A DNA stretch of 64,000 nucleotides from Coemansia sp. RSA 487 (lineage: Eukaryota > Kickxellomycota > Kickxellomycetes > Kickxellales > Kickxellaceae), in NCBI GenBank assembly GCA_027577595.1, contig JANBRJ010000001.1, positions 124,001 through 188,000 of the forward strand. Reading direction: 5' to 3'. The stretch's first letter is position 1; each line of letters opens with the position of its first letter. This document shows, one piece after another, positions 1 through 64,000 of this stretch. The notes under the pieces are model-generated. The model searched no databases. It was not told where the DNA came from and saw only the letters and a list, made by a program, of their open reading frames with translations. Both the position numbers and the translations under genes were made by a program.

Positions 1-173
1 GGTGTTTGCATTCGATGGCTCCCCCATCGACAAAAGAAAAAGCGCTTATCATAACACAGATAGTGCTGTGAATATTTTTTCTTTCCAGCGGCCACACGAT
101 ATCCTGCTTCCTTTACTTGTGCGTACTGAATGCGTTGTGCATTGTGTACTGAACTGTATGTTGAAACGTGTAG
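1..173 (+). other. intron (3' part) of the malate dehydrogenase gene
   Basis: This stretch is not coding for the dehydrogenase. It ends in a good acceptor (GTGTAG, last base 173), with a branch-like ACTGAAC about 25 bases upstream. The exon that follows starts with one base that completes a split codon. A GT at 2-3 could be the donor, so the upstream exon may end at base 1. That donor cannot be proved from the window. Confidence 0.6.
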
Positions 174-690
174 GATCTTTGGTGTTACCAGCCTCGATCT
201 CGTGCGTGCCTCGCGCTTCATCGGCGACAAGCTCGGCAAGATCGTCGATGTGCCAGTCGTTGGCGGCCACGCCGGCGTCACCATCATCCCTCTGTTCTCG
301 CAGGTCAAGGGACTCGAGCTGGGCAAGGAGGAGCTTGACGCTCTGACCTACCGCGTGCAGTTTGGCGGCGACGAAGTTGTCAAGGCCAAGGACGGCCTGG
401 GCTCCGCCACGCTGTCGATGGCTTTTGCCGGTGCCCGCTTTGCCGACTCGCTTTTGCGCGCCAAGGACGGCGAGAGCGTCCTGGAGTGGGCTTTTATCCG
501 CACCGATCTGTTCAAGGAGGAGGGTCTCGACTTCTTCTCCACTTATGTCAAGCTCGACAAGGACGGCGTCAAAGAGATCATGCCTCTCCCCGAGTCCATC
601 TCTGAGTACGAGAAGGATCTGGTCAAGAAGGCCATCCCTGAGCTCAAGAAGAGCGAGACCAAGGGCACCAGCTTTGTTGGAAGCAACTAA
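174..690 (+). CDS. MDH1: malate dehydrogenase, NAD-dependent, C-terminal part (partial, 5' end outside window)
   Basis: This is the last exon, about 171 codons, of an NAD-dependent malate dehydrogenase, which interconverts malate and oxaloacetate. The reading starts with IFGVTSLDLVRASRF, the family's usual sequence before the active site. It continues with VVGGHAGVTIIPLF, whose His is the catalytic proton acceptor. The C-terminal helices are the standard length and the protein ends SFVGSN. There is no C-terminal SKL-type peroxisomal signal, so a mitochondrial (or cytosolic) enzyme is more likely; the N-terminus that would decide is missing. The first codon is split by the upstream intron. An AATAAA lies at 713-718, 23 bases after the stop. 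Family assignment is secure; compartment is inferred. Confidence 0.9.
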
Positions 691-1314
691 GTCTTTTTTG
701 CTTTCGCGTTATAATAAACTCCCCCTTTTTGGGGGGGGGGATAAGATTATTTATCTGAGCTTGTTGAATGGATCAAAGGATAGATAGTTTATGTAACCAT
801 CCGTGGCGTTTGGGACCCATTACGGCTCAAAAAAGATGTATTTTTCAAAGCATTAAGCGCAATGACATGATCCTTCGATTTTATTTTTTGAAGAGCGACA
901 AAGACAAGGACATGGCTTTAGTTCTGAAGATACCTTTTGCTCTCTTTCTTGCATCTACGCTTTTCTTGGTAAGAGCTACCTTCCTGTATATCTCATTGCT
1001 CAGCTAAACAGCCTGTCTACACGCGTATATTGGTCAGTGGAGAGGAGCCTTACGCAGTATCATCTTCTTATACAGGTAACGTATATGCTGCCTTCGTTCT
1101 AGCAAACAAGCTATAATCTAGCTAGCAAAGCTCAAAACAAAGAAAGGCTTTGAAGCTGATACACCAAGGATTGACCCTGCTGCTATTGGCTTTACTCGAT
1201 GCTTGCTTTAGGTATCCAAACAATATTTATTTTCACTAGTAAGCACTTGCTTTGTTGGCGCATTCACACCGAGCTAGAAATTGCGTTCGGCTCACTGTGG
1301 CAGACACGATACGC
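691..1314. other. intergenic spacer between MDH and the Dicer gene
   Basis: The spacer holds the MDH 3' end (AATAAA at 713-718) and a C-T-G run at 721-740 (5 C, 5 T, 10 G) that could fold as a hairpin. The rest leads to the Dicer start. One possible small three-exon secreted protein (912-968, 1012-1075, 1126-1211) can be spliced by eye but is not supported by homology; it is listed under findings. No other gene is visible. Confidence 0.5.
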
Positions 1315-4300
1315 ATGGAGCCATACAGCGAGAGGCACGGAAACGACACAGGGTCCACTGCACCAGTCTCTAGCAATAATGCCAATGACGGTAGTAACCA
1401 GCACGGCAAGGACGGCGGGGATCAGACATCACCCGTCTTCTTGACAAGCAGCATTCGGCCCAGAGAATACCAGCTGTCCCTGTTCAAGCGGGCACTAAGC
1501 GACAATACAGTTGTTATTCTGGAGACGGGCAGTGGGAAGACACTAGTAGCTGTGATGCTTATCCAGTGGTTTGCCCAAAGAGAGTCCAGTCGTGCCAAAA
1601 GAAACGACAGCAGCAGCAATAGCAGCAAGCAGCCAGGCAAGGTGCGTGTGTTTCTGAACAACACAGTTGCACTGGTGCACCAACAGGCGCGCGTCATTGC
1701 TGAAAACACAGACCAAAACGTGCAAGAGTTCATCGGCTCGATGGGCATCGACGAGTGGGACGAGGTAAAGTGGGCTGACAAGTGGAACAGCGCAACAGTC
1801 TTTGTGATGACGCACCAGGTCCTGCTCAATGCTCTGCGTGCTGGCCACATACACATCTCAGACATCGATCTTTTGGTCTTTGACGAGTGTCACCACGCCC
1901 GGGGCCACCACCCGTACGCGCTGATCATGCGCGAGTTCTACGACCACTGCTCTGCCGACGACCGCCCGCACATCTTTGGAATGACCGCATCGCCCCTGAA
2001 TGCACGCCAGACCGCCGAGCTTTCCGTCATGCACCTGCAGTCTGCGTTGGACTCGAACATATGCACTGTGGATCTGACGGCCCACACAGATGATGCTCTG
2101 GTCTCGAAGCATACAAGCATATGCTACGAGTATAAGCTCCCACCTGAATACGAGGCGACCAGGCTGACACGCGCTCTTGCGGAGAACTGTGGAGCCAGCA
2201 GGATCGTTGCCGATGGTCTGCGAGTGGTGTCTGTCATTCTGCCATTGCTGGGGCCGTTTGGTGTCGACCAGATGTGGCACTACAAAATTATTCAATGGTA
2301 TCGCAAGATGATGCATCGCCCAGCACGCTCTATGCGTCTTTCCACCAACAGCTATAATGTTCTCAGCAAACTGATAGATGTCGATTCCGAATACCTTACT
2401 TCAGATATTACTGGCGAGCCCGCTGGTCACTCTTCTGCAGCTGCCACTGTTTCGGAAGATCCTTTGCGGGATGCTCTACTCCTCACACGTGCCATTGAAA
2501 TCGATCGCGAACATGGTGGAAGGGCCTTTGACCAGCCCACGTTCGACCTAGCAAACAACATGTCGACCGTGCTTTCTAAGGATAAGCCCCAACCGATCCC
2601 ACATTTGCATTCACCAGAAGCAGACCGTAAGCCCTGGGCTGCCGTGCGCAGCAAGCTGTCTCCACAAGTGAACAGATTGCTAGATGCTCTCTACCAGTGG
2701 CGCAACCAGCCGCACGAGCTGCGCGGTATTGTTTTTGCCTATCGGCGACTGACTGCCGTGCTTCTTGTATATATAATCTCGCGCATTGCCGAGTTTTCCT
2801 TTATAACCGCCGACGTCTTGCTTGGCGTATCGCAAAAGTCCAGCAACGGCGTAGATCGGCCAATTCGCGAAGGGTCAATGCGGGTTGCAAACAATATGAC
2901 ACTGGCTGATTTTGCCAAAGGCAGAATAAATTTGATATTTGCAACGCAGGTTGCCGAAGAGGGCGTTGACATCCAGCCGTGCAATCTGGTGGTCCGCTTT
3001 GACATGCCCCAAACGGCAACATCGCTTATTCAGTCGCGTGGCCGTGCGCGAATGGCGGGTTCGCAGTTTATAGTCATGGTTCCCGAGGTAAATGACTCGC
3101 AAAAGAAAATGATGAGCGGCGACGGCATGGTTGTTGCAGACGCTGAGCTCCAAAGCGGGGACAGAATGCTTGTTGAGAACAAGGAGCATACGGCCGACTC
3201 TAATACCATCACCAGCGATGAATCCAACCACAAAAGATACCCCAAGGAACTTTTGCCCGAGCACCGAACGTCATATACTGACTATCTTAAACTGGTGTCT
3301 TTGGAGGAATGTCTGCGCGAATGGTGTCGTGTAGAGTCTCTGGCCGCCAGTGAACAACCCGACGATGGGATTATTGTCACTGACCGGTCTCGCAAAGAGC
3401 ATGGAATGATGTTGCGTCGTCTGCGTGAGTCGCTTGTTCTAGATGACAATCCAGGCACTGATCTGGATGAGATTTGGGTTGAGCAAAAAGACAAGGCTGG
3501 ACGCATCTATACAATCGTGTCAACCCAAGCACGAATCACGTATCTGTCTGCGGTTAGTATTGTTCATCGATACGTACAGCTACTTCCTCAGGATGCGCTA
3601 TTCAAGCTAGCACCAGTCTTTGCGGTTGAATCCGAGACACACCTTGAAGAGCAGAAAGTGATTGAAACGGAGCCCGACGAGTGTCCAGACGATTGTGAAA
3701 CGACTACCGATGCTGCAAGCGCTGAGACACCACAGCCTGCGAAAAAGAAAAAGAGAAAAAAGACGGCGCCCAAACCGATCAAGCTGGTTATGTATCGATG
3801 CACCACCACCCTTCCAGCAAACGCGGCTATTCGACAGGTCGTTGGCCCTCTCATGCCAAACAAAAAACTTGCAAAACAAGCATCTGCCTACCGCACAGCA
3901 AAGAAACTTCATCAACTGGGCGCAATTGACGATAACCTAAATCCAATTATTGAAGTAGCGGATGATGGCGTTGTTACTCAGGGTCTCGCAAAGAATGGCC
4001 GTCGGGACGGTGGTAAGGGCAATAACCAAGGCACTAGGGCATCGGTTGCTAAATACGAGTGTGCTATTCCGTGTTGCTTTATTCCTCCTCTGCTTCAAGA
4101 TGTTGATTCTGATGTCTCTATGCCGGCCATTGACGAGAAGGAAAGCATTGAGGATGCTTCTATAGGGGCCGAGCATGTTTATCATCCGCGCCCATGGCAC
4201 CTCTACCGATTCTCACTGCAACACGCATCCTCGACGAAGGCATCTTGGCTTGTATTGGCCACAGCACGACCGCTTCCTAAAGACACGCTTGTTCCGCTGT

Positions 4301-7300
4301 ACATTGCCCAGTTTGCAAAGAGATTGGAGGAATTGGACTCGTCAGCTACATGCATTGGGCTTGACTACATTGGAAGCCAGGTGCTGGATCGGGATCAAGT
4401 GGATACATTGGCATCCTTTTCATCAAAGCTGATGGCTCGGCTGATATTCGCAGAGATGGCCTGGACAACTGCAGAGATTGGCACCGTTGTTGCGCCGGCT
4501 CTTCCAGATGGATCTGGAATAGACCTTGAATTTGCAAAGAACTGCTTCAAAGACAGATCGGGCGTTTATAGGTATTGTAATGGCGATTATACGCAGTATA
4601 TTGGCCAGGTAGTCATGGATGGACTGGATAGTGGCAAGCTGAAGATTATTGAAGGTGTTTGCGATGACGTCGATATTTACTCGAACCTGGTGCAGTATCA
4701 TGCGAATAGGAAAGGGATTACTACCAAGGCGAACACTCAAGCGGAAGCCTTGTTGTCGCAATCGCCCTCTTCAACCCTCGACTCGCAACTGACACTGGCG
4801 TCTGTTTCTCGTAGCGAGAGTTCATCTGGTCTGCTAGCTCCACCCTCGGCCCTCCCAATTGCAGAAACGCCTTCTGCTTTGTGCATAACTCTGGCAAAGG
4901 CTCTCGATGGAGATAACGCGGCCAATCCAGTGAAGCGCAAGAAAGGTAAAAAAGGTGCCAGTCTGAGGACATCTACTCAATCAATGGTTGAATGGGCTCT
5001 TGTCAAGCACATTGGGCGATTGGTGCCCAAAGACGATAACATGGGGAGAAATGTGCCACTCTTCAAAGTGAAGGAGTTTGTCCTTACCAACAATTATTTG
5101 GTTGCTCTGCCGGCTCACCTAACACATGGCGACCAAAGCACACCGAATTCGCCGCTAGCTTCAGAAAACAGGATTGATGCAGAGAATGCGAGCCAGATGT
5201 TTGCCTACCCAGATGTAATATACACATCTCCATTTTTCTGCGCAGGTGAGCCGCTGAATATCGACGAGCTCAATAATCTATCTATTCTCCCGGCATTTCT
5301 GCTGCGACTCGAGCATGTACTGCTTGCGCATGCGATAAAGGAGGAGCTTGGTCTTCCAGCAAAGACAGAGACCATACGCAATGCAATCACGGCAAGCAGC
5401 TCGAGCATGGATGTGTGCTACGAGCGACTTGAGACGTTAGGTGATTCAGTGCTCAAATATATCACATCGGTAGCGCTCTATATTACATATCCAGATGACC
5501 ACGAGGGGCTTCTGACATCCCGCCGCAGTGCTATTGTCGGTAACCACAGCCTGTTTAACCTGTCGCTGGAGCGCAGACTAGAAGAGTATATCATTGCGAA
5601 TATATTTGCCAAAAAGGATTTCCGGCTACCTGGTAAAGGATGGGAGCGCTTCACGTCTATCCATAACAAGTGTATCTGTATGCGGTCCTTTGATATTGAG
5701 TGCAATGAAACGGCAAACTCTGCTGCCAAAGCCCCGGGCCTTTCCGAGAGCGAGCAAAAGAATCCTAAACTTAAGCGGCAAACCCGCAACATCAGCACAT
5801 CGCGCCAGCTTTCGGAAAAGACCATTGCTGACATCGTTGAGTCGTTGCTTGGTGCTTGTATAATCGACGGTGGATTTGAAGGGGCGCTAATAGGCGCACG
5901 GGCACTAGGAGTAGTACAGAATACGTGGACGTCGTGGTCCCGCTTTTCAAGCGTTTGGGAGGCAACCATTGCTACGCGCAAATCAAGTATGAGGCAGCTG
6001 GATATCTTGTGTTCGAAAGCGATTAGCTCAGCAGACAAAACCGAGGAGATCAGGGATGTTTTTGAGGAGCTGTATCTTGACAAGGAAGACGTTCTGTATG
6101 GGCAGTCGCTGCTGACCGACGACATTGTGCTTACCGAAATGATGTCAAAGCAGTATCAAGGACAGAGCACTTGCACGACAAAGACTTCGTGGGCCAGCGA
6201 CATAGAAAGGACATTGGGGTACATATTCAAGGATCGCAGTATCTTGATTGAAGCGCTGACTCATTGCAGCTCGGTTGATCTTCTTTCTAACAGCTATCAA
6301 CGGCTGGAGTACCTCGGAGATGCGATACTTGATTACTTTGTGACTCGCAGATATTACGATTACAAACCAGAGCTCAGCCCACATAGGATCACCCTTGTCA
6401 AGCATGTAGCTGTGAGCAACAACCTCTTTGCGGTAATTCTCGTTTGTCACGGCCTGCACAGGTACATCAGGCATGACTCGGGTATTTTGGCAGAGTCGAT
6501 TAAAGGTTACATACGGCGCCTAACACATGCACGCAACACCTGGGCAAAAAGCCAATCAGAGAGCAGCGACGCTAGTAGACGACGGAAGCTTAAACAAGAA
6601 ATAGGACCACAGAACACTATGGATGGCGATGGGTGTGGCGGGGACAGCGATGAGAGTGATGAGGAGCTTGCTTCGATCCAGCCTTCATCTGTAAAGAGTA
6701 TGTCGCCGCCATGGGCAGGTGAGCCTGAATCGCGCCCGGTCAAATGCAGGAAAGTGGACGATAGCTTTACAAATGGTTTTTGCTCGGAGGAGAGTGCAGA
6801 AGAAAGCGATGATATATTCCAAAACCTTCCGCCAGAATGTTGGAATCTTGTTGAGCCGCCAAAGGTTTTGGGCGATATATTTGAATCATTGATTGGTGCC
6901 GTCTATGTGGATTCGGGTATGAGCAACGATATTGCCAAAAGGTTCTACGATCGACTACTTTCACCATTCCTTGATCGTTTTGTTGACTCTGGACAGCTGT
7001 CGCTTCATCCAGTTGTTCAGAGCCTTCTTATCTGCCAGGGGTGGGGATGTAACCTGCTTAAATGGGCGTGCAGGTCCAACTCTAACCAAATGGAGTTTAT
7101 CAATAAGTATATCTGTGATGTCAAGATACACGAGCATACGGTGATAACTGCTATGGGCGAGTCTGCGCGACATGCAAAGTTCAATGCCAGTAATGCGTTC
7201 CTGCAGTATGTCGGTGCAACTGCGCCAAATTCTCTTTACGGCGACATGCGGACAGCAAATTTGATGCCAGAGCAGGGATCTAGCGACAAAGGAGCGAACA

Positions 7301-7482
7301 GTGTTTCTAAGTTGGATAAGCTTCTCAAGCCAATATGCACATGCTTTGAAATAAGACGCGCAGCAGTAGAAGAAGCAGCGGCGGAAGCAGCGGCAGAAGT
7401 ATTGTATGTTGGTGCGGGTGAAGCATCACAGGATGCTGAAGACGAGGGGCTGATGAACATGGATGTAGATAATGGTAATTAG
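1315..7482 (+). CDS. DCL: Dicer-like ribonuclease (helicase, dimerisation domain, two RNase III domains)
   Basis: This 2055-residue protein cuts long double-stranded RNA into small RNAs for RNA silencing. Domains in order: a DExD/H helicase with Walker A ETGSGKT (about residues 70-76), motif II DECHH (190-194), TASP and the C-terminal motif QSRGRAR; a Dicer dimerisation region (about 740-800); a divergent platform/PAZ-like region (about 950-1150); RNase IIIa with ERLETLGDSVLKY (from 1370) and IADIVESLLGA (from 1503); RNase IIIb with QRLEYLGDAILDY (from 1662) and GDIFESLIGA (from 1853). The four acidic metal ligands are present in both RNase III domains. A roughly 190-residue gap between the two IIIb motifs holds a Ser/acidic insert. 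The C-terminus may be a degenerate dsRNA-binding domain. The start is the first ATG of the frame; upstream codons have none. The gene is one exon, unusual for this length. Confidence 0.96.
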   Translation: MEPYSERHGNDTGSTAPVSSNNANDGSNQHGKDGGDQTSPVFLTSSIRPREYQLSLFKRALSDNTVVILETGSGKTLVAVMLIQWFAQRESSRAKRNDSSSNSSKQPGKVRVFLNNTVALVHQQARVIAENTDQNVQEFIGSMGIDEWDEVKWADKWNSATVFVMTHQVLLNALRAGHIHISDIDLLVFDECHHARGHHPYALIMREFYDHCSADDRPHIFGMTASPLNARQTAELSVMHLQSALDSNICTVDLTAHTDDALVSKHTSICYEYKLPPEYEATRLTRALAENCGASRIVADGLRVVSVILPLLGPFGVDQMWHYKIIQWYRKMMHRPARSMRLSTNSYNVLSKLIDVDSEYLTSDITGEPAGHSSAAATVSEDPLRDALLLTRAIEIDREHGGRAFDQPTFDLANNMSTVLSKDKPQPIPHLHSPEADRKPWAAVRSKLSPQVNRLLDALYQWRNQPHELRGIVFAYRRLTAVLLVYIISRIAEFSFITADVLLGVSQKSSNGVDRPIREGSMRVANNMTLADFAKGRINLIFATQVAEEGVDIQPCNLVVRFDMPQTATSLIQSRGRARMAGSQFIVMVPEVNDSQKKMMSGDGMVVADAELQSGDRMLVENKEHTADSNTITSDESNHKRYPKELLPEHRTSYTDYLKLVSLEECLREWCRVESLAASEQPDDGIIVTDRSRKEHGMMLRRLRESLVLDDNPGTDLDEIWVEQKDKAGRIYTIVSTQARITYLSAVSIVHRYVQLLPQDALFKLAPVFAVESETHLEEQKVIETEPDECPDDCETTTDAASAETPQPAKKKKRKKTAPKPIKLVMYRCTTTLPANAAIRQVVGPLMPNKKLAKQASAYRTAKKLHQLGAIDDNLNPIIEVADDGVVTQGLAKNGRRDGGKGNNQGTRASVAKYECAIPCCFIPPLLQDVDSDVSMPAIDEKESIEDASIGAEHVYHPRPWHLYRFSLQHASSTKASWLVLATARPLPKDTLVPLYIAQFAKRLEELDSSATCIGLDYIGSQVLDRDQVDTLASFSSKLMARLIFAEMAWTTAEIGTVVAPALPDGSGIDLEFAKNCFKDRSGVYRYCNGDYTQYIGQVVMDGLDSGKLKIIEGVCDDVDIYSNLVQYHANRKGITTKANTQAEALLSQSPSSTLDSQLTLASVSRSESSSGLLAPPSALPIAETPSALCITLAKALDGDNAANPVKRKKGKKGASLRTSTQSMVEWALVKHIGRLVPKDDNMGRNVPLFKVKEFVLTNNYLVALPAHLTHGDQSTPNSPLASENRIDAENASQMFAYPDVIYTSPFFCAGEPLNIDELNNLSILPAFLLRLEHVLLAHAIKEELGLPAKTETIRNAITASSSSMDVCYERLETLGDSVLKYITSVALYITYPDDHEGLLTSRRSAIVGNHSLFNLSLERRLEEYIIANIFAKKDFRLPGKGWERFTSIHNKCICMRSFDIECNETANSAAKAPGLSESEQKNPKLKRQTRNISTSRQLSEKTIADIVESLLGACIIDGGFEGALIGARALGVVQNTWTSWSRFSSVWEATIATRKSSMRQLDILCSKAISSADKTEEIRDVFEELYLDKEDVLYGQSLLTDDIVLTEMMSKQYQGQSTCTTKTSWASDIERTLGYIFKDRSILIEALTHCSSVDLLSNSYQRLEYLGDAILDYFVTRRYYDYKPELSPHRITLVKHVAVSNNLFAVILVCHGLHRYIRHDSGILAESIKGYIRRLTHARNTWAKSQSESSDASRRRKLKQEIGPQNTMDGDGCGGDSDESDEELASIQPSSVKSMSPPWAGEPESRPVKCRKVDDSFTNGFCSEESAEESDDIFQNLPPECWNLVEPPKVLGDIFESLIGAVYVDSGMSNDIAKRFYDRLLSPFLDRFVDSGQLSLHPVVQSLLICQGWGCNLLKWACRSNSNQMEFINKYICDVKIHEHTVITAMGESARHAKFNASNAFLQYVGATAPNSLYGDMRTANLMPEQGSSDKGANSVSKLDKLLKPICTCFEIRRAAVEEAAAEAAAEVLYVGAGEASQDAEDEGLMNMDVDNGN

Positions 7483-10000
7483 AAATAGATATTGAAAATC
7501 TCAAACATTTTACAATTGTTGCAGAAGGAACACCAAACTTTTTTATCTATAATGCCTTAACAATGTGTTAATTGTATAATTCAGTCAGTCAAACATTTTT
7601 GGATAATAGATACCTGTTTCTGTAGAGAACCAAGAAAATACAATAATTGACACAAATAGTGAGAACCTATATGTTTATGCTTGTGGAGCCAAAATAAAAC
7701 AAAGCAAAAAAAGGAAAAGTCATACTGGGACAGGTTAGCCATTGTAGAGCAAACAGGACAATGTGCACACTAATTAAATCAATGACAGCGACTAGTTTTT
7801 TAGTGCATATAGTTCTGCTGGGATGCGATCGTGCTTGTTTTTAATTGAAAATCCAGAATACGAAAGACCGCAGAAGTCAAAGAGACATGTGTGAAATGGG
7901 TCAAAGGCATTTCTTTCAATGAGCGAATTGTGAATGTTCATGATGCTTAGCAAGACCCAGTTTGCCTTTTGCGACATAAAACCCCCAAAGGAAAAAAGAC
8001 GTTTTTGGATGCGACAGTCTGTGTCAATGGCTGCAAAGTGTATATTGTTTTGTGTGGGTGTCACACCCTTTTTTGCTTTGGAGAGGAGAGGGGGCTTCTT
8101 GGTTTATATGTGTATGGAGGAGGCATGCCCTTTTTCAATAGTACTTATTGTGTGCATTCTGCGCTGTTACTTTGCCAGGTGTCGCCTTATCTCTTTGCTT
8201 CTTCCTTTTCTCCTCTTTTTCGCGTCTACAAAAGTTAATAGACTTCTTTTTTATAATCAAAGCCCGACACTGTTACTCTTTCTGTTTTTATTATAATTTA
8301 TATTAATTCATAGGGATTTTCTACAGCGCAAAAACTATTGAGCAGCTCCTTTCTATACTATTCTACGTGTCTTTATCAATTGGCGTCTTGAAAAAAGGTA
8401 TGTAGAATTCAATTGCAAGAGAGCCCAGTCGATACTGCACATCAGAACATGATATGGCCAGTAATAATGGCCTGCCCATCCATTCCCAACACATACATGC
8501 GCCAAACACAAGCAAAGCGTAGCTGTAGCGGAGCGATGGTCGGTAGAGAAAGAAAGAACGCAGTGGCAGTAATATGTGTGTATAATGGTCGTTTTCAGTT
8601 TATTCATTCCATTTGTTTCCATGTTTTGGCTTGGTTCTGGGTATTGATGTGCGGCCCATTGTCGCTTTTTTTCCCTTTGTTTTGGACCGCATGTTTTGCT
8701 ATTGCGATTATGTTTGTATTGTGCGGCGCTTTCTGGGATGGCGGTGCTGGCAGTACCGTTGTTTTGCCTTTTCACAGCCAAAAAACGTTCAACCACAACC
8801 AAAAAGGTGGGAAAGCTGGGAAAACCGCGAGAAGGATGCGGCGCTAAATATGCGGTGTTTTTCTTTTTCCTTTTAAACTTGCAGCCATAAAGAAAGAATG
8901 CAAAAGACACATGCAAGCATAATTGGCTGTGACATTACTTGCTTGTTGCCTCTCATCTTTTGTGAATATGTTGGCAAGGTAAACCTTCCCCAGTTTAATA
9001 CGTGCCCTCCATGGTCTTCCCTCTCCACACCACACCATAGCCACAGCCACAGTCACAGGTGCACAGCTGTTGTTTTTGCTTTGTTTGTTTAGTTGCGCTG
9101 CCTTCTTCACGTCCTTCCGTGAACGAAGCAATGCCAAATTCCAATAAACGAACAACATTTAAAGCCAATATATCGAGGGAATATCTTAAAAGCACACATG
9201 CCATTTCTCTCGTATTTGGTGGGGGATGGGCGGACTGCTTTCAAGTGTTTGTTTGCGTTTTTACGGCTGCGCACATTCTGCAGCTGCAAATGCCGAAACA
9301 TCGGCGCATCCGCATTTGCCGCTGCTGCGTTGTTCATCCTCGGTCTGCCTGGCGATAATATTGGATACAGCTTCAGATCATACCAACAAACATGCATGTG
9401 CTCCTTGTTTCGCTATCTCGTTTCTCATGTACGGCAGTGTTCTTGGCGATGCACCTTTAAATAAACGTTTGGTGGATTTACTGGTGCGTGCTCATATTGA
9501 TCGCTTAGACATCTTTCAACCATCCTCCTCACTCAGTTCCCGGGCTGTCATTTGCTATCGTCCCACTATCATGGATGCATGTGCTGGTTATAACATGCAT
9601 AGCCAAAAAAAACACATGTTGGAACACACACATCATCCACTGCGCCTGCATAAGCTGGAGAAATAGCTGCAAGTAGTCCGGCAGCAATCTCCGGTTGCAG
9701 CTTTCAAATCTTGCACTGGCGATCCTTGCATTTATCCCCTTTCTCCGCTTTCTGCGTATCACGCACGGCGGTGCCTGAACACATCGATCCTCGAAGCAGC
9801 CAGCACAAAGGATAGTTTGAAAGAGGGAGATAAAAAAGGCTAAAGCGTCAGCAAGTCAGCCTAAGATCCATGATAGCGCAAGAGGCAGACATAGAGGGGA
9901 AAAACGAAAACATTGCTGTTCGAATCACTGCACAAAACTCACTCTGGCCCTTTTCATATGCTTTGAGAGTCTTGATTTGGACGCCGCTTGTTTTTATTTC
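7483..10000. other. intergenic region, no supported gene
   Basis: This stretch lies downstream of the Dicer stop. Only short open frames are present, with no recognisable domain, no start context and no splice-linked continuation. It is AT-rich near 7483-7800 and pyrimidine-rich further on. I scanned for tRNA T-loop motifs and found none that pair. Probable content is the 3' end of the Dicer transcript and distal promoter of the next gene. Confidence 0.4.
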
Positions 10001-11925
10001 CACCACCACTTGTTTTCTCTTGTCTGGTAAATTAACCCGTTTAAATCCTGCTTGGCCCGTCCATCCAAACCATCCTCCATCCCGTCTCCCCTTTCTCGCC
10101 ATCCTCCTTCTTTTGCTAGCTCCGCTCAGCTATTCTTGCTTTCATTTTGCCAGTGTATTCATCTCCTCATTCTGTATTCATCTATTTGTTTTGTTTATAG
10201 CCTATCTCCCGTTCCAACTCATCCAACCACCAACCTCTGTCTATCACCACGTATCCACTCGTATAGTCTCTGCCGTATTTCCCTCCACCGCAAACACGGG
10301 AGAGAGCTGAGTTTCTCTTTACCGCGCGTCTTTGTGCTTGGACTCAAAAGGTAAGGCCAAAGCAAAATATACTGCTGCTTTCGCTCTTCCATTAGTCATA
10401 TTTTTCCCCTTTGCTCGCCGCGCATTCTGGTCCGGAGGGAGGTAGTCCCAGGACATGGCAGTAGCGGTGTGAGAGGGGAAGCCACTCAGCGGGTTGCTCT
10501 ATTTCGCGTTTTCGCCGTTTCTTTTGGCGCCGTTCTGCATCCGCGGCCAGCGTGCAAGGATTGTTTATTGCTGCTACTGCAGAGCTCAAGCTTGTCCCCC
10601 TAGCCTCTGTTGCTCTTGCTCTTGCACTTTCAACGTCTGTGGGGGGAGGCCAAACCCTCTGGATAGCCTTTCTTTTCCGTGTGGCCGTGATATGTGCACA
10701 ATTTACACCCAATGTTCGTGCTGCAAATGGTCCTTGCAAGCTGCCATATGCTGTTACACACATCCTGCCTGTACATCAAAATCACATCAATTTTCTCTCC
10801 CTCGTTTTGCACATGTGCATACACGGACTAAACCTGTGTTGTTTTATTTCTATACTCCGTGCTGTAAAGGCGCTAAAAAGCCTTTTATAATTTTGCTACA
10901 GCAAACATGCATAATCACAAAGAACTCCTTCATTTGGAGGCTCAGCTGACGTTGTCCACTGCTATTGCTGTTCCCAGCTTTCCCACCACCCTAATGCAGT
11001 GGAGCGGGCGGCTCCTGTGTCCTCTGGAGAAACAGCACCCAAATTGGCATACAACAGTATCAGCAGAATCCGTTCGTCATCTCTGGCCTCCAAAGCTGGC
11101 GACTATTTCAGAATGCTGCAAACTACCCAATATCAATGTTGTGTCTACCAAGCGCGGGGAAACCGACTGGTATGTGCAAAGAGCCACGCATTTAGATAGG
11201 AATATCCCTGCATCATCACACACTCTTTCCTTGGAGTGGTTCCAATGGGCCAAGCTTTTCCAACCCCCAACCAACCAAAGCGCAAATCCGACTCCAGGAA
11301 TATAATCCAAAATCGCATATTCTCATCCAACTGAAAAAAAGTAAGGAGGCATGCCTTTTTTTTGCCATATGCAGTAGGAAGATGTGTGTGGGTTGCATCC
11401 TCTTTTTTTTATCGCATATTGCACGTAGATCCTGATAATTTACACCATGCATTGCCTTTTTTTTACTTGCCCATCCCCAAACTCTTGATTGCTTTGGAAC
11501 ATTAGCTTCTCTCATACTCGGCCTGTCTGAAGTGTGAGCTGAAAAATAAAGAGTATGCTTCACTGCTTTTCCTCCCCTCCCTGGCTCTCACATTGCATAC
11601 CACGCAAGCGGGTCTCTCTCCCCTCAGCATTGCCTTTTCTGGTGCATCAGTAATTATCGTCCTTTATCACGGTATCAGAGAGAGAAGAAAACGCCATCAA
11701 AGCCGTTCCTTCCACGCTTGCGGCACCGATCAATATCCAGTGTTTCTTTTTTATTTATTTTATTGCTGTGTTCAAGAGTTCCTCTTTTGTTCTCAATTAT
11801 TTGTATCTTTTTTTATTGCTATTCCCCTCTCCCCTCCTCTTGTAGTTCTAGCAGTGCACACTATTTATTTCTTCGCACATATACATATTCGTAAACTCTC
11901 ACCGCCGTCGTGTTTTACCTTACAA
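10001..11925 (+). promoter_or_regulatory. promoter and long 5' leader of the PH-domain gene, with a possible leader intron
   Basis: The plus strand is strongly pyrimidine-rich at about 10000-10350 and again at 11560-11925. A good splice donor, AAAAG|GTAAGG, sits with its intron starting at 10351. Acceptors near the gene include CTCTTGTAG ending at 11845. This would give a leader intron of about 1.5 kb and explain why no coding sequence is seen here. The donor is visible; the pairing with that acceptor is inferred. Confidence 0.35.
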
Positions 11926-14907
11926 ATGGAAGTCGACACTTCGCCTGCTGCATATAATACAACGCAGACCAAAGTCACAATGGACCCGATCAAAGAACAC
12001 AACGCCGCGCTTCTGGGAGTGCCGTCTGCAAAACGAGCCCATCCCAACAAACAAAAGGATGCGTCGCGTCCTGTCAGTACCAGCAGCGGAACCAGCGTCA
12101 GCAGCACTGCCGAGTCACAGACTGGTTTGGCTGCCAACAGCGCCAACCAGCTTGGGGAAAGCCAAGACTCGCTCAGCACGATGCCTACGCCACGCAATAC
12201 CTTTTTGTATCCGCCCACAGGAATCAATATCCCCGACAAGCCCCAGCCTTCCACTGCTGCTCAGGGCACAGCAAACAACAAGGTGATTAACTGGGTCTCT
12301 GAGCACCACCAGCAGCAGCTGCAAGAGCTGCTCGAGAAAAAGGGCATTCCTGGCGACAAGTTTGCATCTCCAAGGTCGTCGCGACTGCCCTGCGCGCAGG
12401 CATCATACGACGACTCGTACTTTCTACTCAGCCAGCCAGCCGACCGGACCGCCAGCCCTGCCTCGCGCGAGGCAGCCATATCTATGCTGCGCAAGATTGC
12501 CAACACCAACAAGACGCTTGACAAAACAGCCGGCCGCGAGCACCAACAGCCGGCCGCGCGGCTGATCGACATGCCCCTGCCGCTGGTGCCGCCGGTCGAC
12601 ACGCTGTCGCGGCTGGAGGATGCGCTGATGGGCATTCTGGCTCGCCGCAACGTACCGAACCGCACGCGCGCATATAATTCGCAAAGGGGTGGCGCAGGGT
12701 CTATAAAGCTAGGCGCAAGCGCCACTGGATTTGGATCGACAGCATCGCTTGCTGCCTCAGCCAAGGCATCGCGTCGCAAGCAGCGCATGTCCATGATGTC
12801 GTCGGGCCAAGAGAGCAACAGCAGCGCCGCTGGCAATGCGGACGACATGCGCAGTATGCGTTCTCGCGTGTCTGCAATCTCGGGCGAGGCTATGGCTGCG
12901 AGCGCCACGCCGTACACCGACCTCAATGACCACATTGACCGCCTGACTGCGTGCATGTCAAGGCTCCAGGCCACGCCGCTTGATTCAAGTGCTGCTGCCG
13001 GTACAGACAGTCAAACGTCCTCGCAGCCATTGCACATCCGTCAGAACTCGACCAGCGGCCTTGGAGGAAAGCCCCTTGCCTCTGCCCAGTCGCTTGCCGC
13101 AGCTCCGCTGACAAACGAGACCTTTCCTATACCGCCCAGTCATACCGATTTGCAGGCTTTGCGCGAAAACGCCGGATCGCGCCTATCGCCAGTAAGCGAA
13201 GGCCCTGCCGATGCTGAAAGAGCAAGCGTGGACGAGCAGCAACGTCCTCCCTCGTCATCGCGTGCTTCGGTAATGTCTGGAACGTCCACCGAATCCAAGC
13301 GCCGCATCATGGTTACGGAGGTTCTGACATCGTCACACTTTCCAAACCTGTTTGGGAATTCGATCATCGACGTGTCGCAAACCAATAAACCGCAGATACA
13401 CGCGTCTCCGTCAGCAGCCACAATCAGCACCCACAGCGAGTCGATCCATAGCCAGGCAAGCGCTGGCAGCAGCACCACCAGCAGGAGGGAGCACAGGCGA
13501 CAAAGGTCACCGACATTGCAGCAGCCCCCGCCGCCGCCACTGTCATCCGGCGCAATGCATAGGGAGTCGTTCTTCGGTCACGGCTTGCACAAAGCGCCGT
13601 CCGTCATTTCACGGTCCGCTGGAAATAGTGCCAGCCCGTCGCCCTCCTCGCCCACAACCCCCGCTGTGTCAGTGCGTGAAATCACGCCGGCAGGCCGCTT
13701 GGCTCTCTGGATGAACGTCCACTCCAATATCGAGATTTCAAAGACATCTCTGTGGCGGCGGAAGCAATGGCACCGCCGCTTTGCCATTTTTGCCGGAAAC
13801 GTTCTGTACCTGTTCAAGAACAGCTCTCCGACAGCCACCGCGAACACGGTCATTAGGCTGAGCACCAACACGATTGTGTGCGTCAACGACGCCTTCAATG
13901 GCCGCAGTTGGGTTGTCGAGGTCACCTTGCCGCCACAGTCGTCCGACATAGTAGCCGCGCAGTCGTGGTACTTGCAGACCGAGATGCGTGCCGAGATGAT
14001 TACGCTGCTCAAGCAGCTCAAGGTGGCGATTGGCGAGCTGCAAGTGCAGCCGGATGTCGAGCGCAAAGAGGAGGAGCGTATGCGCAACAGGCGGAAGAAG
14101 CAGCGCAAGGAGGCGAGGGGCAAGACCGATGTTTGTCCATGGGAAGTGGATGAGTTTAGCGAAGGCAGCACCGGACCGACGGAGAGCGAAGAGGATGGCG
14201 ACGATGACACCGACAGCCACGACATGGATATAGGCGGTGGACTGCACCGCATTCCAGACGATGAGCTGTTCCCCTCGGACGACGACGAGCCCTTGGCTGT
14301 CCACAGCGCCGCAGCAAACCTCGAGTCCTACTCTATGAGCAACGCAATGGCTGTGGCGGCGGCATCGGCTGCCTCGGCTGGCGATGCGCGGCCGGCGGTC
14401 CACAGCGCACAAGACTACACGGGCACAGGCGGCATTGCTGAGTGGGGTGCGCACAGGTTGCATATGCCGTACAACCCGGCACTGGCGTCTGGGCTGGAGC
14501 CAGGGAAGACGCGCTCGTTCTCAGCCGACCCATCTGTCGACATAAGACGCCGCCCGTCACTTGCCGATGCGGTTGCTCCTCCCAAATCGGCAAGCCATGA
14601 AACGGCTTCATCTGACCATGCTGGCTCCAGCTCGCCCAAAGTTTCGCCCAGGGCGATGCCGCGGTCAATCCGCGCCCGCGGCGTCGCAGGCTTGGCCAAT
14701 CCATCAACGCGCAATAGTATGATGCTGAGGTCCGATGCGTCGATGCTGATCGACCAGATGTTTGCGTCGGCCAGCAAGGAGCTGTCGTCGCCGTTGGGCA
14801 AGAGCAGCGGCGGCGGTTCCAGCAGCAGATCGCCTGGCCATAGCAGCGGCAAGGGCGCCGGTTCTGGCGCAGGCGGCAATCTCGCGGTTGTCCGCGAGGA
14901 AGATTAA
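11926..14907 (+). CDS. PH-domain protein, Ser-rich, probable cortical or signalling scaffold
   Basis: This 993-residue protein is mostly low-complexity Ser, Ala, Gln and Pro. One folded domain is clear: a pleckstrin-homology domain at about residues 590-705. It includes RRKQWHRRFAIFAGNVLYLF, a typical first-strand pair with basic residues, and a C-terminal helix (ending LKQLKVAIGEL). A Lys/Arg-rich stretch (RMRNRRKKQRKEAR) and an acidic stretch follow it. PH domains bind phosphoinositides or proteins, so a role at a membrane is likely, but no closer family is recognised. I chose the ATG at 11926 because everything upstream in the frame is pyrimidine-rich leader with no in-frame ATG. The specific function is unknown. 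Confidence 0.85.
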   Translation: MEVDTSPAAYNTTQTKVTMDPIKEHNAALLGVPSAKRAHPNKQKDASRPVSTSSGTSVSSTAESQTGLAANSANQLGESQDSLSTMPTPRNTFLYPPTGINIPDKPQPSTAAQGTANNKVINWVSEHHQQQLQELLEKKGIPGDKFASPRSSRLPCAQASYDDSYFLLSQPADRTASPASREAAISMLRKIANTNKTLDKTAGREHQQPAARLIDMPLPLVPPVDTLSRLEDALMGILARRNVPNRTRAYNSQRGGAGSIKLGASATGFGSTASLAASAKASRRKQRMSMMSSGQESNSSAAGNADDMRSMRSRVSAISGEAMAASATPYTDLNDHIDRLTACMSRLQATPLDSSAAAGTDSQTSSQPLHIRQNSTSGLGGKPLASAQSLAAAPLTNETFPIPPSHTDLQALRENAGSRLSPVSEGPADAERASVDEQQRPPSSSRASVMSGTSTESKRRIMVTEVLTSSHFPNLFGNSIIDVSQTNKPQIHASPSAATISTHSESIHSQASAGSSTTSRREHRRQRSPTLQQPPPPPLSSGAMHRESFFGHGLHKAPSVISRSAGNSASPSPSSPTTPAVSVREITPAGRLALWMNVHSNIEISKTSLWRRKQWHRRFAIFAGNVLYLFKNSSPTATANTVIRLSTNTIVCVNDAFNGRSWVVEVTLPPQSSDIVAAQSWYLQTEMRAEMITLLKQLKVAIGELQVQPDVERKEEERMRNRRKKQRKEARGKTDVCPWEVDEFSEGSTGPTESEEDGDDDTDSHDMDIGGGLHRIPDDELFPSDDDEPLAVHSAAANLESYSMSNAMAVAAASAASAGDARPAVHSAQDYTGTGGIAEWGAHRLHMPYNPALASGLEPGKTRSFSADPSVDIRRRPSLADAVAPPKSASHETASSDHAGSSSPKVSPRAMPRSIRARGVAGLANPSTRNSMMLRSDASMLIDQMFASASKELSSPLGKSSGGGSSSRSPGHSSGKGAGSGAGGNLAVVREED

Positions 14908-15136
14908 GACTGTATCATCTATTATCTCACTGCTTCATAAATATTCACTTGCTTAAAAAAGGAGGCTTGTTATTTTGTGCTGAAAGCGGAGTAAAATGTG
15001 CCTTTTTCTCTCACTACAAAGCTAGTGAGGATGAGCGTGCATGCAAATCCGCAATTAAGGTCCAGCATTTCTGTTTGGATCTGCTTGTTCGGGTATAGTT
15101 ATACAAATTGGTTATGCATTAAGCATACGATAATAC

Positions 15137-17215
15137 TTAGTCCGCAGCCGCTGGACAGAACGTTGGCAGACACATGGGAACTTGCCTGCAAGCCACAGTC
15201 TGCTTCGCTCTTTGGAGAAACTCTGCTTTGAGGTCCTGCCAATGGCTTAGCCACGCGTTTGCCTGTGCATTCTTGGAGCTTGAGGAGAACACTGTGGGAA
15301 CGATGCGCCCAATGTTGAGCGAGCACACGAACCGCGCGAGCTCCGAAAACGACGAATGTTCCGAGTAGGGGACCGGGAAGATAGTAACTTTGGCGGAGGA
15401 GCCTCTTGGCTTCATCCTATCATGACTAAAACCGCATTCGCCGTTGATGACGTTGTTCAGGCGCGCCGATCGTGCAAACAGAACGGTCAGCTGTGCAGCA
15501 TCGCCATGCGCACATGCTTCGTCCAGCTCTGTTGTGGGGATACGCATGGGCCATGCGTCTGGGGACGCTTGATCCACAGGCCCTGCGAAACGTCCCCCTG
15601 GGCCAGCAGCATGAGTCCAGCCAGTTGGGCAGAACGCAACCACTCTGGTGAAGGAACCGCCCTTCTTCTGCAGCTCCTCCAGGTACTCCGCCATCCCGCG
15701 CATGTTTACTATACCCATCGGCACGGCGTGCACGCGGGCTGCAAGCATGTCGCTGGTGACGAGGGAGCAGAGCGTGGAACTTGCGATGCTCTCGACAATC
15801 CTGCGCTTCTTTTCTGCCACGTACACGCGTGCGCCGACTGCGCGCGCGATCTCGATGAATAGCCGCTCCTTGCCAATCGAGTATGTGCCTACCACAAATA
15901 GGGTGTGGGGCTTTTTTGCTGCTTGCCGGTTGTCTCCTTGCTGGCTGCCCATTCCTTCGGATATGCTGGTATTTGGCCTCGGCCGGGGCTTTGTTTTTTT
16001 CGGCTGGAACCAGGTTGTTATCTGTGCATGTTTCTGCCTCTTTGTATGGGGAGATTGTAGTTGGTTTGATCGGTGCTGGAGAAGAAATGTGGACAAATGA
16101 TCCGGATCAGCATTAATCAGACGACAGAACTCACCGACGATCTTTATCACTTGGCTCTGCCTTGGAAACGTGTACTGTGGATCTAGGTACGTTGTGTCTA
16201 GGTACACGTAGTCGACAAAAGGAACCTCCGCTGTTTGCCTATTGCATTTCTCTGAATCCAAAGCCTTGGCGCGGGTGATAATCTCGGGCGTCACTGGCGT
16301 CTGTAGGTCTGTTGCAAACACACGCGATATTTGCCTCACTTGTCGATTTGACGCCCTAAAGTCACCGGTATGCACGACTCTCACGACCTTTCCACCTTCT
16401 GACGGAATCTCGAAAAGCACAATGGCTGCTCCGGGGCAGTGCTCGGCGTCAAGAAGTGTCACGTAGACGCCATGGACGATGCACCGGGTGTTCATCGGCA
16501 GTGCATGCACGTTCGATGGGTTGACTCCAAGGATGCTGGTGACGCAGTTGGCCGTGATCCGAGAGCAATATATATGGCCTGCAAAGATCTTGGTCAGCCC
16601 ACCATAGTGGTCCGAGTGGAAGTGCGTTAAGAAGAACGCTGTACAGAACCCCAGTTGCCCGTATTTAAACGCATCGACTGTGAAACTGGTTCCAGGGATC
16701 GTTTTGTACGAAGGAAGTGGTTTGTGTGGCCTTGTTTTTGGCCTTTGTTTGCTGCTGCCATTATTTGTTCGTGAGACACAATCGTACACAAATCTGTACC
16801 CGTTTACGGAGTCCTTTTCTGGAGCCAGTTGTGTGTTTTCTATCTCCAGAAGCATTGCTTTGGTGTCAGTCTCAACAGTGACGGGCTTTATATCTGCTGG
16901 CTGGGTTTCCAGAACCCAATCCGGGCTGCTGTTAGTGCATCTAATGACCGGTTCTGTTTTTGGGGGAGAGATGGACTTTTTAACACGGCTGGCTAGCGCG
17001 TTCTTTTTCTCCTCAAGAGTAGCAACATCGAGACATCCATTGACATGTAGATCGGCCTGGCTGGCTGTGAGCTGCGATATCCCCTCACCACATACAGGAC
17101 AAATGACTTTATCCGCTGATCCGTCTGTACTACGTTTTTGTGGGACTTCCCGTAAGCTCTTGTTTTCATCGTTTTCCGCAGCCACTCTTTTCCTTTTTGC
17201 CAAGCTTGCCCACAT
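15137..17215 (-). CDS. PSO2: DNA interstrand-crosslink repair nuclease, SNM1/Pso2 family
   Basis: This 692-residue protein belongs to the metallo-beta-lactamase/beta-CASP 5' exonucleases that process DNA crosslinks. A UBZ4-type zinc finger lies at the N-terminus (C39, C42, H57, C61), a ubiquitin-binding module shared with human SNM1A and yeast Pso2. The nuclease core has THFHSDHYGGL (metal ligands H198, H200, D202, H203), DAEHCPGA (about 257-264) and HTGDFRAS (282-289). The C-terminal DRMBL part has PYSEHSSFSEL. Between the two halves, about residues 370-435, is a basic, poorly ordered insert with HAQITTWF (396-403), resembling a PCNA-binding (PIP) motif. The first ATG of the frame at 17215 is used. 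It ends 229 bases from the convergent PH-domain gene. Confidence 0.93.
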   Translation of the reverse strand: MWASLAKRKRVAAENDENKSLREVPQKRSTDGSADKVICPVCGEGISQLTASQADLHVNGCLDVATLEEKKNALASRVKKSISPPKTEPVIRCTNSSPDWVLETQPADIKPVTVETDTKAMLLEIENTQLAPEKDSVNGYRFVYDCVSRTNNGSSKQRPKTRPHKPLPSYKTIPGTSFTVDAFKYGQLGFCTAFFLTHFHSDHYGGLTKIFAGHIYCSRITANCVTSILGVNPSNVHALPMNTRCIVHGVYVTLLDAEHCPGAAIVLFEIPSEGGKVVRVVHTGDFRASNRQVRQISRVFATDLQTPVTPEIITRAKALDSEKCNRQTAEVPFVDYVYLDTTYLDPQYTFPRQSQVIKIVGEFCRLINADPDHLSTFLLQHRSNQLQSPHTKRQKHAQITTWFQPKKTKPRPRPNTSISEGMGSQQGDNRQAAKKPHTLFVVGTYSIGKERLFIEIARAVGARVYVAEKKRRIVESIASSTLCSLVTSDMLAARVHAVPMGIVNMRGMAEYLEELQKKGGSFTRVVAFCPTGWTHAAGPGGRFAGPVDQASPDAWPMRIPTTELDEACAHGDAAQLTVLFARSARLNNVINGECGFSHDRMKPRGSSAKVTIFPVPYSEHSSFSELARFVCSLNIGRIVPTVFSSSSKNAQANAWLSHWQDLKAEFLQRAKQTVACRQVPMCLPTFCPAAAD

Positions 17216-17490
17216 TGCAATTTCCACCGCCTCGCACCTGCTATCCTTTGGTAGTTGTAAAAGGGGGAGATGTGTGAGCTTGTAAAAAGATAGTGTCAGA
17301 ATTCCATTTGTTTATAGTAGCGAAAAGTGTTTGAAAGATAAAAGAAAAAAGACAAGCAACAGACATGCATGATAATGGTAAAAGAGAGCGGGGGATATCT
17401 TGAGGCATACATTTCCCACTTGATCCAATGGCAATCTGCGTAGCATGTAATTAAAATGGTGAGCGTATCAAGTGATGTATAATTAAACAT

Positions 17491-18069
17491 TCATAGAATG
17501 TGTGTGGTGTCGCTGGACAGATATGTCGGTGGCTTCCCAGCGACCACCCATTCTACTTTTGTGTTGGAGGAATTTAGCCATCGCTTGTATTTTCTAAACC
17601 GCCAGACGCACAGAAGTGCGGAGAGGAACCAGACCACAGATACAGCGATCATGACCAGCACAAATATCAGCGTATAATTTGGATGAGAGCCACTGGTATG
17701 CTGGTTGTTATCCTTGGTGGCTACTTGGTGGAGTATAAGAAGCGCAAACACCACGGTTAGCGCTGCCCAACAAATGGTAGTACAGAGCATAACCAGTCGC
17801 AAAACATGCTTGTATCTTTGAAGATGCATGATCCGGTGTTTGTTGACGTCAATTGTTTGGACGAGGTAGACTGGCTGCAGCTGCGGTAGTTCATCGACCA
17901 GTGTTGTCGTTGGGGAAAGTATACTGTCGTAGATGCCATATGTGTCTTCTACCTCGCCAAGCTCGCTCGTGAGAACACCTCCTTTGCGGATCGTGGTGTC
18001 ATTGAGCTTTGTGTCGATGCTGAGACTTGGAACAGCATGTTCAAACGGGCGTATCACTGGTATTTTCAT
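17491..18069 (-). CDS. two-TM membrane protein of unknown function (family member A)
   Basis: This 192-residue protein has two hydrophobic segments, about residues 91-113 and 132-155, joined by a short polar loop with N-x-T/S sites (NYT). The N-terminal part of about 85 residues is soluble. After TM2 comes WRFRKYKRWLNSSNT, which matches the same position of the protein at 23003-23569 (WRYMRAVAWLKSPHT) and, less closely, that at 20060-20881. No named family is recognised. Because these proteins share topology and a conserved post-TM2 motif and lie within 6 kb, I take them as diverged duplicates. The ATG at 18069 is the only good start. Confidence 0.75.
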   Translation of the reverse strand: MKIPVIRPFEHAVPSLSIDTKLNDTTIRKGGVLTSELGEVEDTYGIYDSILSPTTTLVDELPQLQPVYLVQTIDVNKHRIMHLQRYKHVLRLVMLCTTICWAALTVVFALLILHQVATKDNNQHTSGSHPNYTLIFVLVMIAVSVVWFLSALLCVWRFRKYKRWLNSSNTKVEWVVAGKPPTYLSSDTTHIL

Positions 18070-20059
18070 TGGCTATAATGAGTTGGCCAATATCAGGTAT
18101 GAGTACAGATTATTGAAAAGATGTGTTGGATAAAAAAATATATAAACGCCGCTGAAAAACCAAAATTCTAAAGGTGGAGTATGTTATATAAACCCACCAA
18201 AAGTAAATCCACAATTTTGTAGCATTATTTCATTTAATTTATTTGCTTATTTAATATCGTTACAATCGACTGCTTGGCTTTTTGCGCTTGCTTTTCATTA
18301 GCGGAGAAATACAGCGACAAGAGAGATGCTTGTTTTGGTTATTTGTGTCTATACAGAATAGAAATGCTAGGAACAAGCGTACCAAAGACGATGGCATTGT
18401 AATGAATGGCAATGGTCTGACGGTTATCAATTTCATAGCGGCATGATATCGGGACGGTTTGCATTATCCCAAATAATGGCATGGATAGTCATTGTCGTTG
18501 ATAATAGCACGCAGTCTTGATACACAATAATTTTTTATAAACGAGGGAGAGTTTGTTCATAAAATAAGTCATTCTCCCCACCCCGCTTTTGGTTTGTTGT
18601 TGTAACCACTAAGTTTGACCAATCGACGCAGCAGACTTTGTTTGCCAGCTTATCTGTCTCTGCCACCGATATTTCCTTGATCAAACAAGGGAAGGTATAT
18701 GCGATATCTGATCAACCATGAGACACAAATCCAGATTAATGTCATTGTTGGAAGTGTGAGAGGCAGCAGACAAAGTTTGTAAAGTAAGCAACAATTGACT
18801 GGCCGTGTTAATGTATGCAGTTCTTGAAGCATGGCTTTAAGGAGCGTGCATTAACAGCAACAGCAGCTGATGACATGCAAATTTTGGAACCAATATTGTG
18901 TGCGTGTCAACCAACGAAGCCTTTTCTTTGTCTCAGGCGTGCTCCCTCTCACCTACACATTACTTGGCGCGGAAAACAAACGGAAAGCCCCGTGCACCAC
19001 CTGGCATCTTGCTGTCCGTGCTAGATGGAAGTCCTCAGGAACAAATCGCATATTCAATCGCAATTGGTGATCAGGCAGCTTTGGTGATAAAACAGAGCTC
19101 AACAAAGAGAAGGATAATAGTTGCTGCGTGTGTTGATCACCTCCTCTCGGTCATTGGAATGTCGGTTCAAATGGAGACCGAGTGGAGGAACGGAAACAAG
19201 AGGAGCTTGCATAATTTGCCTCCCCAATTTCCTCTGTCTTGCTCACCCTTCCATCTTTCTTTTCAGACGCTTCATCGCATTTTCTTTCTTTGGCCGACCT
19301 GCAGCAACCACAGCTTTCTTTTCTTTTTCTTCTCTTTCCATCTTTCCATCCGTCTTTACGCTCCTCCTGTGCCACCTTTTATCATTCTATCATTCTATTT
19401 TAGGTATCCTCACTTTTTCACTATCATTCCCGTGCACAAAACGAGACAAGCCTAGCATACTGGTTTTGGTCGTATTGAGTTGATAGGAGCGGGGTGCTTA
19501 TTTAAACCAGCGTGTCAAGGGTGTCTCCAGTTGCTGGCACATCGTTTGTCTTGGTCAGCCATCTCCACTATATCCGCACTTTATGCCTCAAAGCACACAC
19601 ACAAATACATACATTGCCCGGCTCGTTTTATCTTTTTTTCACCTTTTCCTTGGGTCTTGTTCTTCCCGGTCTAATAATCACTACTAGCCCCGTGTTTCCC
19701 ACATAAGGGAGAGGGACACAATTACGTTTGTTCGGCCTTAAACAGTGAAAAAGGCAGAGGGAGAGAATATAGACAAAGCGTGAGGCTTCAGATACTCCAG
19801 CACAATCCTTGTTAAGCTTCTTTCGACCCGTCTTTTTATCCCCCCTTTTGCACCTTTGAAGTTGGGAAAGAAAAAAGTCTTTGTAGCAGTAGCAACGGGC
19901 CTGGTTAAAAAGCTCATTCAGTAGCCGTCTCTGTGACTCAACCCTTTCAAGCATCCTTTTATCCCCTTAATCCTTCTATTTTTATTCTATCTCTACCCTT
20001 TCAGACATAATTACAAGTGCAGACTCCGGCTGCACTTGTTGTCTCTAGATCTTGAGCCA
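18070..20059. promoter_or_regulatory. divergent intergenic region between two-TM genes A and B
   Basis: About 2 kb lie between two genes transcribed away from each other, so the region should hold both promoters. The half nearer 20060 is pyrimidine-rich on the plus strand (about 19200-19480 and 19960-20010), like other leaders in the window. Short open frames are present on both strands, but none has a domain or a paralog. No RNA gene is recognised. Confidence 0.4.
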
Positions 20060-20881
20060 ATGGAGCCTTCACTGCGAATACACAAAAGCACGATGCTTAG
20101 CACGGGTGACAAAGCCATCGAGGCGGCAGAGGAAAAGCAGGAGTCGACGCCAAGCATCGCCCTGCTCTCGCCAGTCAAAGAGAATGCGCTGAAGCGAATG
20201 CAAACACGCCGTGTGATATGGATCGGCGTAGAGATTGTGTTCTTTATAGTTCTCCTCGCCTTGCTAATATTACACAGCTTCCGGCTAAGAAACAAGGCAA
20301 ACGACAACACATATGCGCGGTGGTCGTCAAGCTGGGTGATGATCTTGTTATCTGTGCTCATGGTGGTCATCGCGCTTGCCGTGGTCATTACCTTTTACTA
20401 CTTCCGCACGGCGCTTTCTTGGATCTTGGACTCCAAGACTACTGACCAGGATATACTGAACCCTAGCAGCCGAAACGGTGTCAGAAGAGTCGGAATAAAA
20501 TTCTTTCGAACAAACAACGAGCAGCAGTGGCAGTCACCGCCGCCGCCGCCAACCAGGTACTCCGACACTGGTTGCGGACCCAATAATGGCGATACTCGCA
20601 TGATGCCGCGGAATCTGCTTTATGGTGTGCAGCATGACCCAGCTTTGATGCGGCGCCCGTGGCTGTCTGTTGAGGGCAGGAACTCTCGAGCATGGCGGCA
20701 AATGCGTGCCAGAGAGCGCAGCTCCAGCCTCTCAAGCTCTACCACGTCGCCTGTTAGCAGCGACTCATATAGGAGAGACCCGCGACGACCGCCGCGAGCC
20801 GCTCGAAAGTGGCAAAGCCGTAGATCTGGCCCACGTTCGGGGCGCCAAAGCACTCGACGGCAATCATCTCTATCGGACTAG
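20060..20881 (+). CDS. two-TM membrane protein with Arg/Ser-rich tail (family member B)
   Basis: This 273-residue protein has TM1 at about residues 54-75 (starting WIGVEIVFFIVLLALLIL) and TM2 at about 94-115, then YYFRTALSWILDSKTTDQDI. That last segment lines up with YMRAVAWLKSPHTTEEQI in the protein at 23003-23569, including W, the hydrophobic-x-S step, and T-T-acidic. The C-terminal half is cytosolic-looking, rich in Pro, Arg and Ser, ending in a strongly basic R/S stretch. No named family. The ATG at 20060 is the first of the frame; preceding codons are leader. Function unknown. Confidence 0.78.
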   Translation: MEPSLRIHKSTMLSTGDKAIEAAEEKQESTPSIALLSPVKENALKRMQTRRVIWIGVEIVFFIVLLALLILHSFRLRNKANDNTYARWSSSWVMILLSVLMVVIALAVVITFYYFRTALSWILDSKTTDQDILNPSSRNGVRRVGIKFFRTNNEQQWQSPPPPPTRYSDTGCGPNNGDTRMMPRNLLYGVQHDPALMRRPWLSVEGRNSRAWRQMRARERSSSLSSSTTSPVSSDSYRRDPRRPPRAARKWQSRRSGPRSGRQSTRRQSSLSD

Positions 20882-21203
20882 CACATTATCAAGGCTGTAA
20901 AATTTTGTTTGGTTTCACTATCCCATCTGTTCCCGTAGTTGCATTTGTAATTTATCACATTTCGTACACACGAGCTTATTCAAATACTAGAAACATCCTC
21001 GTATTCGTTCGATATTGCCACTTAGCTATCAGGCCAATTATACAGGTGAAAAGTGTTCAATGGCATTCAGCATTATCTTGACCAGCCCCATTTTATTTTC
21101 GTTGATAGCACTTTTCCCTCCGCACTTTTGTATTCTTACTTTTACGCTTTTAATTGAATTTGTAATTTACTCGGCCAGACCAGACCATACCACAAACTGT
21201 CAA
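20882..21203 (+). promoter_or_regulatory. spacer and leader of the DUF202-like gene
   Basis: A short spacer between two genes on the same strand. It contains an in-frame ATG at 21060 that would add a Phe/Leu-rich stretch to the next protein. I treat that as leader because the composition matches other pyrimidine-rich leaders here. No other feature is seen. Confidence 0.4.
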
Positions 21204-21869
21204 ATGAGCCCGCAGCAGACCCACAGTCGATCAGTGCGCTCTACTGCTGCTAACTCGGATAGAGCCAGCTCTTCGAGCAGCAACAGGAGCGGTAGCAGCA
21301 GCATCAATATTAGCAGTAGCACCAGCAACGGCAGTGACCCCAGAGACTCCGAAAATGACACGGGGCTCCCGCACACCCACACAATGACAACCATAGCAAC
21401 AACCTTTGCGCAGCCCGAGATCGAGCACAATACCCGGCGGCTGGCAATCAAGAATAGCGCTATCACAGCAGACAAGTCAGATATGTCGCACCCATCATCA
21501 TCTGAATACCACAACACAAGCGACGAGGACCTGGTGCGGCGCACATGGTCGGCCGCAGAACTCGTAGAGGTACGTGCTCGTGAGAGGACTTTTGACGGCG
21601 CATACTGGCGCACATCAATCGGGCTCTTTGGCGCTTCGCTGATAATACTGCGTGTCTTTGGACTGGCGTTCTTCCCTGTCGGGATCGTGTTTCTTGTGCT
21701 GGGCCTTGGGTTTCTTGCCATTGGGCTTGTCAGGAGACACAAGCTGCTTGGATGCACACCCTTTGCCGACGAGCCGGTTTTTGTCACGAGCGGTGGGACA
21801 GTGCTGCTGTCTGCAGCAATGTGCATTTCGGCATATGTAGTTTTGCTGGTATTGCTTGTGCGTATATAA
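21204..21869 (+). CDS. DUF202-like small membrane protein
   Basis: This 221-residue protein has a Ser/Thr/Asn-rich N-terminal half. Its C-terminal half reads RARERTFDGAYWRTSIGLFG and continues into three hydrophobic segments (about residues 135-152, 157-176 and 194-219). The R-x-x-R-T-x(4)-W-x-R-T-S pattern followed by small-residue TMs is that of DUF202/YidH proteins, the same fold as the membrane part of fungal VTC polyphosphate proteins. There is no SPX or polymerase domain, so a link to polyphosphate is only a possibility. It lies between two-TM genes B and C on the same strand. An upstream in-frame ATG at 21060 would add 48 mostly hydrophobic residues; I prefer 21204. Confidence 0.72.
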   Translation: MSPQQTHSRSVRSTAANSDRASSSSSNRSGSSSINISSSTSNGSDPRDSENDTGLPHTHTMTTIATTFAQPEIEHNTRRLAIKNSAITADKSDMSHPSSSEYHNTSDEDLVRRTWSAAELVEVRARERTFDGAYWRTSIGLFGASLIILRVFGLAFFPVGIVFLVLGLGFLAIGLVRRHKLLGCTPFADEPVFVTSGGTVLLSAAMCISAYVVLLVLLVRI

Positions 21870-23002
21870 AGGTTTTGAAACTTTCACTTCGAAAATACAT
21901 CATCTGAAATGCTATGTAGTCGTTTTATTCTTCAATTTCTTTGGCTGTTGCATATCTTGACAAGTATAGATGGGCTTTGATATTGGGTGCCCTTTGGCAA
22001 CAGCAACCATGACAGCAATGTAGCTCAGATAGCCATCGAAAGAGCCATCCAAAGATCATAATATCATAAAACAGTCTGTGATCACGAAAGTACTGATCAC
22101 GCATAATCAAGCCAAGAAAGCCAAGAATCGAAACCCATAAATCTGGTTTTCACTGGCACATCCATGTGCTGCAGTGGGCTCCAAACTGGTCCATACGCAC
22201 GTTTGTCAAATTTGAACATGTTTTCTTGATTTCTTCGACACTTGGCTTCCTTTGCGCAAATATATGATTGACCTGCTTTGCTTTGTGCAGTTGTTTGGAT
22301 CTGAAATATGAGCCATCATTCGTAATTGAACAGTTAACCAACCAAAACAGCACACATGCGGTCGCTTGTGGTTTCCAAAAGGTGATGTCAAGATTACAAA
22401 ATACAGTGGTTGTTCTAGCAAACACAAACAAAAGGACGAGCCAATCAGCTCGTCTCGTTGTTTTTGGCTTTCAAGGCAGAAACCAGAGCAAAAGAAATAT
22501 ACGTATAACCCTTACTTTCCCAAGACAAAAGACAAGAAACAGTGTTCAAGAGCTACAATGGTTTCTACTATTCTATATTATAAAGCACAGTTACAACAGT
22601 GTCCATATGGCGGATTAATCTGCTATCTTTTATTCTCATAATACATGGGAAAGGGATTCCGCAAGCTAATAATAGAACAACTATGTTGCTTGGCGTTTCT
22701 GACCCACTGCGCATTATGGTGTTATATGCACAGAAGAAAACATCGAAGATGAGAGGGGGTGTCTTGTGAACATCAAAATAGAAAGACTTGGACTTTACCC
22801 AACAAACTTGATAGGCCAGCACTGTGCTCAGCCTTCTTCCTTTCTCTTTCCCCCAGCTTTTTTATTATTATTTTTATTTCTTCGCAACCATACACTTTTC
22901 TTTCCTTCTTTTCCTTGCTTCTTTCCTTGCTTCTTTCCTTGCTTCTTTCCTTGCCAGTTGGTTGACAGAAATAACGTAAAAAAAACCCGTCCGAGCTTAA
23001 GA
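21870..23002 (+). promoter_or_regulatory. intergenic region and leader of two-TM gene C
   Basis: About 1.1 kb without a supported gene. The last 200 bases are strongly pyrimidine-rich and contain a 12-nt tandem repeat (22911-22954) ending at a good acceptor-like TTGCCAG (last base 22957). A leader intron ending there is possible. Short open frames upstream show no domains. Confidence 0.4.
22911..22954 (+). repeat. pyrimidine minisatellite, 12-nt unit, about 3.7 copies
   Basis: The unit TTCCTTGCTTCT is repeated without error three times plus a partial copy. It lies 49 bases before the start codon of two-TM gene C and directly before TTGCCAG, so it could act as the polypyrimidine tract of a leader-intron acceptor. 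Pure tandem repeats of this kind often vary in copy number between strains. Confidence 0.9.
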
Positions 23003-23569
23003 ATGAACACATCTTATCCTCCACAGCCGATGGCTTCGCGGTACCCACCGGGACTGGTTGACCAGGTTCGCCAGCAGCGCATAAGAGCTGTCCGCCGCAC
23101 AGCATTCATCTCCATAGGCTTCCAAGTCGTCTTTATTGCCATCTTTGCGGCGCTTCTCGGGTACTATATAAACAGAAACAACAATAACAGCAGTTACTAC
23201 TATGACGACAACTGGTTCAAGTGGTACATTGGCCTGCTTATTGCCCTGCTTGCTGTTGACGTACTGCTCTTGCTGTATGTTGTTTGGCGCTACATGCGCG
23301 CAGTTGCATGGCTCAAGAGCCCACACACCACCGAGGAACAGATCATGCTTGGATACAACATCGAGAATGGAGGCGGTGTTGTTGTCATGCAACAGATGCC
23401 AACATACAACACTCAGGGCTATCAGCCGCAACAGTACTACCAGCCGCCTCCAAACGCCCACACCGCGCAGCCGCCGCTGAACAGCCAGTATCCTCCTGCC
23501 TACGGCAACCAGCAACAAAGCACCCACCTCTATGGAAGCTATAATCAAAACCCAGATGCTAAACACTAG
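23003..23569 (+). CDS. two-TM membrane protein with Gln/Tyr/Pro-rich tail (family member C)
   Basis: This 188-residue protein has a short N-terminus, TM1 at about residues 36-55, an Asn/Tyr-rich loop (NNNNSSYYYDDN), and TM2 at about 74-95. WRYMRAVAWLKSPHTTEEQI follows TM2 and is shared with members A and B. The tail is low-complexity with repeated Q-P-P-x-Y steps, which resemble WW-domain ligands (PPxY: YPPAY, QYYQPPP), a possible route to ubiquitin-ligase adaptors. No named family. The ATG at 23003 is preferred because upstream in-frame sequence is repetitive leader. Function unknown. Confidence 0.78.
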   Translation: MNTSYPPQPMASRYPPGLVDQVRQQRIRAVRRTAFISIGFQVVFIAIFAALLGYYINRNNNNSSYYYDDNWFKWYIGLLIALLAVDVLLLLYVVWRYMRAVAWLKSPHTTEEQIMLGYNIENGGGVVVMQQMPTYNTQGYQPQQYYQPPPNAHTAQPPLNSQYPPAYGNQQQSTHLYGSYNQNPDAKH

Positions 23570-25606
23570 GCTTTTTTACTTGACCAAACATTATCGTATA
23601 ATTCTACTTTGTCTATAAAAAGAACATTTGTCTACGCCAACTAGTGAAAGAGCCGACGGCTTAGTGGCACTGACTCTTTTCAAACCTTTTGAAAAGACAC
23701 CGGTACTGTGCAGCGATAACCAGAGACGATGAGGGGGCACATCAGAACCCAAGGTTCAAGCCTGTATTGGATTGTATATTCTTCAGTATCAGTGCTGTAC
23801 ACTCATGATGTCTGCAAGGTCGCCAATTTATCTTACCACAATGCCTTTTCTCTTTTGAAAAAAAAAAACAATGGAAAGTTTGGTTCTGCCTTGCCAATAC
23901 ATGCCTATTGCCGAAAACAAGAGATTACGCCTATTTTTTATGACATAAAATAAACGAGTTTCCGCTATGTACCAGTTCAATGGGAGCACCGTACACGCGG
24001 AATCAGGTATGTATTATTTGACAATGCTCGACACGCCTTCTCCCTTTCTTTCTATTGTTGTAAACCCGTTTGAGTGATGCTATGGATTCATTTGGGATAG
24101 CATGAGTGTTGTCCGTGGACTGACAAGCAATGTGTGCTAATTAAAGCAACAGACCAATTTTTATTGCGCCCAAAATAGCTTTTGTTCGTCTTTCTAGTGT
24201 GGAAAGTGCTTGTATAAACAGAGTATCGCCATATAAGCACCGAAAACTGTGCATTAAAAATAGAAGATTCTGAAATTGCAGTCATATAGAGGGAGTGTGT
24301 TTGTGTTTGGTCCACTCAATATGGTTTGTGTTAGTAGAGGCTTCCATCTCTTTGTACTTGGCGTCGGAAATACACTAGTGCGGATTCTCCATAGAGCTTG
24401 CAGCCAACAATTAGGAGGGCTTCTTTGACGAAATGAAGACACCGTTTCATTTTCCAATATCAGAAAGTCTCTTCAAAGCTACCAAAAGAAAAAAAGTATC
24501 AGAATGCCCAACATTTGGTAGAAACTACAGATTGTTGGTGCAGGGATTTCAGTCAAAGCACCATCGCTGGAGCCTCCGACAGCAACACGAAAATACTGGC
24601 ATGCAAGGCGGGGGCTGGTCAGCATGGTTGTTGGCCCTGCCCCATTCCAATCTTCGTGCATGAGATTTACAGCTTTGTTTTGGGAGGCAAGAATTGTCAT
24701 AAATTTCGGCGATGATCATTTTTTGGCAGCCCATCGAAGAAGAGAAAAGTATTTTTTCCCTCTTCATCGAATATGAGAATCCTGTGGAATCATCGACCAC
24801 CACACTTTTGTCCGCACACGCGTCGTATGGAATACGAAAACTGAATTGCTGCTGCACATCAAATGCGAAAGTTTTCCTCATTTGGCTCGTTCTCTGACTA
24901 TATGGCATCCAAACGCAAGAGCCAAATTCTGTGGACCCTTTTTTGTTTTCTACAATCATCACAATATAAAATATAGGCGTATTTCCCTTTTCTCTTTTTT
25001 TCGTGGTGTTTTTTTACATTCTATTTCTGGGCAATTATTTTTCTTTTTCTATATAGTCGTTTCATAACTTTTGGTTTCTATCTCTTTGCTACAACACTTT
25101 TTATATGGCTATCATTCGCTGTCTTCCCCCTTCGCCATCCAGTTGTCGCTATAAAAAACTGTGCTCTCAGCTTACTCAGAAGACGTCGCCCACTTTCCAC
25201 AAAGAAATCCTTATCCATTTTAAAACAAAAAGCATAAAGGAAAAATAATTGCGGGAGGCTCTATAACGTCGATATTGCACACCAAATATAGAAGAGCCTA
25301 CAAACCTTTTTCACAACCGCTTTTCTTCCCATTCCAAAGTATTTGGTTCTTTCTTTGTTCTCTTTCGTCTCGACATTTACTATTTCGCCATATATATACA
25401 GCTTTGTCCATATTCTATATTATCACATTGATAGTCTTCTAACCAAGCTCCGCTATATCTCTTCTGTATCATTTTTCCGCTATTATTAAGCACATTCATA
25501 TACATCCCTTTCTGCCACTGCTGATAATCAACGAAAATATCGCTACGCTTTTTTATTGCTCTGGCCTACAATAACAGCGACAACCCAAACACTAGCAAAT
25601 ACGCCC
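23570..25606. other. intergenic region upstream of the first Ndc10-like gene
   Basis: About 2 kb without a supported gene. The plus strand becomes pyrimidine-rich from about 25000, in keeping with a promoter and leader for the gene that starts at 25607. A minus-strand open frame at 24549-24959 (136 codons) has no recognisable domain and is left unannotated. No tRNA or repeat is seen. Confidence 0.4.
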
Positions 25607-28600
25607 ATGGCTACCACATACACTGACAGAGGTACGTTATAGTTATTGCTTGCACACTTTGTCCACCCCTTTCTTGCTCCAACCACCACACCACTGTTGC
25701 CTAACCTTGCGATAATATGTGCCTTGCTTCTCGCACACAACCGACATACTGTATACTCACACTACGTACACAAATATATGCGTTTATGTGCGTATGCATG
25801 GCGCAAGATGAGCATACAGGGCTAAACTTTCTGGCTGACGAACATGGACTGGCTTTGCCCAACTCAACAACCCACAGGTGACTGGATGAAAGAGTGCTGC
25901 CTCCGTTGTAGTGGGCTTGTTCGCTGTCTATACCCCCCAAAAGCCTCATTTGACTATATTCGCCACAGTTCTCAGTCGTATCTAACTGCTACCAAATAAC
26001 TAGCTCTATATCACCCTTTTATCTGCAGACTATTGGGAAAATGGCGGTTGAAAGTGAATAAAAAGCTAGATTTGCGTATAAACTTTTTTACACTATATTC
26101 CTTTCTTCCATTGTCTTGACGCTCTGTCCTTTTGCATTCCCCTTGCATATGCCATATCTCTCTCAAGGTTGACTACATACACAACAGGCTTTCATTGTTG
26201 TATATTCCTTGTCCGCCTTTTTGTTGAGATATTCTGTACAATACATACGTACTATATCCTTCCCTCGTTTTGTTTCTCTGAATAATTTTCTATTAAAAAT
26301 CCACCCGCCTCTGCTCCCTCAAAATGGACTTGGTAATGGAAAACCACTTGTCTTCAAAGCCCTTTCATTCAATCTGAAAAATGCTGGCCTTTGTCTATTA
26401 TATAAAGCCCCAAGAAGAAATACTACAGCTCTTTCTACATCCTTGAAGCAAAGACAAAATGGACAAAGTGGACAAAACAACTAGCGATTCCACAAAGTGG
26501 GTAGCCTAAATTCCGCCTCCTTTCATTCCTTTAAGTGTTCTGCTGCTACCATCAATGCCGCTTTTGTCCATTTGGTTAACAAACGAAATACATCAGTTTT
26601 TCAATGTTGCTTTGTACGTTGTACAAATTATCCTTTGCGAGCATCGGAGTCTGGCTCCATTGCTGCTGATGACTCTAGAACAAACACACCTCTTTGTATT
26701 TGCTGCTGTTCGCACGAGTCTTAGCGACACAAAGAAAGGTCGAATCAACAACAATTATCCCTTCATCAATTTATTCCTAGATAGGCACTCTATAGTGAAA
26801 CGCCTTCTTTAGTTCTCACCATAGCCTTCTATACATTATATGGCTCCCTTTTGACACACAATTGTGCGTTGCTCATTCCATATGAAGCATAAGGCTATTG
26901 TGGCTTGGTATATTTTCGCCTCTGTCCCTGAACGTATATCATATGCTAACGAACAATTGTCATCAATCGATGCTTTTAACATGCACTTCTTTTCCTTTCC
27001 CAAACACCCCCCCTTATCCTTAATACGCTGCTATTTCATTCTTCCGCTTTAAATCTTGCAGACATGCAGATGTGGAGCATGTCATAATTGGAGAAAGAAA
27101 AGTCCCAGTCACTTGTAATGTTCCCTGTTCCCTTTTCTTCTTTTGTCAGTCTTTATTTTGTGGAACACATGTCGCTTCTGTATATTTTCAAATTATATAT
27201 GTCCTATTAATATATCTTTTATCTTGTACACGACAATGCGACTCAATCTTCCCGATGTAGAACTCCAACGAGCTAAAGATGTGCTCGAGGCATGTGATCT
27301 AGTCTCATCTAGCACCAAGGGCTGCTACTCCTCGCGCATTGCTCTCTGGATGCACTACTGCACCATATGCTGTAATGGCGACGAGCAAGTTACTGGGCAG
27401 CGTCTAGCCGATTACGTCGAGTGGATGGTTTCCTCGGGCAGTGCCGAGCGTATCCGCCAGGGCACAACGCACATCCAACAGGTTCTGCGTAATCAACTAC
27501 AGGGCGTCCTGTGTTACTGGCGCATCCAAAATGCAAATCTCCCAAACGCTGAAGACCCACGCGGCGATCCAACATTCAAAATGAAGTGGCAGCAAATTGT
27601 CATGCGCTATCCGAGCTCGCGCCACTCGCGCCGTGCCGAACCGATATATGGAGTCCAGCGACTATCGGCGACCGCCGAGCAGCCCGTCAAAGGCGAGTAT
27701 CCGCCTATCATGCCAGCTTCCGGCGGCGCACCATATCCAGGACATATGGGCGCACCCAACTCACATTCTGGACCTGGCGGCTATTCTGCGCTGCGCCAAG
27801 CACCTTCTATAGGCGCTTCTAGCCCTGGGATGCCAACATCGACTATCCAGCATGCTGGTAGGAACCCAAACTACAGGCCACATCCATCTCAGATGAACCA
27901 GCCTCGCCAGTCGTCTCCGTCACATGGGACTCACCCCTACGCACAGCAGCCAGGCATGTCTCAGCGGCCCTGGTATCAGAATCAATATGACGAGCGCACC
28001 CAGAATAGCAGCCACCAGTCGCCACAAAATGCGCATGCACCAGCATCGTATCCTGGTTCTAGTTCTAATCGCCCGCTCATTCCTAGCCCAAGCACTGCAA
28101 CTCATCCACAGGCCCCTGCTTCATACAACCAGCAGAGCCAGACAGTGCCTGAAAGGGTACCTCCCGCCTCTGGCTCCTACTACCCGGGCAAGTCTAGTTA
28201 TCTGACAGCTCCTCAGCACCCTGGTGCTTTGCCCCATCAGCGCCCACCAATCCCACACACCGATCCTCGCACTTCACCGCACTCGCTCCCACCGCAACTA
28301 TCGCCGTCGCAGCAGCATCGTATGCACGAGAACCCAGCGGGCCATCCTATTATGTCCAAAGGAGTTTCACCCAGCGGTCCTGCTGCGGCTGCGCATCCAG
28401 CGTCATCCAGACAACATGATCCAAGTGTATCACGCATGAGCGTTGATTCTGAGGAAGGCCCTATTTCAGGCATGTCCAGCAGAGTCCCCGACAACGCTGA
28501 TATCTCTCGCCCTGCGTCCGACGGCGCCACTGCTGTTCCGTCGTCGCCAAAGCTATCCGGGACACAGTATGTCTTGGAGGGAATTGTTCCCGAAGATATT

Positions 28601-31600
28601 CCCGAGTGGTCCAGTGACGATGCCAAAGAAAGCGCAGATGCGCCTGAGGGCCATCTGCTGAACCAGAACGAATTGATTGCGTTGAGTATTCGCCAACTTG
28701 GCGTCCGGCCAGAGCTTCAAATGCAGGCACGCGCGCATATCCTCTTGGGCTTGTCATCGTGGTTGTCTGCATCCTCGCGCACAGAGCTGACGCTTGGAGA
28801 TATTTGGACTGAGGAACCGTCAGACATTCCTTTGCCCGACGTGGAACTGCAGGTAAAAAGGGGCTCCGATGCGATTGCTGAGACAGAAAAGGAACCCGAA
28901 AAGCAAGCCGAATCGGATAAAGCCAGCCCTAAATCAGAAGAAGCCAGCTCTGAATCGGCTGAAACTAGTCAAAACACACCAAGTGAAAAAGAGGAGTCCA
29001 GCCCAGATATTGAAATGGCGGAGGAGCCAGCTCATGAGAAGACACCTGAGCAGCAGGAAGTGGAACACGACACAGCAGAACCCGAAAACACAAGCACCGA
29101 ACCGGAAAAGCAGACCAAGCAGCAGCCCGAAACCAATGACGAGGCTGACGAGAAGGATCTACCCGCAAAAGCCTTGTTGGAAATCAAGAACCAGGAGCCG
29201 AGCAAACAGCAGGAACCACAACCACAGCCCCAAGCGCAACCCCAGCGGGTGCTCTCGGTTGCCCTGCGTACGTTTGGCGGACGTACTACCAGCAACTCAC
29301 CCATTGATGACAAGGTAAGCGAGAAGCCAATGTGTATTTTTTGCTTTGCGACATAACATCTTGTGGTGTATATTGCATATGGTGATCATGTGGAGCGTTT
29401 TATATTTATTACAAGCGCAATCGCGTGCATATTGCTTTGCTTGACACATATGCTAATTTGTGTATAATCCATGCAATTTATGTGCATGACAACCACATCA
29501 ATTGTTTTCTATTTTTGTAGGCGCTTGTTTTGCGACACAGCAACCCGTTGCTCTGTCCTTGGGGTGCACTGTCGTTCATGCTGTTTTCGAGATGGCATGT
29601 TGCAAACGAGCCAGCGCCAGATTTTAGCACCTCTGCGTGGCAGTCACTAAAACTGTTCCCGGGGCTATCGGACAAGGACAATGCACCTACCGAGAGCGAC
29701 TTTGAGCAGCTGTTTGAAGAGGCTCTGCTAGGAGTTACAAAGGACAAGTAAGTATTATTAGTGCAAACTCGCATCAACATATCCTCCTCACTTCCCCATC
29801 TTGCTGCTATTGTTGTTTTTATTTTTATTTGGCATGTTGTTTCCCGAGCAGAATTATTTTCTTGTATTGTATTGCATCCGGCATGTTCATGTCCTTGTTT
29901 TGATGCATTGCATGGTATATATGCATACGGCAAAGTAGCCTCGGTATTTGTTCTCCGTCTTTGGAAAAGCATGTTACCGTCGCAATATTGTTTAGTGTTT
30001 TTACACTTTCCTTCTCCACACTTCCCCCCGTTATGCAGCCTATACACATGGAGGGAATGGTGGTTGTCTATCTGACCAGACAGCAGGCATTGCGCCAGTG
30101 CTGTGTTGCCAACGCGCGGATCCCTCATATCAATATGCTCCTGTGTAAATATTCTAGTTGCAGGACGAAGCATCGTTCTGTTGATAGAATACGCACACAG
30201 GTAGCCTGCCTCCATTCGTTGGTGTCTCTGGTTGGATATTTCTTTTACATTTTCACATTCTTTGGCCACACTGACGCTACCATGTTTCCCCATTTATTTT
30301 TAAGCTTTCCACAATGATTGTCGCTATTGTTGCTAACTTTTTTAGAAGCAAAAAGTGCCATCAGAAACTTGTGTAATATCCGAATACTCTACATTTCGCG
30401 ATGTGCATGCTGCTATTTCAGTCTTTATTCTCTTGTTCCTGGAAATGCCTTGCAGATCTTTCATCGCTTCTAATAATTACCACTGCTCCCGCATTTCCCC
30501 CCACATACAGACATCTTTCAGAGTTCTACAATCAGAAATATCTTGCTGGCAACGACCTTGTTATTTGAATTGCAAAATTCAACCACGCGATTTTGCTTTT
30601 ATTTTTGTTGCTGCTTTTGAAATCTGGTTGTCAGCAGCAGGGACATCATATACTGGTGGATTTCTGTTTTCCTGTGACACAACATGTAAGCTGCATTAGC
30701 TAGCTGCATTTGCCACAGCCACAGTCTATTTCTTGCGCCGCCACCCCTTCCCCCAACAATTGCGATTGAGAAATCGACATTTCTTTGTTGCTTTTTTGCT
30801 TGCATGGAAAGCTTGTTTGTATTTCTTATTAAGGATTGCCAGAAAGTGTTTTTTATTTCGGGATTCCCACCCTCGCGCCTTTCCCATTTTCGCTGGAGAC
30901 TTTCCAACAAGCAAACTCATCCTTTCCACGCCTCCGCTAACAAGTTTGGAAAGGGGCAGTCGTTAATATTCAACGATATTTGAGGCGCAAAGCCAATGTC
31001 GATCATATTCAAAACATCCATCATATTTTTAGTTTTAACACATTTGTCGCTTTCTGATTTCCCAATGCGTGTCTGGGAAAATTACACAATTACTAATTGA
31101 GCATCTTCAAAATCTGTTGTTTGCATTCCGCATGGCTTCTGTCTGTTGCTGTGAATTCTCTTTGTAGGCTTGACGGTACCAAAGTGATGAGCGATTCTGG
31201 CTACTTCTTTGCTGATACATTTGGCCTTGTTCGCCCAACTGCCACCGGAATCAAGGGGCTGGATGGCATCGACGCAATAAGTACGAACACGCTTTTGCCT
31301 GAGGTCCTTTCTGCTCTTGTTCGTGCAAATGCTGGCTACCCAGCGGACCCCTTGAAAGAATGCACGGCGCCCAAGCGCTTTGGCGTTATGCCATCGCAGT
31401 CGCTGCAACGGGAAGTGTTTCCTTGGATCAAGCCGCTTCTGATCGGTGCATTTGAACAGAGCAACAACAACGACGATGTGCGCTCAGCCACGCGTCTTCT
31501 GCGTGTTTTGCGCGAACTTCGGATTGTGCTTCTACAGGACGTGGCATTCCTGATGGAAATGCCGTACCTGAACAAGGTGATCGAAGACAACGTATTCTTC

Positions 31601-32893
31601 AAGCACGAGCTGTTCAGCTCTCCTGACTTCAATATCATGCGTCAAGAGATGCGCGCTGCTGTCGGCGAAACAGAGATTCGCAATATGGAAGCCATGTGCA
31701 CTGCGGCAGTCAGCTGGGTCAAAAACCGCAGGAGCGAGGTGCCCGATGGTTCTACTGAGAGAATGATTCCAACCGCCCCTCGTCTTCTCAACCCAGAAAC
31801 GTACTCAATTTCAGCAAACGGGTCGGCAGCCGTTGGCCCAGATCAACAGCCCAGGCCCGGAATGGAAACCACCCCGCAACCACCAGGTACACGGAGGTTC
31901 TCCGGTGCGCCATCGCTGCCTACCTCGCATGCTATAGATGAAGAGCGCAAGCGCCAGCGCGAGCCAGTTGCGCCTGGAGAAGATGACTCTGCATACTTTG
32001 GTGAGAATAGCGGTGATGCATACGATGCTGACAGGCTTCCAAAGCGCAGCCGCCGAGTCTACGAAATGGCGTTGGGTGGATCTCCATACAGAATATATGG
32101 TGATGCCGCAGGGGCATCTGGCCAGCCAGAACAACCTGGTGCGAAGCCGATCGCTGGCAACGGTTCTGATGATATGGCAGACGCTCTGAACAGCCTGCGT
32201 GCAGAGAACGAGGATCTCAAGACCCATGTGAGAAAGCTTGAGTGGGTGATCAGTCAGCACAAGACTGAAGTGCAGGTGTGGATGAGCAAGATGGAGAAGA
32301 CGGTGCAGAGCGTCTCTACAGCAGCATCGAGACAGCCTTCGCCTCACATGAGAAACGACCATGTGCAGGCACTTCGTTCGACTGTGCCACCCAGCGCTTC
32401 GCCGGCAATGGCAGCTCGTCAGCCAGCACTTGGTTCACATATGCAGCCGTCGTACCACGAGAATATGGGTTCTCAGCAGCAGCTGTCGCAGCCATCGACT
32501 CCGCGGAATAGGTACATCGATGGACAGTACCAGCCGCCAGCCGGCCGCGCCCCGGGATTGCACGCGCAAGCATCAATGCACGGCATTCGCGAATCAGCAG
32601 GTCACTACGAACGCCCCATTAAGATTGCCAGCGATAGCCAGTACCAACAGGCTCCGATCCAGCCTGCTGCAAATGGAATGACAGTGCAGCAACAATCTGG
32701 AAAGCACCAGGAATACAGGGGGCCGCCGATGCGCGTTCCGCCATCACCAAGGGGCCAGGCTTATGGTCAGCGTCCACCATCGTCTGAATACTCCGAATAC
32801 AGGCCCATACACCAGCAAGATGGTGCTGCATATGCGGAACAAGGTTGGTACACGAACCCGCGTGATGAACCGATGTATCCGACCAGGCACTAA
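25607..32893 (+). CDS. Ndc10/Crypton-type tyrosine-recombinase-like DNA-binding protein, four exons (copy 1)
   Basis: Exons: 25607-25631, 27261-29314, 29521-29747 and 31168-32893; 1343 residues. Introns are GT-AG and the phases fit. Residues about 1-140 resemble the core-binding (SAM-like) domain of tyrosine recombinases. Residues 145-460 are Pro/Gln/Ser-rich, a conserved block lies near 478-525, and an acidic Glu/Lys stretch runs about 551-646. Exon 3 carries NPLLCPWGALSFMLFSRWHV, the start of the Ndc10_II-type region as I recall it; exon 4 carries SQSLQREVFPW. I see no H-x-x-R followed by the catalytic Tyr where expected, so it is probably a DNA binder rather than a recombinase. A coiled coil lies near 1103-1152. 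The tiny first exon is chosen by analogy with the paralog at 56340-63845. An in-frame ATG at 27236 would replace it with eight other residues. DNA target and role are unknown. Confidence 0.8.
25632..27260 (+). other. first intron of Ndc10-like copy 1, 1629 nt
   Basis: The donor is GAG|GTACGT, close to the paralog's first donor (AAG|GTACGA). The acceptor GATGTAG is the first AG after a branch-like CTATTAAT and a T-rich tract. The plus strand is pyrimidine-rich in its second half. I see no gene inside; if the alternative start at 27236 is used, this is leader instead. Confidence 0.55.
29748..31167 (+). other. intron 3 of Ndc10-like copy 1, 1420 nt
   Basis: The donor is AA|GTAAGT and the acceptor TTTGTAG. 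Exon phase on both sides (two bases left, one base completing a Lys codon) is exact. No nested gene or recognised RNA is visible inside. Confidence 0.75.
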
Positions 32894-33105
32894 CCAGCAA
32901 CGGGCCTTGTAATTGGTCATGTTAGAATTGCGCGAAACCAAATGTACCGTCTAGTTGCCACTTTAATATTACCCCTTGCGATCCTATGATAATCGCAAAG
33001 ATGTTTTGATCTGTATAGTTTTTCAATTTAGTAATATTCATATTTTCTCATACCACTTGATTATATATGAAATCGTAAAAAAAAAAAGTTGAAATTCTGC
33101 ACAGC

Positions 33106-33702
33106 TTAATCTGTAATCGGAGTATTCAAGTGACTTCTAGGCTCGCTTGCATGGTTTTGGCGGTGTTCATTGTGAAACTGCTGCTGGCCGTGTGGATGTG
33201 ATAGCATGTCTCCAGGCAGTGGACCGCCGAACCTGTCCATAGGCATATCTGCGAACGGGTTGGACGAGATGGGTGCATGACTTTGTTCGGGCGCAACAGT
33301 TCCAAAGTTGCCAGCATGTGCTGGTTGATGTTGGTTTTCTCCATAGCGATCGGCATAGCGGATAATGGAGGGAGAGCCCGAGCCCTGAAGTACCTGCTGC
33401 TTCTTGCTCCTGACGGTCAGCCAGATAAGACACATGTCAATGATTAGCAGGGAGAGCATCAGGCTTGCACGCCAGGCAGCTGCGTGCGAGCCAGACAGGT
33501 GGCGAAGACGGACGAAATAGAATACAAGCTCGACTGCATAAACTGCACTTAGTGCGCTTTGGACAGCAATGGATATGTCGTGACGCCTTCTCTTGGCCAT
33601 TTCAGTCAACTCGCGTAGCTTTGATGTTGCTTGCATGTAGCGAGAGTGGCCAGCGTATCCACCGCTGCTGTGACCAACATTGGGTGGCGGGTAGTCAAAC
33701 AT
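33106..33702 (-). CDS. two-TM membrane protein, Pro/His-rich tail (possible family member D)
   Basis: This 198-residue protein has two hydrophobic segments at about residues 44-64 and 77-97, with a basic run (AKRRRHD) before TM1. After TM2 it reads VRSKKQQVLQ and then a His/Gln/Pro-rich cytosolic tail. Topology and size match the two-TM proteins at 17.5-23.6 kb, but the WLxS signature after TM2 is not conserved, so relatedness is only possible. It contains NPFADMPMDRF, where N-P-F could bind an EH domain (inference). The ATG at 33702 is the first of the frame. It diverges from the seven-TM gene at 34476. Function unknown. Confidence 0.72.
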   Translation of the reverse strand: MFDYPPPNVGHSSGGYAGHSRYMQATSKLRELTEMAKRRRHDISIAVQSALSAVYAVELVFYFVRLRHLSGSHAAAWRASLMLSLLIIDMCLIWLTVRSKKQQVLQGSGSPSIIRYADRYGENQHQPAHAGNFGTVAPEQSHAPISSNPFADMPMDRFGGPLPGDMLSHPHGQQQFHNEHRQNHASEPRSHLNTPITD

Positions 33703-34475
33703 TGCGCGATAGATAATAAAATTATATTTGTAATAATAAAATTGGTAAAACGTGCCGTCTGGCTTGTGTTGTTGCAAAGCAAGGCAGGTTTAGTCTTGAA
33801 TGGATGGTTATTTGCAAGTGCAGACACGGGTTGGAAATACATCTATATTTATGATTTGGAGGGATCTACTGCTATTAAAGGCATTGAAAAATAACCACTT
33901 GGCGCTTCTTGGTGTCCCCTGATTCTACTATCTTCCCTGTTTTCATTATTTCTCCGCACAGTTTGGATATTCTGAACAGGAAAGGCTTGTGAGTATGCAT
34001 AGACTCAAGCACAAAAACAGCCAAGGGTAAAGAAATGGTAATTTAAAACAGGCGTTATAGAAAATGTATTTCTGGCTTGTAATTGTGCCATTGGAGAAAG
34101 AAATTCTTTTTATACAACTCTTTATGATGTATAAAAGGATCCATGTGAGCAATTAAACGATAAACCGATTTCACACATGATTAAAAAGGCAAGGCAAAGC
34201 GATAATTGCAAGTAAAGAAAATTCAATGTGTAATAGTGGGCTAGCAAAGATAAAAAAAGGATTTTGCACTCTTTGTGCTAAAGAAAGAAATCATCCCATC
34301 ACAAAAGAAAAGGCGTTCACTGCTTGCAAAATACCTAGACTTTTTTCTTTTGTACGAACAATATTTCTCTTTAATGTAGGCTTTTCTATACGTTTCTTTA
34401 ACCATTTCTTATTTTTCTACTATACAACTTGCAAATATTTTTTACTTAATTGTTATCTATACTACAAAAATAGAC
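33703..34475. promoter_or_regulatory. divergent promoter region between the two-TM and seven-TM genes
   Basis: A 773-base AT-rich spacer between two divergently transcribed membrane-protein genes. The stretch just before 34476 is T-rich. No open frame with a domain is seen. Confidence 0.4.
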
Positions 34476-35543
34476 ATGGCTGCAGAAACGTCGAACGGCG
34501 GCGGAATAGCCATCATCGTTATATGCTCGCTTCTCCTGACTCTAAACTTTGCATGTCTCATATACTGCTTCTGGAAGCGCAACTACTTGCCGCTCAAGGC
34601 ATGCAACATGACAAATATGAACCTGACATACACATCCATGGTGATGACGTTTATTGGGAGTGTCAACATTGCCGGATTTTCTGGTAAAAGCAAAGTGTGG
34701 TCTGTGTGTGCTGTATCACTTGGGTGGCTAGGTATGGCACTGGGCGTGTTTGCCTTTATTGCTCTCTTTCAGATGCGCGTATACACTTACTTGAACATAT
34801 TTATACTGAATCGCCGGGCAACGGGGGTGTACTTTATAATTCCAGTTGCTTACGTTGTCATGATATCAATTATATACGCAATTATTGCCTTCATTCTTCC
34901 ACCAACCTCGGGATTTGCGTATATCTCGGAAACAAACGCTTGCTTTACTAATAACACGATGTATTTTATTGGGCTGGCCTTTGTTATTGTGCAGGCCGTT
35001 GTACTTTTGCTTTTGCTGGTCAAAATTCGCAAGATGGAATGCTGTTTCCATGAGAGCCGTAATGCGATCATAAACTTTATAGTCTGTGCTGTTTTCGGGT
35101 TTATCCTTTTGGCACTAGGTAGGATCAACTTTAGTGACGACAAGCTAGCGCTTGCAGGCATACTCAAGATCTTCTTTATAGTTGTTCCCCAGCAAATCTA
35201 CTTTTACATGAACCTCGGCCCAACCATCTATCACTTGTTTATCCATGCCAATGAGTACAACGACAAGTTTATCAACACCATTGAGGAAAGGGGCTTGGCA
35301 CAGGTGTATGAGCTTGTTTGCAAGTGTCCGCTCGGCGAAATCTCAAACATGAGCGCGGAGGGCAAAACCCGGGGCATTAGCATGGATGGCTCCGAAGCTG
35401 GCTCCGACTGTGGTTCAGAGTACAGTGTTTCAAGTAACTTTTCAGGGAATGTCCCTGGTCCAGACAACAACCAGCCACAACACCCTGCGCATCATACCCA
35501 AACTAGTCCAAATGGTCAGACGTTGCCATTTTACAGCATATGA
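34476..35543 (+). CDS. seven-transmembrane receptor-like protein
   Basis: This 355-residue protein has seven hydrophobic segments, at about residues 11-33, 48-67, 72-96, 112-138, 158-181, 192-215 and 226-252. A cytosolic tail of about 100 residues is rich in Ser, Gly, Asn and Gln. The N-terminus is short and there is no cleavable signal peptide. This is the topology of a G-protein-coupled receptor. The stretch after TM7 (FINTIEERGLAQVYEL) resembles the linker seen in fungal receptors that carry a C-terminal RGS domain, but no RGS domain is present. The exact class is not recognised. The single ATG at 34476 follows a T-rich leader. The ligand is unknown. Confidence 0.75.
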   Translation: MAAETSNGGGIAIIVICSLLLTLNFACLIYCFWKRNYLPLKACNMTNMNLTYTSMVMTFIGSVNIAGFSGKSKVWSVCAVSLGWLGMALGVFAFIALFQMRVYTYLNIFILNRRATGVYFIIPVAYVVMISIIYAIIAFILPPTSGFAYISETNACFTNNTMYFIGLAFVIVQAVVLLLLLVKIRKMECCFHESRNAIINFIVCAVFGFILLALGRINFSDDKLALAGILKIFFIVVPQQIYFYMNLGPTIYHLFIHANEYNDKFINTIEERGLAQVYELVCKCPLGEISNMSAEGKTRGISMDGSEAGSDCGSEYSVSSNFSGNVPGPDNNQPQHPAHHTQTSPNGQTLPFYSI

Positions 35544-35804
35544 TGTGAATTTCTTATTTGCTTACAGAGTAATATAAAACAGGTCTGCGAGATGAGAGCT
35601 CTGTAGTACGGTTGTCATCTTGTATTGGGCTAATGACTTCTATGGTCAACACTTTTTTGTAAAAACAAAAGCCTTTGCTTTTTCTAGATTGCTTTTCTTT
35701 TTCATATTTGTATCAGATATTGTGGCCGACAAAACATATGCACCAAATTCCAAACATATCAATAGTGAATTTGTGTTAAAACCACTATCAGAAAAAAAAC
35801 ACAG

Positions 35805-37061
35805 CTAGATCATTTGTTTGGCTGCGTCAGCTACAGCACGAGAGATAATGAGGCGCTGTATTTGCGAAGTGCCTTCGTAGATGGTAAAGATCTTTGCGTC
35901 TCTCATCAGCTTTTCTACGGGGTATTCGGTGTTGAATCCATTGCCACCAAAGATCTGGACGGCGTCGGAAGCACATTTGTTTGCGGTTTCCGATGCTAAG
36001 GCTTTGGCAATCGAAGCATAGTAGGTGTTGCGCTTGTTTTGGTCGCGCAGCCACGCAGCGCGCCAAACCATCATTCGCGACGACTCGACATTGATGGCCA
36101 TATCGGCTAGCATAAACGCAACGGCCTGGTGCTCTATGATGGGTTTTCCCATGGTCTTGCGCTGCAAAGCATATGCGGCCGCCTCATCCATTGCGCGCTG
36201 AGCCAAGCCCACTGCTGCAGACGCAACCAGCGGGCGTGTAATGTCGAAGGCGCCCATTGCAATCTTGAATCCTTGGCCGACATCGCCAAGGCGGTTCTCG
36301 TCTGGAACCTCGACGTCCTCGAATGTGATGCCGCGGGTGTCTGAGGCGCGCTGGCCCATGTTCCACTCCTTGCGGCCAACCGTGATGCCAGGACTGCTGG
36401 CATCAACAATAAACCCAGTGAACGCCTTGCCGGCATTGGCAGCTGGGTCGGTCTTGGCCAGTAAAAAGAACCAGTTGGCCTTGCCGCCGTTTGTGATCCA
36501 CATCTTTTGGCCATTGACTACCCATTTGTCGCCCTTCTTGACCGCATTCGTTTTGGCACCAGCGACATCGGATCCGGCGCCAGGCTCGGTTACGCAGTAC
36601 GCAGCCATCAGGGGCTCCTCCGTCATGCGTCCCAGATACTTTTTCTTCTGTGCGTCGCTGCCAGCAAGAATCACAGGCGCCTCAGCAAGCCCGTTTGCCT
36701 CGATTGCTGTTTGGATACCTGTGCATCCGTAAGCGAGCTGCTCAGACACCAGCGTAGCATCAAACACGCCCAGCCCAATACCGCCGTAGTTGGTCGGAAT
36801 GTGGGTGTTTACAAGACCAAGCTCCCACGCCTGCTTTATGACTTCCACCGGGTACTCGCCAGTCTTGTCGTGGTGGGGTGCGGCAGGAATAATCACATCG
36901 CGGGCAAACTGTCTTGCTGTCTCCTGGATAGATTGCTGGTCTTCGCTGAGCTGGAAACCAAGGGTTGGTGCAGTGGCCGTACTGCTGCTGCGCACAGCTA
37001 CGGTGGTGCTGAAGGCGCGATAGGTTTTGCGCGTTGTGCTGAGAAGTTGCGAGCGAAGCAT
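35805..37061 (-). CDS. ACADM: medium-chain acyl-CoA dehydrogenase, mitochondrial
   Basis: This 418-residue flavoenzyme catalyses the first step of mitochondrial fatty-acid beta-oxidation. The N-terminus ([20 protein letters not shown]) is Arg/Ser/Thr-rich without acidic residues, a mitochondrial presequence. The FAD and substrate region reads [13 protein letters not shown] then KMWITNGG. Near the end, [15 protein letters not shown] carries the catalytic Glu in the position used by medium- and short-chain enzymes. Length fits the family. The ATG at 37061 is the first in frame. Chain-length preference is judged from overall similarity only. A perfect CRE palindrome lies about 420 bases upstream at 37483-37490. 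Confidence 0.93.
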
Positions 37062-37482
37062 ATGGATAGAGAAGAGGGTTGAATATAACAAATATTGGTA
37101 TCAAGACGAAAAGTAGTATCAGCTAGAAAGGAATAAAAGTAGCAACCTGAAGAACAGAAATGCGCTAATATAAAGCAAAAGGAAGAGAAAAGGCAAAAGC
37201 TCTGTTTCGATTTCATGAGATATACAGGATGAGGGAAAAGCTGTAACGAGCTTGGTGTCTGTATTTTATCTCTGCTGTCACATGTGTTGCAGATAAATGA
37301 AGCTGGCTCACTTTCAGCATCAAGCGCATGTGAAAGTCGAGTTCTGTTGGTCATTCTATTTCTTCTACATCCACAGCTTTACGACTTTGGTTGTCACCTC
37401 ATCTTTGTAAAATCTAAATGTATAGTCGTTTATTTATTGTTGGTTTTAGTTAATAGCGTTGATGAAATTTGACATCGGATAG

Positions 37483-37490
37483 TGACGTCA
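37483..37490. promoter_or_regulatory. CRE/ATF-type palindrome TGACGTCA
   Basis: A perfect eight-base cAMP-response/ATF element inside the ten-base palindrome GTGACGTCAC. It lies upstream of the acyl-CoA dehydrogenase start. bZIP factors of the ATF/CREB class bind this site. Whether it controls that gene is inference; an eight-base match can also occur by chance. Confidence 0.35.
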
Positions 37491-40283
37491 CGATATTAAA
37501 TGCTAACTAAAATATGTATTGCGTGATCTGACGTTTGCCTTAGTTTAACATTGCTCGTTTGGTACTAAATTTGGCAGTATAAGTGACAAAATGTACCAGA
37601 AAGCCAAACAGCATGGCGCAATATTCCGAGCTCCTCGTGTATGATCAACACATCCAGCCAAAAACGACGTATCTAAAAGGCTAATATCGTGCAATGCAAA
37701 AGTTTAAGCAGGGAGGGAAGGCCATATTGGTAAAAAGCATCCATATTTTGGGTCAGATTAGAAGAGGTGGCGATGTTGCGTGCGAGAAAGAAACATTAGC
37801 GTTGTACGTTTAAAATAGCAGCAGAGTGCAAGTGAATAATAATAGAAGCGAGAGATGGTTTGTAGTGGTACTTTTTAAACGCTGAATAAAGCAAGCAAAA
37901 CACTGCAATAAAATATCAATAAAACCTTACCTGGAGTAAACATCCCACCATACCCACCCAGAAGCCGTAGACAAAAGGGTTCTCACACCAACCCTGAAGT
38001 CCCGATTGAGGATAGCGACGCCTGGTCCGGAAAGGCTGCAGGAGTTGACTGCATAAGGGCATGAGCACCACTGAGAGAACTTTGCGTGGACAAAATAGAA
38101 TGTCTAGAATGCTCTAACAATGAAGTGGGAAAGGCAGTGAAAAGGATGGCTTGCCAATTAAACAGGTAAATTTGACATTGTCTTTTACAGGTACTAATCT
38201 TTGAACATCGTTTGTGTTGTACACATGTCTTTTACTTGTGCTTTGTATATTGTCACGTCCGAGCATCGTCAAAGCAACAAGATAAACGAATGTTGCTTTA
38301 GAAAACCAGGCATAAGTGTTGATCAACACACAGGTATAAGCAAGCATCATCTTTATCGCATCTACTCTACAAGCAAGTAGCATTGGCCACACCAGTTCCT
38401 AGTGAGCAGCATCGGTGGCGATGGTTTGCTGGCTAGAAAACTGGTAGTGGCTCAGTAGAACGCAAGTAACAGCATTTTTGATATATATTTCCATTTTCAG
38501 TAGCCTATAATAGACCAAATAAAAAAGAAACCAAAATTATCGAGAAAGCATCATCGATTTTTGAAACATATTGTGTTGTGAATATGGTTTGAAGCGATTA
38601 CACATAATCAAATCGACACAGCCGCATAAATTCCAAAAACCACAGCCAAATTTATGTGGTTTTATGTGAAAACACAAATTTTTTTGTAAAGGTCAGTAAA
38701 GTCTAAGAAAACGGTCGACAAACAAAGGGCCATCATTGCAAAGTAGGGATGACAGGGACGATAAAAGTGAATATAATATAAATGCTCATGTGAATATTTA
38801 AGCCAAATTGAGACCTGGAGAGAAGGAAACAGCAGTCAATCCCTTTTGCTACTGTTTTTATTCGAACAAAACACAGGATGCACAGAAAAAAGAGGGACCA
38901 CGGGAGATGGCGGAGGCACACGCCCACCACCTGTGCCTTCATGAATCGCAACGAGATGGAGTAGCAGACCAAGACAGATAATGGCCATACATGGCTAATT
39001 AATTCACTACGGCCTGGACGATGACGACGTTTAGCATCAGCTGAGTCGGATTTATCGGTGGGCTTCAATCGGTCTGTATCTGCTCACATGCTCACTGACC
39101 AAGAATAGATGAGATAAATTAAGATGGGCTGGGAGATTGTGCCAAAAGTGGCATGTTGATTGGAAACAACCAAACAATTTATTGCACAGGAGAGGGCCAT
39201 CCTTGCCATAAAGAAAACAAGACTGTGAGCTTTTTTTTTACCGTTCTGTTTCCAGTAATTGCAATTAGACAAATAGATAGAAATGGCGGTGGCTTTCCAA
39301 ATACACTTGTGACAGACAAAGGGAGACTTTACAGAACCAGCCTTGTTTTTGCTGCTTTGTGAGCTCTCCTAGCCTATCCTTGTAAGAAAGACACGGGGTC
39401 GCATGAGATGTGGGTAAAATGGGCGATGTACAAAGACGTGCAACATGCGGAATACCAAAATGGAAATGCTCGGACATCATCAAGCTGAACTCATCGCTAT
39501 CGGACTTTACATCAATGAATTGCCTAAACCACACTTGTTTATTAACTGGCTTTATATCGTAAAAGGAATCCAGTCATTTCTCTGTAGAACAGAATAACCA
39601 GCCGAGACCTTCACTGCTGGAGAAATAGAAAGCAAGCTGCTTCCTTTCTAGAATCGCCCGTTTTTGGTGTGGCGTCTTGTTTGCGGCCACGGGGACTTTA
39701 ACATTATTCACATTGCGTTTATCTTGAAAGCAGGCGTTTTATACAATGTGAATTTGTCAAATCCAGCAGCACAGGAAAGAGCTGATAGATAACAAGTGTG
39801 GCTTTCGGCGGATTCAGCCTAGCATTCGTTGTTAGGTTGCGCTGTATGGCGCAGGACGTATTGTGGTTTGCGCGGGTTTGTGTAAACTACAGTCTACGCT
39901 TTGTTTGCGTCAGTCTAATTTCGTCTGCTGGTGGTCCTCCCATCAGGCAGCGCTATGTTATTTTTAATCAATCAAAAGATATATGCTGACTGTGAGACTA
40001 AGAAGCGAAACAGGAAAGGATAGGGGCGGTTGCCACCAAAACCTATTCTTGTCCCCACCATTCTTTCTATTTTTTTAAAAAAAGAATTTCCACAGCCGCA
40101 GCTAAAGTGGCTAAAGTCTCATTCCTTCTTTTGGGCCCCCTTTACATCCAGCAGCTTTCAGGCGCTGACTGGGGACACGCACACACACGCCTGTAGCCAT
40201 ATGACTGCTCACGCTGTGTAATTCAGGCCTTAATACATCGTACTGCACTTTGCATTCGTGCATCTCCTTTTAATTCTCCTGTG

Positions 40284-40292
40284 GTATATAAT
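40284..40292 (+). promoter_or_regulatory. TATA-like element of the Ser/Pro-rich gene
   Basis: GTATATAAT lies about 320 bases upstream of the start at 40609, just before a pyrimidine-rich leader. It is a reasonable TATA box by sequence and position only. Confidence 0.25.
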
Positions 40293-40608
40293 ACCTTCAC
40301 AACCCACCCCTCTTTGTCCTATTTTTTTCATCCTCCACAATCTTTAATGTTTATGCTACGCATATCCTCTTTTATACTCAAGCAACAGTACTTTCCTGGA
40401 ACCCTCCCTTTTTACGAACTATAATATTAAGCTAGCATTCGCCAGCTGTTTACGACATCAAGCATCACTTGCAACCAGTTTTTATTATTTTTTATTTCGT
40501 TCATCCCTTGCATATTTGATTCACAGCATCCTTATTTTCTACCTGCATCATATTATTCACCAAGCAAGCGCACCTTATTTATCCGTAGCATATCCTTTAC
40601 AGCAAGCA

Positions 40609-41334
40609 ATGTCCATTCCTCTTCCTTCCAACTTTGTTCTCGAGCAGGGAAAGTTTGCCCAAGAGAGACGCCGGCGCAGCAAGAGCGTGACAGCGTTCTC
40701 GTCGGCCACCACATCTAGCACTGACAGCACTGCAGGAAGACGGCGCAACACCGTGGGCACAACCGCGTTCCAGCGCCCACCAACATCACTAACCAGCATC
40801 TCAGAGTACCCGCTGTCGCCCACAGCTGCAACAGACGGATACTTGTCACCCAGAATGGGCGGCTCGTACATTCCATGTGCCGCAGTGTCCTCGGGCGTAG
40901 CCGGGGCCTGTGGCCACCGGCACGGCATTATGTCGCGGACAACGTCGCCGCTGCTGCCTGTTGATGTCGCCGCCACCGATGCGCTGTACATTGGCGCACA
41001 CAACTTGATTGGTGATGATGAGAACGACGACTGCGACGAGCAGGTGATGCTGCTCACGCCGCTCAGCCCGCCAATGACCCCTGAGCAGCCGGTCCACACG
41101 CATGCCCCCGCACCAAGCAGCAGCATCATGTCGCTGCCCAACTTATCCCTGTCGGCACTTGGTCTTCCATCTGCTTCCTCTGTGTGCTCAGACACCGGCT
41201 CCACCCCGCTGCTTGCATCCCTTGCAGAGCCCGAACTCACCAACAATTCCGTCACATGCCTGGTCCTGGACAATAAGCAAATCCATCTGGCTCGGCCAAG
41301 ACTTGTTCAAATCTCTCCCTCTTCGAAATATTAA
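40609..41334 (+). CDS. Ser/Pro-rich protein of unknown function
   Basis: This 241-residue protein is low-complexity, rich in Ser, Thr, Pro and Ala, with an N-terminal basic run (QERRRRSKS) and several S/T-P sites (for example PLSP, LTPLSPPMTP, TSPLLP). Such sites suit proline-directed kinases. The codon positions are G/C-rich at third sites compared with flanking AT-rich DNA, which supports real coding. No TM, signal peptide or named domain is seen. The ATG at 40609 follows a pyrimidine-rich leader. It ends 379 bases from the convergent kinase gene. Confidence 0.7.
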   Translation: MSIPLPSNFVLEQGKFAQERRRRSKSVTAFSSATTSSTDSTAGRRRNTVGTTAFQRPPTSLTSISEYPLSPTAATDGYLSPRMGGSYIPCAAVSSGVAGACGHRHGIMSRTTSPLLPVDVAATDALYIGAHNLIGDDENDDCDEQVMLLTPLSPPMTPEQPVHTHAPAPSSSIMSLPNLSLSALGLPSASSVCSDTGSTPLLASLAEPELTNNSVTCLVLDNKQIHLARPRLVQISPSSKY

Positions 41335-41713
41335 AAAAAGAGTAGTAACATTCTGGTGAGGGATTCGTCCTTCTCCACACCCGTTCTTCACAAACAGAGC
41401 AAACGCAGTACCTGAATGCTCATTTTTTCTCTCGCAAACATCTGATGACCCTCGTATTAATAGCCCCTCTCTCCGCATTATCTGTTTTTTGTGGTTCTTT
41501 CCTTTAAATGTATTTACTTTTTTTTCTATTTTAATACTCCACAAAAACAAATAAACAATCAACATAAAATAAACAGTAACCAGAAAAAAAACCATAACCT
41601 CTTGTGACATCCTTAGTCTTGAATTAAAAGACAAAAAGTAGAAATTAAAATTAAAATTAGATATGATCTAGTATTTCAAGAAAAGAGTAAAATGCTTTTT
41701 TTTGTTGTATGAG
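41335..41713. other. convergent spacer, AT-rich
   Basis: A 379-base spacer between two convergent genes. The part at 41640-41665 is almost only A and T. It should hold both 3' ends and transcription terminators. No open frame with support. Confidence 0.5.
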
Positions 41714-44131
41714 CTAACGCAATACACGATGTGTCGTAGGGTAGTAGCGCTGATCATTTTGCCGCTTCTTGCCAAGTAACGGGGCTTCGGTTATGCCATT
41801 ATCCATACCGCCAGGCCGCGGTATCGGTTCCGGGTATAATGATAATGGACATCCATATCCAGTGCCCTGCTTGTCGTGAGCCCCGCCAAGCCGGTCTTTC
41901 TTGGCACCGCTGGCATGGTCGCCGGTCTCACTGCTTTTGATATCCCCAGCATTACATATGCTCGGATGACGGCTCATATCAGGCGACATGTCAAACAGAG
42001 GCACTGGCCCACTTTCAGATACCTGAGCCGACGGAAGGTCAATGTGGTTGCGGTGTTGGAACTGGAACTGGCCGACAGCGGGCTGTGGACCACGTTGCTG
42101 TTTTTGCGTCTCTGGCCGTTTCCACGCTTGGGGGTGGTCATTCTTGGCGTTATTATCGGAGGCAAAGTCAAACCCCATCTTGCGTCTTGGAGAAGCCATA
42201 TGGCCCAGGTCGGACTGCGAGCGCATGAATGACGGGTCCTTGCGCTTACGATTGATGCTATTGCCAGTAGCAGCAGCAGCAATAAAGTTTGCGCCATCAA
42301 GCGCGTCTCTGTTGATCTCCGCGTTGGCAGCTGCTATGGCCAGCAGTCCTTTGGTGGCGGAGGAGCCACCGTTACCAACAGACATCTGGATCTCGCTGTC
42401 CGAGGCACTTCCAATTGCGCCAAACGCAAACTCCGAGTCCTGGTGTACTTCAACAATATGAGTAGGCGGCGATGACGGCGGAAGCCTTGCGTGCGCTTGT
42501 ACAGGGATTTTGGGCGTCGCTTGAGCAGTTGCTGGCAGGTATGGCGTGTTTGGCTGCGACATAAGCTGCAGCGGATGTGAGTTCAGCTGTGACGACTCCG
42601 CGGTCAGGCTCTGCGTGCGTTGGCTGTCATCCAGCAGGGCATCGGGGTCGGCGACCGAAAAGTCCACGCCGTCGATAGACCACGAGGAGCCGTTGCATCT
42701 GGCTCTGAGCCATGGGTGGTGCAGTGCATCATCGATGGTGATCCTGTTTTTCGGGTCGACCTGGAGCATGCGGCACACGAGGTCGATGGCGTCCGGCGAC
42801 ACCGTGTCCCAGTATGGCGTCGGGAAGCTGTACATGCCGCCGATAATCTGGTCGCGCATGGGCGGCGGCGACAACTCATCCGAGAATGGCGGGAAGCCGC
42901 ATAAGCAGATGTACAGAACAACGCCGAGGCTCCACATGTCAACAAGGTGGTCGTACATGCCCAGCTGCCGAACAGTCAGCACCTCAGGCGCCACATACAT
43001 CGGCGTTCCGCAGACCGTTTTCATAAACATCTGTTCGCCCACGATCTTGGCCAGCCCAAAGTCTGCCAGCTTGATCCGCAGGCTCTGCTTGTCCTCCAGG
43101 AGGATGTTCTCCAGCTTGATATCGCGATGCACAATGCCCAGGCGGTTGAGGTGGCGGATGGCCAGCAGCAGCTGGAGCAGCACGCGTCGCGCGTCGTCCT
43201 CGGCCAAGTACTCGCGGCGCACAATCTCGTCAAACAGCTCGCCGTCGGCAGCCAGGTCGAGAACAAGGTACAGATAGTCGCTCTCTCGGAACACACCGTG
43301 TACTTGGACGATGGACGGGTGGCGGACGCGTGACAGGATCGACGTCTCGACCTGAAAGTTCTCGTCCATTTTCTTGCGCTTCTCCAGCTGCGTGATTCTG
43401 TTGCGGTCGATGATCTTTGCCGCGTAGCGCTCGCCCGTGACACGGTTAATCGCCACGCGCACCTGTGCAAACGCTCCTTTGCCCAGGTTGTCCGACAAAA
43501 AGTAGTTTTGCTTGAATAGGCATGGTTCTTGTCTGTGCACCTCGAGGTTCTGGAACACGTAAAAGCGGTCGTTGAAGTACGCCATGCCCTTTTCGGGCTG
43601 GTACCTCACAAACTGGATTTCATCGCCGTCGCGAAGCTCTACCGAGTTACTTTTGCCCACACGCTTGCCGTTGACGTAGGTGCCATTGGTGCTGGTATCC
43701 TCGAGGTACACACGGCTTCCGTTGGCAGCACCGTCCCTCCGGCTACTACTGCGGCTGTTGCTGCTGTTGCTGCTGCTGGGGCACTCGGCCTCAACGCGGT
43801 ATATGAGGCAGTGTCGGTTGCTTATGTGCGGGTTTTGGATACGAACGTCGCATGATTTGTGGCGACCAATGTAGTAGCCAAACTGTGTTGTGCCTGTTTG
43901 CGGCGACGAGGACTGCTCACTCGACGACCCGATATTTAGTTTGGAGCGCGTGAACATGGACTTTGTGCGCTCTAGAAGCACGGTCTTGTAGTCATCGGGG
44001 CTGAGCGCAAGAAGCACGCCCCAGACGCTGCGTGGCACCTGGTTGACCAGAAGCTGCTCCTGGAACAGTTGATTCAGACAGTCCATCTCTTGACTTTCGG
44101 TCAGTTGGTTGTTGCTGTCGTTTGGATTCAT
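41714..44131 (-). CDS. FHA-domain checkpoint kinase, Chk2/Cds1 family
   Basis: This 805-residue Ser/Thr kinase is likely to act in the DNA-damage or replication checkpoint. An FHA domain spans about 84-176 (YYIGRHKSCDVRI, HISNRH, TSTNGTYVNG) with a Ser-rich insertion around 115-137. The kinase domain runs about 210-475: glycine loop LGKGAFAQVRV, Lys239, HRDIKLEN (catalytic Asp336; Leu replaces the usual Pro), DFGLAK (Asp357), and CGTPMYVAPEV. One FHA before the kinase fits Cds1/Chk2 rather than Rad53, which has two. The roughly 330-residue tail is low-complexity, with KRKR-type basic stretches that could be nuclear signals. No SQ/TQ cluster stands out at the N-terminus. The start is the ATG at 44131. 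Confidence 0.92.
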   Translation of the reverse strand: MNPNDSNNQLTESQEMDCLNQLFQEQLLVNQVPRSVWGVLLALSPDDYKTVLLERTKSMFTRSKLNIGSSSEQSSSPQTGTTQFGYYIGRHKSCDVRIQNPHISNRHCLIYRVEAECPSSSNSSNSRSSSRRDGAANGSRVYLEDTSTNGTYVNGKRVGKSNSVELRDGDEIQFVRYQPEKGMAYFNDRFYVFQNLEVHRQEPCLFKQNYFLSDNLGKGAFAQVRVAINRVTGERYAAKIIDRNRITQLEKRKKMDENFQVETSILSRVRHPSIVQVHGVFRESDYLYLVLDLAADGELFDEIVRREYLAEDDARRVLLQLLLAIRHLNRLGIVHRDIKLENILLEDKQSLRIKLADFGLAKIVGEQMFMKTVCGTPMYVAPEVLTVRQLGMYDHLVDMWSLGVVLYICLCGFPPFSDELSPPPMRDQIIGGMYSFPTPYWDTVSPDAIDLVCRMLQVDPKNRITIDDALHHPWLRARCNGSSWSIDGVDFSVADPDALLDDSQRTQSLTAESSQLNSHPLQLMSQPNTPYLPATAQATPKIPVQAHARLPPSSPPTHIVEVHQDSEFAFGAIGSASDSEIQMSVGNGGSSATKGLLAIAAANAEINRDALDGANFIAAAATGNSINRKRKDPSFMRSQSDLGHMASPRRKMGFDFASDNNAKNDHPQAWKRPETQKQQRGPQPAVGQFQFQHRNHIDLPSAQVSESGPVPLFDMSPDMSRHPSICNAGDIKSSETGDHASGAKKDRLGGAHDKQGTGYGCPLSLYPEPIPRPGGMDNGITEAPLLGKKRQNDQRYYPTTHRVLR

Positions 44132-45549
44132 GGCTGTGAGTGGGATCTGTTGTTTATGCAGAAAAGAGCGTGTCTTTTTATGTTATCTTAACGTGTAGGC
44201 GCGTATTATTTATTCAGCGTGGATGAGATGGTATCGCAATCAATAAATAAAGTACAAAACAAGAGAAGGCTGGGGGATTTTTTTTAGAAAAGGGCTGTTA
44301 CAAGAAGAATGATATAGCAAAGTTAGAGCGAGTACAGGAGCGAAAGAGAGGAGTCGTAAATAGCACAAGCTGAGAACAGCAAAAAACAATGCGAAGACGT
44401 GAAGACACGACGCCAATCCAGGCTGCCACCAAACAAGATGATCCCGAATTCAGTAGCAGAGAAACAAGTAAGCGAAGGGAGAGGAGGGAAGCGAGGGACC
44501 GTTAACTAAAGAAAAAAGTCTGCTTTTGTTTGTGTGGCACTTTTGTTCCCTGTTGTTCCTCTTGTTTGACACCAGGGACCAGCAAAATAAGCATATATAT
44601 GTTAATAACCGATGACGACTGGAAAAGAAAAGGGAGGGGGTTAGAGAAAAGAGAAGCAAATTTTCTGGGTGCTTGGAAGAAAGGTTTTTTGTGTAGGTTT
44701 TTTTTTGGACTTTGGCGGTCCCACACAGGCTATGCGGTAAAAACAAAAAGTAGCTGATTTCGAGATTTCCAACGCAGACGCATGCGATAGTACAGGTTCG
44801 CTGCTCTGGAAGTGATGTCTTTCAAAGCAGATGACGTTGACACCGTGAATAGCAAAATACAGGTCTAGATTGACACAACCAAACACTTTTACAGATGCAG
44901 TGATGGGCTATTCGAAAGATATGAAAAATAGACCGGGACCATAGACGAGAAGTAGAACAGAGAGCGACTGCGGAATCGTTACAACAGCAAGGATACGAAT
45001 ATTGGCAGCAGAGATATGAAGAAGAAGCAGCGGAGGAGACAAGAAAGGGAAGGGATGTTCGTTCTTGATTGTTGCGCCAAAAGAGACAGCAATGTCTCGG
45101 ATCTCGAATGCCTTAAGTGTTTCTTCCGCAGATGCAGCAGCGCCACAAACTCTCGCATTCTTGGTTGGTACCCGCTTTTTACGTGACGCCTGCAAAAGAC
45201 ACTGCGTCCTTGATTCATCCCCTGCTTCAACGCTTTGTTCATCCGGATATTGTTTGGCGCAGATAATCATACCTCAAACTCTGCCCTTGTTTTCATTCTT
45301 AAGCAACACAGAAACTACTATTCAATAGACGGAGAGTCAGGCTTGGATGTGGCTAGAGCTGTTTTTTTTTGAAAATCAATAGAAGTGGTTCCAAAGCAAA
45401 ATTCTACAAGCCTCTGGCCAGCAATAATGAAGAAAGGAAAAGAAAAGATGAGGGAATGTCGACACCTCAAAAAACAGAGCAGAACAGAACAAAGCATAAA
45501 TGGACGGAGACCCCCTAAAACTGCGGATGCAATACAGTGCATCTGTCCT
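44132..45549 (-). promoter_or_regulatory. upstream region of the checkpoint kinase and 3' side of the p24 gene
   Basis: About 1.4 kb on the minus strand between the p24 stop and the kinase start. It contains an ATG-started open frame at 44908-45270 (120 codons), without a known domain, that could be a small gene or an upstream frame. The rest is A-rich on the plus strand (pyrimidine-rich on the kinase's sense strand), like the leaders of other genes. Confidence 0.35.
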
Positions 45550-46295
45550 TTACAAGCGCGATCTCTTTGCAGTGAACAGCGCACGGATCGCATAGACCTG
45601 GATAACGGCAACCAGAACAACGCACAAGCTCTCTAAGATCGAGAACCACCAGACACGCGACTCGGTCGAAGATACAGTGGCAAAGTTGCGATTTTCGCGG
45701 AGACGGAAGTATTTCATGAATTTGGTGATCTGCTGCAAGTCGCTTGCAATGCCAACGACGCTGTTCATGACCTCATCACGCTTTGTGCGCTTGGCAATGT
45801 CCTCGGGCCGCGCTTCATCTTCGACTGTGATGTCGAACTCGACGAGCTTGTCGGCAAACGACGCCAGGCCGTTCTTAAAGCAGAACGCGTACTCGCCCAC
45901 TTGTGTTGCCGTAAATACGAAGTCGCCCTGCCGCTCGGCCTCACCCTTGAACAGCGGCCGGTTGTTGGGGCCCTCGACCTCGTAGTCAATGTCAAAGTTT
46001 CCACCCTGGTGTACCTACAAACGCGAAAATGGAAAATAAGAGGTCCTTAGCTAAACATCTAAAAAGCTGTAGTTTGTGTATTCCTCCTCCTCCTTCTCCT
46101 TCTCCTTCGAGGCAATAGCTTTAACGAATAAAGTTACTAAAGCAGACGTACCGCAAAGAAAAAGGCGATTTTCTTTCCTGGGGAATCGGCCCACGCAAAG
46201 TAGCAGGACTTTTCGTGCGAGGCAATCCATTTGCGAAGCGTCACTGCATTCACCATCGCCAGAAGGGCGAGCAGAAGCACAAGTTTTCTCAGCAT
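45550..46295 (-). CDS. p24/emp24 cargo receptor, two exons
   Basis: Exons are 46295-46152 and 46014-45550, giving 202 residues. The donor GCG|GTACGT and acceptor TTGTAG are in phase. p24 proteins cycle between ER and Golgi in COPII/COPI vesicles and help sort cargo such as GPI-anchored proteins. A signal peptide lies at about 1-17. The GOLD domain has Cys31 and Cys92, the usual disulphide pair (HEKSCYFAW, GEYAFCFKNG), and VHQGGNFDIDYEV spans the splice. A coiled coil and one TM near 165-187 follow. The tail ends RALFTAKRSRL, with Leu-Phe where many p24 proteins have a Phe-Phe COP-binding pair and basic residues at the end. It shares a 303-base region with the divergent Swp1 gene. Confidence 0.93.
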
Positions 46296-46598
46296 CTTGT
46301 CGTCGAAATATGTAATGAACAAGAAGAAATTAAATAAACAAGTTGCAAATGAAATAAAGGAAAGTAGAAATGAATCCAAACTCAGTTACTTCAATTTGTT
46401 GTCAAGAGAGGCTTTGCTGCCACGACGGTCGCTGTGATTGGCTGAGCCAGTCGATTAAGCACCATTTAGCGTGATAAAGTGGTGGTGGGTTTCATTTTCG
46501 AATCCTGGTCGAATTAAACGAAACATAAACACATTGTGGTTTGCTTGTTTTGCTCCTTCATTTCGAATTACTCATTTAGTTTATATTGCAAGCACAGA
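46296..46598. promoter_or_regulatory. bidirectional promoter between p24 and Swp1
   Basis: A 303-base spacer separates the two divergent start codons, both genes of the early secretory pathway. An inverted CCAAT box (ATTGG, 46437-46441) sits near the middle and overlaps the palindrome-like GGCTGAGCC. Shared control is inferred from distance and common function. Confidence 0.5.
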
Positions 46599-47465
46599 AT
46601 GAAGCCCAACGGTTTGCAAAGCACCTGGACACACAAACACGTACTATGCTTTTTAGCATTGCTGCTGTGCATCTCGACGGTCAGTGGCGACCTACTTGCT
46701 CAGAACGTCAAAGTGAAGGTGATGGAGCGCACAGGAGACAAGCTCTTTGACCAGCAGCTCAGCGGACCCGGCACGCTGGAAGGAGCCCCGAAAATCAGCG
46801 CAACGACGCCCCTGTCAATTACCTTTGACGTGGTGACTGCCGGAACAGAACAAGAAGCAGCAACCGTGGACCAAGCGTTCGTCAGTCTACACAACCTAGC
46901 TACCGGCGACGAAGTCGGACTGGTTGCAAAGCAGACGAAGCGCGGGTCGTACAAGATGGATTTGTCGCGCAAGAACTTCCGTACGCATTTCAGCAGCGCG
47001 CCGGGAACATACAACGCTGCATTGATTCTTGGGTCGTTTACCGACGGCGGCGTGTTCTACGAGCTCGGCGACATTATCATTGCTGGCAAAGAGAAGCAAA
47101 AGCGTGACGTTGCTGTGTATGGGGCCAAGCCCGAGATTCGCCACAGGTTTTCGGATGCGCAGAAGATGCCCAACGCGGCGGTTTCGCTTGCGTTCACAGC
47201 AGCAGCTGTGGCGCCGCTGGTCGTTTTGCTTGGCGCTTGGGCAAGACTGGGCGTCAATGCTGCCGATCTGAAGAAGGAGGCTGTGGGATCGGTGGCCTTC
47301 ATGGGGCTTGTTTCGGCGTACATGGCACTGGCCATGGCCTACTGGGTGGGCGTCAAGCTCTTCCCGACGCTTGCGTATGCGCTGGCGCTGGCGCTCCCGA
47401 CATATCTGGCTGGTCAGTACGCGCTGTCGCGGCGGATCCAAGACAACATTGGCAGCAGCCGCTGA
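46599..47465 (+). CDS. SWP1: oligosaccharyltransferase subunit, Swp1/ribophorin II family
   Basis: This 288-residue protein is a subunit of the ER complex that transfers N-glycans to nascent proteins. A hydrophobic signal segment at about 16-33 (CFLALLLCISTVSG) precedes a luminal beta-rich domain (about 34-185). Three C-terminal TMs lie at about 201-224, 234-256 and 259-277. The segment after the luminal part (KPEIRHRFSDAQKMPN) is characteristic of ribophorin II C-terminal regions. The size is close to yeast Swp1 (about 286) and far shorter than animal ribophorin II. The ATG at 46599 gives a complete signal peptide. It is divergent with the p24 gene. Confidence 0.92.
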   Translation: MKPNGLQSTWTHKHVLCFLALLLCISTVSGDLLAQNVKVKVMERTGDKLFDQQLSGPGTLEGAPKISATTPLSITFDVVTAGTEQEAATVDQAFVSLHNLATGDEVGLVAKQTKRGSYKMDLSRKNFRTHFSSAPGTYNAALILGSFTDGGVFYELGDIIIAGKEKQKRDVAVYGAKPEIRHRFSDAQKMPNAAVSLAFTAAAVAPLVVLLGAWARLGVNAADLKKEAVGSVAFMGLVSAYMALAMAYWVGVKLFPTLAYALALALPTYLAGQYALSRRIQDNIGSSR

Positions 47466-48058
47466 ACAACTCTCTGCCTTACAGGCTGATCTTTTCTGCC
47501 TCGGAGGAATGGCGGCCACGTGCCCTCGCCGTTTGCTTACTTTTGCCACCGTACTTGAGACGGTGTTTCGACGATCGGAGAAATTGGGGAAGGGGATGCA
47601 AGCAGCTCCTGTTTTTTTTGGCAAGCGAAACAAAAGAGCGGCGGATTTTCAGCGCTGCAAAAAATTTTCAGCATATCTGATGTACAACTTGATAAAAAAA
47701 AAGCAGTCTAAAAAGCGCTTATTTGAAAAGAAGTTATCCGCCTTTGTGAGTCTATCTTTTGCTTTTCTGTCTTCGGCCCTGTAGATTGTATCCACTCTTT
47801 TGAGCCTTTTTCTTTCTTAAACAGCAGAAGCAGAAGTAAGAGCAAAAGCAGAGTCCCCTCCATCTATATCCTTAGTCGTCTTTTGTCTTGTGATTTTACT
47901 CGTGCCCAGACACGATTACACGGTTTCTCCACCTCTCTCTTTTCAGCTCTGTTAGCTTCAATCGTTTTCTTTTGAATTCAATTGAGTGATTCTATCTTAA
48001 TTTGTCCACGCTTTTCTCGTCAACAGACCAAACCTTGCCGATTTTTCTTGCCTAGATA
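47466..48058 (+). promoter_or_regulatory. spacer and pyrimidine-rich leader of PRS5
   Basis: The first part is the 3' side of the Swp1 gene. The last 300 bases are C/T-rich on the plus strand with TTTTCTT-type tracts, resembling other leaders here. No gene is visible. Confidence 0.4.
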
Positions 48059-49906
48059 ATGCGTAACGCAAAGATATTCGCAGGAACGTCGCATCTAGCG
48101 CTTGCGCAGCGCGTGGCATCGTACCTGGGAGCAGAGCTGGCGCCGGTGAGCCTTCGACGCTACACGAATCGCGAGACAACGGTGGACCTTGGGTGCTCAG
48201 TACGTGGGCAGGACGTGTACATCCTGCAAAGCGGATCGATCACCACAAACGACCACTTCATGGAGGCGCTGATCATGGTAAGTGCGGCAAAGCTGGCCAG
48301 TGCGCGCAAAATCACGGTGGTGATGCCGTACTTCCCGTATTCAAAGCAGAGCAAGAAGAAGAAGAGGCGCGGGGCGATTTCGGGCAAGCTGGTGGCCAGT
48401 ATGCTGACGGTATCGGGAGCCGACCACATCATCACTATGGATTTGCATGCATCGCAGATGTCAGGCTTTTTCACGATTCCCGTAGACAATCTGTTTTCGG
48501 AGCCAACGATTGCGCGCTGGCTGATCGAGAACGTCATCAGGAACCACGACGGGAAGGGCGAGAACCCTGTGGGCTCCGAGGGCGTCGTGGTTGTTGCCAA
48601 GAACGCCGGCGGCGCCAAGCGTGTCACTGCTCTGGCCGACCGTCTGGGCTCATCGTTTGCTCTGATCCACACAGACAACGCGCCAACCACAAGACCCTTT
48701 TCGCGCACTCCGTCCACAGTCGCCTTGCATACGCTGCCCCAGACGCCGCGCGGCCCAGGGATGTTTGCCAGCGCTGTCAACTCGATCCCTATCACGTCGC
48801 CACGTGCGCAGTCGCCGTCGCCGCTGCGCGAATCATCAATGAACTACAACAAGGGCTCGCATACGGATTTGGATCTCCAGACGATTGTCGATGCATCCGA
48901 TTCCCAAAACTCCGCTGCTACCGCAGCCGCCAGCGGCTCTGCTCGCGCCAAGAGCAACAGCATTAGCTACAGCGATGCAGCCAAGGGCAGCGGAGGGAAG
49001 AAGAGCAAAAAGTCTAACAAGAAACAGTCGGCAAAGAGCGAAAAGCGAGCCGACGCAATCGATGCAGTCATTTCGAGCATGCAGCGCGCATCGTTCTACG
49101 TCAGCCCAATTCTGGGTGCCGACGAGCATCCGCCCGAGCCCGAGGAGCTGGACATCGACGAAGTCAGCTCGCCACACTCGGGGATCGAGATCACTGAGGC
49201 GCTCAACCGCTCCGATGACGACGACGACGACGATGACGACGAGAACAATCTGATGGAAATGGTCAACACGCCTGTCGAAGAGTGCCCGGACGCCAACAGC
49301 TCTGTAGCACAGAACGTCGAGGCAATCTCGCAGGCAGCAGCCGGCATCTTGGAGCAAAGGCGGCAGCGCAGCATGACGCGCCCAGCTGCAGTGCCCGTGG
49401 CTGGGTCGACAGGGTCGCCGTCGCGGCGCAGCACAGTAACGGGGGGTCCGCCGCTGATCCACCGCATCACGTCTGGCACGCGACTGCAGTCGGATCCGCC
49501 GCTGCGGCCGCCGGTGGCCGTGACGTCGTGGCACAAGAAGCGCAACGCACGTATTACGCTGATCGGCGACGTGCGCAACAAGCTGGTGCTTCTGCTAGAC
49601 GACATGATCGACCATCCGTCGTCGTTCCTCACCGCCGCCGAGCATCTGATGATGCACTGCGGCGCGCGTGCTGTATATATCGTGGCGTCGCACGGGCTGT
49701 TCAGCGGGTCGTCGCTGGGTGAGGTTGAGATCTGCCCCTACGTACACAGAGTCATTGTCTCAAACTCTTTCCCAATTCCCCCTGAGCTCACGTCTGCGTC
49801 ATCAAAGCTGGTCCAGATCGACGTTGCCCCGCTCCTGGCAGAGGCCATCCGCCGCAACCACAACGGCGAGTCCGTCTCCTACCTCTTTGACCGCAATCCG
49901 TGGTAG
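48059..49906 (+). CDS. PRS5: ribose-phosphate pyrophosphokinase subunit, Prs5 type, with large insert
   Basis: This 615-residue protein belongs to the enzymes that make PRPP for nucleotide, His and Trp synthesis. The N-terminal half holds the catalytic loop (KKKKRRGAISGKLVA) and MDLHASQMSGFF. The C-terminal half has DDMIDHPSSFLTAAEHL in place of the usual D-D-x-x-D-T-G-G/A-T PRPP loop, the same change as in yeast Prs5. Between them, about residues 210-488, is a low-complexity insert with Ser/Ala-rich parts, a Lys-rich run (GKKSKKSNKKQS) and eight Asp in a row. Yeast Prs5 also has a large non-homologous region here, tied to cell-integrity signalling (known for yeast; inferred here). It likely works as a partner of canonical Prs subunits. 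The ATG at 48059 fits the family start. Confidence 0.92.
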   Translation: MRNAKIFAGTSHLALAQRVASYLGAELAPVSLRRYTNRETTVDLGCSVRGQDVYILQSGSITTNDHFMEALIMVSAAKLASARKITVVMPYFPYSKQSKKKKRRGAISGKLVASMLTVSGADHIITMDLHASQMSGFFTIPVDNLFSEPTIARWLIENVIRNHDGKGENPVGSEGVVVVAKNAGGAKRVTALADRLGSSFALIHTDNAPTTRPFSRTPSTVALHTLPQTPRGPGMFASAVNSIPITSPRAQSPSPLRESSMNYNKGSHTDLDLQTIVDASDSQNSAATAAASGSARAKSNSISYSDAAKGSGGKKSKKSNKKQSAKSEKRADAIDAVISSMQRASFYVSPILGADEHPPEPEELDIDEVSSPHSGIEITEALNRSDDDDDDDDDENNLMEMVNTPVEECPDANSSVAQNVEAISQAAAGILEQRRQRSMTRPAAVPVAGSTGSPSRRSTVTGGPPLIHRITSGTRLQSDPPLRPPVAVTSWHKKRNARITLIGDVRNKLVLLLDDMIDHPSSFLTAAEHLMMHCGARAVYIVASHGLFSGSSLGEVEICPYVHRVIVSNSFPIPPELTSASSKLVQIDVAPLLAEAIRRNHNGESVSYLFDRNPW

Positions 49907-50211
49907 ATAGGTAGGCTGTCGGCTTGTATCGTTATTAAAACGTTGTGGCTTTTCCCATCCTTTTAAACAACCTATCTATTATATATTGTGTTCTTTATCT
50001 TTATACTTTATACTGCAATTCATCATACTTGCTTCTATCAACAAAGAACTGGATTTTTCTGGCGATGCCAGATTTATTGATCTGCTGAATCAGATCAGTC
50101 CAGCCTTCTCATGATCACTGATTTCAGCTTATCATTGTTTAACTTTTTTTTTTGAACTCCCTTTTATTTGTCAAATACTCTCTAATTTGCATTTACTAGA
50201 TTTGAATCCCA

Positions 50212-51138
50212 ATGATGAATTCAGTTATATCCCAAGGCTCAAAAACGCTTGCTGGCCGGAGCCTGCGAAGAGCGACGAGCCTTGCAGCAGCAACACACCG
50301 AGCAAGCAGCAGCAACTTTAGCACAACAATGCACACACAGGCGGAGACCGAAAAGCAAGAAGATCATACAACAACAACACACTTTGGGTTCAAGACAGTG
50401 CCCAAGGAGATGAAGGAATCGCTTGTGCGGAACGTGTTTTCCAATGTTGCGTCCAAGTACGACCTGATGAACGATGCAATGAGCGTCGGCGTCCACCGAC
50501 TATGGAAGGACCACTTTATCCGCAAAATGGCACCAGCTCCAGGCACCAAGCTCCTAGACGTTGCTGGTGGCACGGGCGACATTGCGCAGCGCTTTCTACA
50601 GTACCAAGAGAGGATTAACGGAGATAACGTATCGTCTGTCCATCTTGTGGACATCAACCCGGAGATGCTGCAAGAGGGAGAGCGGCGGTTCTCAGGTTCC
50701 AAGTGGGCACTCGAGGACCGCGTCGCGTTTACCGTCGGCAACGCCGAGAACCTCGAGTTCATTGAAGACAATAGCTTTGACGTGTACACAATTTCGTTTG
50801 GCATCCGCAATTGCACAAACCCCGATCGCGTGGTGCGCGAAGCCTTCCGCGTACTTAAGCCTGGCGGCCGCTTCATGTGCTTAGAGTTCTCGCGCGTCGA
50901 TAACCCTGTTCTGGCTGCGCTCTACGACGCCCACTCGTTCCACGTCATCCCAGCGCTTGGCGAGCTGTTGGCCAACGACCGCAAATCCTATGAGTACCTT
51001 GTTGAGAGCATCCGCCGCTTCCCGCCACAGAACGAGTTTGCCCAGATCATCCGCGACGCCGGATTCACTACCATCGGCAAAGGGTACGAGAACCTGACCT
51101 TTGGCACTGTGGCAATACACTCGGGATACAAGTTTTAA
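50212..51138 (+). CDS. COQ5: 2-methoxy-6-polyprenyl-1,4-benzoquinol methylase, mitochondrial Coq5
   Basis: This 308-residue SAM-dependent C-methyltransferase makes the C-methyl group of ubiquinone. The Ser/Arg/Ala-rich N-terminus without acidic residues (about 1-36) is a mitochondrial presequence. Family marks are YDLMNDAMSVGVHRLWKDHF (UbiE signature 1), LLDVAGGTGDIA (SAM motif I, about 117-128), and VLKPGGRFMCLEFS (signature 2). The end, TFGTVAIHSGYKF, is typical of the family. Length equals yeast Coq5 within one residue. It probably acts in the matrix-side CoQ synthome with Coq3, Coq4, Coq6, Coq7 and Coq9 (known for the family). The spacer to PRS5 is 305 bases, pyrimidine-rich, with no extra gene. 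Confidence 0.96.
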   Translation: MMNSVISQGSKTLAGRSLRRATSLAAATHRASSSNFSTTMHTQAETEKQEDHTTTTHFGFKTVPKEMKESLVRNVFSNVASKYDLMNDAMSVGVHRLWKDHFIRKMAPAPGTKLLDVAGGTGDIAQRFLQYQERINGDNVSSVHLVDINPEMLQEGERRFSGSKWALEDRVAFTVGNAENLEFIEDNSFDVYTISFGIRNCTNPDRVVREAFRVLKPGGRFMCLEFSRVDNPVLAALYDAHSFHVIPALGELLANDRKSYEYLVESIRRFPPQNEFAQIIRDAGFTTIGKGYENLTFGTVAIHSGYKF

Positions 51139-51743
51139 AAATAGATCCCGCCTGTTTATGAAGTAAATGCATGTAAAAATTGGATTCTATTCTTGGATTC
51201 CAAGCGTCTGGTCTTTGTCCACCAATTTGTAAATGTTGAAAATTAAAGAGATCGGCCATCTGCTGCCCCTCCCCCGTCCATCCGCTGCTCCATTGTTCAG
51301 CTAGCTTGTTTTACAGCCATCTCTCCCTTCACATCTGTTTTGAACTTGCCTGGCTCTCCCCTCATGGGCACCATTGTTTATTTTCTGTTTGAATCTCGTG
51401 GTTGCATATTCTTACGGCTCCATCAGCAATATGGCGATGCTTGTGCATCTCTTTTTTCTTTCTTTTTTTTACCATCTGGCATCCATTGTTGCTGTGAGCT
51501 GCAGGATGCCATCATAGTTTTGTCTGTCTGTTTGTATATTGTGTTCCTTCTCTTCTCCCAACTCTAGTTTGTGTATTTTTATTCTAAGCGTTCCTACTGC
51601 CAGGCGTTTATTTATATTTGCTTGTTACTCGTTCCACACTTTGAATTTGCATAAAAACACTAATAGTCCTCACCCACCTTTCTACGCGGCTGCTGATATT
51701 GCCTAGCTTCAAACATATACACATATAAACGTGGCAGACGTTG
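51139..51743 (+). promoter_or_regulatory. spacer and leader of the kelch-type gene
   Basis: About 600 bases with a pyrimidine-rich plus strand and no supported open frame. It contains the 3' end of COQ5 and the leader of the next gene. Confidence 0.4.
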
Positions 51744-53939
51744 ATGATGAATTGGTCCTCAACAGTATTAGCTGCAATGCTATTATCCATACAAGGTGCC
51801 AGCGCCATAAAGCATGTTGCCCGCGAGGGAAACCTTGACGGTTCGCCCACCGTGTCAAAGTCGTCGACCGCGTGGCGCACGTATGCATGCATGGTCCCAT
51901 TCACAGCCTCCGACGGAACGCCCCTGCTGATGCTCTACGGCGGATCCAACAGCCAGAGCGCCCAGGATCCGCTCACAATCGCAGCTAGCGGCGAGAGCGG
52001 GCTGCATGTGTTTGATGAGAATACCAGCACATGGTATGCGCCAAAAACGGCCAATGCACCAGCTAAAGGCCCGGTCTTGCCTGGCTGCGGTGCTGCAGAC
52101 GGCAATGCCTGGGTGTACGACCCGCATTACGGCGAAACTAGCCAGAATTCAGCCCCCGTCAGCTTGCTAGACAGCGTGCATTGGAGCTGGAGCTCACCCA
52201 CAGAGGGCGGCCAGCTTCCCGTCACGCGCTTTGGTGCTGCTTTTGCCTACGTACCTTCTGGTGGCCAGTTCTACATGCATGGCGGTATCCCGTTGTCTGC
52301 CAACTCAAACGAGGCAGATGATCCGCCTGGTATTGCCAATAACCTGGACATTCTGAAGCCCACTGACCTGTCGTGGTCATATGCAAGCAACGGGCCTGCG
52401 CGCAAGTACCATTCGCTTTGCTACATTAGCTCCATCGATTCGCTTGTTTTGTTTGGTGGCTCCGATCAAAACATCGCAAGCTACAACGACGTAAAGGTCT
52501 TTGCGATAAAATCCAATACATGGCAGTACTCGCTCAAGATTAGCGGTGATGTTCCAGCCGAGCGGGTGTTGCATTCCGCTGTTTGCACAAACGACTCGAT
52601 GGTCATGTTTGGAGGCACCAATAAAGTCGGCGACACGCCCTCGGACAGCACCGTCTGGGTGCTCACAGCCAGAAACGAGGCAGAATTTACGTGGTCCAAG
52701 GCGCCCATTGCAAACACAGACCAGTACATGGGTCCCACTGCTCGTGCCGGACACTCCGCCTCTTTGCGCGATAATGGGATGTACATATACGGCGGGATTG
52801 GACCCAGCGGACAGGACAGTGTGATGTACAAGCTCGATATGACCCAGTGGAAATGGTCGCAAACAAACGTAACCGGATCAAGCCCCGGCGCAAAGGACAG
52901 CCACAACACAAAGACTGCCGTGCTCATTGCTGCAATCGTGTCATCGGTGCTCGGAATAATCACAGTAGGCATATCTGCCACAGTTATCTATCGCTTTGTA
53001 AGGCGGCGCTATGGCTTCTTTGCTCGCCACGAAGGTGAAGACGACCATGGCCACGGTGGCATTGGTAGCGACAGCGAGGATGAGGATGAGCACGATGCAA
53101 TGGTGCCTGCATATGCTGCCGGCGACTATGAACGCCGAGACACCGGAGACTCTTTGTATTTGAACCATGGTAGTGGAACATACGCCCCCAGAAATGGTGC
53201 TGTCGAAAAGCCAGGCGCTGCGATGCTCCGGGAATATAAGCCCGACGCTGGTGACTTGATTGCCGTTGATGACAACACATTGACCAAACAAACCAGCACC
53301 GGTCTCCATTCTCCTGCAGATCGTACCGAACCATTGAACGGCGAATCCGACATGGCAACGCCTGCAAGCATCGGCACTGAGCAGGGACTGCTCCCAGCCG
53401 TACTAGCTGCCGGTAGCATGCCAAGTAGCCCTAGCAGCCGTATGCTGGACACCATGCGGGCGCACGCGCGTTCGTTGAGCACTAGACTTGCGCCGTCACG
53501 GTTTTCGGCGGCATTCGGCGACAGCACACCTATTGGAACCGACACACTACCACCGACTGCAGCAACTGTTGGTCGCGCAAGACGTGCAGGCACGTCGGCA
53601 TCCACAGCACACCCGCGCCGTAGGTCAGCATACGCCAATCAGAAGCGAGCGGTGAACATCTTTGGCCACGACCAGGTGCGGATGGAAAATGAGTACCGCC
53701 ATGCGGAAGCCATTAATGATATTCTTTTGTCGGAACAACCAATCCCTGCTTGGTTGCGCGAGGCGGTGGCACAGGCACGACAAGCCAACAGTGAGGCGGA
53801 TAATGGCCGGCAAGATCACATGTCTGAAGGCAGCCCAGCGGAACAGCGCGGTGGTCGCTCTGCAAGCGATGCAAATATGTCAACATCAAACTCGCCGACA
53901 CGCACAGCGTTTAAAGTAGTTAACAACACTGGTATGTGA
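51744..53939 (+). CDS. kelch-repeat single-pass membrane protein
   Basis: This 731-residue protein has a signal peptide (about 1-22) and an extracellular beta-propeller of kelch-type repeats at about 45-385 (LYGGSNSQ, YMHGGIPL, VLFGGSD, VMFGGTNKV, YIYGGIGPSGQ). One TM lies at about 391-414 (starting AVLIAAIVSSVLGIITVGIS) with a basic stop-transfer (RFVRRRYGFF). A cytosolic tail of about 315 residues is rich in Ser, Thr and acidic residues. Each kelch repeat is a blade of a propeller that binds proteins or sugars. The layout resembles fungal wall-sensor or attractin-like proteins, but I cannot assign an ortholog. An ATG pair at 51744/51747 marks the start; the first is used. Confidence 0.87.
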   Translation: MMNWSSTVLAAMLLSIQGASAIKHVAREGNLDGSPTVSKSSTAWRTYACMVPFTASDGTPLLMLYGGSNSQSAQDPLTIAASGESGLHVFDENTSTWYAPKTANAPAKGPVLPGCGAADGNAWVYDPHYGETSQNSAPVSLLDSVHWSWSSPTEGGQLPVTRFGAAFAYVPSGGQFYMHGGIPLSANSNEADDPPGIANNLDILKPTDLSWSYASNGPARKYHSLCYISSIDSLVLFGGSDQNIASYNDVKVFAIKSNTWQYSLKISGDVPAERVLHSAVCTNDSMVMFGGTNKVGDTPSDSTVWVLTARNEAEFTWSKAPIANTDQYMGPTARAGHSASLRDNGMYIYGGIGPSGQDSVMYKLDMTQWKWSQTNVTGSSPGAKDSHNTKTAVLIAAIVSSVLGIITVGISATVIYRFVRRRYGFFARHEGEDDHGHGGIGSDSEDEDEHDAMVPAYAAGDYERRDTGDSLYLNHGSGTYAPRNGAVEKPGAAMLREYKPDAGDLIAVDDNTLTKQTSTGLHSPADRTEPLNGESDMATPASIGTEQGLLPAVLAAGSMPSSPSSRMLDTMRAHARSLSTRLAPSRFSAAFGDSTPIGTDTLPPTAATVGRARRAGTSASTAHPRRRSAYANQKRAVNIFGHDQVRMENEYRHAEAINDILLSEQPIPAWLREAVAQARQANSEADNGRQDHMSEGSPAEQRGGRSASDANMSTSNSPTRTAFKVVNNTGM

Positions 53940-54931
53940 TCGCCGGAATTGCCATATGTATAGATGTTTAATTAAATAATACACGAAATTGAACAAGGGC
54001 CCACTGATCCATTTCTGGTTGACACGCATAAAATAAAGGCTTTCATCCATTTCTTTGGTGTAACACCGGCCTTGAAACAAATGTTGCACAAGTACTGGCA
54101 GGTCTTGATAAATAAAAACATACTCCGCACCGGACAGATTTTGCAATTTTATTTGCAACGGATCAGTAGTATAAAAAAGTACATTGGGTAATATCGAAAT
54201 ATCAGCTAATTTCCAGCTGACAATTTTCAAGACACCAAGCCGACAGTAGCTGAACGACAAGACTAGAAAATACCCAGATTTGAAATAACGATCTACATTT
54301 TCTAAATTTATCTACAGCCTGATAGCTCCAAAAATACATATTGATCTGCTTGGGTTTTCCCTTACCGAACAAAAAAAGTGGTATTTTTAAACGCTTTCGT
54401 CATCAATCCATATTCGCATTACTTGTTAAAGCACATTCTTAATTAAAATTGGGATAGGTGGAATCATTCCGATTTTGCTGTAACACAAAGGTGGCTATCC
54501 ATTCCAATAAATCTCTTGGCTGTTTTTTCACAGTCCTTTTAAAAAATATCTACAAATAGAAACCCAGAAAAAAAGTACAGGATTGGACAGCTCTAGCACG
54601 CAAGAAAAAACATTTTTTCACAGTCACTTGAACGCTATCGTTTACCGGCAAATTCCGCCATATAGGAATATAAATAGCTTTCTTCATGACAACGACCATC
54701 TTGCATCTTGCATCTTGCTTGTAAAACAATCGACGACTCTTGGCTTACGACATTATTCTTTTCTTTTCTTGTACAAGTTTGGAAAAAATACACCAAGGAC
54801 TTTATCTGTTTAATCTGCTTTACTGGTGTCGGATCCACACTAGCCTTAAAGTTGTTTAGGAAGAAACAAGCGTAAATTTCGGTACGACAATTGACAAGAT
54901 ACAACAATTGCTCTACGACTGAGAAAGAAGA
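53940..54931. promoter_or_regulatory. intergenic region and promoter of the trypsin-like gene
   Basis: About 1 kb, AT-rich. A TATA box (TATAAATA) sits at 54669-54676. A minus-strand open frame at 53886-54257 runs into the 3' end of the kelch gene and lacks a start ATG, so it is not annotated. Confidence 0.4.
54669..54676 (+). promoter_or_regulatory. TATA box TATAAATA of the trypsin-like gene
   Basis: A consensus TATA element about 256 bases before the start codon. Its distance is plausible for a leader of about 200 bases. Strong TATA boxes are common in induced secreted-protease genes, which fits the product. Function is inferred. Confidence 0.35.
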
Positions 54932-56161
54932 ATGGTTAAAGGCATTTTTGCGTTATATGGCGCCCTAGCACTGGCATCCAGCTCAATGCTGGCATCCGCC
55001 TCGCCAGTCGGTAATTCGGGGAGCAGCAACCTCAGACCACGAATCCTTGGTGGCTCAGATGCCAGCAAGAGCGACTATCCATTTATCGTGTACTTGCAGA
55101 ACACCGCTGAGAAGACATTCTGCGGTGGATCCATTATTTCCGAGGACTGGGTCCTTACTGCCGCACACTGCATCAAGACCGCATCCGCCAGCGATATCAA
55201 AGTGTACATTGGCCAGGCTGAGTATAACCCGGATCCCTCAAAGGCCACAGCAGTATCTTCTATCACCACGCATCCGGGGTACGACGACTCCTCGATGGTC
55301 AATGACCTGTCACTGCTCAAACTGGCCAAGCCTATCACCACCAGTGGCAACTCCTCGACCATCTCGGTTGACACCACGTCTGTCGGTGATGGCGTTACAG
55401 TGACTGCCCTCGGATGGGGCTACACGTCCGAAAATGGCTCTTCTGCATCAAAGAACTTGAAAAAAGCAGATCTCAAGACACTCTCACAGGCTGAGTGTGG
55501 AGCAAAGGACACAAAGTTCACTGGGAACAACGGTGCCCGCATATGCGTGGCAGCAGACACAGGTAGTGACACTTGCCCTGGCGATTCTGGTGGCCCGTTG
55601 ATTCGTCAAGTCAATGGACAAAACGAGCTTGTCGGTGTCACAAGCTTTGGAACTGCTGGTGCTGGCCAGTCGATTTCTGTCAGCTGTGGTGGCCCTGGGA
55701 TGGTCAGCCTGTTTACTCATGTCAACTACTACAAGTCATTCATCGATTCGACTACAGGCGGACTTCGCCAGATCGAGGGATCTAAGACCAACGAAAGGTA
55801 AATATCGACTACACATATCATGTCTATCCACTTGTTTTGCATGGATGCTTTGTACCTAATGCCACATGTTATTAAGCTTTGAAACTTTTGCTAATCTATG
55901 TACATGCGTTTACATATCGCCTCCTTCCGCTTTTGGGATAGGGGCACGTCTTCTACCAACGACAATTCATCATCGGCTTCCGAAAACGAATCGCAATCAT
56001 CGTCTGACGAACTTAACATCAGCGATCTCTTGAATCTTGACTCTGAATCTTTGACCAACTCTTCCTCAGCCAATAGTTCAGGCAGCGCAGTAGAACGGCC
56101 ATATCTGATCTTTACAGCAGCCAGTGTTGTGGCTGCCATTATCGCAATCCTTGGAGTATAA
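54932..56161 (+). CDS. trypsin-like serine protease with GPI-type C-terminal tail, two exons
   Basis: Exons are 54932-55797 and 55942-56161, 361 residues when spliced. A signal peptide (about 1-23) and short propeptide precede RILGG, where activation would free the Ile N-terminus. The catalytic triad is H79 (TAAHC), D125 (NDLSLL) and S219 (GDSGGP). D213, six residues before the Ser, gives trypsin specificity for Lys/Arg. Exon 2 adds about 50 Ser/Asn/acidic residues and then a hydrophobic C-terminus (PYLIFTAASVVAAIIAILGV) like a GPI-anchor signal. Donor AAAG|GTAAAT, branch-like GCTAAT and acceptor GATAG fit in phase. Without splicing the frame stops four bases into the intron, giving a 289-residue secreted form. 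A surface-anchored protease is therefore likely; the GPI anchor is inferred. Confidence 0.88.
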
Positions 56162-56339
56162 AGCCCCCCTGCTTGAGAATCCAGATTAAAATTATTTAGA
56201 GTTGAAAGCACTGGCCCTTGTATGTTTGTTTGTTTGTTTATAAAAAGATTAAACGCTTTTCATACACGGAGATATAAAGTTGAAAAGATTAATGTCAACA
56301 CGAAAATTAGCTGGAAAATGATGTATATTGAATTGCTTA

Positions 56340-59300
56340 CTATTGTTTGCTGTCTCTGCGCGCAAATTGCTCATCGATGCGGCGCATCCAGCTCAGGACA
56401 TCAGAATGCTTTTGTGCGACAGAAGTCTCCAGCCTTAGCAACCGCTGGCGCAAGTATGCATTTTCTTCCTTGAGCGTGTTTATCTGCTCGATTTCACTGT
56501 GTCCATACTCGTCGCGACCAGTCACCATTTCTACACGGCCACCGTTGCTGCTGTTGTCTCCCGTGGCCGAGTCGCTGAGTCTCCTCGTACCAATATTGGA
56601 AATAATGCTTGTATCTGCATCTTTTCTCTGGGAATTTCCAATATATGGATAATGAGGATATGAATAGGGGTGGGCATGCATATTTTGCTGCTGATTTGGG
56701 TGCACATAATGATGTTGTCCGGGTCCACGACTAACATTTGGACTTCCAACTTGCATTGACGATGCCATGGTTGGGGATCGTGTAAACTGGGCTATCGATG
56801 GCAGTGGTGTGTGGGGAGCTGCTTTATTTGCGCTATTTGGTAGCCCCAGATTAGCAGCCTGCGTCTTTGGCGAGCATGCCATTCTAGGAGGCGAACGTGT
56901 GATCCGTTGGTGCTGATAATAAGGCGTCCCATGGATACGATTTGCAGCGGTTCTTGGAGATCTGGCATGTGGATAAGGATTAGAGCTGTTGTTTGGCATG
57001 CCTGGTGGTGGTGGAAGAACCGCACCGCCACCATATTCAGGACGGCGGCGCTTTGACAAATGCGATATATTTGTGCTGCCTGGTGTGTTGGGGCCACTTG
57101 CTGCGGCAGGTCGAAAGTGTCTGTCATTTCGGTCGTCAAGAAGCCGAGATGGGAGGCTGTGAGACATTGGCTGAGATATCACTGAGAGAGACGACGAACT
57201 TTGCATCTGGACATCTATGCTGCGTGGACTGTCTGCGATCATTGCTTCTGGCACTGCACCCCGCATTCCGCTCACAGATACAGGAGGAGAGGGCGATAGT
57301 GTTGGGGAAAATACCTCCTCGCCTTCGGGGCTTTCCCCTGCCATAATTGCATCTTTTGTGGGAGAAGAGATCGATGGCAATACAACACCTTGGCCGGAAG
57401 CAACCTTGTCTGGCGCTTGGAGTTTAAAATCCTCTGATTTTTCAAACAAGCCGCCCCCAGAAACAACAGTGGCATTGCCAGTATCTGTGCGATATGCCTC
57501 GTTATTTCCAAATGCAATGTCGAGATCATACTGAAGTGTACGAATTTCATCTGCAGCTTCTTCTTGCATCACGTCGCAAAATGAAGCAAACTCAGCTGTG
57601 TTGAAAATAGGATGGTTTAAAATGCCATCTGATCCAAAACGGTCTTCAGGCAATTGGTTGGCGCAGCATTTAAGCATAGCAGCATCCTACAAAATCGAAA
57701 ATCGAAAATCAAAAAGAAAAAAGAATACATGTTAATAGCCAGTCCTCCAATGGAAAAAGAAGGACATTCATTGTAAAAATAGACATTGCATAAAGAACTG
57801 AAGCCAAGCCTGTTGATCTTTTTTTTTGCTATCATTCAACAGATAATGTGGATTTGCCACGCACACGACATGCGTAATTACAAGGAAAGTCAAAGCATTT
57901 TGGCACATGTGTTTGTGCAACTCCTGGGTCAAACAGGAAAATATGGAACCAAGCAGACCATCAAAGGGAACTTGGGATAGATCGACCATTTTTTCAACAG
58001 GGCAACGCATTAAACATCAACAGCATGGAAATGGTGAGTACAGAAATAAAAGACATTGTTATTGCAAAAGCAAAAGGAGAAGCCCTCAGATTAAAGGAGC
58101 AGCTGCACCAGCGAATGGACTCAATGCTAGTAACATCATCTATGCACCAATGCATGCGCGTGTACACGTAAATACACGTGCGGAATAATACGAAATATGT
58201 CTGCATGGGGGTTGTGTTTGCTTGTCAACATGTCTGATAAACCCTTTTATCTGTATGTCATACATGCATCTGAATGCGTTTTCTGTCTGCAGGTTTTTTG
58301 GATGCTAAAAATATAACAACAGCCACCGTGTCAATTTTTTGATGTCAACAAAAATGGCATTTGCGTTTTAAGGTGTGCATTTACCGTGTGCAGGGGAGCA
58401 TAAACAAACATTCAGCATGCAGGCCATGTCATCGTATATGCAATGGCAAAAGTTTTGCTGCCAATGAAATGAAAATTGCATGGGGAGGGGAGGAAACTCA
58501 TAGGCGTTCAACATGTGATATGGCTGCAATGGATGGAATGAGCCACGCAGCAGACCATCAAAAAATTATATTTACCTGTAGAAGGACAATTCGCAAATCG
58601 AGCAGAAAATCAAGGAAGCGGCTCGTGTTTCGCTTTTCATCAACACTGGTGTTGTTTGGAACCGTGTTCAGCATTGTCGTTGCCCAAGGGAACACCTACA
58701 TTCGTAAAAAAATATTTGAAGTGTCAAAAAGCAGACCGCATAGTTAATTATAAGCCATTTTCCGTACTTGCAAGGAAGGTTTGTTTTAGAGCACAAGCAT
58801 CGACTGCAGAGGGCGCACAGAAAGGACCATTTGAATGGTTTTCTGAAGCAATATTCTGCGTGACGCATTGTAGTCAATGGGTGCATCAGTAAAAGTATGG
58901 TATTTGATGTACGCTGAGTCAATAAAATGAATGGCATGCCTTTCTTGGAACATTTGGAAAAGTTTAGCATTCTGACTGGAACTCCTCTCTCCACCCAATT
59001 CGTGCGGTAGCAAGAAAATATGAAATAAAAATCGACGAGTGCACTTACCGAATGCTGTAATGAGTCAGAAGGAATAACCTTGTGCCGCTGTATGCAGTGG
59101 TGTTGCTCATAATAGCCGCTATTTTCAGGAGCCAGAACGGAAAGTCGATCCATTGGCTCGCTATCAGCTAGAGGCACTAGAATGTTACTGCTGCTGCCTA
59201 TTCTCTCCGCACTGTTATCATTACCACGTGGCATACGCGGATCATGATGGCTGAGGCTCTCCGATTCTCTGTGGATGCCCAATTGCTGCTGTGCGCGGTC

Positions 59301-62300
59301 AAAGGTACGCTTGCGAACAACCCTATATTTTGAATGTGTTCATTTGCAAAAACAAAAAAAACGCACACTTTTGTGATGATTTTGTTAAATACCAATATAT
59401 ATTTCGCTGAAAGAAAACATGCTTATTTGCCACAAACATAATGGTACCGCTTGTTGCAATTACAGCGCTTAAAGATCTGCAACAGCACAGTACGGATGCT
59501 TGCAAAGGGAAACCACGAATATCGGATAAGCAAGTCACGAAATGGATAAATAAATACTAACAGCGGAGGGGGGTGTAGAACAGAAAATAAAGATATCCAA
59601 TGAGAAATCACCAGTCTATACTAGTATTTACGTATTAGGCAAGGATCGATGCCTTAGGAGCAACATTAATTCCAAATCTGAACAGGTCATACGGAATTGG
59701 GAATGCCTGGTGTCATTCAGTTAAGAATTGGAAAAAAATAAGCCGCATGTTACAATAGTCGATTACCACTTATGGTGATAAGGCAAAGAAAACCCAGCGC
59801 ACATGCAATTCAAAGCAAGCAAATTGATATGGATAATCTACTAGCCTCAATAACGACTGAGAAATGCAATTGGTCAATAAATCCGCTCACACATACTAGC
59901 TCAGGCTGTAAGCTTGAGAATAAGAGTCATAAAGGCGCAAAAATTGGCAGTGTTTCATCAAAAAACACCAAGGAACCGTGCACATAATTCTTTTTAGGTG
60001 ATCATATGATCATAAGGCGCTGCGGCGATAAATATGCAAATGTTGGACTTACCTCTCTATTGGCAGCATCTCGGGTGGTAGAAGATCCCGCACCAAATCC
60101 AGACGTTCATCAGCGGATACACGCCCCGATTCAATTGCAACCGCAGGAAGCCCAGTGCTGTTCCTTCTGGCATCCAGCCCTGGCGATGTAGACATGTCCG
60201 GGCTATTTGGGGCTGACGGAATGACAAGCATGTTTTGCCATGACGCATTGGCAAACGTGGGCTCCGGCTGCTCTGCAATGTGCCAGCGATAAAAGAGCAG
60301 TGTCGCCAGAGCATTCCATGCGCAGAAAAGAGGGTTCCGAGAACGAATGATGCTAAACTATATATGAAAACAAGAGCCAGCGCAAAAAGAGAGATCAAAA
60401 ATTAGTATACCATACTTGGACAGATCCCTTCATGTGAAAACATTAGGTTGGCAAGGAAGAAAGTGCAAGCATCATCTATTCTGTACACATATGCTTTCTT
60501 AGAAACAGGAGGTGCCATTGTGAGAAAGACATGTGGGAGTATGATATGAAGCATTCTCTCTCCACATCAAGAATGCTACAACCGCACTGGATGCAGATCG
60601 TTAGAACAACGACTAGAGTACAAAAGCGGCATGAATTCTAGCATTGTTAGCAGAAAAAAGACACATGACATATCTGGGGAAAATAGAAATTAAAGCCAAG
60701 ATTGTTTAATTGCATTGGCAAGATTCAACAAACAACTAACTGTTCATTGTTATTTGCAAAGCATATTTAACTCACACAGGATGGTGAGATGCGCTGCCAG
60801 GCAAATATAATGATAACCTAGAGGGAAAATATTTAGGCGTTTTCATTTTGACAGCAGAGAGCAAAATAATGATCCCAAGACGCAATATGGAAGACGTCTG
60901 CATATCAGGTGGGATAGATTGCTATTCTTAGTTAATTAAAGCTGCATCGCACAAGACATGATAGTTGAAGATGTGTGTGCCAAGATCTGGCGCCAAGAGG
61001 AATAAATATAGTGTGCTCAAATAGACGAGAACCTGTTGCGGCAATCAAGGATATGCCTTTCCGCTATCTGCGTTCATTTTTTGATTATAAATTCCACAAT
61101 ACCGCACACTCGTGATGCGAACAGATAGACATCCTTTTTTTTGCCTTCTCATTTAGCATCAGAATTATTTAGCCTGGAGTAGTGAATTCAAACTACTGCT
61201 TCTAATAGATATGAGATCAGGCTGCAAGGAGCAAATGCAAAGACAGCTCAACTGACCTGTGCGTACAGCCAGCCGGCAACAAAATTTTTGGAAAAATATG
61301 CCATGCAGATTTTTTTCAAAAGCATCATATGAGACATGATGCATTTTAGAAGATTCTGATGAAAAGGAAAAGAAGTGAATGGCGTCTGTGACATCCTTTT
61401 TGTTCATTCTCACGTTCTTTCTGCGCAGCAAGGAATGGGAGGCAATACATAAAAATAGGCAAAACAGGAAATAATGCCGCTCATTGTATGGATATTGCCC
61501 ATCATGGCCATTCTGCAGGTGATTCCACCAGTCCGCAGAATAAACATTGCGGGTGAACAACAATTGCACATGCATTGTTAAAATAATGGAGAAAGGGTAA
61601 GCATGTCATACGTTTTTTGTCATTCAACACAGGGGGAGGGGAACAGAGCAAAAGAACAAGACTAGCAGCTTGTTGTAGTGCTATAGTTGTTTACCAGACG
61701 CTGTCGGCGTCAATGGGGGGTTGGGTGGAAGAAACAAGGGGTGCAACAGCAATAAAAATAGCATACAAACGCACACTAATTCATCCTCTTTGCATCTTGA
61801 GATGCACCAGGAACAATAGGAAATGATGTTGACACAGCAAGTCCAAATAATAAAAGCCGAAGGAAATAGATATGAGAGCAAGCTATTTGCGCGCTCCTTC
61901 AGCTGCAGTCATGGCAAGAAGACATTATGGACGCAGGTTGGGAGAACAATATCAATTATAATGGCATATGATGTGCAAAGGAAGTGGCCGAACAGTATTT
62001 CATATACATTACCTGCTGTCGTGAAGCTGTTCCAGAAAGTGCTCCGGCACCTTGCTCTGGGCGTGCACCAGCAGCAGAGTTTGTGGTCAGCGATATGCGC
62101 AGGACTGAAGATGGCAGGCGGGGCGCCATTGTGCTTGAAGCAAAGCGTGCGTCCATCATACGCAACCCAACAACATCGGTTGCATCGGTCCATGTGCTTA
62201 TAGCAATTGTAAACAGAAAACGGGCGGCATTTGGCGCCCATCCGCTACTTTGTAGCCATCGAAGCTGCCACTCCAGCTCCATTGGCTCAGACAATCTAAC

Positions 62301-63845
62301 TGGGTACTGGGGCGAATGTGATCCAGAGTGCAGTTGCTGCTCCTGCGCGTGATATGTGTGTGTTTGGTTATGATAGCGAGTATAGGAGTATGGAGGCTGC
62401 TGGTGCGGGAAAATAGGGCCATATTGGCGTTGTTGTTGCTGGTAATTGTAGTGTCTGAAATGGTTGCTGTTGTTGTAGGATGATGCAAGAGCTGGTGTGG
62501 GATACATGATGGATGACGGCATTATTGGACCAGTTGATCCACTGCCGGAACCTATACTATCGAAGCCCTGCGTCTCGGGTATGTATGCGCGGGGCTGGAA
62601 TTTATCGCGGCGTGGATAGTTGCGCAGGATCTCGTCCCACTTGGCCTGATAGCGTGTTCCTTCCTTTGGAGAGACCATATCTGGATTGTTGCCGGTCTGT
62701 ATCCTCCACAGGCAGATGACGCTGCCCATATGGTCGCGTAGAATGTCCGGCACGTAGCTCTTTTTTGTGTTGATTTTGTTGACAAGATCGATTTCAAAAA
62801 GCCAGTCGAGATAGTCGATAAGTTTGTCCTCAGTGACGGTAAAGTCCATGCTGTGCTCCTTGCAATAGCGGACCCACAGGGCAGCACGCCACGCATAGAT
62901 GGACCGAGTCTTTTTGGAAATAAACTCGCAGTTCTCGTAAAGCTCTTGAGACTCTTTTAGATCTACACAATTGAGTTTTGGTTAATAAAACAAAATAATT
63001 ATTTGCTTAGCAGCAAGACAATACATGCTTCATAGTGCCGAATATTGTGCAACTTTTGGTTTTTTTTGAGGTTGCCATTTTCTGAGTACTCTCATTCATT
63101 ATCGGCAGAACAACAGAGTGCACAAGCCATTGTCGTTTTGTGGGAAAAGGAAAGACATTTCCTGTAATAAGCAATATCTCTAATGTAATATTGTATTGTG
63201 GCTGTTGTTCAGCAAACCCAGCAATCGGAGTCAAACAAAGAGGAAGAGAAGCTGAAGCCTCTTTCCTCTATTCTTGGCTAGCAATAGGATGGAGGCATAA
63301 CTAATCATCCAAGCGAGATAAAAAATGAGGAGGGCACGCGAACAAGGAAAAATTTTATCCACCAAATTACTAAATGATAGTCCTCTCAGTTACAGGAGAG
63401 AAAAGGGCCTGTGTGGCGTCCTCGATAAAACAAAACAAAAAACAGATGCAAGATTAATATCTGGTATAGCACCATAAAGAGAGCGAATAGATACTACTCT
63501 TGTTGATATTGGCATCGCCAAAAAGCACAGCAAGCATGCTCTTGCAGCCATGATGCTCTATGGCTTAGCAAGTTAGGTCTGTTTCAGAGAGCACACATAT
63601 TGGTGGAAGGGAAGGAGAGCGAAAGCGGCAACGATCTGGTCAAAGAGAATGCATTGGATGTAATGTAAAGCAAAGAAGGCAGGATATGGTGCCGATGAAT
63701 TGCTCTTTTCTCTTTTTATATTATTCTCTCGGAGCAAGCGCACAAAATACAGTAGGTTTGTGCATTGAGCCCATGCTGTTGAACAAAGCATCTGTGTCGT
63801 TGCAGCAACAATAGCGTTCGTACCTTGCTTAGAATACAGAGCCAT
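56340..63845 (-). CDS. Ndc10/Crypton-type tyrosine-recombinase-like DNA-binding protein, six exons (copy 2)
   Basis: Exons on the minus strand: 63845-63824, 62962-62013, 60357-60053, 59322-59049, 58695-58576 and 57686-56340; 1005 residues, all phases consistent. It is a diverged paralog of the gene at 25607-32893. Both have a tiny first exon followed by a phase-1 intron, the N-terminal core-binding-like domain (here LWVRYCKEHS and YLDWLFEIDL), then NPLFCAWNALATLLFYRWHI and PSDSLQHSVFPW; exons 5-6 read DLRIVLLQ then DAAMLKCC where copy 1 reads ELRIVLLQDVAF. A C-terminal coiled coil (about 957-1000) is shared. No catalytic H-x-x-R/Tyr set is seen, so a DNA-binding or architectural role is more likely than recombination. 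Introns are 861, 1655, 730, 353 and 889 nt. Long Pro/Gln-rich linkers separate the domains. Targets unknown. Confidence 0.85.
60358..62012 (-). other. second intron of Ndc10-like copy 2, 1655 nt
   Basis: The donor CAG|GTAATG and acceptor CATATATAG are exact with respect to reading phase. Copy 1 has its corresponding splice at the same residue boundary (before the R-x-x-NPL stretch) with only 206 nt. No nested gene, RNA or repeat is recognised inside; a further small exon cannot be excluded. Confidence 0.7.
62963..63823 (-). other. first intron of Ndc10-like copy 2, 861 nt
   Basis: The donor AAG|GTACGA follows a 22-base coding exon beginning ATGGCT. The acceptor is TTGTGTAG. The phase-1 join gives MALYSKQ then DLKESQELYENC, matching copy 1. 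No gene is visible inside. Confidence 0.65.
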
Positions 63846-64000
63846 CCTTTGCGATCTCTGTTTATTGCGTATCGGTTTCTAGGTCGGTGAGGTGGGGAAT
63901 GTTTCTAGGTGCGCGCTATATTACTGGTTTGGGTATATGTCTAAATTTACAGATCAAATGAAAGAAAAATAAATAAAAGCGTCAGATGTTGCTCAGGAAT
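63846..64000 (-). promoter_or_regulatory. leader of Ndc10-like copy 2 up to the window edge
   Basis: The last 155 bases precede the start ATG of the minus-strand gene. They are unremarkable and too short to judge the promoter. Confidence 0.4.

Follow-up and report, generated by a model that had tools for sequence, protein, structure and literature searches.

Two facing genes, here called A and B, lie in a 64,000-nucleotide stretch of contig JANBRJ010000001.1 of Coemansia sp. RSA 487 (the window). Judged from their sequences, they are anciently diverged paralogs, both constrained, and further members of a known group of host proteins related to Crypton-type recombinases. With moderate confidence, we regard them as host genes that would derive from a Crypton-type NDC10_II recombinase and, on sequence and model evidence, may now encode dimeric DNA-associated regulators, most likely transcriptional.

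Gene structure and duplication

Gene A (25607..32893, + strand) encodes 1343 aa in four exons (25607-25631, 27261-29314, 29521-29747 and 31168-32893), with its ATG at 25607 and its stop codon ending at 32893. Gene B (56340..63845, - strand) encodes 1005 aa in six exons (63845-63824, 62962-62013, 60357-60053, 59322-59049, 58695-58576 and 57686-56340), from an ATG at 63845 to a stop codon ending at 56340. The genes face each other across 23,446 bases. Both models rely on an open frame, on GT..AG borders, present in all eight introns, and on the homology of each gene to the other; the coordinates and strands given in the first-pass annotation proved exact. A second in-frame ATG lies at 27236 in gene A, and a start there would make intron 1 unnecessary. 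B requires its tiny first exon because its exon 2 has no ATG ahead of the conserved domain.

Chance resemblance of A and B is excluded by two BLASTP matches, the strongest of which corresponds to the N-terminal domain block (E 3e-23, 37/122 identical), followed by a second at E 8e-16 (79/291 identical). Three conserved blocks share 31-44% of their amino acids, and within these blocks third codon positions are near chance (0.31-0.38 identical) as against 0.47-0.78 for first and second positions, a pattern that we read as purifying selection on both genes. Third positions near chance together with conserved amino acids point to an old duplication with both copies constrained, and the earlier proposal of two intact, diverged copies is upheld on these grounds.

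The splice positions had also been said to correspond, and all three introns of A do pair with the first three of B in phase and context. Intron 1 is in phase 1 at E9 (A) or D8 (B), and intron 2 is in phase 0 immediately ahead of the R-x-x-NPL block. Intron 3, in phase 2, falls downstream of the NPL block; because the stretch around it has diverged, exact homology is probable here rather than proven. Two further introns, between LQHS and VFPW and between VLLQ and DAA, occur in B only. The best explanation is that A and B would have arisen by duplication of a gene that was already spliced.

The N-terminal core-binding domain

Each protein begins with a putative core-binding (CB) domain of tyrosine recombinase type, at residues 10-126 of A (27263..27613, +; 30% identical to B, E 3e-23) and 9-124 of B (62613..62960, -; from an AF2 model and Foldseek). 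The model of the B domain, made from a two-row alignment, has a pLDDT of 82.5 and a pTM of 0.76. Among its 58 Foldseek matches in the PDB, ranks 1-11 are recombinase-type (eight rows of Cre/Tre, SroF at rank 9, an integron integrase and an archaeal integrase domain), with probabilities of 1.00-0.80 that fall to 0.06 at rank 12. The best E is 6.7e-3, with nothing at E <= 0.001, and the Cre/Tre rows have a TM of 0.56-0.59 to the query at an rmsd of 3.9-9.5. MrpR appears at rank 17, and Ndc10 is absent among the 50 rows listed of the 58. Structure prediction thus agrees with the recombinase-type N-terminal domain claimed at first, and the N-terminal half is predicted to have the CB fold of tyrosine recombinases.

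Other searches with this domain returned less. In BFVD, the model retrieved an unnamed protein at rank 1 (probability 1.00, E 0.057) and an integrase at rank 3 (0.80), with nothing at E 0.001. A CB sequence profile found no recombinase in the PDB, and PHROGs gave two weak unnamed matches to the CB pair, each to one of the two members (best E 0.006).

The NDC10_II domain and the coiled coil

NDC10_II (PF16787) scores 62.6 bits in A and 47.5 bits in B, both above the curated Pfam cut-off of 26.3, which bears out the proposed relation to this family. No other family was found in either protein in Pfam searches up to E 10; the GCR1-like link drawn by the first-pass annotation failed, as GCR1_C matched neither protein at that limit. 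Both end blocks of the domain match as separate fragments. In A, the domain starts at residues 498-527 (28727..28816, +), covering the helix for catalytic Arg I with Ser aligned there, and is then split by an acidic Glu/Gln-rich insert of about 120 residues, seen in the sequence of A only and missing from B (residues 541-661, borders approximate; 28856..29218, +). Once the insert is removed, the Pfam match extends to profile positions 40-155 (start at 37-40). There follow a block with NPLLCPW and SRWH at residues 696-740 (29527..29661, +; profile about 87-155; 40.3 bits as a fragment) and an end block with SQSLQREVFPW and LRIVLLQD at residues 844-943 (31391..31690, +; profile about 238-316; 30.9 bits for the exon 4 fragment). 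In B, the block with NPLFCAW and YRWH lies at residues 327-371 (60217..60351, -; profile about 84-138; 31.2 bits as a fragment), the SLQ motif reads SDSLQHSVFPW, and exon 5 (58576..58695, -) holds the VFPW and LRIVLLQ block by alignment with A. The match does not span the whole profile: about 155-238 is unmatched in A, and 138-227 and everything before position 84 in B. The CB and Arg-I fragments of the two proteins match no Pfam family (0/4).

A coiled coil common to both proteins occupies residues 1103-1150 of A (32168..32311, +) and, C-terminally, 951-1001 of B (56355..56507, -). It was assigned by eye from the A/B alignment, not by a coiled-coil program; this stretch alone gives E 4e-4 in BLASTP (16/67 identical). 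The same order of parts had been described for the two proteins, and NPL block, RWH, SLQ..VFPW and C-terminal coiled coil are indeed present in both.

With a pI of 7.8 in A and 6.2 in B, neither CB domain is basic, and the NDC10_II end blocks are acidic (pI 5.8 and 4.3), values that lend no support to strong DNA binding. We give some, though limited, credence to host proteins that have lost DNA binding and keep the recombinase-derived body as a protein-protein scaffold, a role consistent with neutral to acidic conserved blocks, a conserved coiled coil and the lack of GCR1_C. Against it, the CB domain, part of the clamp with which recombinases clasp DNA, is the strongest match between A and B (E 3e-23).

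The catalytic stretch

Both proteins look catalytically dead, in that the R-H-R-Y residues are not recognisable in their sequences. The Arg I position is aligned with Ser in A and Asp in B, in an A-B alignment that 173/2000 shuffles fit as well. The segment of A expected to hold HxxR, W and Tyr (residues 770-843; 31169..31390, +) is mostly unmatched by NDC10_II and contains none of them recognisably; the four HxxR strings of A (130, 206, 1240 and 1248) lie elsewhere. In B, exon 4 (59049..59322, -) holds the diverged catalytic stretch and SDSLQHS. Leu stands at the Tyr position in both proteins (811 in A, 474 in B), by a residue-level alignment that is weak over this stretch. The first-pass annotation had seen neither HxxR nor Tyr; the lack of recognisable catalysis holds, but a complete lack of HxxR does not, since B has one such string, the non-collinear HDPR at residue 452. 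That A and B still recombine DNA through an atypical active site, with HDPR serving as HxxR, is scarcely credible: the string sits in the right stretch, but only 22 residues separate it from the Tyr-aligned residue, versus 35 in the NDC10_II consensus, the alignment of B is at chance level, Leu takes the place of Tyr in both proteins, and A has no HxxR in this region.

The consensus used here as a probe was typed after A had been read; it scores 213.9 bits against the family. Over the HxxR-to-Tyr part, its alignment is equalled by 68/1000 shuffles for A and 294/1000 for B, and for the shorter pieces cut at exon borders, the shuffles that do as well number 223 of 1000 for consensus-A, 483 for consensus-B and 638 for A-B. 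Because shuffles align as well, no assignment of H, R and W to particular residues is claimed in either protein; one considered for A, with TKVMS for THLGR, was dropped. No shuffle of 2000 fits the Arg-I helix of the consensus as well as A does, a result not used as evidence because of when the consensus was typed, and B does not match this helix (1534/2000 shuffles as good). Probed with the consensus, the NDC10_II profile accepts Phe about as readily as Tyr, and Ala about as readily as the second Arg; it hardly demands either residue, and lost catalysis would therefore not be unusual in the family.

A model of A exon 4 was discarded (pLDDT 41.9), and the sole pointer to a recombinase fold in the second half is thus the sequence profile. 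A search for overlooked exons that could complete the catalytic stretch, in sense stop-to-stop frames of at least 25 aa in the eight introns and by tblastn, brought none to light. Run against the window by tblastn, the consensus hit exon 3 of both genes (1.6e-10 in A, 4.9e-7 in B) and exon 4 of A (5.9e-4), and left B exon 4 unmatched. Its next match, at 22370-22209 (-), is weak (E 0.022) and is matched by neither A nor B.

Relatives, element ends and centromeres

Searches of IMG/VR with three queries (A/B alignment, consensus and domain alignment), of GTDB genomes with the domain alignment, and of plasmids with the consensus or with 237 aa of A found no relatives; as we understand these collections to contain few or no fungi, these results say little about fungal relatives. 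In the PDB, residues 1-1150 of A matched nothing up to E 10, and the A/B profile matched only three unrelated growth-factor chains (E 1.7-2); neither search returned an Ndc10 chain.

Repeats of at least 22 nt are absent from 24000-35000, and 54000-64000 contains one 25-nt pair (76%), so that convincing element ends of this length were found at neither gene; the search floor is above the 6-bp terminal direct repeats of CryptonF. Decaying Crypton copies, either pseudogenes or recent insertions, would match NDC10_II and lack catalytic residues as A and B do. They are a very improbable source, given frames open over four and six exons, corresponding introns, amino acids conserved while third positions are near chance, and the lack of convincing ends at 22 nt or more.

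The name of the family invites a centromere or kinetochore role, in which A and B, like Ndc10, would bind, bend or bridge centromeric DNA and bring in the CENP-A machinery; Ndc10 has lost its catalysis, and A and B show none that can be recognised. We consider this improbable. The consensus matches yeast Ndc10 weakly (27.5 bits), which makes Ndc10 a remote member of NDC10_II whose role is not transferable, and the PDB searches above yielded no Ndc10 chain. Furthermore, GCR1_C, which one study reports in Cbf2/Ndc10 (PMC3212892), was not found in A or B, and CBF3 is a feature of point-centromere organisms according to another (PMC6077249).

Relation to known recombinase-derived proteins

PF16787 proteins, including yeast Ndc10/Cbf2, resemble A and B in both end blocks, in a preceding recombinase-type domain and in having no recognisable catalysis. 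A and B differ from them in the acidic insert of A, the unmatched catalytic stretch and the GCR1_C domain that was not found, and no direct sequence match to Ndc10 was detected. With CryptonF they have in common a recombinase-derived architecture; unlike CryptonF, they show no R-H-R-Y, no GCR1_C and, down to 22 nt, no element ends, and they are spliced and duplicated in the manner of host genes. Fungi frequently carry NDC10_II proteins, so the pair is less novel than it might seem.

Among phages of the SPbeta group, SroF reuses the recombinase fold in regulation. The same is described for MrpR, a recombinase-fold repressor without recombinase function that keeps the Tyr (PMC10516654), unlike A and B with Leu at this position. 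Both are phage proteins, presumably of separate origin. In yeast, the central parts of Cbf2/Ndc10 and Gcr1 are said to be similar to CryptonF recombinases though without a preserved catalytic site, and Crypton-type domestication reportedly gave budding yeasts Cbf2/Ndc10 and several regulators (PMC3212892). The yeast genes Gcr1, Msn1 and Hot1 probably stem from the same kind of event as A and B; they have GCR1_C in common (PMC3212892), which was not found in A or B.

A proposed role as cut-dead regulators

In the regulator model that we favour, a tyrosine recombinase of Crypton type, belonging to the NDC10_II family, would have become a spliced host gene, later duplicated to A and B. The recombinase body would act as a non-cutting DNA clamp, the C-terminal coiled coil would join two subunits (A:A, B:B or A:B), and long Gln/Pro/Ser-rich and acidic stretches may attract partners; clamp, coiled coil and partner recruitment together would make a dimeric DNA-associated regulator. 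A more specific version, which we regard as unlikely, is a dedicated A:B heterodimer held by the coiled coils, a cut-dead clamp that would mark or organise chromosomal sites, centromere-like or genome-wide regulatory, in its fungal lineage and that would have been domesticated independently of the yeast Ndc10/Gcr1 events. A linked, old and constrained pair without recognisable GCR1_C suggests that the recombinase body alone may be worth keeping, and A and B would offer a testable system for the role of a cut-dead recombinase in a fungus.

Two facing paralogs of the NDC10_II family

Two facing genes, A (25607-32893, +) and B (56340-63845, -), encode proteins that match the NDC10_II family (PF16787). 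In a Pfam search with a cut-off of 26.3 bits, A scored 62.6 bits (E 4.2e-17) and B 47.5 bits (E 1.7e-12), bearing out the relation to the NDC10_II family proposed by the first-pass annotation. No other family was found in either protein up to E 10, and the GCR1_C match also envisaged there was not recovered. The two end blocks of the domain score as fragments: the RNPL block with 40.3 (A) and 31.2 bits (B), the SLQ..FPW..LLQD block with 30.9 (A) and 25.1 bits (B, just under the cut-off). Fragments covering the core-binding (CB) domain and the first catalytic Arg (Arg I) of both proteins matched nothing in Pfam (0/4). When residues 541-661 of A are left out, the best match lengthens to profile positions 40-155 and rises to 72.4 bits, so that A carries one NDC10_II domain split by an acidic insert. 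For B, the complete domain apart from its trimmed ends gave 52.3 bits, and the match still started at profile position 84. A coiled coil is common to both proteins. A tblastn search with a hand-composed NDC10_II consensus weakly matched 22209-22370 (-) (E 0.022, 57 columns, 30% identity); A and B themselves do not match this segment, and it is probably a chance hit.

Gene structure and age of the duplication

Exon models were built by hand from the DNA sequence. Gene A is read from exons 25607-25631, 27261-29314, 29521-29747 and 31168-32893 (1343 aa), with an alternative ATG at 27236; gene B from 63845-63824, 62962-62013, 60357-60053, 59322-59049, 58695-58576 and 57686-56340 (1005 aa). B needs a separate first exon, since its exon 2 holds no in-frame ATG upstream of the conserved domain. 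All 8 introns (206-1655 nt) have GT..AG borders. The phase-1 intron of A lies at the same place as in B, and each of A's three introns has a counterpart among B's first three (less surely so for the third), B having two extra, in agreement with the matching splice positions noted earlier. Such correspondence points to duplication of a spliced gene at the DNA level rather than two separate element insertions.

Across three conserved blocks, 37/121, 20/45 and 32/88 aligned codons encode identical residues, with third-position identity of 0.31, 0.38 and 0.33; where the residue is the same in both, the third base is shared in 14/37, 9/20 and 14/32 codons. Synonymous sites seem to be saturated although the protein sequence has been maintained, which suggests that the duplication is old, as had been proposed, and that both copies are under selection in these blocks.

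Lack of recognisable catalytic residues

The hand-composed consensus scored 213.9 bits against PF16787 (265.1 when extended) and reached Phage_integrase weakly, below threshold, over the HxxR and Tyr stretch (E 0.0056 and 0.0088). In this one sequence, replacement by Ala cost 3.4 bits at the His, 3.3 at the Trp, 1.8 at Arg I and 0.8 at another Arg of the same helix used as a control. The second Arg proved weightless (0.0), and at the nucleophile position Phe scored like Tyr (loss 0.2, against 6.5 for Ala). Judged by this probe, the profile hardly demands catalysis, and a large share of the family's members may lack catalytic activity.

The profile part for the catalytic residues is unmatched in both proteins (~155-238 in A, ~138-227 in B). 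Between flanking anchors, few shuffles reached the real score (A-consensus 1/1000, B-consensus 5/1000, A-B 7/1000); for the HxxR-to-Tyr part alone, 68 (A) and 294 (B) of 1000 did so against the consensus, which makes residue-by-residue mapping here weak. No collinear HxxR or Tyr is recognisable in A or B, as the first reading held. In the alignments the Tyr position falls weakly on Leu 811 of A and, via A, Leu 474 of B; an HDPR in B (452) sits 22 residues from it, where the consensus spacing is 35.

Predicted fold and charge

The N-terminal CB domain of B, modelled with A as second row, forms six helices (pLDDT 82.5, pTM 0.76); a second model, of A exon 4, was of too low confidence to be used (pLDDT 41.9). 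Foldseek against the PDB gave 58 matches up to E 10 and none at E 0.001. Ranks 1-11 (E 6.7e-3 to 0.54, probability 1.00-0.80) are recombinase-type: Cre/Tre (8x; TM to query 0.56-0.59, rmsd 3.9-9.5), an integron integrase, an archaeal integrase domain and SroF, which we take to have this fold. Rank 12, a CH domain, drops to probability 0.06. The prediction thus favours a CB domain of the recombinase type. It does not link the proteins to Ndc10 in particular, which is absent from the best 50 of the 58 matches. Neither CB domain is basic (pI 7.8 in A, 6.2 in B), and both end blocks have an acidic pI (5.8 and 4.3), which counts against strong DNA binding.

Genomic and evolutionary setting

The window is eukaryotic, and its genes suggest that it is probably fungal, conceivably from an early-diverging lineage. 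Elsewhere it encodes a ribose-phosphate pyrophosphokinase, a COQ5-family methyltransferase, ribophorin II and a p24-family protein. A Dicer with helicase, dimerisation and RNase III domains (1243-7482, +; one stop-to-stop frame, 2079 codons) indicates that the organism probably has RNA interference. By Pfam domains, an FHA-domain kinase (41714-44182, -), presumably Chk2/Rad53-like from its domain order, and a DRMBL nuclease-type metallo-beta-lactamase protein (15137-17311, -), which we take to be SNM1/PSO2-like, are likely two DNA-damage genes. A trypsin-family serine protease (54923-55801, +; profile 1-220/220) adjoins gene B, and a multi-span membrane protein (34380-35543, +) has a sub-threshold class C GPCR 7tm_3 match (18.9 bits, cut-off 33.5).

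According to PMC3212892, Cbf2/Ndc10 and Gcr1 are similar to CryptonF recombinases in their central portions, with the catalytic site not preserved, and these yeasts have probably seen four domestications. Every animal DUF3504 gene is described there as having lost both the catalytic Tyr and the second Arg, the same two positions undemanded by the NDC10_II profile. Tyrosine-recombinase transposons are recorded in Mucoromycotina, Kickxellomycotina and Blastocladiomycota (PMC10386755); Ndc10 and MrpR are treated in PMC6077249, PMC5771398 and PMC10516654. Among the papers listed by a literature search that covers few subscription journals, none was seen to describe a comparable pair beyond the budding yeasts. 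The initial picture of A and B is largely confirmed, being real and well placed: they face each other, stem from an ancient duplication, and are host genes of recombinase origin in which catalysis is not recognisable. They may act at the centromere or as regulators. The pair joins an already known kind, the recombinase-derived host proteins.
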